The translations under genes and the position numbers were made by a program. Positions 1-64,000 of a stretch of 64,000 nt of DNA are shown here, one piece after another. The notes under the pieces were generated by a model, which searched no databases, had not been told where the DNA came from, and worked only from the letters and a program-made list of their open reading frames with translations. This DNA is from Tenrec ecaudatus (lineage: Eukaryota > Chordata > Mammalia > Afrosoricida > Tenrecidae). Position 1 is the stretch's first letter. Each line of letters starts with the position of its first letter. The DNA lies in NCBI RefSeq assembly GCF_050624435.1, contig NC_134539.1, forward strand, positions 141,518,025 to 141,582,024. Direction: 5' to 3'.

Positions 1-346
1 CAAAAAAAGCTGACTGTTTCTATGACTTATTTTACTTAGCATAGTGATTTCAAGCAAAACTGACTTTTTTATCTTAAGAAAAATACACTAGAAGATAATT
101 TTGTTTGCTTTAGAGACTTACAGTGTGTGTGTATGTGTGTTTGCTTTTTAAAGCTAAAGTGAAGCAAGCTTAATTCTAACCATATTGGATCACTGTGTGA
201 ACTTAAGTATTTTTCTGGATTCTTGAGTCTGCCAAAGAATAAAGAGAAGGGGTTGGGGGGAGGAGGGAGGTTTATAATGAATAAGGCAATATATGTGGGG
301 CATGTTGGTATTATTGGGGGTTTTATGTTTATATCTCTTTCCTAAG

Positions 347-451
347 GAGAGATGGGAGATATTAGAAACCTGGACAGTGCATTGGAAAAACAGGAAATTG
401 ACTTCACCAAAAAAGAGCTTGAAGAGCTACCAAGAACACTTCCAGTTGAAG
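347..451 (+). CDS. EFCAB13: EF-hand-like long exon, probably type A
   Basis: 105 bp between cctaag and ggtgact, phase 1-1. The peptide carries LDSALEKQEIDFTKKELEEL and ends LPVE in place of the usual LPVD. It is the most diverged long exon. The FTKKELEEL helix resembles type A exons. No short exon was found between it and the next long exon, although one is expected. Confidence 0.75.
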
Positions 452-3400
452 GTGACTCATTTTAGATATAAAGTTTTTGAAAGATAATTCAGTTTTGAGG
501 TCTGTGTATGAATATATGAGACCTGGTAGCTTAGTGGGTTATGAGTTGAGCTGTTTACCTCAAGGTAGGTAGTTCAAAACCACCAGCCACTGTGAGGAAG
601 AAAGATGAGGCTCCTATAAAAAGTAATTGTCTCAGAAACCCACAAATGCAGTTTTATACATTCCTACAGGGTCACTATGAGTTAAAATTGACTTGAGTTT
701 GGTTGGTTAGATAATAAAAACCTTGAAAATTCTCAGAAAAAATTTCAGTCCTACAGTAAGAACAAATCCAGCATTCATTTTATGAATGCATACAGAATAT
801 AAAGCATTTGATGAGAATGCTTCCCAGAACCTCTCTCATTTCTGTAAATGTTCAGGAGGTAAAATAAAAAGATAGGAAAGGAAAAGACTAGAATTAAGTC
901 AATGCATATTCTTTCCACATTTTCCCACTCATGCCATTAATTTGACCCAACCCCACACTGCTATGCAATGTTCTCTGTGGCCTCCAGTAAGTTGCTCTCT
1001 GTCAAATGCATTATACATTATCCAGTCTGTTTAAAAAAAATATCTCACCTGCTTTTAATACTGGTAATGATTTTGACCTTGGAGAGAAGGGTGTAGGATG
1101 CATAGTGGGGCTTAAGGGCTGGGTAGCAGCGAGGAATTACTAAACCCAAATGAAGGTCGAACGCAATGGTGGGACAAGAGAAAAGTAAAAGTAAATAGAG
1201 GAAAGAACCAGGTGGCAAAGGACATTTATAGAGGCCTAAGTACAGGCATGTACAAATGTGTATACACACACACACACACACACAGCAAGAGGGGAATTGA
1301 ACTATGTACTCATAGCTATATGTTAAGAATGAAGGTGGCAGATGGACATTGGGCCTCAAACCAAGTACTCCCTCAACACAAGAATACTAAACCTATGGGG
1401 TTAATTCATGGTTTCTGCCTTTCCTATGACCTACCATATGTACGACTACTTTACAAAGAAAACACTACTCTATATTCTATCTGATCTCTTTCAGTAAACA
1501 TTATGCTATTGTTATTTTCTGAGGTTTACCCATAATGTTAGATGTATAAATAGTTTGTTAATTTCTATTGTGATGTATTTAAAGACCTGGCATTTTGTAA
1601 AATTAAAATATATTTAATGCCTGCTAAAGTATAATGTATGCTTAATTAACTACACTATGAAGTAGAAGGGCAATGAAAAAGAGGAAGATACTAAGTGAGA
1701 TAGATGGACAGCGAGGCTGCAATAATGGGTTCAAACATAAGAGCAAGTGTGAGGCAGGTGCAGGACTGGGCAGCGCTTCCTTCTGTTGAACACAGAATCA
1801 CTAGGACTTGGAACTGATCTGACAGCTCTCAACAGCAGCAGCACGTCACAATCAAGTAGAACCCTCTGGGCAATCTGTTTTGGTATATGCAGTGGTTTCT
1901 AATTAATCTAATGTAACCTCAATACCTTGCTGTGAATCATTCTGTTGTAAATATATACTATAGGATACAAGGGTGCTGTGAAAATTTATTGAAAAATAGA
2001 ATTAAATGAGAATGGAAATGTTCCAATAGTGGTTGCACACTGGGCTGATAACTGCAGTGTCAGCAGTTTGAGACTAGCCACGCCTCAGGAGAAAGATAAG
2101 GCTTTCTATTCCCATAAAGAATTACAGTCTTGAAAACCCACGGGGCAGTTCTATTCTGTCCAACAGGGAGACTATGAGTTGATAACTGATTCAAGGGCAG
2201 TGAGTTTGTTTGTTTTACTTAATCATCAAACTGTATTTCCAGGCTAGAATGGTTACAAATAATATTCCTGGGAGCATTTCTCTCCATGTCTTTTAATGAG
2301 CATGTGGATATATATACCTGGAAGTGGAATTGTTCTTGTTATAAGATAGCATGCTTTATTAGATGTTAACAAGTTTTTCCACAGTTTTTGTAACATTTTA
2401 CATTTCAACTGTGTATGAATATTCTATATGCTTCATAGCACCTCTAATATTTGGTACTATATTTTATGATTTTTCTTCCTGCCAATCTGATATACATTTC
2501 CATAATTAATATTTATGTGATATACATTTTATTTTAAAAACATGTTCTTGATATCTTAGTTTTATTTTAATTTTGGCTGGGAAGATAATAAAATCTAGGC
2601 CCAGTTAGCAAAATTTGAGGAAAGACACATTAGAGAAGCTAGTATAATATCGGAACACAGTGGGAAATCCCATTTGGTGTACAATACATTAATGTTAAAA
2701 AAAGTTGAATTTTTACTACATTCATCCTGAGTGGCTTCTGAACTCTCTTTCAACATATTTTGTGTTGTGGGTTTATCTTCAAGAATAGATGCAAACAAAC
2801 ATTAATTTTAGTCCACTAATGATTTTCTTTAAATAGTTTCATGTTCTAGATTTCTTTAATTTATGCACTGGCATTAATACATACTGTGCATACTCTTGTA
2901 TAAGCTGAGTTTTTCAGCACATTTTTAAAGCAGTTTTTGTGGTAAAACTAGGTGCCTTGACTGATATTCAGGTCAGTTTAGACTTGCATGTATACAGTAT
3001 TATATTTTGACCGGTAGCATAGTGAGTTACTAGGTTGCTGTTAAACACAAGGTTGGCAGTTCAACCCCACCAGCCAATCTTCAGGAGATTTATAGTCTTG
3101 GAAATCTATGTTGTTATGAGATGCCATATATTTGGTTACGACCTTCAAATTGTTCCTAGATGCATTGTTGCAGCCAGAGTCTCAATCCATCTTGCTGATA
3201 GCCTACTTCTTTTTTGTTGACCTTTCACTTTACTAAACATGTGCCTTCTCTACATACTGGTCTCTCCTGACAATATGTTCAAAGTATGTAAGACAAAGTC
3301 TTACATAGGGGCAGTTCTGTTCAATAGATTCGCTATTAGTTGGAATCGACTCAATGACAGTGAGTTTTTTAGTTTAGATGTTAACCTCTATCTCAAGTTC

Positions 3401-6400
3401 ATTCTGTTTTTCTCTTTTGTAGGATTGGAAGTCGACGTTCATGACCTTGACACAATCCTTGAAACAAAGGCCAGCAAACTCACAATTGAGGAAATAGATG
3501 ATATAATCCCTAATCTGCCAGTTGATTGTGAGTGATGTATCTGTTTTGTCATCATAGAAAGAATGAATGTGGAAAGATGAATCAAGAAATGAACAGAAAT
3601 GGGCAGAAAATAAGAAAATTATGACTGTATATAGTAATTACTAATTGTTAATAATTGCTTTAAGTAGAGTAGTAATTAGTCACCAGCCATTCCAAACTGA
3701 GCACAGTGGCTGGAAAGAATGAGGGCAGGTATATTAATGAAAGAGATGAGATGAGAACTCTGGTGTTCTCTTTTAAAAAAAATCATGTTATTGAGGACTC
3801 ACACAGCTCTTATCAAAATCCAGACATACATCAATTGTATAAAGCACATTTGTACATTTGTTACCCTCATAATTCTCAAAACATTTGCTCTCCATGATGA
3901 TGCTTCTTTTTAAAATATCTATTCTGCCACTCTGTGGCTTTTTTTAAAAGCACATTTGTACATTCATTGCCCATATCATTCTCAAAACATTTGCTCTCCA
4001 CTTAAGCCTCTGGCATCAGCTCCTCATTCCCCCTCCCCCGTTCCCTCCTTCCTCATGAACCCTTGATAATCTATAAATCATTATTTTGTCATATCTTCCC
4101 CTGTCTGACGTCTCCCTTCACCCACTTTTTCGTTCTCCATCCCCGAGGGAGGAGGTTATAGGTAGATCCTTGGAATTGGTTCCCCCTTTCAAGCTCACCC
4201 ACCCTCTACCCTCCTGGTATTGACACTCACACCACTGGTCCTGAAGGGATCATCCACCCTGGATTCCCTGTTTCCAGTTCCTATCTGTAGCAGTGTATAT
4301 CCTCTGGTCTAGCCATATTTGTAAGGTAGAATTGGGATCATGATAGTTGGGGGGGGGGGGAGCATTTAAGAACTAGAGGAAAGTTCTATGTTTCATCATT
4401 GCTACATCACACCCTGAATGGCTTGTCTCCTCCCTGAGACCCTTCTGAAAGGGGATGTCCAGTGACCTACAAATGGGCTTTGGGTCTCCACTCTGCACTA
4501 CCCTCCTCATTCACAACGATATGATTTTTTGTTCTGATGATGCCTGACACCTGATCCCTTCGACACCTTGTGATCGCACAGGCTAGCATGCTTCTTCCAT
4601 GTGGACTTTGTTGCTTCTGAGCTAGATGGTCGCTTGTTTACCTTCAAGCCTTTAAGACCCCAGACTATATCTTTTGATAGCCAGGCACCATCAGCTTTCT
4701 TCACTACATTTGCTTTTGCACCCATTTGTCTTCAGTGATTGTGTCAGGAAGGTGAGCATCATAGAATGCCAATTTAATAGAACAAAGTATTCTTGCATAA
4801 AGGAAGTACTTGAGTGGAGGCCCAATGGCCTTCGGTTACCTTAATACTAAACCTATAAATATATGCACATAGACCTATTTCCCCATCCTCATATATACAT
4901 ATATTTACATATGTACATGCCTTTATTTAGACCTCTATAAATGCCCTTTGCCTCCTAGCTCTTTCCTCTATTTCCTTTGACTTTCTTCTTGTCCCACTAT
5001 CATGCTCAGTCTTCATTTGGGTTTCAGTAATTCCTCTTGGTTACATTACCCTTGATCACACCCTACCAGGCAGCCTACACCCTCCTCACCACCGATTTGG
5101 ATCACTTGTTGTTTCCTTGTCCCTGAGTTTGTTAACACCACTACCTTTCCCTTTACCTCCCCCTTTCCCATGACCCCCCGGAAGTGCTGGTCCCATTGTT
5201 TTCTCCTCCAGATTGTTCATCCAGCCTGTCATATTTAGAGACCTGCCGAGATACTAACATGCACAAAACCAAGACAGAGTCAAACCAAGCAACAATGTAC
5301 AACAAAACAATAACAACAACAAATCAATGACCAAAAAAACCCAAAACACAACAAGAAAGGAAAGCTTGTAGTTAGTTCAAGGACTGTTTATTGGCCTTTA
5401 GGAGTGTTTTCCAGTCTAGTCTTTTGGGACACCACAAGCTGGTCCCAAAGTCTACCTTCAGCATTCCCTGGGGACCTCACTGCTCTGTTACCTTGCTGTT
5501 CTATTGCACCTCCTTAGTGTTTTGCCTCGGTGTGGAGGGATCTGATCGGCTGTAATTCCCACACTGGGTCTCTGGTGTTGTCCCCTATATGTCAATTGGG
5601 TCAGTGAGAGACGTCGTGTCTTATAGTGGGGCTGGCCATGTGGGCCTCTCTGTGGACTGGCTGCTCTAATCAAGAACATCATCTTCAAGGCCTGGTGGGC
5701 CAGGATGTGCTCCACTCTCTCCTCCTCCCCCTTCATGTGCTCCTGTGTGCTCTGATCAGGTATGTCCCTCTCCCGGAGCTGCAGATTCAGTGCCATCCTT
5801 TGAAATAAATTCTTCTGTGGGGAGGGGCAGGTGTCCACATAGTAGTTGGGATTGGGGCTGGCCCTGTTATCTTTTGTTTTTATCACTCCTGCAAGTAGAA
5901 GTGTTGTGTGTCTCAAGTGAAAATGTCCAGACAAGTATGTATAACATATCTTCAGTAGTGTTTGAGTAACGCAACATGACAAAATGTTTTTTATTCCATC
6001 TTCTTTTTTTATTATTATTTTTATTCCATCTTTTTAACACAGAATCCATTTTGCTAACAGAATGACTCTCAGTAAGGCAGAAATTACAACAAATTGAAAA
6101 ATTACTGAAATAAATTAGGGAGGGCATTGGACTTTGCCAGGAGTTTATTTCACAGTGTAAAAATATTCCATATTTTTATTCTGAAACTTAATTTTTTTCT
6201 GGATACGTTTTTCAGTTTTGAAAATAATTTTATTGGTACATGATCCACATATCACACATCCAGTAGCTCAATCATTTCAATAAGAATTGTGCAATCATTA
6301 CCATAATCAATTTTAGAACATTTTCTTCTTTCTTGTACTCCTTGTTATTAACTCCCCATTTCCCCTCAGTTCCCCCTTCCATACCTTCAAGAAACCATTA

Positions 6401-9400
6401 ATACAGCTATCATCTCTAGATTTGCCTAGATTTCACATACAGAAAAATATACAAAACCCAAAACTAACAACAATGACTATATTAGACAGGGTTCTCTAGA
6501 GAGATATCTCAATGACAGTGAAAAAACTCAATTGAAAAGAAAGTAGAAAATAATAAAAAGTAGAACAAATTAAAAGTGGGTCAAAAGGGAGAGCAAATGA
6601 TAAGGTGTAAAATTTGAACCTAACTACATTGCCATAATCTACTTTTCGATACAGTCTGCATGATAGTCACATCCCTGGTCTATGGTCAGAGGGGAATCAC
6701 TGGAGGCTTAATCCGTGTATGTTTCCCTTTCACTTTGTTTTTAACTGAAACAACTTTTAAATGGGTTAAAAGGGATATCAAGTGATAACATATTGCATTT
6801 TAGCCCAGTTATATCGACCATAATTGCGTTAAATACCTGCTAACAAGGCTATTCACACCCCTTGATTATGGTCAGCTGGACGTCACCAGAGGCTTAGTAT
6901 GTGATACTTTTGTTGTTGTTATTGTTTTGTTTTAATCATTTGTTGGGATCTCTTACAACAATCTCTTTCTTTTTTAAGCTGATGGGAAATTTGATGCCAG
7001 TATCTTAATAGATGGAGTAAAAGCTGTTACAGGTGAGTAATACAATGTACCTAAGAACCTAATTATTTCCATTAAACTATAATTGAGTGATAGGTCCATA
7101 TTATGGTTGTAGGGACTTACAAAATCTATTATATTCCCTCTTTTTAAAGATAGTGTTTATGTATAAATGCTTAAAGTCAGCTATATTTATTGACATTGTA
7201 AGCAATTAAACTATGTGCTCATTTCTGGAATTGTTTAGTTCAGCACAGTGAATGGTAAAGACAAATTTTGTTATAGTTAGATGCAATCTCAAAGTGAAAG
7301 AAGTATGTGCAGATAAAGTTATTTAGATCTGCAGTCCATATTCTCCTAATGTATCATAAGTTATATACTTATAATTGTATGCTCTATTGCCTTGCCAATC
7401 ACTCAGTATTATGTTAGAGCTAAGGAGAAAGTTTTTCTTTTAGTTTTTGAGGCTCAAAGTTCTGTTTGGTAAGTCAAGGTTGTCAGATTATAATGGTCAG
7501 CTGCATAGATATTTTTTAAATTATTGTATAAAATCATAACTTATTTATAAAACTCCACAATCTCACATTTATTGCTTTGAAGGACGAGAGGTTGATGTCA
7601 ATGATATGGAAAAAGTTCTGGGAAACATGAGGATAGAATTTACAGATAAGGAACAGAGGGAGTTGGACAATCTTCCAGCTGATGGTGAGCATTTCAAAGA
7701 CAAAATACTTACTACATGCCATGCCCTTGTAAAGGATCTCATTGTATATGAACTTCTATAATGGTATTTGCTATGAAAGTAAAAAAGAATTGTTACCACA
7801 AGAAATTTGTATAAGACATTACTGTTTCATCTTAAGAAGTCCCAAGTGTGTCATCTCATCTTTGGTTTGGGAATTGATTGACGATTTACTCAGAATTCCT
7901 ACTAGCACATGTTAGACATACTAGTTATTATTTAATCCACTGAGAATTCCAAGGTTTAAAATCAAAATTAGGAAAAAGAAACGATGGGGAAATATTATAG
8001 TAGCTATAAGTAAGAAACTGAAACAGAACTAGAGAAGAGCATGCTGATGTGCCAGCAATAGTTGCCTTACATGTCACTGAATCAAAGGATTATCTTCATT
8101 AAGAATTTTCTCCACAGCATATATTACATATATATTTTTAATTGTCAAGAGTAGATTTATAACTTTTAGGGAAAAGCAAATAAAATATTGTGAAAACATG
8201 GTTTTGTACTACTTTAGTGAATCTTCATAACACTTCAGGGAGACTTGATTTGTGTCTTAGGACTTACGGAAAGATCTGTCGGAATAGGCTGGTGGATGAG
8301 TAAAAGATATAGACATTAAATTTTGATTCTTGGCACCTTAAAATATTCTGGTGGAATATTTATTCTTTTTTCAATCTACTTGTTCTTTTGAAGATAATCT
8401 CATTTGTTGTGTTTTATGGGCTAATTTTCATAATTTATTAAAATTTCTAACAAAATGGTCTAGGTTCAATTTAAAGGGTATTTAGCGGGCAAAAGTAAGT
8501 AGTTGCTAAGAAAATTTACTGAGAGAGAAAAATTTCTCTAGATATAGAATCGATAAAAATATCATACTTATTGATATTGTTGCTTGGTTTGGCTCTGTCT
8601 TGGTTTTGTGCATTGTTAGTATCTCCACAGGTCTGTCTAAATAAGACAGGCTGGATGAACAATCTGGAGGAGAAAACAATGGGACCAGCACTTCCGGGGG
8701 GTCATGGGAGAGGGGGAGGTAAAGGGAAAGGTAGTGGTATTAACAAACCGAGGGACAAGGAAACAACAAGTGATCCAAATTGGTCGTGATGAGGGTGTAG
8801 GATGCCTGGTAGGGTGTGATCAAGGGTAATGTAACCAAGAGGAATTACTGAAACCCAAATGAAGACTGAGCATGATAGTGGGACAAGAGGAAAGTCAAAG
8901 GAAATAGAAGAAAGAGCTAGGAGGCAAAGGGCATTTATAGAGGTCTAAATAAAGGCATGTACATATGTAAATATATTTATATATGAGGATGGGGAAATAG
9001 GTCTATGTGCATATATTTATAGGTTTAGTATTAAGGTAGCAGAAGGCCATTGGGCCTCCTCTCAAGTACTTCCTTTATGCAAGAATACTTTGTTCTATTA
9101 AATTGGCATTCTATGATGCTCACCTTCCTGACACAATCGCTGAAGACAAATGGGTGCAAAAGCAAATGTAGTGAAGAAAGCTGATGGTACCCGGCTATCA
9201 AAAGATATAGAGTCTGGGGTCTTAAAGGCTTGAAGGTAAACAAGAGGCCATCTAGCTCAGAAGCAACAAAGCCCACATGGAAGAAGCACACCAGGCTGTG
9301 TGATCATGAGGTGTCGAAGGGATCAGGTATCAGGCATCATCAGAACAAAAAATCATATCGTTGTTAATGAGGGGGATAGTGCAGAGTGGAGACACAAAGC

Positions 9401-12400
9401 CTATTTATAGACCACTGGACATCCCCTTACAGAAGGGCCGCAGGGAGGAGACGAGCCAGTCAGGGTGCCATGTAGGAATGGTGAAGCATAGAACTTTCCT
9501 CTAGCTCCTAAAGGCTTCCTCCCCACCCCAACTATCATGATCCCAATTCTACCTTACAAATATGGCTAGACCAGAGGATGTACACTGGTCCAGATAGGTA
9601 CACAGGGAATCAAGGGCGGATGAGTGGCAATACTGGGAGGGTGGAGCTAGGGTTGGTTGGCAAGGAGGAACTGATTGCAAGGATCTACAAATAACCTCCT
9701 CCTAGGTGATGAGCAACAGGAAAATGGGTAAAGGGAGATGTCAGACAGGGAAGATAGGACAATAATAATTTGTAAATTATCAAGGGTTCATGAGGGAGAG
9801 GGGAGCAGGGAGCAAGGAGAAAAATGAGGAGTGGATACCAGGGGCTTAGGTGGAGAGCAAATATTTTGAGATGATGAGGGCAATGAATGTACAAATGTGC
9901 TTTATAGAACTGATGTATGTATGGATTGTGATAAGTGTTGTATGATCCCCTAATAAAGCAATATAAAAAACATACTATCAAGATACATTGATAATTAATG
10001 GTGATTAGAATGCAAACATTGGATGTGGATGCAAAGAGAAAAGATCAGTTTTGGAAAATATGTGTTGTTGATAGAAACAAAACTGGAGTTGATATAATAA
10101 ACATTGGCAAGACCACTGTGGGAAAAAAAGATATCATATTATTGGATGACAAAGCCTCACCACCTGGTGTTGATTCCGACTCACAATGACCTGATAGGAA
10201 AAATTAGAACTGCCCCATGCTATCCTAGACTGATTCTTTTTTTTAAACAGTTTTATTAGCATTTCATACGTATATCATACAGGTCAATAATTCAACCATA
10301 TCAATAGCTGATTAAATATGGTTGTCACCATATTCAATTCGCTAACAATTTCTTCTTCCTTTTAATCATTGTTACTAACATAATTATTATTATTATTTAA
10401 ATTGTGACAAAAATACACACATTAGAAGATTCTCCAATTCCACTACTTCTACTTGTATAATTCAGTGCCATCGATTATACTCTTTGTGTTGTACAACCCT
10501 TTTGATATCACTTTCCAAATTATTCTGCCACCATTACATAAACTCAGCGTCCCTTTGCAGCAACTCTTTCCCCTTCACCTGGTGGCCATTGGTCAAGTTG
10601 GGTTCTTTCGTTCTCGTCATTTTCTTGATAGTCTTCACATATCATACACTTCCCTGGTTAAATCGCTTTTAAAGTGAGTTGTGTATACATAATTCTAATC
10701 TGTTCTAGTATTCCCTCCCTGCTCTCCTAAGACTGACTCTTTTTTTCCCTTTAAATCATTTTATTAGGGGCTTGTACAACTCTTACCACAATCCATACAT
10801 CCATCCATTGTGTAAAGCATAGTTGTACATTTATTGCCGTCATCATTCTCAAAATATTTGCTCTCCACCTAAGCCCCTGGCATCAGCTCCTCATTTTTAC
10901 CCCCCCCTTCCCCCTCCCCCTCCCTCATGAACCCTTGATAATTTATAAATTATTATTTTGTCAAGATTATTATTATTTTGTAAGATTGATTCTGTATCAG
11001 AGTAGAAGATATATTAAATTTGTTATTAAATTTGTATTATATTTATTGTTACATTTGTAAATGTTGTATCTTCTTAAACAATTTATAAATCTCTGAAAAC
11101 TTTCTATTGTATGGTCTGGTCAAGAAAAGACATTTTATACTAATTCTGTTGATGTATTCACAGCAAACACTGAAGTGAAGGATTAGCAACTATTCAGCAG
11201 GAAAAAAATCTGGGAGCTCAGGCAAAGATAATGCTTTCCTGTTGTTGTTTTGAAGGATGAGATTTATTGTCTCCTATTCTAGTTGATAAACCACCTTATT
11301 CATGGCCATCAACTCATAATGACTCCATAGAGTTTCCAAGACTATAAATCTTTTATAGGACCAAATAGCCACATCTTTCTTCTGCAGAGCATCTGATGAT
11401 CAATCTTGCTGTTAGTTCAAGGCAGCTATCAAGATTCCTAAAACTGCTTTACAATTCCAAATCCAAACTCTCTGCCACCAAACTGAACCCAACTCATAGC
11501 TACCGTGCACAGGGTTTCCCGGGTTTTGTAAATCATTATAAGAGCAGACAACCTCATCTTTCTTCCAGGGATCAGCTGGTGGTTTTAAACCACTGACCTT
11601 GCTGTTGGAGACCCAATGCATACCCTTTAGCTCCACCAGGGCTCCATGGTAAACCACCTTAATGATCATCTCTCTTATTTTGAGACAACTTGAGATAATA
11701 AAATGTCCTGAAACATCTTGGGAACATTTTATTTTCTCAAGTAATTCTCAAAATATGGTAAAAGTAAATAGGTTCTATTGAATCTTTTTGGATAATGAAA
11801 TTAGAATTAAACCCCCATACGAGCTATGTGGATAACCGCCCCTTACCCTAGAAGAATTTACATGAGAGCATGGCACTGAGGCTGCAGCTAGGGGAGAGGA
11901 GCATGTCTGATCAGAGCAAATGGGAGTAAATGAAAGGGGAGGAAGAGAGAGTGGAGCACATCCTGGCCCATCAGGCCTGGAGGACGATATCCCCGCCCTG
12001 AACAGCCAATGGACAGAGTGGACAATATGGCTGACCCCACTACCAGAATTAAAATCTTGATGGTCCTCTTTATGTTAAATGATACGAAGACATGAATTAT
12101 ATTTTTTCCCATATGAAAAAAATCAGCAACATGCTTATCAAACTGGTAATATAAAGAAATGAATTTATGTTTAATATTTTGAAAACATTCCATTTTTTTC
12201 TCATCCTCCATTCTGATTGCTTTCTTAAGGAGGCAGGTTAATGTGAGTAATTTGGACAGCATTCTCGGGGGAATAGAAGCCTCATGATTATTGGTATGTT
12301 GCATCATAAGGGTGTTCACTTTCCAGTATTACATCAGACGACCTATTGTGATCCATAGGATTTCCATTTGTTGATTTTCAGTAGTAGATTGCCAGGACGT

Positions 12401-15400
12401 TCTTTCTAGTTTGTCTTATTCTGTCAGCGCTTCTGAAACTGGCCTACCATGAGGGATCCAGTTAGTATTTGAAATATCGGTGGCAGAGTTTCCAGCATCA
12501 TAGCAACACACAAGCCACCATATACTCCTGAGGAAACAAAGGGTATGACTTTGTCCACACCTTACACCGAAGTCAGGATTCAATCCTATCTTAATTCTGC
12601 TGTTTAGTGTAGCAGAGAGCTCCCTCCACAATGGGATTGCAGCCAGAGACATAGAGTCCAGAATTATGATACATCACAGAAGGAATTATGGCTAGTAGGG
12701 ACATATTAATTTGTTACATCTCAGTGAGTTTCCCCCATCATTCATGTATAAAACAAAACCAAACTCACTGCCATTGAGTGGATTCCAATTCATAGTGACC
12801 CTGTGGGTCAGAGCATAACTTCCCATATGGGTTTCTGAGACTTTAAATCTTTACAAGAGTAGAAAGCCTGATTTTCCTCCTGTAGAGCCACTGGTGATTC
12901 ATACTACTAACCTTGTGACTGTCTGTCCAATGCATAACCCACTGTGCCACCAGGGGTCCTTGTCCTTCGAGCATATTCCCTTTAAATTTGTATTATGGAA
13001 ATTTTTATATCCTATTTCTTAGGCTTGACTTTAGATAATGTTGACTTTTTAAAAGAGTATTTGATTCATGTATAACTGCAGAAAAAGCATATTCTAACAG
13101 CATAAATGATGAAGTAAATAAAAACATGTGATCTCATAATTTAAGGATGTTTAAAAACATTGATCACCTATAGTATTATTAAACAGTATCATTGTTGCGG
13201 TTATTAAATCCCTCCTGTTATATTTTAAAATATTTTACATTCTTGGATTATTCTTATAATTCTTTCTAACTATCTACATTTCAAGGAGGAAAGTTTGACA
13301 TTACGGATATTAACTGTGTTCTTGAAAATATGGGGATAGACCTCATGCCTAAAGGAAGGTTGGAGCTGATGAATAATCCGCCAGTTGATTGTAAGCATTC
13401 AAATAACATTATAGAATTTAAAGGAATTTAGAGTTGTATACAGTCTTGTGTGAAAACTCCATTATTTACTCAGCAGTCAATAAAAAGATAGCAAAAAGAT
13501 TTAGGATGATTTGCTTATAGCTTTACTTTAAAAAGAAACCCCAATGATATAATTTGATGTTTAGTTTAGAAATAGTCTGTTGTCAATCAGGACAATGCAA
13601 CATGCATGTTTTACTTTTGAAACTATTGAGAAGGCTTCCCCGAGACTAAAAGGAGAGGTTTGTGAAAATAAATTCAATGAGAGTGAACTAAAAGAAGAAA
13701 AATGAAGAAATCTGGGAGAGACAGAGAAAAATAAGAGGTATGGAGCCAAGGAGTAGGTAGACAGGCTGAATTAAGGACTTTTCCCCAGCCCTTTATTGTT
13801 TGAGATTAAATCATCACTTCCTTAGGGTAAATGATAATTTTTGAAATGATTTTTAAAATGACTTAATGAATTTCCACATTATTTCTTGTGACCTTATTTT
13901 TGCTTTTCATCCAGTTAATCTGAAAACATTGCTGGATCGTGAGAAATCCCTTGAAGGTGAGTGAAATGCACACGGGACTGGCAGATCAATGAGAGATTGG
14001 CATGATTTGTATTATAATTTTCTAATCTTTAAATTGTGATTGTAGCCATGCTGTCTACTGATACCATGTGCCTATTTCTTCTGTGCTCGAGTTGATCTTA
14101 GCATACAATCTTGTGAGTTCCATCACAGAGGTAGTCCTATACTCTGGAGACTTTCCAGTTTGGAATAGGGGAGAAAACATCAGAGACTCCTCCAGTATCT
14201 TTTACAAAAATGGTAGGAACCAGAGCTGATCAGATATTTCTGTCACGTTAAAACATGCAGTTATGAAACTGAGAAAACAAAAGCAAACATTGCTTATTGA
14301 TGAAAAGTCTTAGATTTATTTGACATTATTGATACACTGAAAGACTTCATTGGGCCTTAGTTTTTATGCATTATGATAGCCATAATTCTCTGGGAAATTT
14401 GTTAATTTAATAATTAGATTTTGTTCACGTTCCTTTCTTTTCCCCAAGGTACAATTGTTGATGTTAGTAAACTGGGCACCGTTTTACAAAGCATGAAGAT
14501 TAACCTCACAGAAAAGGAAATTAATGACCTTAAGCAAAACATACTAGTTGATGGTAAGCTGTGAAGATATTATTTAAGTTTTTTGGAACAATCTGAGAAT
14601 ATGAGCTTCATAGGAGAACCCCAGAACATTTATTTTATCTTAATATTGTATTTAGTAAAACTTAGAAGAAAATCTACACTGGCTGTAAATTAATTTTGTC
14701 TCTTGATACTTTAAAAGAATTGAAGTTCAGCAATTTTCTCCACTGTCTAATATTTAGAATATGATCATGTTTTCTGTTAGACCCCTGAAGCTTTAGAGAG
14801 GGTATAGGAGAGTTTAGGAAGACGACATAAAATGGTAGAAACTTAAAACCAGAAATATCCAGAAAGTAAGCATTGCCCAAGATGGAATAGTATTAAAATG
14901 CCACCCTCCTCTTTTCTATTTACATAGACAAAGACAATAAAAGGGAACAAGTAGGAATGAGAGCTGTGGGGTATTACCCACATCATAGACATTGGCAGAT
15001 CTGCATAAGCCACCATGGGGGTCAGGGTCATAAAACATGTAGGCCAGACGGTGTGGAATTTACTCTTAACTTATGCAGTTGCCTTTATCCTGACATTATT
15101 GGACTTAACTCTGTGAATCAAGGGCTATTCCCAGGTCAATTGATAATCCCAAATAATTGATAATCTAGTTATACACCACATAGTGTTTTCTTGGTTGTAA
15201 TCTTTAGAGAAGCAGATTCCCAATACTTTGTTTTATGGTATGACTAGATGATTTCAGCAAACAAGTTTTCAATTAGTAATTGAGCACAAGCATATAAGGA
15301 ACTCTGGAAACTAGTACACCATCAAACCAAAACCCACCGCCAGACTAGCCTAAATACATACATCCTGGCTGCAACAAGTGGCTCAAGCATAGGAACAACT

Positions 15401-18400
15401 GTGAGGATGCTACAGGACCTGCAGTACTGCGTTCTGTTGTGCATAAGGTTGCTATGAGTCAGAAGTGATTGATGGCCCCTAGCAACAATAACCATGACGT
15501 GTGTGTGTGTGTGTGTGTGTGTGAGTGTGCACACTCTTGGAATCCCACATTCATATAGATGCAGCAAGAAGTAAAACCACTTTGCTCTTGGTTGTAACTA
15601 ATGACAGCTGTACCAAATATCAGTGACACATTGAGAAGGTAGATTCATACACAGTCATAAATATCGTATCAGCCTTCTCCCTTTACTCATTTACATTCAC
15701 TTCAGATTGACCCCAGTTGCACCCCGAGTCCTAGTCTAATCACCAAATATACATTCTCAGTTTACTATTTATTATTATTTATGGATATAGACTCTTCACC
15801 TCTCATGATAAAGTATGTTCTAATCTAGAGGCTTTGTGGAGTCCAAAGATTGAGGAATCTGTATGATTAGTCTTCCTTCTCAGAATTTTATCTAGTCCAT
15901 CAATTTTCTATGCACCATGAAAGATCTTTCTGTACCTACTTAATCATGTGACCAGGAATGTTGATGAGCAGTCCTTTCCATTATTGGAAGAGTTGCTACC
16001 CTGTCCTGCGGTGTCCCTGTGAGTCAGAGTTGACTTGGTGGCAGTTTGCTTTTTTTCATTAAAAGCTATAGGATCACTGGCACTACTGCCAGCCTTTCAG
16101 TAGTGAGGCAGCCTATGAGCTTCGGTGATGCCGTTTTCTTTGATAGCACTTTATCATCCTAAGAATAAAGGCTCCTAAGAGTTAATCGTATAGATATTTC
16201 CAGATTGACCTGAATTCATTTGATTCACAGTCCATTTACCTATTTAGCCATGTTCTAGTTTTGTAAGTTTTTATCATTATGTCTAAGTAATGTTTTATTT
16301 TACAGATAATGGAAAGATTGAGCTCAGTAAGTTAATGGACACTGTAACAGAAGTTATAGGTTAGTGAAAAGTTGAAGGCAATCATTCTTTGTCATTCTAC
16401 CTGTTTATTGATTTAAAATACCTAGAGTTAAAGTTTAAATTATACATTTTGGCAATAAAACATCAGGACATTGTTTTGTTAATAAATTGTTACTCTCCAG
16501 ATTATTTTCTACTTATATATTTTATTAGGAACATATTTAAATAAACCATAATCTTGGTCAACATTTTAAATAGTTTTATAAGTCTAAAGATACACTTTCA
16601 GAATAAAGAGAAATCCAAGTAACTTTGTTATAGATATTATTAGGATTAACAAAAATTTCTTATCTATCTACATTTTCAATTTTTAAAGGAAGAAATATTG
16701 CTGTCAGTGACCTGGAAAATGTTCTAGAAAACATGGGGATAGAGTTAACAGATAAGGAACAAGTCAAGCTAATGACAGATATACCAGTTGATGGTAAGAA
16801 TTTTACGTGACAAGTTAGCCTTTAATGCTTTTATGATTGTGCACAGTTTGTGAAACTTTAAACTTTTTATACATAAAAGGCTTTCTAAAAGTATAATTAC
16901 TAAGTTACCAAAAATTATACTCTATGAATTAAATCTAAGCTTTGTTATTTAATTTTTAGTTTGAGATTGTTAGCTTCTACAATTTATCAATCTGCCAAGA
17001 AAACAAAGCACTCCCGAGCATAGTGTGAGAGTATCCTTCATATTAATCTGGGAGATATGAGGACATAACAGTGGTAGAAGTTTACCAGGAGGCAAGAAAA
17101 AAAGAAATTAGAGAAAGAGCAAAATAATAAAGTCAGAAGTGAGTGTTTCAGCATGAAAGCGTGCCAGCGCTGGATAACAATGACTCACTATGTTACTATG
17201 CGTATCTTATCCCTTCCCCTATTTAAAAATGCATCAGCATGTAACTTGGAATTGTTCTGTACCTCATCGTAAAGTCTGATTTTCTGAGATTATACTGTTA
17301 ATGTATAATCCAGTTCATTTGCATATCACTTGGTCTGATTTATATCTTTCTCCAGCTAATGGAAAGATCTCTAAGAATAGACTGATGGATGTTTTCAAGT
17401 CTCTTAAAGGTGAGAATTACAGTGAAAAGCGATATAGATATGAGATCTACATGATTTATCTTCATACTATTTCCTGAGGATTTGATTGTGAATCCTCTGC
17501 CTTTTGTATGTGCACATGTGCTATATGAACACTTCTTTTCTGCTCCACTGAATTGTTGACTCTCCTTGTATCAATGTCACCGTTAGCTACCAGAATTTTT
17601 TAGTAGTCTTAATTTTTTTATTAGAACTTTCAGAAATATACAAAAGTAGAAAGAATAATATAATGAACTCACATATAATTAAAACCAAGATTTAACAATT
17701 ATGAGGATTTTGCCATACTCCTTTTTTTACTGAAATAGTTTAAAGTAAATCCTATTTCTACACATTGAAGTAAAGACTAGAGACCTTTTTATAGAACCAC
17801 AATGCCATTATCACACAAGAAGACTTAAAATAACCCCTCGGTATCATTGGGTGTCTTGTATAGTTTCAGGTTTCCCCAGATGTCACTACATAGTTTCATG
17901 TTTTTTTTTCAAATAATTAACCAACACGACTTGCAAAAACAAACAAAAAAAGAACACATTGCCATTGAGCCCCTGCGGGAAAGCAGTATTTTTTTCCTCT
18001 TCAAGAGTGACTGGTGTGTTTGAGCTGCTGACCTGTGGTGAGCAGCCCACCAGTAACCCACTAGGCCACCAGGTTTTTTTGGTTAAGAGCTCACACACTG
18101 TCTCTGTTATAACACTTAAATATTATTTAATCTACTGAGCTTCTTCCTGCCTCCTCTTTTAACAGATCTTTGATTTATTTTTTTAAAACACTTTATTAGG
18201 GGCTCATACAACTCTCATCACAATCCATACATATACATACATCAATTGTATAAAGTACATCTGTACATTCTTTGCCCTAATCATTTTTTTTCTTTTTTTA
18301 CATTTTATTAGGGGCTCATACAACTCTTATCACAATCCACACATATACAGACATCAATTGTATAAAGCACATCCGTACATACTTTGCCCTAATCACTCTC

Positions 18401-21400
18401 AAAGCATTTGCTCTCCACTTAAGCCCTCTGCATCAGGTCCTCTTTTTTTTCCCCTCCCTCCCCGCTCCCCCATCCCTCATGAGCCCTTGATAATCCACAG
18501 ATTGTTATTTTGTCATATCTTGCCCTATCTGGAGTCTCTCTTCCACCCTTGCTCTGCCGTCCATCTCCCAGGGAGGAGGTCACATGTGGATCCTTGTAAT
18601 CAGTTCCCCCTTTCCAACCCACTCACTCTCCACTCTCCCAGCATCGCCCCTCATACCCCTCAGATCTTTGATTTATTAAGGAAAATGTTTTAGTTGCTAG
18701 TTGTCTATAGAACTTGCCACTGTCTGCATTTTAAAATTTCCCATTTATTTGGTTTCTCTCCATTGTATCTTCTTTAAACCATAAGTTAACTCTAATACCT
18801 TACTAATTTTCAAGTCCAACATTTTTGACAAGTACATTTCATAGTCGATTCTGTGTGGTTCATATTACATTCCCTCAGAAAACACAGACCTATTTTTATC
18901 TTTTTTAATGGCTATCCATTTGTCCCCAGACTATTTACTTAAAAATTTCCTCAATTCAAGGCATCATTCTAGATATATACTTGATTTTCATATGGTCTTA
19001 CCTACTTTTAGAATTTATATTTCATTCCTTTGGTTTGTTTATGCATGCATTTTCACTAAATTATATTAATTATAAAAGCTTTATAGATTTTTAATATAGG
19101 TAGATTTCAACACACAATTTTCTTCTCCAGATCTGGGTGTGCTTTATGAAGATGTATTTTATGCGTGACTTTTACTAGTAGGGCTTTTGTATGTTCTGTT
19201 TTCATCCTACATTTGCTGTGAAACACCTTCCTAGTAAACACATCGACCTCTTAGCATTTAGAAACAATGTGGGTGGTCAAAGGACATATCCCAGGAACTT
19301 GCTTGCTGCCATCATGCCAAGGTAAAATCTATACATGGTGAAGAAATATATAGGCATGTTCCTCATTTGCTTCTCTTTTTTTTCCAAGGAGGGACTACTC
19401 ATGTCAATAACATAGAGACAATTTTGCAAAACACAGGAATGAATCTTACAGAAAGTGAAATTAATGATTTGATACACAATCTTCCACTTGATGGTAAGTA
19501 TTTAAAACACATTTGACCTGCTTGGGACTTCCCAAGAATATGGGATTCTACAGAAGAATCTCTGAAAACTCTTATTTATCATTAATAAGATAGAAAATAT
19601 TAAAAATTATTCCATCTACAAGTAAAATACTTCAATCTCTTGACATTTTCAGCAACTTTATTTCAGTTGAGAGAGTGGCCACGACCACTATCAGACCTGG
19701 ACAGGTTCGCAGCCTGATAACCAACCCCTAGGTAGGAAAGAGGTTACATAAGAAACATTAACATAGGGAAATTGAAACACATTAGAGAGCAATGAGTGTA
19801 GCCAAAGTGGAAAATTTTCCAAATGAACAAACATACGACTTGAATGTATGGAATGCCTCAATTCCAAGGCTCCCTGCTTTTGCATCTACTTACACACTCA
19901 TACCTGAGCTTGATTCCAGGATCCAAAGTCTAGTTTCCAGACTTTTAACCCCCCTTGATGGGCACAAGACATGCTGAAATTTCATGAATGCTAATTTAGG
20001 GCTAAACCCAAACCCAAATCAAATGAGCAAAAGTAAAATATCTTAACCTGGAAGCATTCCAGTGGGGCTAGGAAGTGTCTGTCTGAAATATTTTCTGACC
20101 ATCTTATAATCGATGATCAATCAGTAATTGTTCATTAAGGTGACGTACTTCCATCAATTCATAGCATTGGCACCATTCTCTAACATACATCTTTGTCAGC
20201 TTATTCTCCAATTTTCAGTGCTTTCATTCTACGAGAAATCATATGTAGATGGCCTCCATTCTCTTATTTTCTTTGCTTGAAATGATATAATCATTGGGAA
20301 CCGTGAATCTAGGTGCCAGAGACTATTTCTTTTTTAGCTCTAAAGGTCTGTCTGAAGTTATGACAGAACTGCCAGTCTTTTCATATTGGGGTTATCTTTT
20401 AGTCTTATCAGTTCTTTCTTCATTTTTAAGTAACAATTTAAGATCAACAAAGGCAAATGATAAATATCATTAAATAAAAATATATGTGAAATAAAAGAGA
20501 CATTGAGGAATGATTAAGACTCTTTGCTCTTCAATCATAATTTGAAAATTTAAAATAGTGTTTATTGGTGATTTGTCCAACTAAGGAGTTAACTTTGGGG
20601 TCTCATGTGAAATGAATCTTCCTGAAGGGCTAAGTCCCAGACCCATAGCCATAGTTATATATGCTGGAACAAGAAGGCCTTAAGCCTTGGATCCACATTT
20701 AAGTTGAAGCTTTTCTCAGAATGTATTTGTCAGCATATAGATGTGACAATACTGGTATGGGGAAGGTTTCGCTGAAATATGACCCAAGGAAGCATATACC
20801 CAAATTAAACAGCTCCCTGTACATCTAAAGGAAGTCTTAGAGGTATAATGGTTACGTGTTGGGCTGCAGTCCACATGATGTTTGTAATTGTTAATTCAAA
20901 TTTGATGAACACCACAAACTTTTGAATTAAGCAACAGTGACAACTTTCAGGGTTTGTAGAAATCCAAAAGTTCCTGGAATATTTTGGCTAGTTTTTTCCA
21001 TTTCATTTTCCATAAACTTTTTGAAGCCCCTTGCATGTGCTATCTGGAATATAGGAGATAATTCTGTTCTTTTACTTCCATTTTCCCGTTATTGCCTCTA
21101 GACCTGTAACTAGGCTTAAGTCACATGAATCCCTAAAGATGAAGTCCAAATGGCGACCAGGGAGAAGTGTGCTTGCTATACTACTAAAGAACTTCTGGAT
21201 TTTTCAAATGTTTACACACAGAAACTTGGAGAAGGTGCACAGGAATGGTTCTTCAGGGTGTGGAATCATGGCTGGTGCGAGGAACATAAGCTTGACTCAG
21301 TCTGAGTGTATTGAGATGTGTCCACTAAGTATAGATTCTTCATTCAATGTCCACTCTGCCTCCCTTATGATGTTACACTCTCTCTGCGAAGTTTGGTGCC

Positions 21401-21477
21401 CAGGCTGTCTTCCACAAGCTGCGACTAGCAAGCTCCAGATCTGTGTGGTTTGTTAGAGTCACAGAGATACGACACCA

Positions 21478-21528
<51 letters not shown>

Positions 21529-24500
21529 CAGCAGCAGCAGAATTAGGCCACAGTTTTATCACAGCAAAGAATTGCTTCAAAAGAAATGGAACAGGTCTTC
21601 GTGAGTTAATGAGTATGGGTAAAAAAGAAAGTGTTCTAAAATTGATTGTGGTAAAGATTGTACAACTCTTCTAGATATGGTTGAACTATTGAATTGTATG
21701 ATAAGTTGATAAAGTGCCAATAAAACTGTTTTAAAAAAAGAAATGAACTGAAGCATGCCCTACTCTTTAGATGATACCGTAAGCAAGCATAGAGAGGGTA
21801 CACGGCTGATCCAGGAGTGAAGCAGCTTCCGCTCTAGAGCTGAGAAGGGAGGTTGTCTAGGGTTAACACTCAGAGTTTCAGACTGGCACTTTCAAAGGAG
21901 CAGAATTGACTCCTGCCGATAGATGGTCAACCTTGGGTCTCATACATCTTTTCTTTCAGTGAGCACGTCTCAGCATTATCTGCAAGTGCAGTCCTGTGTC
22001 AGAGTTTTCACTAGGGTCTGGGTTCAAGGTGAAGGTGTTTACCCAGCCAGTTCTCACAGGGTCTTTTTTTCATTCCCTCAGCCGGCAGGGCAGAAGACTC
22101 TGTCCTGTCCCTGTCAATCTCCTCAAATCTTCTGATAGCTCTTTCAGGGGATTCTCTATTTCATGGGAGAAATCTGGATTGGAAAATGCTGTCTGACTCC
22201 TCCCTTTTTCCTTCCTACGGAGGAAAGTGGCACCTGTGGGCTCTCTAAAGTGGAATCTCCTGCAACCCCAAAAACACTAGATGCTGACACCCTAGATTCT
22301 ACCTCGTTCAAGCGCCCTGCCCCCCGGCCCTTTTATTTCCATATTAATGTCTTTTAAATACTTGTCTCTATACAGTTCTATTGAGTAACTTATGAAAAAT
22401 ATGCCAATCATTAGAATTGGGAGGTTGGCCTGAAAATGGTGACTATTATACTTATTTAAATGAATAATAACCTAATCTGCCAAAGTCAGTAAAAACGAAA
22501 AGGAAATAATATCTGGGCTCCCAGTAATTAAGAAGATAGTTCCATTAACACCTATTAAAACAATGATGAACTTTTCTAATTTTAAGGTTGGTTCTTGTTG
22601 TTGTTTTTGTTAGGTGCCATTGAGTCAGTTCCAACCCACAGTGACCTTATGAACAGCAGAATGAAACCTTGCCTGTGTTAGTCTGGGTAGACTAGAGAAA
22701 CAAATTTATGGACATTCATATATGTATAAGAAAGGTTTATATACAAGAGCAATTGAATATTGAGAAAACATCCCAGCCCAGTTCAGATCAAGTCCATAAA
22801 TCGGATATTAGCCCATATGTCCAATACCAATCTGTAAAGTCCTCTTCAGATTCAACGCAATACATGCAATGATGCTGCATGCAGGATGATCACAGGCCTA
22901 TGGGTGGAAAGTCTTGTGGATCCAGTGGTGCTGTAAGCATCTCATTGCTGGCAGGGGTCTCCTTGTGGCTTGTCAGCAAGAATGTCTTGCAGGGACTGTA
23001 TTCTACTGTAAGCACGCTATTTATCTCCTTAGCACCTCTGAATGAGTTCATCAAGCTACCACCTCTTTGACAGGCTAAACTCCACCCCTTCGCTCTTAAT
23101 CCTCAAATTTACAGCAGATCATGTAACAGCCACACTGCCCATCCTGCACCATCCTCGTCATAGTTCCTATGCTTGAGCCCATTGTTACAGCCCAGGTGGC
23201 AATCCATCTTCTTGAGGGCCTTCCTCTGTCTTCCACCTCTCCTTTACCAAACATGATCTTCTGCCCCAGGCTCAAAGTATGTAAGCCAAAGTTTCACCAT
23301 CAGGAGCACTCTGGCTGTACTTCTAAGAAAGATTTGTTTGTTCTTTCAGCAGTCCATGGTACTTTCAATATTCTTCTCCAGTACCATAATTCAAACGCAT
23401 TAATTCTTCTTCAATCTTCTTTATTCAGTGCCTAACTTTCACATGCATATGAGGCAATTGAAAATACCATGGCTTGGGTCAGGCGACTAGTTTTGAAAGT
23501 AACATCTTTACTTTTCACTACTCTAAGTAGGTCTTATGCCTAATGCAACTCATCCTTTGATCTCTTGACTGTTTCATTCATGAGCATTGATTGTGGATCC
23601 CAGCAAAACAAAATCCTTGACAACTGCAATCTTTTCTCCATTTATCCTGTTGTTATCTATTGGTCCAGTTGTGAGGATTTTATTCTTCCTTACTGGAATC
23701 CTGGTGGCAGAGTGGATATGTGTTTGCCTGCAACCTAAAGGTCTGCAGTTCAAAACTACCAACCACTTCACAAGAGAAAGGCTGGCATTCTATTCTATAA
23801 ACAGCTAAAGTCTTGGAAACTCACAAGTGGAAGTAAACTATTACTGCAGGGTCACTATGAGTCAACATTCACTCAGTGGCATTGAGTTCGGTTTCATTTG
23901 GTTTTCATTTCATCCATATTGAAAGTTGTAATTCTTGATTTTAGTCAGCAAGTGCTTCAAGTCCTCTCCCCTTTCAACAAGCAGAGAATGTCATCTGTAT
24001 GTCACAAGTTGTTAATAAACCTCTCCCTATTATTAATACTATATTCTTCTTCATATAAGCCAGCTTCTATGGTGATTTGCTCACATGCAGATTAGATAAG
24101 TATGGTGAGGATAACAACCCTGTTGCATGCCTGTCCTGTTTTTAAACCATGCAGTATTCCCTTGTACCATTCACACAGTTGCCTCTTGATCCATGTACAA
24201 GTTCCGCATGAGCACAATGGAATGTTCTGGAATTCCCATTTTTCTCAGGGTTATCCATAATATTTTTTATGAGCCACAGTGGAATTCTTTGGCATAGTCA
24301 ATAAACCACAAGTAAGCACCTCTCTGGAATTCTCTGATTTATGCCAAGATTCAGCTGACATCAGCAATGTTATCTCTTGTTTCATGTCCTCTTCAGAATC
24401 CAGCCTGCACTAATGCGCTTACGCATTTCTGTACAATGGACTGTGTCAACCACTGCTGGATAATCTTCAGAAAAATTTTATTTGAATTTGATATCAATGA

Positions 24501-27500
24501 TATCATTCTATAGTTTGAGATTTCTGTTTGGGCAACTTTCTTTGAAATGGGTATAGATAGGTATTTTTCCCAGTCAGTTGGCCAAGTAGTTGTCTTCCAA
24601 ATTTCCTGGCATCGATGAATAATGCATCCAGGGCTTCGTTAGATTACGGAAACATTTCCATTGGTGTTCTGACAATTCCTGGAGCCTTGCCTTTGGCTAA
24701 TGCTTTCCGTGCAGTATGGATTTCTTCCTAAAACACTGCTGGTTCTTGTTCATATACTACCTCCTAAATCGATGGAGTGTCAGCTAGTTCTTTTTTGTAC
24801 CGTGACTCTGTGTATTCTTAACATCTTGTGATGCTTCCTGCAGCATTTAATATTTTGCCCATAGAATATCTCAGTATTGCAACTTGCGGCTTGAACATTT
24901 TCCTGAATTCTTTCAGTTTAAGAAATGCTGAGTATGTTCTTCCCTTTCAGTTTTCTAGTTCTAGGTTTTATACATTTCTTTCTTTTAAAAAAATGTTTTA
25001 TTAGGGGCTCATACAACGCTTTTCACATTCCATACATACATCAATTGTGTAAAGCACATCTGTACACTCATTGCCCTCTTCATTCTCAAAACATTTGCTC
25101 TCCACTTAAGCCCCTGGCATCAGGTTCTCATTTTTCCCCTCCCTCCCCGCTCCCCCTTCCCTCATGATCCCTTGATAATTTATAAATTATTATTTTGTCA
25201 TATCTTGCCTTGTCCGATGTCTCCCTTCACCCCCTTTTCTGTTGTCTGTCCCCCAGGGAGGAGGTCCCATGTAGATCCTTGTAATCGGTTCCCTCTTTCC
25301 AACCCACGCTCCTTCTACCCTGCCAGTATCGCCACTCACATCCCTGGTCCTGAAGGTATCATCCACCCTGGATTCTCTGTGCTTCCAGTTCCTATCTGTA
25401 CCAGTATACATCCTCTGGTCTATCCAGATTTGCAAGGTAGAATTTGGGTCATGATAGTGGGGGGTGGGGAAGTATTTAGGAACTAGAGGAAAGTTGTATT
25501 TTTCATCGTTGCTACATTGCACCTTGACTGCCTTGTCTCCTCCCCTAGACCCCTCTGCAAAGGGATCTCCAGTGACCGACAAATGGGCTTTGGGTCTCCA
25601 CTCTGCACTCCCCCTTCATTCACTATGGTAAGATATTTTTGTTCTGATGATGCCTTATATCTGATTCCCTTCGACACCTCGTGATCGCACAGGCTGGTGT
25701 GCTTCTTCCATGTGGGCTTTGTTGCTTCTGAGCTAGATGGCTGCTTGTTTACCTTCAATAGTTCTTTATAATATTTGACTTTATCCTCTTGAAATTTTCT
25801 ATTCGCCATTTTTATTTCATCTTTTTCCCATCTACTTTAGCTACTCTGTGATGAAGAACAAGTTTCAGAGTATCTTCTGACATCCATTCTAATCTTTTCC
25901 TCTTTTTAATGACCATTTACTTTCTCTATTGTGGTTGTTACTTAATCTGTTGTCAGTTTGAGGATTGAGAGTGAAGGGGTGAAGTTTAGCCTGTCAAACA
26001 AGTGGTAACTTGATGATATCATTTGGAGGTGCTAAGGAGATAAATAGCTTGCTTGGGCTGGAATAAACACTCAGTCCTGCAAGACATTCTTACTGACAAG
26101 CCACATGGAAACAGGCTGATGGTAGCCAGAGTCTCGGAACTGGAGAAGCCACATGGAGACTCTTGCCAGCTCTGAGATGCTTACGGCACCAGTGGATCCG
26201 CAAGATTTTCCACCCATGGGCCTGAGATCGTCCTGCATTTGGCATCATTGCATGTATTGGGTGAGTCTGAAACAGAACTTATAGATTGGAATAGGATATA
26301 TGGGCTAATATCAGACTTTTGGACTGGGCTGGGATGTTTTCTCAATATTCAATCCCTCTGGTATATATATCTTTTTCTTATACACAGATGAGGGTTCATA
26401 GATTTGTTTCTCTAGTCTACCTGGACCAATACATTATGATATGTTGGGAGTGGGGTACTAGAGAGACAAATAATAAAAATGAAGAGTGGATGTTTGTTTG
26501 ACTTTTGCATCATGGTGGTTTTACTTCTTTGGCTAGCCAGTGGTCAGATATGTCGATGAAGTTTACTGGGTTGTTTTCTGGAAAGACTATGGGAAATTAA
26601 AGTTTTGATTCTTTGGTTGTTGTTTTTGGTTATTCCCTTTTGAAATGGTGAAAATGATTAATGTATATTTTGAGCTTGGGGGACAAAATCGCCCTTTGAA
26701 TATTTCAGAGTTGCTTAGGGAAAATGACTGATCTGAAGGTAGTGAGATCTCATGATTGCTTATAGTCAATTACTGATCGACCTAGTTGTCTACCCCACTC
26801 CTGGTACCATATGTGTTAGTCAAACCAGACTAACACATTTATGGATGATGTTCTTGATGTCCTCCTATATCTCTTCACATCTTCTGTCATTAGTGTTCAA
26901 TGTGTCAATTCTGTTCTTGAGATGTTCTCAAAATTCAGATAGGACAGACTTAAGGTCATATTTTTACTCTGGTGGGCTTGTTTTAATTTTCTTCAGCTTT
27001 ATCCTGAATTTATATATGAGAAATTGGTGATCTGTTCCACAGTTAGCCCTGGCCCGATTTTAGCTGCTGATGTGAGCAGTCAGCTTGATTACTGTGCATT
27101 GCATTTGGAGAAGTCCATGTGTATAGTCGCCTTTTGTGTTGTTGAAAAGGTACCGTATATACTCGTGTATAAATCCAAAATTGTGCTGAAAAACAGGTTC
27201 AGCTTATACACGGGTCAGTGGTACCCCTGCGAGGTGTAACATCTTGCTACCCCCCCCCTACCCGCCCCCCCAGGTAACGGATTAGCGCCCATTATCTTGC
27301 GGGTGATTTCCGTTTCTCCGCTGTTCATTCAAAGCCCCACTGACACTGCAGGGCTTTGACTGTTTGTTTACTCACATCTAACCAATCAAGAGCCGTCCTA
27401 TGACGTGTATCTTTGAGTAAGCCTTTTAAAGACCATGTGCGAAGGATGTGGCATGAATGGATGTCACCTGGTCAAGCCCCACTAACAAAAGGAGGAAATC

Positions 27501-30500
27501 TCATGAAGCCTGACATAGAGTTAATATCAAAGTGAGTTTGAGATGCATGGGAAGACATTCCAGAAGACATGGTGTGACATGCCTTCCAGAAATGTAGTAT
27601 TAGTAATGCTATGGATGGCAGTGAAGACTGCGCTTTGCATGAAAATGACAGCAATGATGGTGATGACGGCGATCTCTGTGAGGACAGCGTCTATGATGAC
27701 CTCACACCAGCTGAAGCTCTGCATTGGGATACAGATGATGAGGAATCCAGTTTTGAAGGATTTTAACTCTTTACATTTTAGCTTGGTTGCTGATTGAGCT
27801 CAGGGAATAGTACTCTGAAGGTATCATTGTTGATACCTTATTGTTTTTGTTGAACCTATTTTCCACTTAATGTGCTTGTTTACTAATGTTAAATGACTTT
27901 TTGTCCTTTTATTTATGTTTTTTATTTAAAATAAATATTTAAATACATTACCCCACTGATGTCTCAATTTTTAGTGATTTTATTTTCATTTGTTTTGATA
28001 ATTGAAAATCACCAATAACTTCTGCATTTTCCATCCTAGGCTTATACTCGAGTCAATCAGGTTTTCTGGTTTCCCAGGTAATGATTAGGTACCTCAGCTT
28101 ATACTTGAGTATATACGGTATTTGCTATGAATAATTCATTGGTTTAGCAAAATTCGCTTATGTGATCTCCAGCTTCATTTCTATCACAAAGTCCATATTT
28201 TCCAACTACTGTTCCTTCCTCTTTGTTTCCAATGTTTACATTCCAATTACCAATAATTATCAATGCATCTTGATTACATGCTTGATCAATTTCTGACTGA
28301 AGACAGTGGTAGACTCCTTCAAATTCTTCATCACTAGCTTTTGTGGTTGGTGCATAAATTTGAATAATAGCTGTATTGATTGTATTTCTTTGAAGGCAGA
28401 TAGATATCATGGACAGTATTGTACTACATGATTAATTTTGCAGTGTACTTTTTGATAATGAATTTTACGTTATTCCTCTTGATTAGTTATTCTTGGCATA
28501 GTAAATCATATGATTTTCTGATTTTAAGTGGCCAATACTAGTACATTTCAGCTTACTAATGCCTAAGATATTGATCTTTATGTATTCCATTTCATTTTTG
28601 ATGATTTCCAATTTGCCTAGATTCATGCTTCACGTATTCCAAATTCCAATCATTAGCAGCGTTTTTCTGCCACTGTTTCACTTCACCTTGAGTCATCAGT
28701 AAATGAAGATCCTGAAGGCTCCCCTCCCACAGGCTTTACCTCACTGAAGACACCATGGTAGACTTCACTTTGAGAAATTAGCTCCACCCCAGTCACATTT
28801 TGAGTGCCCTCTGACCTGAGTGGCCCATCCTCTGACACTAATGTTCTGCTTCCATTCAGGAAGCCTTCAATATCTGACAGTGTTTCAAAGCGGTGCATAA
28901 GGTTCCCAGCAGCTCCTTCCTCTGTAATGGGGAGCCAAGTCCATCTTTGTTGTCTGTTTTTAGTGTGAAAGCTCTGTTGAAGCCAGTTCACCTTGGGTGA
29001 CCCGGCTGCCATTTGAAATCCCAGTGACATCGCTTCCAGCACCACAGCAGCATTCAAGCCACCACAGTCTGACAAACTGACAGACATCTTATGGCTGTTC
29101 TTTTTAGCTTATCAAAATAGTAGTTGCTGATTCTCCACTATCTAAGAATCAAAAACTGATCCTATGAAAATAGGCAACTTTTGAGCTTCATACTTTTATC
29201 ATCTGGGGTTTGTTTCCCTATATGACAATGCATGTAAACATGTTGTTGAAACATGCACATGGGTCAAAAGGCAGTTGTGTTAACTGAACAGTGGAATATG
29301 GCATGGTTTAAAATCAGAAAAAGTGTGTGTCAGAGTTGTATCCTCTCACCACACTTATTCATTCTGCATGCTGAGCAAATCATCAGAGAAGCTGGATTAT
29401 GTGAAGAAGAATGTGGCATCGGTATTGGAGGAAGGCTTATTAACAACCTGTGGAATATAGATGATACAACCTTGCGGGCTGAAAGTGAGGAGGACTTGAA
29501 GCACTTCCTGATGGAGATAAAAATTGCGGCATTCAGTATGGATTGCAGCTCAATATAAGGAAGACCAATTCTTCACAACTGGGATGATAGGTTCAGTGGA
29601 GAAAAGGTTGAAGTTGTTGAGGGTTTTGTATTGCTTGGATCTACAATCAGTGCTCCTGAAAGCAGCAGTCAAGAGGTCAAAAGATGAGTTCCATTAGATA
29701 AATCTGCTGCACAAGACAGTTTTAGAGTGTTGAAGAGCATAGGCGCTACTTTGAGCACTGAGGCTCACCTGATCCATATGTGGTGTATTCAGTTGCCATA
29801 TATTCATGTGAAAATCAGATATTGAATAAGAAAGACTTGAAGAATTGGTGTGTTTGAATTGTGATGCTGGAGAAGACCATTGAAAGTATCGTGGGCTGCT
29901 TAAAAGGACAAACCGATCTATCTTAGATGAAGTACAGTCAGAGTGCTCTTTAGAGGCAAGGCTGGTGAAACTTTGGCTAACATACTTTGGACATGTTGTG
30001 ATGACAGACATGGCCCTAGAGAAGGATGCCACATTTGGTAAAGTGGAGGGGCAGAGAAGGAGAGGAAGTTCCTCACGGGGATGGACGGACACCTTGGCTG
30101 CCACTTAGGGGCTGTATCATAGGAACAGTACTGAAGATGGCACAGGACTGAGCAGTGTTTCATTCTGTTGTACCTAAGGCCACTGTGGGTTGGACCTGAT
30201 TCAATGGCTCCTAATAACAACAGGAGGATTCTTTCCTCCATGAACTTTTAGGTTAGAATAAAATTCTAAAGTTAGTACATGCTACTCCATTTCTTGACTC
30301 TGTTACATTTCTGAGTGGATATATTTCAGAGTGTATATTTTTATATGTTTTCTTACAGATCATGGGAAAGTTGAAATAAAACACCTTTTGGATGGAATGA
30401 AAGCTTTTACAGGTAAATAAAAGATTACTTTTTTATGCTTAAAAATATTTTACTGACAGGCATTGATAATCAAAAGTAATTTAGAGATCTATCTCTAGCA

Positions 30501-33500
30501 TGCATCTGCTAGGACCTGGTCTTAAGGTACACTAGTAAACTCTTCCAGGGAAATCTGTAAACCATGGAAACTTTAAGGCAGAAACCTGTCAGATAAGGAA
30601 AACTCAAATATTGTTCATGGAAATGAGTGATAGAAAAGTGGTAAGACAAAGGCAGAGACCTTTCAAGACGCAAAAAAACAAGGCAGTACTGTTGAGTTTG
30701 GGGCTTCACCAGGTTGCCTGAGTTTTTAATTAGTCTCAAAGTACTTTCTTATTTCTCTTGTGCTTTCTTAACTTTTTCCCATTGGTCGTTTAAGAGTATG
30801 TTGCTTCATTTTTGCATATTTGTGCATAGTCTAATTTTTTTATCATTTGTTTCTATTTTTACTCCATTGTGGACAGAAAGATACTTTATATGATTTCAAG
30901 CAGTGCATAATATTTCTCTTTGCCTCTGATAACAATTTTGACTTAAAGTTTGTTTATTATTAGCATAACTACCTACCTCTCTTTTGGCTACTATTTGCAT
31001 GCAATATCTTTTCCATCATTTCATTTTTAACCTATTTGTGTTTTTACATCTAAAGCATATCTCTCATAGATAGTGTATATTTGGATCATTTAAATAATTT
31101 AATCTGGCAATTTAAATCTTTCAATTAAGGAATTTTACCCATTTGTATTTAAAATAATTACTCATAAGGGATAACTTATCTATCTCATTTTTTTTTATAT
31201 GTCTCTTTTTTGGTTCCTCAAATAAACCATTGCTTCTTCTTTTATGTTTAAGTATGTTTATAGTGTAATGTTATAATTCATTTTCCTATATATATCATTT
31301 TAGTTATTTTTCTTGGTTGTTACTTAGAGATTACAATTAATATCTTAAATTGGTAACTATCTAGTTTGAGCTAATAATAGTTTTAGTAGTATTCAAAATC
31401 TGTGCCTGTATCATTCACTGTCTCTTCCTTTTAATGATGCTATTTTCACAAATTGCATCTTTATACATGCTTATGTCCATTGACATAGATTTATAATGAT
31501 TGTTTTATGCATTTTTCCTTGAAATCACATAGGAAAAGAGAGGTGTTACAAACCAAAATATATAGTAATACATAAAACCACTTTTCTGTCCTGAAAGCAG
31601 TAGGTGAAACCAAGGCAAGAACTCTTTGTCATTCCTTTAGGGAATCCCCATACACGTTGAAACAGACAAACATAATTTGTAGGACACAAATCCACACTGC
31701 TGCCTGATACTAGGTATTCACAATCAAGAATGGATCCTACTATCTTAAAGACTACCACCAAACTGGGCAGGGAGGAGTAGAGTGAGGCTAAGTTAAAACA
31801 CTGCTGTGTTTGGCACCTTTTTGGTATTTCATTGTTTGCTTGGTTGTTTTAAATCTTTGACTTTTAAATTAATACTGTTATATTTATACTTTTAAATGTC
31901 AGTCTTTCATGTAAAGTCTAAAATGTAGGAATGACATTTTAGATTTTTTTCTTTTTCTGGAAAATTATTTCCTGGATTTAATTTTACATAATTTAGGATT
32001 TAATAATTCATTTAAAATTCTCTATCTTAACCCTGAGGAGCCCTAGTGACATAGTGTTTTACTCTTTGGGCTGCTAACCACAAGGTCAGTAGTTTGAAAC
32101 CACCAGCTAATCTGCAGGAGAAAGATGACGTTTTCTACTCTTACAACGAGTTACAGTCTCAGAAACTCATAGGGGCAGTTCTTTACAGGGTCACTGTGGG
32201 TCGGAACCAACTCAGTGGAAGTGGTTAATTTTTGGTTTGGGTATTAATATCAAAATCTGAATGAAAAGTAACATGATTCACTAATTATTTCAGGATCATA
32301 AAGACGATAAACAGTAAATTATGGCAGAATATATATATTTCCCATCTCTGTTATTTTAATTCATTAGCCCATTATAAAAAACAAAAATGAAAACTTATTC
32401 TCTGTTAGTCAGACTTATGCCCTACATTAAGAGATCCTTCTTTTGATAGTATCTTCTTTTTAGTGATTCCTTATAATTCTGTGCAGTTAAATGTTTCGTT
32501 TTGTTTTTACATTTCTTTAAATAGAGGATGGTGTATTAGAGGCAAACATGAATTTTTCATCATTTTGTAGAATGGCTAGAAAGCTTAAAGTATTTAAATT
32601 TCATTGATATTCTTTTGTTTTTCAAAGGAAAAAAGGTTCATTACAGTGACCTAGAGAATATGCTGGGAAACATGGGGATTGAATTTACAGACAAGGAACT
32701 CAAGAATCTGCAGGAATCTCTGCCAGTTGATGGTGAGCTATGTGACTGCCAGTGCACCTTCTAGGGAGTGTAACTTTATAGTCTTGCACAGTTTTCAATG
32801 CTTTTACTTTAGATTCTTTTAAATAATGCAAAGAAGTATTAGAAAAAATTAGTCATTTAGGTTTCATTTTATGTTTTATCAACCCTTTTGCCCTTAGAAT
32901 CTAGGTATCAGCATACTTGTTCAGATAACAGATGTTCCTAATCCTAAAAACTAAAAGGAAGGAAGCCATGGAGAGTGAGAGATGAGTCAAGGAAAGAAAG
33001 AGGAGAAGCCAGGAGGAATGGGAAACAAAAGACAGTGTCTCCGTTTAGTGCTCAGACCCATCAGTCGACCAAAAGGAAAACAAACAAAAAACTCCACAGA
33101 TTTGTCATACTTAGTTTCCTTTCCATGACTCCATTTCAAAATTTAATGGTCTGAGCGAACACATGTCTCATCTAGCCATAAGTACTTGTCTTACGGAAGT
33201 TATCAACTAGCTCCACTGAGCTAGTTTTCACACGATTTCCTTCTGACATGAATGGTTCCTTTCTTTACAGCTGCCGGAAATGTGTTTCGGAATAGGGTAT
33301 TAAAGGCCATGAAATCTGCCAAGGGTAAGTTAAAAGCCCGATAGGAAAGTCTTAAATCTTCATTATTCATAGATCACTTAGATGATGAGTCTTGCCTGTC
33401 TTCCTGTATGAGGGACTTCAAAAAATCCAGGGAAAATAGAACTGAGAAATAATGGAATTTGTCCATGAACTTTTGAGGCCTCCTTACATTCATCACAATA

Positions 33501-36500
33501 ATATTTTATACTATGATGTCTCAACAGATTTTTTCCCAGAGAATCCATATTTATAACGAGGGAATCTAAACAATATGCAAAAAATATGAAGAGCATGATT
33601 GCCAAAATTTCAGGCAATTATTTAAGGGTATCTCACAGAAGAAAAGCTTGACAATTTGTTTACAACCAGAAAACCTATGGAGAAATTTTACTCTGTAATA
33701 CATGGAGTTGTCATGAGTTGGAATCAACTCAATGGCAACAGATCTCTGTGTGTGTGAGTGTGTAGAAATAATATGTTTAACTTTAACTAGAATGTCAATC
33801 CACAATGTTCTCATAGCAACCCTGTAAGGTAGAATAGAACTGTCCCTGTTTCCAAGACTGTAACTTTCTTTTTTAAAACAAAACAAAACAAAACAAAACA
33901 TTTTACTGGGGGCTTGTACAGCTCTTATCAGAATCCATCCATCCATGTGTCAAACACATCTGTATATATGTTGCCATCATCATTTTCAATACATTTTCTT
34001 TCTACTTGAGTCCTTGGAATCAGCTTCATTCCCGCCCTTCCTGAACTCTCCCTTCCTCATGAACCCTTGATAATTTATACACTTTTTTCATGTCTTACAC
34101 CGACTTCTGTCTCTCTTCATTCACTTTTCTATTATCCGTCCCCTTGGGAGGGGGGTATATGTAGATCATTGTGATCGGTTTCTCCCTTCTCCCCCCACTT
34201 TCTCCTTGCCCTCCTGGTATTGCTACTCTCATTATTGGTCCAGAGGGGTTTATTTTCTGGATTCTCTGTGTTGGGAACTCTTATCTGTACCAGTGTACAT
34301 GTTATAGTCTAGCCGGATTTGTAAGGTAGAATTGGGGTCATGATAGTAGTGGGGAGGAAGCATTAAAGAAACTAGAGGAAAGTTGTATGTTTCATTTGTG
34401 CACTTGACTGACTTGTCTTTCCTTGTCTACAGATGGGCTTTGGGTTTCCACCCCCCACTTACCTTCATTCACATTGATATGATTTTTCTGTTCTGGGTCT
34501 TTGATGCCCGATACATGATTCCATTGACATCTCATGATCACACAGGCTGGTGTGCTTCTTCCATGTAGACTTTGTTGCTTCTCGGCTAGATGGCTGCTTG
34601 TTTAACTTTAAGCCTTTAAGACCCCAGATGCTATATCTTTAAGACCCCAGATGCCATCACTTTTCTTCACCACATTTTTTTTTATGTACCTATTTTATCT
34701 TCAATGATTGTGTCGGGAAGGTGAGCATCACAGAATGCCGGGTTATTAGAATAAAATGTTCTTGCATTGAGGGAGTACTTGAGTAGAGGCCCAATGTACG
34801 TTTGCTACCTTAATACTGAACATAGAAGTATATGTACATAGATCTATTTCCCTATCATTATATATAAATATATTTACATATGTCTATACCTGTATTTACA
34901 CCTCTATAAATGCCCTTTGCCTCCTAGTTCTTTCCTCTATTTCCTTTTACTTTTCTCTTTTCCCCACTATCATATTCAGCCTTCATTCGGGTTACAATAA
35001 TTCCTCTCAGCTACGTTGCTCTTGATCAAGTCCCATAAGGCATCCTATGCCCTCCTCATCATTGATTTTTAGATCACTTGTTTTTCCTTTGTCCCTGGGT
35101 TTGTTGACACCCCCACTTCTTTTCCCCTACCTCTTCCTCCTATGTCCCCATGAACTGCCAGCCCAGTTTTTTGCTTCTCTAGATTGTTTATCCCACCTAT
35201 CTTAACTAGATAGACATGCAGAGACAATAATAAGCACAAAAGCAAGACAGCAAAGCAAAACAACAAAAGAAAAAAATAAAACAACAACGAAACCAGCGAC
35301 AAAAATAGAAAAGCCTATAAGCTGTTCCAGATCTGTTTGTTGACCTTTAGGAGTGTTTTCCCATCGGATCTGATTGGGTGCCGCACCTGGCCCCAAAGTC
35401 TATTTTTGGTTCCCCAAGGACTTCATTGCTTTGTTCCTCTTGCTGTTCTGTTGTATGCCCTTAATGTTGCACCCTGGTGTGGTGGGGTCAGATCGGGCAC
35501 AATTCCCACACTGTCTCCAGTGTTGTCCTCTGTAGTGCTATGGGACAGTGAGGAACCTTATATCTCATAGTGGGGACTGCCCTATGGTCCTCTCTGTGCA
35601 TTGGCTGCTCTCAGCAGGAATATTGTCCTTGGGGCTTGGTGGACCAGGATGTGTTCTACTCTCTCTCTTTCCCTCTTTATCTGCTCCTGTGTGCTCTGAT
35701 CAGATGTGTTCCTCCTCTCTGAGCTATAGCTTTAGGTGGGGAATGGTTGGTTGTGGTGGGTGTTCATGTAGTTGGGATTGGGGCTGGCCCACAGACCTCT
35801 CTGTTGGTTCACTGCTTCATGCTGGCATATAGCATTCACATCTTGGGACACTGAGTAGACGTTTGGTCCCTCTCTCCCTCTACTGTGGAGATATAAACAA
35901 TATCCTCCCCTTGAGTGAGTTAATGCCCGTTCCCCCCTACCCATGTATTTTTGAATATTTTTCTTCAAAAAATTTGCCTTTCCCCATCCAATTTGATATC
36001 ATTCTTAGTGATACTTACTTTTGACCATATATTCTTGTTTACTAATAAAAATGTAGCTAATCATTCATTCATCATATATTTGTTAAGAGCCCAGGATGTT
36101 TTAGACACGTGGACTATTATCAGTGAATAAAACTTGCAAAGCCCCAACTTTTATATCACTTGCAGCCTAGTTGAGGGTGAAGGAGAAGGACAATTAAGAA
36201 TAAAAATAATAGATTATTAAAATTTGCAGTATGCTCAGATATTATGCATAGTGTAGGGGAAAATCAGAACACCATAACAGAAGCTAGGGGAGAGGGGAAG
36301 GGTCTTTCAGAAAGCAATGGGTAAGCAAAACTTGAAGGAAATGAGGGATCTAGCCAGGTGAGCTTGCTTAAGTTATTCAATATCTCAGGATCTCAGATTT
36401 TATCTGTGAAATTGGGATGATATTATACCAGATTCTAGGATTTCTGTGAGGATTAAATTAGTAAAACATGTAATTCAGAAAAGTTTCTGGCACTCTTTCC

Positions 36501-39500
36501 AGGAAGAGTCTTGAGGAGATGAGGAGTAGCAAATAGAGGCTCTAAGTTAAGAGTATTCCTTGCATCTCTGATAGCATTCATGAAGTCCATGTGGACTGGA
36601 GAAATCAAAGGAGAGGAGGAAGCCATCAGAGTATTCTTGAAGTTTTTGATAACTTCCAGGAGACCCAGATGATTAATAAGGAGAGATGTAAGGTGAAGGC
36701 ATGAGAGATAGAATGAAGATTAATGAAGGTTTGTTTGTTTTTACCCAAAAGAATGGCAATTGACTTAAATTTTAAAAGGGTGACCCCTGGTTCTGATGTA
36801 AAAATAGATTATAGAAGCAAAAGAATGGAAGCAAGGAACCAGTAAGATGTTCTTACACCTGTATAAGCAAGACATGGTGATAGTTCTCAGCAGGGTGGTG
36901 GCAGTATTTACCCACGGTCATGAAGTAGATTTTGACTCGTAGTGACCTTCTAGAGCAGAGTAGTACTGCTCCTTAGGGTTTCTGACACAGCAATTTTTTA
37001 ATGGGAACTCACAGCCTCATTTTTTCTCCTGCTAAAGGGTAGTGACTGTCAATTGCCAACATCACAGTTAGTGGGCCAACCCTTAACCCATTGCGCCACC
37101 AGAGCTCCTTGATGGCAGTATATTAAAAGAAAAAAAAAGGTCACTTAGCCAGAGGGCACCTCAAGATAGCTGGGATCAAATGGCCAGTGGAGAAGGGAGA
37201 ATGCTGTCTGCTGCTGAGTGGTAGCCATGCAGACTTGGGGGGAGATCCCCCTGAGAGGGAGATGGCCCTGTCAGAGCGATCAGGTTTACTGATGGGGGAG
37301 GAGCAGCCCAGGAGAGAGAAGAGGGAACCATCAAGTTTGGGCAAACATAGGAGCATGTCTGTTGGGGGCAGGGAAGGGAGGCCTGATCACCAGGTGTGGG
37401 GGAGGAGAGACTGATGATGCTCTTGGGATCATTAGGTAGGGAGGGTCTTTAGTGACGTGCAGCATGAGGGCAGAACTGACCAAAGGCATCTGGGGGTAAC
37501 CTGGGGAACTAAACCAGGTGCCACAGAACGCTGGGACACTAACTCCTGACCTTCGGGGTGCACATCATGCTCCAGAGGCTACATTGGTGAGACCCCAAGT
37601 GGGAACTCCCTGGGTGAACTGGACTCTACTCCAGACAGACTTGTCACCTGAGGACTTGAGCTGGAAAACACGAGGTGTCTGAGGTAGAAGAAAACAGCTG
37701 TACCAAGAGCGGCATACTGTTGGTTGGTGAACAAACAAGGTCTTGGTGCAGCAACTCCCAGTCTGTGGTATTAAGACATGTGTTATCTCAGCCACCCTGT
37801 GACGACCATTCTGTTACATACATTCTGTTTATGCTTGTTACATTAGAGTGGTTCTCAGAGGTGTGTTGCCATTGGGGCTCACTCTTTTGAAGCTGCGTTA
37901 TTTGTTTCTTTATTTTTGGGGAAATGAAACCCAGGGATGTTGAGCCTACCCATAAAGAAAATATAACAAGGATGTGTTAGGCAGGGTTCTTATAGAAACA
38001 AAACCAGGACACATATGATTACATCTAATCATGTGTATATATAACTAGAAGGACTATAACAGCTAGTTATACCACACTTCAGTACAGAGGGCTCAGTTCA
38101 ACTCACTTCTGTGGAACAGTTAATATACTGAAGATTCTTCAATTCAAGTGGGCTCTCAGTCCAAGATCAAAAAAGTAGGCAGTGGAGTCTGTCCTCAGGC
38201 AACACAAGGCAGAGTTGGCCACAGGCAGCAGACAGCAGAGTGGGGCAGCAGCAGTAAGTAGCACCTGAGCATGCCAAGAGGCTCTGATGGGGTGTCAAGT
38301 TCTAGCAATGTAAGCATGGCAACCAGATCCACTAGCAGCACAGCAAGGCTACTAGATCCACAGGTTGGCTCAGCTCACCTGTTAGTATAGTACAAGGTTG
38401 AGGCAAAGGACTAGCTCACCCAGTAGCACACTGGTCAGATCACCAAGGAGAAAGAGAGATGGGAAGCCAGCTTTGGAAAGCATTTATCTCGGTCGCCCTC
38501 CAGTCAAGCTGCAGCCTAATTAAACTCAGGTCATATGTTGAGTTGGCACAATAAACCTGACTAAGGGTCTGGAGGAAGGGGTTATTGAGGGGTGAGGGAG
38601 ACAAGAGGGAGATGCTGTCAAGAAGTCCAGGAAGGAAAAGTATGTTTTGGAAAACATGAATGAGTATGCAAGCAATTGTACAGTTAGATTTGACATGATT
38701 GAACTATGGAACAATACGACATATGAATTGGCTTCCAAACTACAGCAAATTGATTGAACATAAAATAAATAAATAAAATAAAAGCATAGATCCAGGAATG
38801 GGTTTTGGGCTCACACTAAATCCTAGCCCCAACTCAATAACAATCAATTCTTACACCACGGCCCTGCTCGATACTCACCTTCCTGAAATGATCACTGAAG
38901 ATAAGGGTGCTACAGCAAAGTGTGCTAAAGAAACCAGATAAGTGCCCAGCTATCAATTGGAATAATTTCTGGGGTCTTAAAGGCTTATATTCAAACAAGT
39001 AGTCATCTAAACGAGGAGTCGACTAACCCCTCATGGAAGAAGCACACGAACTTTTATGATCCAAAGATGACAACTACAAAACTAGATTCTGGTGAGGAGA
39101 AGAGCATCAGAGCAAAAATGATGAACCCTAAATCTGTGGAGGCTCTGGGAGATGGTGAGAGATCTGCAGAGCATCTGGTCAGACCGAGCCACTGGCACAT
39201 CAGCTCTAGTCACAAGCAAGAGTCTTGACCAGCTTTGCTATCAGGCAGAGACCATTGTAATCTTGATTATGCTGGATCTAACTCGATACTGGCCAGCTGA
39301 CCACCCTGTAGACGCAATTTGAATTTGTTCTGGGTGCAAGTATATTTTACTGGTTTAATGACAGATTTCTTCCCTCGCTTCTTGAATATTGTTGGGGGTC
39401 TGTTCCTCCTTACACATTATTAGTGTCTGTGTATTATTGTTTCTACCCTTACCAGCTTAGCGTGATTTTGTTTTCTATTGAGTCTCCCAGCTGTGAGGCA

Positions 39501-42500
39501 CAGACAAAGTGGATGCATAATGATAATTAAGGTTACAAGGGGATATAGGGAATACAGGGGGGTGGGTAAGGGAGGGAAAGGGGGTTTCCAGAGTCACTAA
39601 TGAAGACAGGTTGGGGGAGGGAGTACTAGAATGGATTGTGATTACAAAACCCATCTTGGGGGAAATTTAACCATGGGGGAGGGCGAATGCTCTGAAATTA
39701 ATGTGAGGTGATTGTATAATTCTCCATGATATGATTGATTGAACTATTGAATTATGTGATATGTAAATTACTTGTAAGTAAAACCGTTAAAAAACAATCA
39801 AACTGCAAGATTCCAACTCATATCAACCCTATAAGATACCTGAGACTTTCAAATCCTTACAGAATTTAAAAGGATCCTTCTTTCTTCAAAGAACTGGTGA
39901 GTTTGAACCTCTGACCTTTAGGTTCAAAGCTCAGTGTGTAAGCCATTACACCATCATTGCGACTCATTTTAAATAATGAATAGAGAAACCAGGCAGAAAC
40001 TGTATTCACAGTAGCCAAAAGGTGGAAACAAAAACATGCCCAACAACACATTAAAGAAACAAATTTTAGCATGTGGATAAGATAGAACATTATTCAATCA
40101 AAATAAAAAATGAAGTACTGATACTGTGTTGCACTATGAATGAACTGTGAAAACACCATTCTAAATGAAAAAAAAGATACAAAAGGTCACATTATATGAC
40201 TCTGTTTATGTTAAATACCCAGAAGTGACGAATACAAGGAACAGATGGGTGGCTGCAGGAGTTTGGTAGGAGGAGGAATGGAGAGTAACTGTTTAATAGG
40301 TACTGTGTTTTCTTTTGGGGTGGTTACAATGTTTTAAAAATAGACCATAGTTTGAAAAGCATGATGGCAACTTATAAACAAATGTGCTTCACACAAAGGA
40401 TGTATGATTTGTTATAAGAGCTGTAAGAACCCCAATAAAATGATTTATTAAAATTTTAACAATATTTAAAGAGAAAACAATTTTTAACAGGAAATAGAAA
40501 ATAGCAATGGTTACACAGTATTATGAATGTACAAGTGCCAATGAATTGTTCATTTTAAATGATTAATTTTATGTTACATGAATTTAACCTTAATGTTTTA
40601 AAATTTTAAGCTTTAAGACTTAATGAGATTATGCTTATATTTTTAAGATTATTTTATGATCACAACCCTTATCATGTTATATTAATAATTAAGCTCCTTA
40701 GTATCAAAGCCCCAGCCTATTTCCTTTAAAATTGGTTCTAATCAAACCCTGTATCCAATCCCTTTAGGAACTATTTACACTTTGACCTAAGTTAAAGTTT
40801 AAGGGAAGGGGTTTAAATTCTAATTTTTCTACTGAGTATTTCATACTTTGGATAGGTGATTGTTACAGTAGTAATCATATAAATACATTTTCTCTTTTGT
40901 CTTTAGAATAGTACTGGTAAGGTATTTGTATTGAGATAATTATATATAATGTATTTTTAATTAGTCATTTTTATTTTTCTGTTGGCATCTCACTTAGTAT
41001 TGGATACTAATAGCAGCAGTGGCTACATAATAATGTTAATAATAGCTATTTTTTGAGCATTTGGCTTGATTCAAATATTTTGTTATATGCATTGTTTCCA
41101 ATAATTCTACAACAACCATAGGACGTATTCTTATTATCTCTACAGTATTGGTAAGTAAACTGTAGCTCACAAGAATCCAGTAGATTTTTCAAGATTGAAA
41201 AGTTCGTGACAGTGTGAAATTAAATCCATGCGATGTTACACAGATGCACATCACTTTTCCTAACTAGGTACAGAAATAAATGATAACCTTTTTGTATTTT
41301 TAATATATTTTTTAAACATGTTTTTCTTTGTGGTTCCTAAGGTGGGAAGATTAAGGCCAACAATGTGGAAACTGTCTTGGAACACCTGGGGTTCAAGTTA
41401 ACACCAAAGGAGCATGAAGCTGTAATAGAAAAGCTACCACTTAAAGAAGAGCATTGTAAGTGTTGTTGTGATTCAGATGAACGTGTATGTAATTCTACAT
41501 GATTTTCCCTATAACTCGTTTTATCTGGAGTCTAAAAGCATATTTCAAAGCTAGGGGAAGAAACTCGTACTAAAGTGAGATAAATAAGTGCTTCCCCTTT
41601 CCATGAGTCCAGAGTTTTTAGAGTCTCCCATTGGGATCATAAGCATCACACATAAAAGTACTGTTATCCTTTCTGGCCAAGGGATGACTTTGTAGAGAAC
41701 AGAATATCGGCTTGGGAGTGGAACGGGAGAAGCGGGTGGCGGGAGGGAGAGGGAGAGGAGAGGAAGAAAGACTAACTGCCCACTAAAAGGCACCCATCAA
41801 ATAGTTGTCTCCTAACTTCTACCCATTTCATTTTTTACAATTCCCCATGGACAAGATTTTATCTGCACTCACAATTTCAACCGTCACTTATATGTGGAAG
41901 AAACCCAGTTCTTTATCTTCACCTAGACTACTTCCCCAAAGTGAATTGATAAAACCAGATTCCTGTTGGTCATTTCTGTTTGGCAAAGCCTCAGATGCTT
42001 CAAGTTGTAACTACCAAAAACTACCTCCTGGTTTCTACATTCATTCTCTCTTTCTCTCTGCCTCTCTCTGCATGTCTCTCTCTCTCGCAGCTCATGGAGC
42101 CATCATGTCCCTAACAAACAAGTTTAAAAATTGGCATCATTTTTCAATCTACTCTCTTCCTTAGCACCACCCCTCTTTGATACCAAGTCTTACCAGTTGA
42201 CCTGGCAACTGTTTCATAAGCCCCCCTTATGTTTCTCAATCTGCTGCCATTATTCATGTTGCCCATGGCTTGGGTTAATTCAGAGGGCTTTGTATTACCT
42301 CTGCTTTTAAACCATTGCAACTAAAATCCATTGTGCCCAGAGTTTTAATAATGACCTTTCTAAAATACAAATCTTTTGTATTTTCCAGCTAATACATGCT
42401 TCATGAGATTTTCTTCAACCAATAAATAAGTAGCTTTTCTCTATGCTATAGCATATAATTTGATTCTTTAATTATCCTATTCCACACTCCTCAACTCCTA

Positions 42501-45500
42501 GAATAAACATATTTAATTTTGTAAATTCATAATTGTAATAACAAATCTCAAAGTTTATGTTTTTTAATCTTCCTTTACCCACTGAAACCACTTTATTTAC
42601 CCATTTTCTTAGTTTCAGCTTATTTTATTGGAAATTAACCTTTAGCTGTTGTTCTGTAAGTCCAGAAAATGATTGGGTAGGACATGCTGGTGCTCTGCAG
42701 GTGATGAGGCTGTTAGGGGTCAAGAAGCCACATCAGGGTTCAACAGGAACCACTTCTCCAAGCTGACAAGATGCCATCTAACGCACATAGGGTGGCCAAA
42801 GCGCTTTGAAATTTCTCTGAGGGTCTCATCTGCAGGACTGTGGGAAAGGAGCTTTCGGGAGAAGGAACTGTGGCCTCATTCCTGAGCATCTTCAGGCTCG
42901 CCCCACCCCGTTGTCCATCTGCCCGTGGCTGAGGCTGGGGTGGCTCTTGTCTAACCAACATGGCATGCAGCACTCCTCAAGTTTATTCTCTATAGTTATC
43001 TAAAGTGCTCACGAAGCCCTAGGACAAAACGGACCAATTCTGTACATTCATCACTGCAGAATTCTGATTCACTCATTAGATTTCAATTCACTGTTAAGTT
43101 CTCTTTGTATCTAGCTGTCTTATTACAAGTTCTTTGTATTACTAGGGCTATCTGAACTATCTATACTTCCCTTTCAAAGCTAGAGAGAAACCCCTATCTA
43201 TTTTTATAAGCACAAATAGTATTAATAGTAAAAAGCATTTACTGGCTGATATCATCAGCAATTCCAGGATAGCTATGATGGTTGATAAAGCAAGAGAAAG
43301 ATAAATCAGGAAATGTAGGAAACTCTGAAAGGTGGTCTGCTTCTTTTCACTATTAACTCCTCTGGCATGCTAGACTGGAGCTGATAAGTTATTTGGAAGC
43401 CAAACCAGCATCTTTGAGACTTTTGAACCATGCTTATAAGGTAGAGGGGCAGTCAATAAGTTTAAGAAGTACATTCAAGAAACATAAAACTTTCCTCTAG
43501 TTCTTTAATGCTTCCTCCCCTCCACCCCCACTATCATGACCTCAATTCTACAAATCGGAGTAGACCAGAACATATACACTTGTACAGATAAGAGCCCACA
43601 ACACAGGGAACCAGGATAGATAACCCCCTCAGGACCAACAATGAGAACAGAGATACCAGGATGATAAGGGGAAGGTGGGGGAGAAAAGGCGAATGGATTA
43701 CAAGGGTCAATTTAACCCCATCCCAGGGGAACGAACAGCAGAAGAGTGGATGAAGGGTGACAGAGTACGATGTAAGATATGAAAATAATAATCTATAACT
43801 TATCAAGTGTTAATAAGGGAAGGTGGGGGAGGGAGAGGAAAAAAAGGAGGAGCTGATATCAAGGGCTCAAATAGAAAGATAATGCTTTAAAAATGATGAT
43901 GGCAACACATGTACAAATATGACACAATGGATGCATGTATGGATTGTGATAAGAGATATAAGATCCCCCAATAAAAGTATTTTTTAAAAGTACATTCAAT
44001 ATTCCATTTTTCCCAAGAAACAAAGACTTCATGATCTAATGTGGAATTGAATGGAAGGTGTGGGGTTCATATTCTTATAGCTGACTCAAATGAAGAAGGT
44101 GAAACTAGTGAAAATTGGTTGTGTGTAATTTTCCAATTCATCCTTCTTTGTTTGCTCTCTGTCTGATCTTTGACATGTTACCTTTTTTTGGCTTATAGCT
44201 AATGGGACAGTTGAACTAAATAAATTGATGGATGCAGTGACAGCTGTTACAGGTTAGTGAAGAGTTACTGTGGATTTAAAATGCTGATTCTTAAACTAAA
44301 TTGCACTTAAATATTCTATTCCAGTTATTTTTATTCAATTTCATGAAATTTTAACCCCCTTTGCATTTGTTTTATAATGTGTGTTAGTCTGGGTAGACTA
44401 GAGAAACAAATCTATGGACACACATATGTGTGTTTTATATACAAGAGGAATTGAACATTGAGAAAACATCCCAACCCAGTACAGTCCAAGGCCAGAAGTC
44501 TGATTTTAGCCCATATGTGCGATACCAAGCTATAAAGTCCTCTTCAGACTCATGAAACACATGCAAATGAAGCCAAATACAGGACAAACATAAGCCAGTG
44601 GGTAGAAAGTCTTGGGTCCCGGTGGTGTTGTAAGCATCTCAGTGCTGGCAGGGGGGCTCTCTGCGGCTTCTCTGGCTTCAGAGGTCTGCTTGCATCCATA
44701 TGGCTTGTCTTCTGCAATGTCTCCCTGGGAGTAGCAGAGAGAGAGAGAGAGGTAACTTCCGTCTCCAAGGAGGAAGTCTTAGATTTCCCAAAATTCTTAG
44801 AAGGCCATGCCCACACAGAAGTCTCATTGACTGTCTCCAGACTGACAGCCCAGATTCCACCCCTACACTCTTAATCCTTAAATTGACATCAGATTAGGTG
44901 ACTACCACAAATATTTAGCAAACAAGCATAGATATTTAATTCCTCTAGAATGTTTGATATTACTTGATCTTTGCATCCCTTTCTTTCTAACTCCTGTCAA
45001 GTGGAATAAGATTCATAGTGACCCTATAGGGCAGAGTAGTACTGCAGCACCCGGTTTTTCAGACTGTAAATCTCTGTGGAAGCAGGGTACTTGTTGTTTC
45101 TTTCACAGAGTTGCTGGTGGATTTGAACCACAGATCTTTTGGTTAGCAGCCCTCTGCACCATCAGGGCTCCTTCTAATATGAATAGTCGTGTCTCTGCTA
45201 CTTAATACCAATTCATCTGTACTGAACACATCTTTAAAAATGTAGTGTAAATTTTATACTCTTAGCTTGAATGGAAACACTTCATCTTCTATAGTAGAAC
45301 TCAGTGTTCTCCAAAGCAAATGCACAGCACACTGAATCATGTGAGGCAAGAAATAAAGCTAAAGACATGATACTCCTACTCAAGAGGCTACAGAGGTACA
45401 ACATTGGATTTTGATTTTTTTCTGTCATAACAACTATCCTGGAATTACAACATTGGATTTTGATTTTTTCTGTCATAACAACTATCCTGGAATTACTGTT

Positions 45501-48500
45501 TGTGTTGCTTTATCACATGGTATAGATGCTGCATATTCAGGGTAAAGGGAATAATTGTTTCCATGAGGGCTGATAACACAGAATTCTCATGCTATTGGCT
45601 GAACGCTGGACAGCCACATGGCTTTGTTTTTTTTTTTCATAGTTGGCAAGTTTTTTAGTCATAATAAAAATGTTTCCCCCACTACATTTCTTTCTTTTAA
45701 AGGAGGAGAAGTGAATGTGAATGATATGGAGCAAAATCTGAGGTTAATTGGGATAGAGCTCACAGATAAGGAATGCTTGGACCTCCAGAAGAAGCTGCAG
45801 GTTGATGGTGAGCATTAACTATACCTGTGTAGTGCTCAGGGGCTATTTATTGAGAATGGCATAAATATTTCTCTTTGGTAGTTTTTCATTTAAGAGGATT
45901 TTAGAATAAATTGTACAGTTTTACTTTAAGAAATAATCTGTGTCCTCTCAAGTATAGAACCATCTGCCTTTTTAGTCACTAACTTGCTATCAGGGCAGGG
46001 AAGTACCTATTCTTACATTTTGTTTTGTTTCATCTCAGTGATAGGACCTCCTCAAAAGTAAGCAGGGAGCTATGGAGAGTACTTAAGCAAAAACAAACTC
46101 AGTGCCTTCGAGTCGTGCCCACTCACAGTGGCCCTATGGGACAGGGTAGAACCGTCCCTGTGAGTTTCTGAGGCTAACGATGAGGAGAACGTCCTGTCTT
46201 TCCCCCACTGAGCAACTAGTGGTTTCAAACTGTGACTACGTAGTTAGCAGCCCAGAGTTTGATCACTATGCCCCAGGGTCCCTGTGGGTAGGACCAGAAG
46301 GGGAATCAAGCGCCTAAAGAGAAGAAGAAGCGTGCTGCAGATAGTAGAATGCCAGCGGCAATTCCTTTCTGGCAGGAAGCCACATCCAGAACATTCTCCA
46401 CTTTGTTATTGTTTTTCTTTTGTGATTTGAAAATCAGTTAGATCTTTTCTAGGTTAGTTATGCTTGTCTTCCTGAAATTAAGGCTTTAGTATTGTCTTAC
46501 TTCAGCTCTCATTGGTGTGGCCTGATTTGTTTCTTTATTACAGATGATGGAAAAGTATTTCAGAATAGGTTAATGGATGGTGTGAAAACCTTTAAAGGTG
46601 AGTGAGAAATAGAAGACAAGGAAAATGAATCTTAAATCTCCATGTTGTACATTCTCTGAAATGTAGAACCATGTACCATCATGTTTGTGCATGCATAAAA
46701 TCATACTGTTTCTCAAGGATCATATTTTTGTATCTAGGGGTTTCAAAATGCTTGCGGAAAATTGTATAATCTTTTAATTACACTTTCCAAGAACTTTCAT
46801 AAACTTCATTTTTATTTTACAAAACAAAAACAAACTCCAGTACCATTCTTTAACCTTAAGATTTAAGTGGAAAACCACATGAAACAGGATCTTAGTGAAG
46901 AGGGGGGGGAAGGGGGGAAAAGAAAAAGAAAAATGAGGAACTGAAAAGAGAATGATGAGGTCCATGAATGTATAAGTGTGCTTTACACAATTGATATATG
47001 TGTGGATTGTGGTAAGAGTTGTATGAGCCCCAGTAAAATTATTAAAAAATCTATCTTATCAGCAAAGATAAGTGAAAGGAACGTTATAAAGATTTAGACT
47101 CTGAGTCCACGGAGGAAAAGTTTTTGAAATCTCAGGACTATTTCATGACGTGTACGTGACTATGTCCACATGGATTCTAGGTCAGATTTAGGCCTTTTGC
47201 TTAGGCTATTAACCCACAAGGCAACAACTTAACAAATAGTACAGGATTGTAATAACTAGAGTGTAAGAGAGCTCATTCTCATTTCATGTTTTGTTAGATT
47301 ATTACTTATAAAATCCTTCTTAAAATGAACTTGAGTCTCTGCTCCAATCTCCCATATTCTCAACAATATGGTTGTATTTGCTTGTTTGTTTGTTTTGGGT
47401 CTTCCGATGCCTGTTACCCAGTCCTGTTGACACCTCATGATGGCATAGGTCAGTGGTCCTCAACCTTCCTAAGGCCGCAACCCTTTAATACACTTCCTCA
47501 TGTGGTGGTGACCCCCCAAGCATAAAGTTATTTTTGTTGCTACTTCATAACTGTAGTTTTGCTACTGTTATGAATCAGGCGACCCTGTGAAAGGGTCGTT
47601 CAACCCCCAAAGGGGTCGCGACCCACTGGTTGAGAACCGCGGGCATAGGGTGCTATGCTTTTTCCATGTGGGCTTGTTGATTCTCTGATAGATGGTCACT
47701 TGTTTAACTTCAAGCCTTTAATACCCCAGGTGCTACATCTTTTGATGTAGTGGAATATGTGAAATCATAATATATAATTTATCAATGATCTATTAGGGTG
47801 GGAGGAGGGGCAAGGCAGGTGAAAAAAGAGGAGCTGATACCAAGGGCTCAAGTAGAAAATGTTTTGGAAAATGATGATGGCAACAAATGATGATTTGCAA
47901 ATATACTTGATACAATTGATAGATGGAATGCTGTAAGAGTTGTAAGAGCCCACAATAAAATGATTTAAAAATAAGTAATAAAAGGATGCACATTACACAG
48001 GGGACAAATAATCCTTTCAAAATGAAATTCTGAGAAGAAAGTCTAAATAGGTTCCCATAAACTTTTAAAATTTTATATCTTAAATACAATATTTCCTCCT
48101 CCTCACAGGTATTAAGTCAATTTTTGTGCATCTAATAACAACATGAAAATTACTCAAGTGCAAGGAAAAGAGATAAACATAATATTAGGCAGTGATTTTA
48201 ATGTAACTTTCTCAGTAATTAATAAGACAACCAGTCATAGGTTATTAAAGTCGACAAAGATTTAAACAGTATGGTTTAAAATCTTGAACTAATGTACTTA
48301 ACATAAATCCTGTACTCAGTAACTACAGAGTGAATATCCTTTCTAGGCACATAATTGAGCATATGGAAAAATCCAAGCCAGTTGCCATCAAGCTGATCTA
48401 ACTCATGGGAGAGCCCGTATAGTTAGAGCAGCATTGTACTCAGCAGCCTTTCCAATGGCTATGATTGTTCCAAAGTGTCTGCTCAGTAAGTTTGGTGGTC

Positions 48501-51500
48501 AGCTGACTTGCCAGATATTTTATTTCATTCCTGTGCTGATATATGTTCTGGGTTTGCTGAGGGATCTTCATGTAGGTCAGGGTGTGCCTTTAACCCTCTG
48601 ACAGTAAATAGCCTGGTTTTCTGCTTTCTTGTTCAGCCAAATGTGAGTGAATTCAGGTCTCTAAGATCTTTCTAAGCATATGCCTTCATAAATAAGTGAC
48701 CACATCACTCATACAACATTCACAAAAATGGTAAAACTCAAACAATATGCAGTGATGGAAAGGATATGTTAAAATAGAAATTCTCAGGCACTGCTGGTAG
48801 GAAAAGAAATTGGCTCAAAACTTGCAGAGACAATTAGGCAAAATCTCAAGACGTTGAAAATGTGCATATTCTACTTTAATAATTCTGCTGCCAAGTGTAT
48901 AGCAGGGACGCTCTTGACCACAACCACGCATAAATCATAATGCACCTTTTAATGCTGTGTTTAATGGCAAATAATTAGAAATAACCTGAATGTTCATTTA
49001 TGTGTTCAGGGTCATGAATTGGTTCCTACTTAGAGCCCAGGCTGGATAAATTCATGGTGACTTAACACAATAATGGAAGAGTTAACAATAATTCAAAGGA
49101 ATGACACATGAATGAATTGAATGAAGCATGTTTTGACCTGGATAAATCTTAAGAAAAAACTGAGTTAAAATGTAAATGGGAAAAAGAAACTCACATTGTG
49201 ATATTTTTATTTATATAAACTTTTAAATTATATAAAATCATTTCATATATGCATAAAAACATGCCTGGGCACTATCTATACCATAGTTGAGACCAACTTC
49301 TCCGGGGAAAGTGAGAGACAACTAGGAATAAAGAGAGATTCCAGAGCCTTATCCACGAATCTACAACATTTATTCCTGAAATTTGAGTAAACAGAGATCA
49401 TAGCAGTTTTGTATCTCTGTAATAGTTTATACCCTAAAAAGTGCAGGAATTTGTCTACCCCCCCTCACTACTGCACTTGACTAGTCAAAAAAAAAAAAAG
49501 TGAAGGAATAATGAGAAGACATTACCTAGATTTCCTCAGAGGAAAGACAGCCATCAGTTCATTCAAGAAACAAACACACAAAAGAACAACGTTACTTTCG
49601 GCATCAATATAAGACTTTAATTTTCTGTTTTTGAAAATGGCCTAGGATTATATTGACTGTTCCCCCAAACTGGGAAGGAATTTTAATTCTAATCATAGAT
49701 CTAATCGTTTCTGCACAACATACCACACTGGACCTTATTCTTAAGGTGAGAATGACATCCACCAGGCACAGTTGTTTGTTCATAGCTGTTGTCATATCTT
49801 ACAGTTGTTCAGTTTTGCTGAGATTATTTTCTTTTCCTCAAGTGGGTGTTGTTGATGTCACCAAACTGGACACTGTTTTGGAAAACATGGGACTGAAACT
49901 CGACGAAGTAGAAAATAAAGATTTGAAAAAGAACCTGCCTGTGGACGGTGAGCATTTAAACCTGTGAGCTGCTCAGGACAACCTGAGACTGTGAGCTTCT
50001 GTGGAATCTCCTCTGAAAGTTTCATTTGCACACAGGGGCCTTTTACAAAAATCTAACAATGAATGCAGAGCAAAAGTAAGGTTATATCCTCGCTTGTCCA
50101 TATTAATAATATCCATTAGCACCTCCTTTAGTTTTGTACCCAACAGAGTGTTGAAACGGTGGTAGTACCAGTTGAAAAGTGGGTGAAATGAGACAGCGGT
50201 CGGTATAAGTCATGAAAAAAAAATTATCAAGGGGAGGGTGGGGGAAGAAAGGTGAAAAATGAGGAGCTGATGCCAGGGGCTCAAGTAGAAAGAAAATGTT
50301 TTGAAAAAGATGACAACATATGTACCGATGTGTTTGACACATTGGGTAATATGTATGGATTGTGATAAAAGCTGTAAGAGCCCCCAGTAATTAAAAAAAA
50401 ACATTTTAAAGGCAAAAAACGTGACGGGGAAAAACAAACACTTGGGGGCAAAGTAGCATGAAACACAGGTGGAGGGAGGTTACAGGGGAAACTATAGGAA
50501 GAGCAATAGCAATGTCAAGATGAGACATGATCCCCATGAGGAGTGCATTCCATAGGCATGTGTGACAGTGTTCACCCACTTTCTCAGAGTCTAGGGCCTT
50601 CTAGTATCCACGCCAGGATGTGTGGGATGGTCCCCTACTTATAAAGCTACATAACATCCCAATTCCCAGGCCAGACTCCATGAACCAATGGCTTAAACCC
50701 CCGTTGATAAACTAGAAACAAACTCTGAAATGTGGGTCAAGCTGAATTAGGACTGAAATGCAGTGTGCCAATGAGAACATGCTAATGGAGAGAAGCCAGT
50801 CACAAAGGCCACATATTGCATGATTCCATTTCTCTGAGAGGCCAGATTGAGTACATCTATTAAAGGAATAGATTAGTGACCGGCTAGGGCAGTAGATGAG
50901 ACAAAGGAGTCATGACTGCAAGCTAATGGATATGAAGTTTCCAGTTGAAGGACAAAGTAGTTCTAAAATTGAGTTGTGGTACAAGCAATCTAAAATTTAA
51001 TCGAATGTTATATAAATATATGTAAATAATCTCTTTAAATATTAATAATATCCTGCTCTATTATGTTAGATTCAGATGAAAATGAGAAAAATCTCTTTCA
51101 CCCTAGATTTAATGACAATGTAGACAATTGATACTTTTTTCCTAGCAATTCATCTAGTTACACATGCTCAGTGAAACCACCTAAAACTATTAGTAACTGT
51201 AGAAAATAATGTCATGGGTTAGAAGTAAAAGAATTTCTCAATAGCTTGAAACTTATATTTAAACAGTTGTTTGCAACAGGGTAAAAATGAAGAATGTATT
51301 TTGCACACAAAAAGTTTTAGTTGTGTTCCATTCAATAAGGGAAAATAAATAAAAAATTCTAGTATACCCCATTTTCAGAGTTAACGCTACTTTTGTTATA
51401 TTATGTCATTTTGATAACTTTTAAAACATTTATATAGATTTTTTTTACTTTTTAAATGACCTCTAGCTAATTACTGGAGTAGTGATTAATTTTATTATAT

Positions 51501-54500
51501 AGAACAAAGGCATAAGAATGTAGGAAAATATCAGGAACTATTCTGATCTCATTACATAAGATTATTTTTTTAAAAATCCAAGTAGAAACATTGGTATGTC
51601 TTAGCCTACTGCCATTAGGAAAAAAGCCTCTTTTTTTCCCCACAGTGCAGCTAGTGGGTTTGAACCCGACCTTGCAATTTGCAGCCCAGTGTCTAACCAC
51701 TGCACCAGTAATTGCATAGAGTAATTGTAAATCCTGATCCCAGTGCTCAAGGTAAAGAGTGGAGAGTGTTCTAAGGCATAGCATTGCATAAGGCAGGCCC
51801 CATAGAAAAGGTGACAATTTTGTTTCTTAGCATTAACTTCCAGAGGCATCATTTCCTATATCACAATGAATTAAAAACAAAAATCAGCACTGCTGTTGAT
51901 TCTATTCCAACGCACAGCACCCCTAGACAAAGCAAACCTGTCACTTCATTGACATATCTTTTCCTACCGTGTCTGGTGGTTCACACTGCCGACCTTTTGG
52001 TTAGCATTGGAGCTCTTAGCCACGGTGCTCCCAGAGTTCCATATGAATCAAAACAGTAGCAATTACAATCTAAACGTTCTAATGGGACAGGGTGAGAGCA
52101 GGGAGCATTTTTGAGAACATAAATTTCGCTTGTTTTTCATTTCATATTTGTCATGCGTGTCATTGTAAAATATGTATTTGATTTATGTTTTTCTTAACAG
52201 ATAATAGAAAAGTTAAATCGAAATTTTTGTTAGATGTGATGCAAACATTTACTGGTGAGTGGACATGTATTATAAAATCATATTAAGTTAAAAATTGTCA
52301 ATTTACCTAATCTGTTACATTGTTATTTTATTACTTTATCATCAAATACTTCCTTTTAAAGTCTTATGCTGGACTTTACCTTACATAATTAAATTTGAAA
52401 TATTCAAACACAAAATATGCAATTAAAATTCTATATGAAAGGTGTGGAAATATTTTAAATAAATTAATAATAGGATTTATTTCACCAATATCCAGATATT
52501 ATCACATTTTAATAAGCATAGTAAATAGCAAGCTAAAGTTTAACAGTGCTAAAATATTAGCACCACTAATATGAAGGAAAATAAATGCACAATTTAACAC
52601 TCATGTCCCAACTATATTACTCTAATCTCCTGGCCAGTCTTCAAAACAAAATTTTCTGTGTTGTATCACATTCATCACCAACAGAGTCTCTTGTTTATGG
52701 AATTGAGGAACAAAGATCTGTGCGTGGTTTCCCTATATTTCTGCGAAGTGTCATGTTCTCCCTGTTCACTGCTGCAGATGATATAGCAGACCATGAAAAT
52801 TTTATTATTTGGAATTATTACTTTGTTCCAACAACTGCCAAGCACTGACATTTCTATCTTTTTTAAAGGGAAAAAGGTTGATGTCAATGATCTGCTGAAT
52901 GTGCTGGGAGACATGGGGATTGAACTCACAGAAGGAGAGCTTGCGACACTGCTAGAAACACTGCCAATAGATGGTAAGTCCTATATGCCTCTGGGGCCTC
53001 CCAGGGAGCTTGCTCTTTAAGTTGTTGCAAGCAATTCTCAGATGTTGTTGCTTCAATTATTTCTTCTATGAAGTGCTGAAATGGCCAGGGAAGACACAGT
53101 CACTGTCAGAAAGATGTGACTGAAGATCACCAAGCTCTTCAACCTTGAATGTTGCCATCAGAGCTGATGCAGATGAAGTAATCTTACCTTTTCAGATAGC
53201 TGAGAGGTCTAAATGCCATGAAGGCAGAAGGTGGGAACTACTGAGAGAAAAGTAAGAGGAAGGCAGAGAAGTCAGAGGTGAAGGGACACCAAGGAGTAGT
53301 GGTTGTCTCTGAACAGTAGAGTCTTCCTTGCAGTTTTCTCAGTCCCCAAACACTGCAGAGGTTTCTTTGTTTTTCTCACTTAGACAAGCCTCTTTTTCCT
53401 TCGATGGTTTTTATTTCATGGGAAGGCTGGCCAGGTTTTCCTAGGAAAGCATAAGAAACTTTTCACCCAGCTGTTCAATGACTTTATGCCTGTCTACATT
53501 CTTTTTCTCATGATAATAAACTGTGCTTTTTCTCATAGGTGATGGAAAAGTTTTTCTGAAAAGATTATTGGAAGGCTTGATGTCTATCAATGGTATGTAA
53601 CGCATCAAGTTAGCATAAAAATCTAAAAATAATCAACATGTACATTATATTATTAGACTTGGCTTGTGTCAATATTCCAATATTTAGACACACATTTATT
53701 ACACAGCTATTTACTGGAATCACCCATATATGTGTAGTGGACATTCCACCATTTCAGAGGTAACATATGAGCTAGAGCTAATGTTGCTGAAGGAAGGAGT
53801 CTAAGATGCACTGAAAGCATTTGCCAAAAACAAGACTCCAGGAATTGCTGGAATACCAAATCAAATGTTTCAACAAGCTGAAGAAACTCTGGAAGCACGC
53901 TCTTGTCTATGCTAGTAAATTTGGAATAGTTATTTGGCCAGCTGACCAACTGACTGGAAAAGGTCCATATTTGTGCTTATTCCAAAGAAAGGTGAATCAA
54001 CAGAACGCTCAAACTTTAGAACAATATCCCTTCTGTCACATGCAAGTAAAGTTTTGCTGAAGATCCTCAAATGATGCTTGCAGCAGTTTATTGACAGGGA
54101 GCTGCCAGAAGTTCAGGCCAGATTCAGAAGAGGACGTGCAGCAGGGAGATCACTGTTGATGTCAGATGGGTCTTGATTCAAAGCAAAAAATACCAGAAAG
54201 ATGTTTACTTGTGCCTTACTGACTATGCCTTGTCATTCGACTACGTGGATTATAATACACTATGGATAATCGTGAGACAAATGGGAATCCCAGAACGCGT
54301 CATTGTGCTCATACAGAACTTGTACATGGATCAAGAGGCAGGTGAGCAAATGGAACAAGGCAATAATGTATGATTTAAAATAGAGAAAGGTTGTGCTACA
54401 GGGTTGTATCCTCCCATCATACTTATTCAATAATGTGCTGAGGAAATCACCAAATGAACTGGATTATATGATGAAGAATGTGGCATCAAGATTGAAGGAA

Positions 54501-57165
54501 GGCTTATTAATAATCTGCAATATTCTAATGACATAATCTCGCTTACTGAAAGTGAGGATTTAGGGCTGATGAAGAGCAAGGATTACAGCCTTCAGTGTGG
54601 ATTATGAATCAATGTAAAGAAAACCAAATTTTTCATAACTGGACCGATAGGGACATCTTGATGAATAGAGAAAAGGTAAGTCGTCAAGGATTTTGTATTG
54701 CTTGGATCCACCATCGATACTCATGGAGGCAGCAGAGATTCAAAACATGAAGTGTAGTAGGTAAATCTGCTGCATAACACCTCTTTAGAGCAGCGATTCT
54801 CAACCTGTGGGTCATGACCCCTTGGGGGGGGCGGTCGAATGACTCTTTCACAGGGGTCACCCGATTCATACCAGTAGCAAAATTACAGTTACGAAGTACC
54901 AACGAAAATAATTTTATGGTTGGGGGACCACAACATGAGGAACTGTAGGAAGGTCAAGAAGCACTGCTTTAGGGTATGGAGAAGAAAAGGATGTTACTTT
55001 GAGGGTAAGGTGCACCTGACCCAAGACATCGTGTTTTCAATATGTTGGACTGCTAAGTACAAGCTCAGCACTTTGAAACCACCAGTCTTTCTTCGGGAGA
55101 AAAACAAGACTTTTTACTCCCATAAAACTTTGGTGGTGTAACTCCCAAAAAGAGTTACAGTTTCATAAACAAATTGGGGGGGTCACACTAAGTCAGCTTT
55201 GACTCAATGGCAGTGAGAGAGAAATAGTTACAGTCTGGTTAACCCAGAGAGGCAGTTCTGCCTTGTCTTATAGGGTTGCTATGAGTTGACATTGACTCAA
55301 TAGCATTCAGAGGTTTGTTTGTTTTTTCATATGCATATGAAAGCTGGATATTGAATAAAGAAGACCTAAGAAGAATTGTTGCATTTGAATTGTGACACTG
55401 GTGAAGTATATTGAAAGTACCAAAAGGACAAACAAATCTGTTTGGAAGAAGTACTGCCAGAGTGCTCCTTAGAGGAAAGGACGGCAAGACTTCATCTTTC
55501 TTACTTTGGGCATGTTGTTATGAGAGACTAGACCCTGGAGAAGGATGTCATGCCTGGTAAAGGGGAGGGGCAGCGAAAGAGAGGAAGGCCCTCAGGAGAT
55601 GGACGGACACAGTGGCTGCAACAGTGGGCTCAGGCATGGGAATAATTGTGAGGATGGCGCAGGACCGGGCAGTGTCGTATCTGTTGTGCATAGGATTGCT
55701 GTGGGTCAGAACTAACTCAATGGCACCTTACAACAACAATCTTTGTAAAGAATCACTATTTCTAACAGGCAACCTATAGGATACATTGAAATCTTCTTAT
55801 ATACAGCAAGTGATATAGAGTACATTAACCAGTATTCTATGAATTTTCCCCAAACTGTATGAATTATTTTATTTCAAGGCTCTTTATTTTCTGAATGTTC
55901 TTTTCTGATGACCCATTATTTATTTTTAATGTAGGGTGATAAATAGGCTCAGACTAAGCTGTCTGCTTCTTTCTCCTCCCGTAATCCCTTCGAACAATAG
56001 AAGAGAAACAATTAGAGAGGGAAGAAGAAAGAATACAAGTTTACAGCTTAAGATGTAGTTTTTGAAAGGAATCACCCATAGGTGGCAGATTGTCTCTTGG
56101 TTTTCCAAACTTATTAATTAACTCTGACTCAAATAGAACTGCCCCATAGGGTTTCCATCACTGAAAATCTTTATAGAAATGAACTGCCTCGTCTCTCTCC
56201 CACTGAGCAGCTGGGGGTCCCAATGGTTGTCCTTTTGTATGGCCTTTTGAGGGCCTAACCATTGTGCCACCAACGTCTCTTTCCTCACTTTTTAGTCAGC
56301 AACATGTGTTATTCAGAGCATGCTGAGCTACTATTAGATATAATTATAATAGCTATTATTAGAACTATTTTTTAATATTTAAGATTTAAATTTAATATTT
56401 AATTTTTTTACATGTAGAAATAAAATGGAACATTAGTACGATGTGTGAATTATCATTCTATGTTCCTTTGATTATGTTTTGGGGACAGTCCTGCATAAAA
56501 TTCTTTTCATCTGTCTCCTTTATGCCCCATGGGGACCTATCTACCTATCTATATTTTGGCCCTCTGTTATGACAGTTTATTATTGCTCAATACTGCATAT
56601 AGTAATCTTAGACACACAATCACAGTCCTCTAAGTGATACTTCGATTGAAAAAACATTTTTCTCTAATTCAACATTATTGTAGGTGATTTGCCGAGTCAA
56701 CCTTGTATGCTATTCATGCGTACAAATAAGTGATGCAACTACATTTTTATCATAATAAAATGCATCTAAGATAATATTTATGTCTGAATGTATAACTATT
56801 TTGAAATAATGGGTTTTTTTTCCCTTCATGGTTATTCTCTGCTTCGCTCTTAAGGAGGAATGGTTAGCGTCAACAATCTAGACACTGTTCTGAAAAACCT
56901 GGAGGTCAAACTCACAGAAAAAGAGCGAGATAGTCTGACAGAAAACCTGCCACTTAAAGGTGAGCCTTGTTGATGCTATGGTCTTACAAAGGGATTCATA
57001 CTAGGGGTACCGCCCAGAACCGGAATTGTGCTGGGTGGAGCAGCACTTGCGTCATAAGCATTTTTCCTGCTGGGCAAGCATCAAGCAACCCACTCTGAGT
57101 TAGCTCACTCAATGTCATCACCTGGGAAGTGAATTTTTTCATAAAAGCAGTTTCACTCAAACCTC

Positions 57166-57207
<42 letters not shown>

Positions 57208-60200
57208 TGTTCAATTTAAAACTGTGCAGCTGTGAAATTTGGTATTTTGCTTTGGAAAAATGCCTCAGAAACTGTTGTGATATTGAACACAGCTTACAGG
57301 ACAGCGCTATGGGAAAAACTCAAGTGTACACGTGGTTTTCATGTTTCAAAAAAGGTGAACTGCCATGAAAATAATATTCTAACTTATCAAGGGTTCATCA
57401 GGGATGGAGGGGGAAGAAATGGGGAGCTGATATCAGGGGCTCAAGTGGAAGAGAATGCTTTGAAAAAGATGGTGATGCCATATATGCAAATGTGCTTGAC
57501 ACACTAGATGAATGTATGGATTATGATAAGAGATGTGAGAGCACCCAATCAAAGTGAGAAGAGGGGGGAAAAAAGGTGAAATGTTGATTGATGACAAACT
57601 TTGTTCTGGACATCAGTCAACTTCCTGAATGGATGAAAATGTTGACTCATAGTACATTTTGGAGTTCATTCCACCAGGTCAAACTGTTAACCAAGCTTTT
57701 TATTTAAAGGTTCTGAAAAGATTATGTAACAATATGTAACAAAAAAAGGCCTGATTTGTGGCATACAGGGGACTGGTTTTGACACCAAGACAATGCGCCT
57801 ACTCAAGCAGCCATCTCAGTGTGCCAGTTTTGGGCAAAAAAATAGCATGCCTCTCTTTTTTCACCTGACTCACCTGACCTCACTCCGTGCAACTTCTTTT
57901 TGTTTCCATGTATGAAGAAGAACATATGAGAACAGTGACCTGATGATGTAGAAAAGGTGATGAAAAAAATGAGAGGCATTGTTAGCAATCCTAACAGATG
58001 AGTTTGAAAAATGTTTCCAAGAAAGGAATCACAGATTTGACAAATGTATTAAGTGTAATGGAGAATACTTGGAAAATGATAAGATTGTTTTGTAAAATTA
58101 AATACATAGCTTTTGAAAAAAGTTCCATTGGGGGGGGTACCCCATTGTATTGTTAGACTTGTATTAGAGGATACCAATAATTTTGTTTAAATGGAGTTAA
58201 GTAGTAGTTAAGATGATATAAGCTTCTTTTAAAAAAGAAATTTAAAACATAAAGTGACTACAATCAAGTATGTTGGTTGGTGAGTAGTCACACTTCTTGA
58301 ATAAGATAAAGATACATGTTTTTTTCATCTTGGGTTCCTTTAGCATTTCAATTACTTATATCTAACTGATGATATAGAAAGGAGAGTATAAGGTAGGAGG
58401 TCTATTGTTACTACTACAATTCCTTTTTTGAGAATTCATTGTGTTGCTTTCCAGCAAGGGGTAGGGGAAGCCAGGAAAAGGATTCTGACTGGGCAACCAT
58501 TACAATGTACAACTCTCCATCCTGGGAGAAAACTAGGAATGCTGGGGAACTTTGCCAAAATGAAATGATAGCTCAGTTGTAATAATAGAGCGTTTCTTTT
58601 TTATTTTCTTCCAGAAATCAATAGTCATGTCTTCTGTGGTTTTATCATTGCTAAAAAATAGACACCATCCTTAAATTATGAAATGAACACTCAAATACCC
58701 AAGCCCATTTCCATCCAGTGGATTCTGACTTGTAGAGACCCCGTGTAGGCCTTCTGAGACTGTAAATCAAGACAGGAGTAGGTAGTCTCATTTCTCTGCC
58801 TCAGACCTCATCAATTTTAGCCTCCAACCTTGTGGTTAGTGGTTCAATGCTTACCCAATAGGGCCATCAAAGCTCCTTTGAAATGGACATGGAGCAGAAT
58901 GAAAGTTTCGGGAAATGGAATAAACAATGGTGGAAGTTCCATATTGCTAATACCCTTACTAGATACTTATGCCTCAACAATAACCAAACCAAAAATTCAC
59001 TGCCATCAAGGTGATTCCAACTTGTATTGACTATAGGACAGAGTAGGTGGGTTTCCAAGATTGTAAATATTTTGTAAAGTCTCATCTTCCCCCTGAGGAG
59101 TAACTGGTGGTTTAGAACTGCTTACCTTGAGGTTAGCAGTCCAGTGCATAACCCATATGCCACCAGGGCTTCCATACTATTCTGAAATATCCATTACACA
59201 TTTCACTTTTATATAACTCCCAGAGAACGATTATCTAGTCTTCTATTTTCAGTTATTATCTCTTTGATGAAAAAGTTCCATCTACTGGCAGCAATAATAT
59301 TCTCCTGTAGCATGTCCTCTTCTGCATCTGGCTTGAATTTCTGACAGCTCCTTGTTGATGTACTACTGCAACCATTTTTAAATTATCTTTGAGGTAATTT
59401 TACTTGCATGTGCTAATAATGATACTGTTCAATAATTTCTACATTGTGCTAGGTTACCTTTTTTTTAAATAGGCAAATATATAGATCTCTTCCAATTGAT
59501 TGGCCAAGTAGTTGTCTTCCAAATTTCTTGGCATAGACTAGTGTGTGCTTACAGTGCTACCTACATCAGTTTTTTAAAACATTTCGATTGGTAGTCCATC
59601 AATTCCTGGAACCTTGTTTTCCACTAAATCCTTCAGTGCAACTTGGGTTTTTCCTTCAATACCTCGGTTCTGCATCATATGCTACCTCTTAAAATGTGAG
59701 ACTGTTGTTCACTTATTTTTGGCACAGTGAGCCCTTGCATTCTTTCCATCTTCCTTTGAAGATGCTTCTTGCATCATGTCATATTTAGACCATAGAATCC
59801 TTCAATATTGTCTGAGGCTTAGATTTTTTCTTCAGTTTGTTCTTGAAACATGCTGAATGTTTTCTTCCTTTTGGTTTCCTAATTCCAGGTGTTGGAACAT
59901 TTCATATTACTGCTTTCCTTTGTCTTCTTGAGCTGCCCTTTAAATTTTCCATTCAGCTCTTTACTCATCATTTCTTACACTTTCAAAGGCACGTTTCAGA
60001 GACTCTCATGATGGCTGCTTTTTCTCCTGTATGTTTCACGTCCTTTTGTTTTCTTCATGTATGACGTTCTTGATGCCATTCCATAGCTTGTCGGGTCTTC
60101 TGGCACTAATTTTCAATGCATCAAATCCGTTCTTGAGATGGTCTCTAAATTCTGGTTGAATATATTCAAAGTCATAGTTTAGGTCTTATGGATTTGTTTT

Positions 60201-62848: not shown

Positions 62849-62979
62849 GTAAGTATTTAAAATATCAAAATGATCATAATAAGAAACATACATTTAAAAA
62901 TCATGTTTGTGAATATTTATATAATATTCCACTTTGATGCCACCAAAATACTCTTAAATAATTTTCCCAAATCCAAATA

Positions 62980-62980
<1 letters not shown>

Positions 62981-63062
<82 letters not shown>
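62981..63062. repeat. Compound (CT)n(AC)n microsatellite
   Basis: About 38 bp of CT repeat passing directly into about 44 bp of AC repeat, 133 bp downstream of the last exon. Confidence 0.95.
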
Positions 63063-63064
<2 letters not shown>

Positions 63065-64000
63065 TCCTAATATAAAGAGATATATTCTAGCTTGTAGCAT
63101 TAGTTACCTAGGAACTTATGGACTGAAATGGGAGGGAGAAGAAGAGAAATTTTAAAATGAAGGAAAATTAGACTTTAAAACAACACTTGTATATCATATA
63201 ATTAATTTATTCATTTATGTAAACTTACGTAAATTACATATAAACTACTTTTAAAGGAAATGAATGATTCCTTCTCATCTTAAAATATTCATTAACTATG
63301 TATTTTAAGGTTGGAATTTAGCTGTTTATTTACAAATTTGGACCTCAAGATTAAGAAATTTGTCATCCTTGAGTCTATTGTGAAGAAATTGTATAAAGTA
63401 TCAGAAACAGGAAATTATCAGACTGAAACTTGTAAAAAGGAAATGTTTGATGAATGAGTTCATTGAGTGTTTATTCAACAGGAACTGTTTGCAAACAGGC
63501 AGCATCCAAGCGGACAGTAGCAAGGTCTCTACCAAGCAGCTCAGAGTTTTTGAAGGTAGCGAAGGGCTGCTCAGTGAGGCAGTCATGGTGATTGACTCGT
63601 AGGCATGTCCGTAACCAGAGGATAATTTTACAATTCAGGAGGTTTTTTTAAAATCACTGGATCCATAGTTATACTTGTCTGATTGAATCTAACATGGCGA
63701 ATCTCAAACATTTTTAAATGCCAGGTTCTTTTTGGAAGCTTTCATGGATAGAAGAACACTCTGATAAAGTCCCTATTTTTAGTCAAAGTTTATAGTTGGC
63801 AATAATGGCCATTTTGATTTATTTGTTCTCAGAAAGATTTTGACTGAGCATGAGTGGCCATTAATTTTTAGTTAATATTTAACAAAGGAATTAAAAAAAC
63901 AGTACTGAAGTGTCAGAAGGTAGATGGCCAGCAACAATATTCTTAGGTTCCAACAATCGAATGGATGAGCTATGTTGAATGGTAACATCCCTTTAAAAAA
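63063..64000. other. Intron sequence without recognised repeat or exon
   Basis: A short B exon is expected next in the pattern. I looked for its DGK/NRLMD signature here and did not find it, so it presumably lies beyond the window. Confidence 0.4.

Follow-up and report, generated by a model that had tools for sequence, protein, structure and literature searches.

The window, which is the whole 64,000-nucleotide stretch of Tenrec ecaudatus DNA analysed here, is the middle of the giant EF-hand gene EFCAB3/EFCAB13, and its repeat blocks are nested, at 53, 106 and 212 residues and at 424 residues in one copied stretch. The first-pass annotation had described a 106-residue super-repeat over a two-exon repeat; that super-repeat is present, but the description is incomplete because a 212-residue level stands above it. 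We consider it quite likely that a long rod of 53-residue units, a scaffold without calcium sensing, grew in layers in EFCAB3/EFCAB13.

Exons of the window and identity of the gene

By direct reading, the 20 exons listed in the first-pass annotation and the exon at 13286 are correct: all are open, have AG/GT borders and have lengths divisible by three. Among these 21 exons (13286 to 62848), the long ones measure 105 nt and the short ones 54 nt, with the exceptions of 13915 (42 nt) and 41342 (114 nt), and all are in reading phase 1. A 53-residue unit is encoded by a long and a short exon together, and two units make 106 residues. A profile scan of both strands, in which splice borders and the usual lengths were required, recovered 19 of the 21 exons, missed 13915 and 41342 for their odd lengths, and added four exons upstream (347, 3423, 6979 and 7583); the same scan found no exon on the minus strand of the window. 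When borders were not required, three weak minus-strand matches to the short-exon profile appeared (8.6-11.1 bits), none of which is preceded by AG. We also took in 250 kb of downstream DNA, and the array extends to at least 308.8 kb on the window scale. The window and the first 200 kb downstream, on which the exon-step counts below are based, contain 108 open splice-bordered exons over 264 kb in the profile scan, with long and short exons alternating in 103 of 107 neighbouring pairs.

The features of the window are listed below. An A unit comprises the long and short exons that the first-pass annotation called lA and sB, and a B unit those called lB and sA (short-exon labels in brackets); the numbers 1 and 2 denote subclasses of the four-unit cycle.

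347..451, plus strand: long exon of unclear class (A1 by a margin of 0.9); profile scans, class profile
3423..3527, plus strand: long exon B1, resembling manatee GLKVDVHDLDTVL...; scan, tblastn, class profile
6979..7032, plus strand: short exon of a B unit (sA type); scan, tblastn, class profile
7583..7684, plus strand: long exon A1, 102 nt; scan, tblastn, class profile
8263..8298, plus strand: decayed short exon of an A unit (sB); 81% identity to exon 17356, E = 2e-5
12231..12287, plus strand: decayed long B exon; tblastn, weak alone (E = 0.55 at best), plus direct reading
13286..13390, plus strand: long exon A1; direct reading, class profile, DNA tree
13915..13956, plus strand: short exon of an A unit (sB), 12 nt shorter, EF loop partly lost; direct reading, manatee alignment
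14449..14553, plus strand: long exon B1; direct reading, class profile, DNA tree
16306..16359, plus strand: short exon of B2 type (sA); manatee alignment, class profile
16689..16793, plus strand: long exon, A1 by position; A2 by profile, margin 1.5
17356..17409, plus strand: short exon A1 (sB); class profile, DNA tree
19389..19493, plus strand: long exon B1; class profile, DNA tree
30359..30412, plus strand: short exon B1 (sA); class profile, DNA tree
32628..32732, plus strand: long exon A2; class profile, DNA tree
33271..33324, plus strand: short exon A2 (sB); class profile, DNA tree
41342..41455, plus strand: long exon B2, 114 nt; direct reading, class profile, DNA tree
44199..44252, plus strand: short exon B2 (sA); class profile, DNA tree
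45703..45807, plus strand: long exon A1; class profile, DNA tree
46544..46597, plus strand: short exon A1 (sB); class profile, DNA tree
49843..49947, plus strand: long exon B1; class profile, DNA tree, intron homology
52201..52254, plus strand: short exon B1 (sA); class profile, DNA tree, intron homology
52869..52973, plus strand: long exon A2; class profile, DNA tree, intron homology
53539..53592, plus strand: short exon, A2 by position; A1 by profile, margin 3.0
56855..56959, plus strand: long exon B2; class profile, DNA tree, intron homology
62113..62166, plus strand: short exon B2 (sA); class profile, DNA tree, intron homology
62744..62848, plus strand: long exon A1; class profile, DNA tree, intron homology
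44199..64000, plus strand: portion, within the window, of a genomic tandem duplication of 16 exons (424 residues); intron homology

With one window exon as a query, we found 29 long mammalian proteins, many named EFCAB3, EFCAB13 or Gm11639 and others unnamed, and the best match was a 4216-residue manatee protein. Units 0-10 of the window align in order with units 0, 1 and 4-12 of the manatee "EFCAB13" (59-79% per unit), and the window maps to manatee residues 1636-2305 with one 106-residue gap. This is ordered orthology with a named EFCAB3/EFCAB13 member, and judged by it the window is the mammalian EFCAB3/EFCAB13 locus (mouse Gm11639). In another part of the gene, a tenrec protein is 72% identical to that of manatee. 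Compared with the manatee EFCAB3/EFCAB13, the window species is without one 106-residue block and carries two dead exons. At the N-terminus of the manatee protein, EF-hand pairs spaced 72-73 residues apart adjoin the 53-residue array.

Mouse Gm11639 is Efcab3-like, and the portions of PMC8662591 available to us report that gorilla and human have this gene split in two, as EFCAB3 and EFCAB13, and that its loss leads to an enlarged mouse brain, so further roles exist. The gene and its superfamily are known. As far as the accessible parts of the literature on the gene go, it is treated as a newly annotated gene, as a brain-size gene or, for EFCAB3, as a sperm axoneme protein, and the repeats are not described there; the nested organisation is likewise absent from those parts of the literature searched on the gene and on giant EF-hand repeats, and may still be in print.

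Two alternating unit classes and a four-unit cycle

The claim that the exons from 13915 onward fall into two alternating classes is borne out by trees and by even/odd distances. The tree check suggested with that claim gives separate A and B clades for long and short exons alike. Window-only DNA trees have one A/B change each (support 89/89 for 11 long exons and 93/98 for 9 short exons), a separation matched by 2-5 of 500 shuffles; the truncated exon 13915 was left out of the trees and of the short-exon tests, in which 9 of 10 short exons were used. The A/B split is also seen in the long-exon peptide tree of the window (support 89/94). Window exons of the same kind are more similar at even than at odd distances (P = 0.0024 for long and P = 0.0036 for short exons, permutation test), as are whole window units (P = 0.005), with plain unit identity of about 44% at even vs. 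36% at odd distances. We also looked at whether neighbouring exons, regardless of class, are each other's closest relatives; they are not, given this even/odd contrast.

A larger sample shows the same split. In a tree of the window units and 49 manatee units (the unbroken run among the 66 manatee units, also used in the identity test), the 60 units divide 30/30 into A and B with support 100/99; all 11 window units are on the side predicted by their position, and the label misfits are five manatee units after a slip at units 43/44. A tree of 51 units of the Tenrec genome, with the 200 kb beyond the window included, has a single A/B split (100/97) when units before 16689 are left out and position labels are restarted by hand at a slip at 218525. 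By plain unit identity (units below 8 bits dropped), even distances beat odd ones at P < 0.05 in 12 of 15 arrays; in Mastomys, cat and elephant seal the effect is not significant. When manatee-trained class profiles are applied (units below 12 bits dropped), A/B alternation in 21 of 30 proteins is stronger than in any of 500 shuffles. The A/B order is kept in 81 of 83 steps downstream and in 19 of 20 steps in the window. It might be argued that the two-exon repeat is everything and that A and B arose by chance among few sequences, as the modest identity gap in the window (about 44% vs. 36%) and the three arrays of 15 with no significant even-odd effect could suggest. This is hardly credible against the distance tests, the window trees, the alternation in those 21 proteins, the 51-unit tree and the downstream cycle steps given below.

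To the marsupial side belongs a bilby protein of 12 units, with identities of 34, 63, 35 and 61% at distances 1 to 4; its two-unit periodicity is strong but a four-unit signal is absent. When compared with 32 of the 49 manatee units, bilby A and B units join the placental A and B clades (96/96, with the bootstrap not fully settled). This placement indicates that the A/B layer predates the marsupial-placental split, on the thin basis of one marsupial protein. The four-unit cycle, as far as these sequences tell, is observed in placentals only, that same protein being the marsupial side of the comparison.

In manatee, A splits further into A1 and A2 and B into B1 and B2, in the sequence A1-B1-A2-B2, with some inner branches poorly supported. 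Judged by class profiles, the repeat in many placentals is this four-unit cycle of 8 exons and 212 residues. The four-class profiles were trained on manatee, so the 48 of 49 correct steps of manatee itself are no test. In 16 of 30 proteins, manatee included, at most 13 of 500 subclass shuffles reach the observed number of correct steps; among those 16 are mouse (35/39), Dipodomys (32/36), tiger (24/27), armadillo (13/13) and the window (8/8). Echinops has 6/6 correct steps, though 34 of 500 shuffles are equally good. The fit is weaker in primates (macaque 17/28, orangutan 15/25, marmoset 9/15, chimpanzee 3/6 and Nycticebus 3/5), in pig (6/8), Perognathus (3/12), bilby (4/10), Tupaia (1/7), Marmota (1/3) and rhinoceros (3/5), and in two further manatee proteins (4/7 and 5/7).

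When exons of the window are classed singly, 15 of the 17 from 16689 through 62744 agree with an eight-exon cycle. The two misfits are 16689 (margin 1.5), which the DNA tree pairs with 62744 (61/72), and 53539 (margin 3.0), which it pairs with 33271 (61/67). The untrained DNA tree of the window pairs 32628 with 52869 (88/89) and 41342 with 56855 (89/93); its pairing of 30359 with 52201 has less support (75/81). Exactly one step of the eight-exon cycle is taken at 14 of 20 exon steps in the window and at 67 of 83 downstream, where subclass shuffles give a mean of 40.5 exact steps and a maximum of 55 in 2000. In the 51-unit tree, the four position classes require 7 changes, vs. 18.4 on average and never fewer than 13 in shuffles that permuted subclasses within A and within B. 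By plain unit identity, a 212-residue effect is found at P < 0.05 in just 4 of 15 arrays, the window not among them; window identity is 44% at lag 4 as at lag 2, and the cycle is visible instead in trees and class profiles. Units at equal block positions are most alike in the Tenrec array, as a super-repeat would have it, and are not so in several relatives. At 216410/218525 two B units are consecutive, the same slip as at manatee units 43/44, and this slip at about 216.4-218.5 kb probably records a single A unit lost long ago. The array is irregular past about 233 kb, and 7 of the 16 deviant steps are at or beyond this point.

Introns, copied blocks and lost exons

Intron lengths differ between the classes. 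The long-to-short introns of the window are 524, 562, 538, 736 and 565 nt after long A exons vs. 1752, 10865, 2743, 2253 and 5153 nt after long B exons (P = 0.008, permutation test), and the class difference is smaller for short-to-long introns (P = 0.09). Over the 264 kb, the median intron inside B units is 3451 nt vs. 778, 964 and 979 nt for the three other kinds (P = 2.6e-5, Kruskal-Wallis test). A purine stands at acceptor position -4 in 6 of 7 long A vs. 0 of 5 long B exons, a post hoc contrast of little weight (P = 0.015) that falls to P = 0.10 once exons 347 and 3423 are included. These observations bear on an alternative in which units were copied singly and each was pulled by structural selection to the type that its place demands. 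Selection for alternation is plausible in that the predicted junctions between units alternate. However, intron lengths follow class though protein selection should not touch them, the acceptor contrast, for what it is worth, runs the same way, and the intron DNA described next reveals a 16-exon block duplicated whole; we regard single copying under such selection as unlikely.

The first copy of this 16-exon tandem duplication ends at about 75 kb and the second spans about 80.6-116 kb on the window scale. Intron flanks are homologous 16 places on for 14 of the 16 exons from 44199 to 74819 (15 of 21 of all pairs tried), mostly colinear and at about 60-87% identity, while control pairs 8 places on have intron homology in 1 of 16. 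Within the window itself, a search with 300-nt flanks for intron homology gave nothing beyond the overlap of neighbouring flanks and a single short match in simple repeats. Both blocks also occur in manatee, as units 8-15 and units 16-23, and we considered whether the copy is older than the split of Tenrec from manatee. This was not upheld. For the whole block, copies within a species are closer than those across species, and a shared copy is rejected (AU test, P = 0.0036); per unit, 5 of 8 favour within-species closeness and 3 of 8 a shared copy, a mixed signal that speaks mostly for separate copying or gene conversion. Two histories would fit: separate copying in Tenrec and manatee, or one shared copy followed by gene conversion. 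The intron 52973-53539 is about 85% identical to about 87.7-88.2 kb, above most of the 16-exon copy. The units around this intron and in the second copy are nearer each other than to manatee, and the high similarity there may be due to gene conversion.

Relative to manatee, the window is without exactly 106 residues, namely the short exon of unit 1, both exons of unit 2 and the long exon of unit 3. The missing four-exon block would lie between the long B exon 14449 and the short exon 16306 (intron 14553-16306), and these two exons form a hybrid unit: the long one scores as B1, with 24 of 34 residues common with manatee unit 1, and the short one as B2. We take this hybrid B1/B2 unit as the scar of the missing block. 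A tblastn search of the 1752-nt intron found no convincing remnants of that block. The alignment is most simply explained by a loss of four exons in the line of the window. With this block missing, the A/B order stays intact and the 212-residue cycle is broken at that place. Upstream of 13286 the order is broken as well: no intact exon lies between the long A exons 7583 and 13286, just the two decayed ones. The exon at 8263..8298 reads GKICRNRLVDE and then a stop, and is out of phase relative to the nearest AG, and that at 12231..12287 retains AG at 12228-12229, is off frame by one and reads RQVNVSNLDSILGGIEAS before a stop. The annotated manatee protein fuses the counterparts of the two flanking long A exons directly. 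Since manatee joins the same two exons, the loss between 7583 and 13286 seems old and common to Tenrec and manatee.

The two dead exons, the partly lost loop of 13915 and the four-exon block missing relative to manatee are what would be expected if the exons were remnants of a gene decaying in Tenrec. Nevertheless, this is very unlikely: the 108 exons over 264 kb are open and splice-bordered, 103 of 107 neighbours alternate, codon position 3 is the most divergent among same-class exons (0.48 for long A, vs. 0.38 and 0.28 at the other positions), and the loss between the two long A exons looks old, being joined in the manatee protein too.

The exon classes, the cycle and the introns bear on the earlier view that the protein grew by copying 106-residue blocks. 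The A/B pair at its core is real, but simple growth by 106 residues is not supported beside the age of the A/B layer, the 212-residue cycle and the 16-exon copy visible in introns, and the sole change of exactly 106 residues that we found is the difference between the window and manatee. We infer instead growth in three steps. A unit of one long and one short exon with phase 1 introns would have been copied and have diverged into A and B, which would meet at junctions of two kinds in alternation; this A-B pair would then have been copied and have diverged into A1-B1-A2-B2; and whole blocks including introns, such as the 16-exon copy, would have been copied in tandem. Since the borders are in phase 1, gain or loss of a complete block leaves the frame intact, as with the missing 106-residue block.

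Fold, calcium ligands and possible role

Several lines place the array in the EF-hand superfamily: Pfam assigns EF-hand_7 (PF13499) to relatives, and the predicted fold and the matches to EF-hand lobes agree. AlphaFold models of one tenrec and one bilby protein predict strand-helix-helix-strand-helix per 53-residue unit; the two models share the same 29 aligned proteins and are not independent. Both have three helices per unit and not four per pair, and we read the three-helix unit in these models as a derived EF-hand pair. The unit would be an EF-hand pair minus its first helix and its calcium ligands, with longer pairs (every 72 residues) persisting at the N-terminus of relatives, and helix alpha3 of one unit would replace the missing first helix of the next. 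In the models, a short strand is found in the alpha1-alpha2 linker of 8 of 9 A units vs. 0 of 8 B units, and helix alpha3 is shorter in A (9-10 residues) than in B (11-13 residues). The suggestion that the structural unit is a pair of distinct half-units is therefore a fair one, since the A/B junctions in the models alternate. With pTM of 0.60 and 0.39, the overall shape of the rod is a tentative prediction. On these models, the array probably forms a long helical rod that works independently of calcium, with four types of surface and junctions of two kinds in alternation.

The EF-hand_7 label, together with D, E or N often at loop positions 3 and 5 (41 of 49 and 36 of 49 manatee units), might be taken to mean that the array is a calcium sensor in which every unit binds and alternation tunes affinity. 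The ligand positions argue otherwise. Position 1 is acidic or N in none of 49 manatee and none of 11 window units, P standing there in 43 and 9. At position 12, 37 of 48 manatee units carry R or K, and D, E or N is found in 4 of 48 manatee and 0 of 9 window units. Judged by these residues, calcium binding by the units is unlikely and an array of sensors tuned by alternation highly improbable, and we hold to a scaffold that would be free of calcium.

Other matches were set aside. Pfam B5, DUF2267, DUF1722, SurA_N_2 and peptidase families are taken as chance matches to the repeated helical pattern; some exceed the curated cut-off for the whole protein (in manatee, B5 scores 62 bits vs. a cut-off of 28.6) because many repeats are summed, with no or one stretch passing alone. 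A Foldseek search against PDB gave a single match below 0.001, to a chain of a trypanosome doublet, which at TM 0.14 and rmsd 68 A we regard as meaningless.

The array resembles the titin A-band and nebulin in that small modules are arranged in super-repeats. For titin, the greatest similarity is reported between domains that occupy equal places in the super-repeat, and recursive duplication has been proposed (PMC10665226 and PMC7109182, in the parts available). The fold differs, being an EF-hand pair here vs. Ig/FnIII in titin or the nebulin helix, and the cycle has four units here vs. seven in nebulin. One array unit superposes on one lobe of calmodulin or a myosin light chain, but has one helix fewer, lacks calcium ligands at positions 1 and 12 and stands in a tandem array. 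The best PDB sequence match of the tenrec array is EFCAB6, a weak one (E = 7e-6) with centrin and calmodulin close behind; EFCAB6 and other EF-hand proteins of the ciliary doublet are long EF-hand proteins, like EFCAB3/13.

A 438-residue C-terminal EFCAB3 is present in the sperm doublet microtubule structures 8otz, 9fqr and 9v10. According to the accessible portions of PMC13066092 and PMC11779644, this part adjoins TSSK6 and CFAP97D1 and is lost along with TSSK6. The giant manatee protein, without the 438-residue C-terminal end, has structure matches solely to calmodulin-type chains (E = 1e-8). The giant form may have a role along microtubules. It is even conceivable, if quite improbable, that outside humans and gorillas giant EFCAB3/13 is a ruler along the sperm doublet, its end fixed at TSSK6-CFAP97D1 and each block matching a step of the tubulin lattice. 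This would require about 2 nm per 53-residue unit; its length would then change by lattice steps whenever blocks are gained or lost, in the manner proposed for nebulin on actin, and the split of the gene in hominines would have removed the ruler.

Copying history is often blurred in long repeat proteins, whereas here nested duplication layers are still legible in DNA, introns and protein, and a gene reported as split in gorilla and human still shows the stepwise building of a very large protein. If the models hold, the array would be a solenoid-like, calcium-free use of the EF-hand. It is a clean system for the growth of giant genes by whole blocks in frame, and it raises the question of what needs a four-unit period.

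A (CT)n(CA)n microsatellite lies at 62980-63063, immediately 3' of the last exon of the window. Interspersed repeats are found at 530-700, 3780-4200 and 18170-18680, and these presumably resemble a type present in afrotherian genomes.
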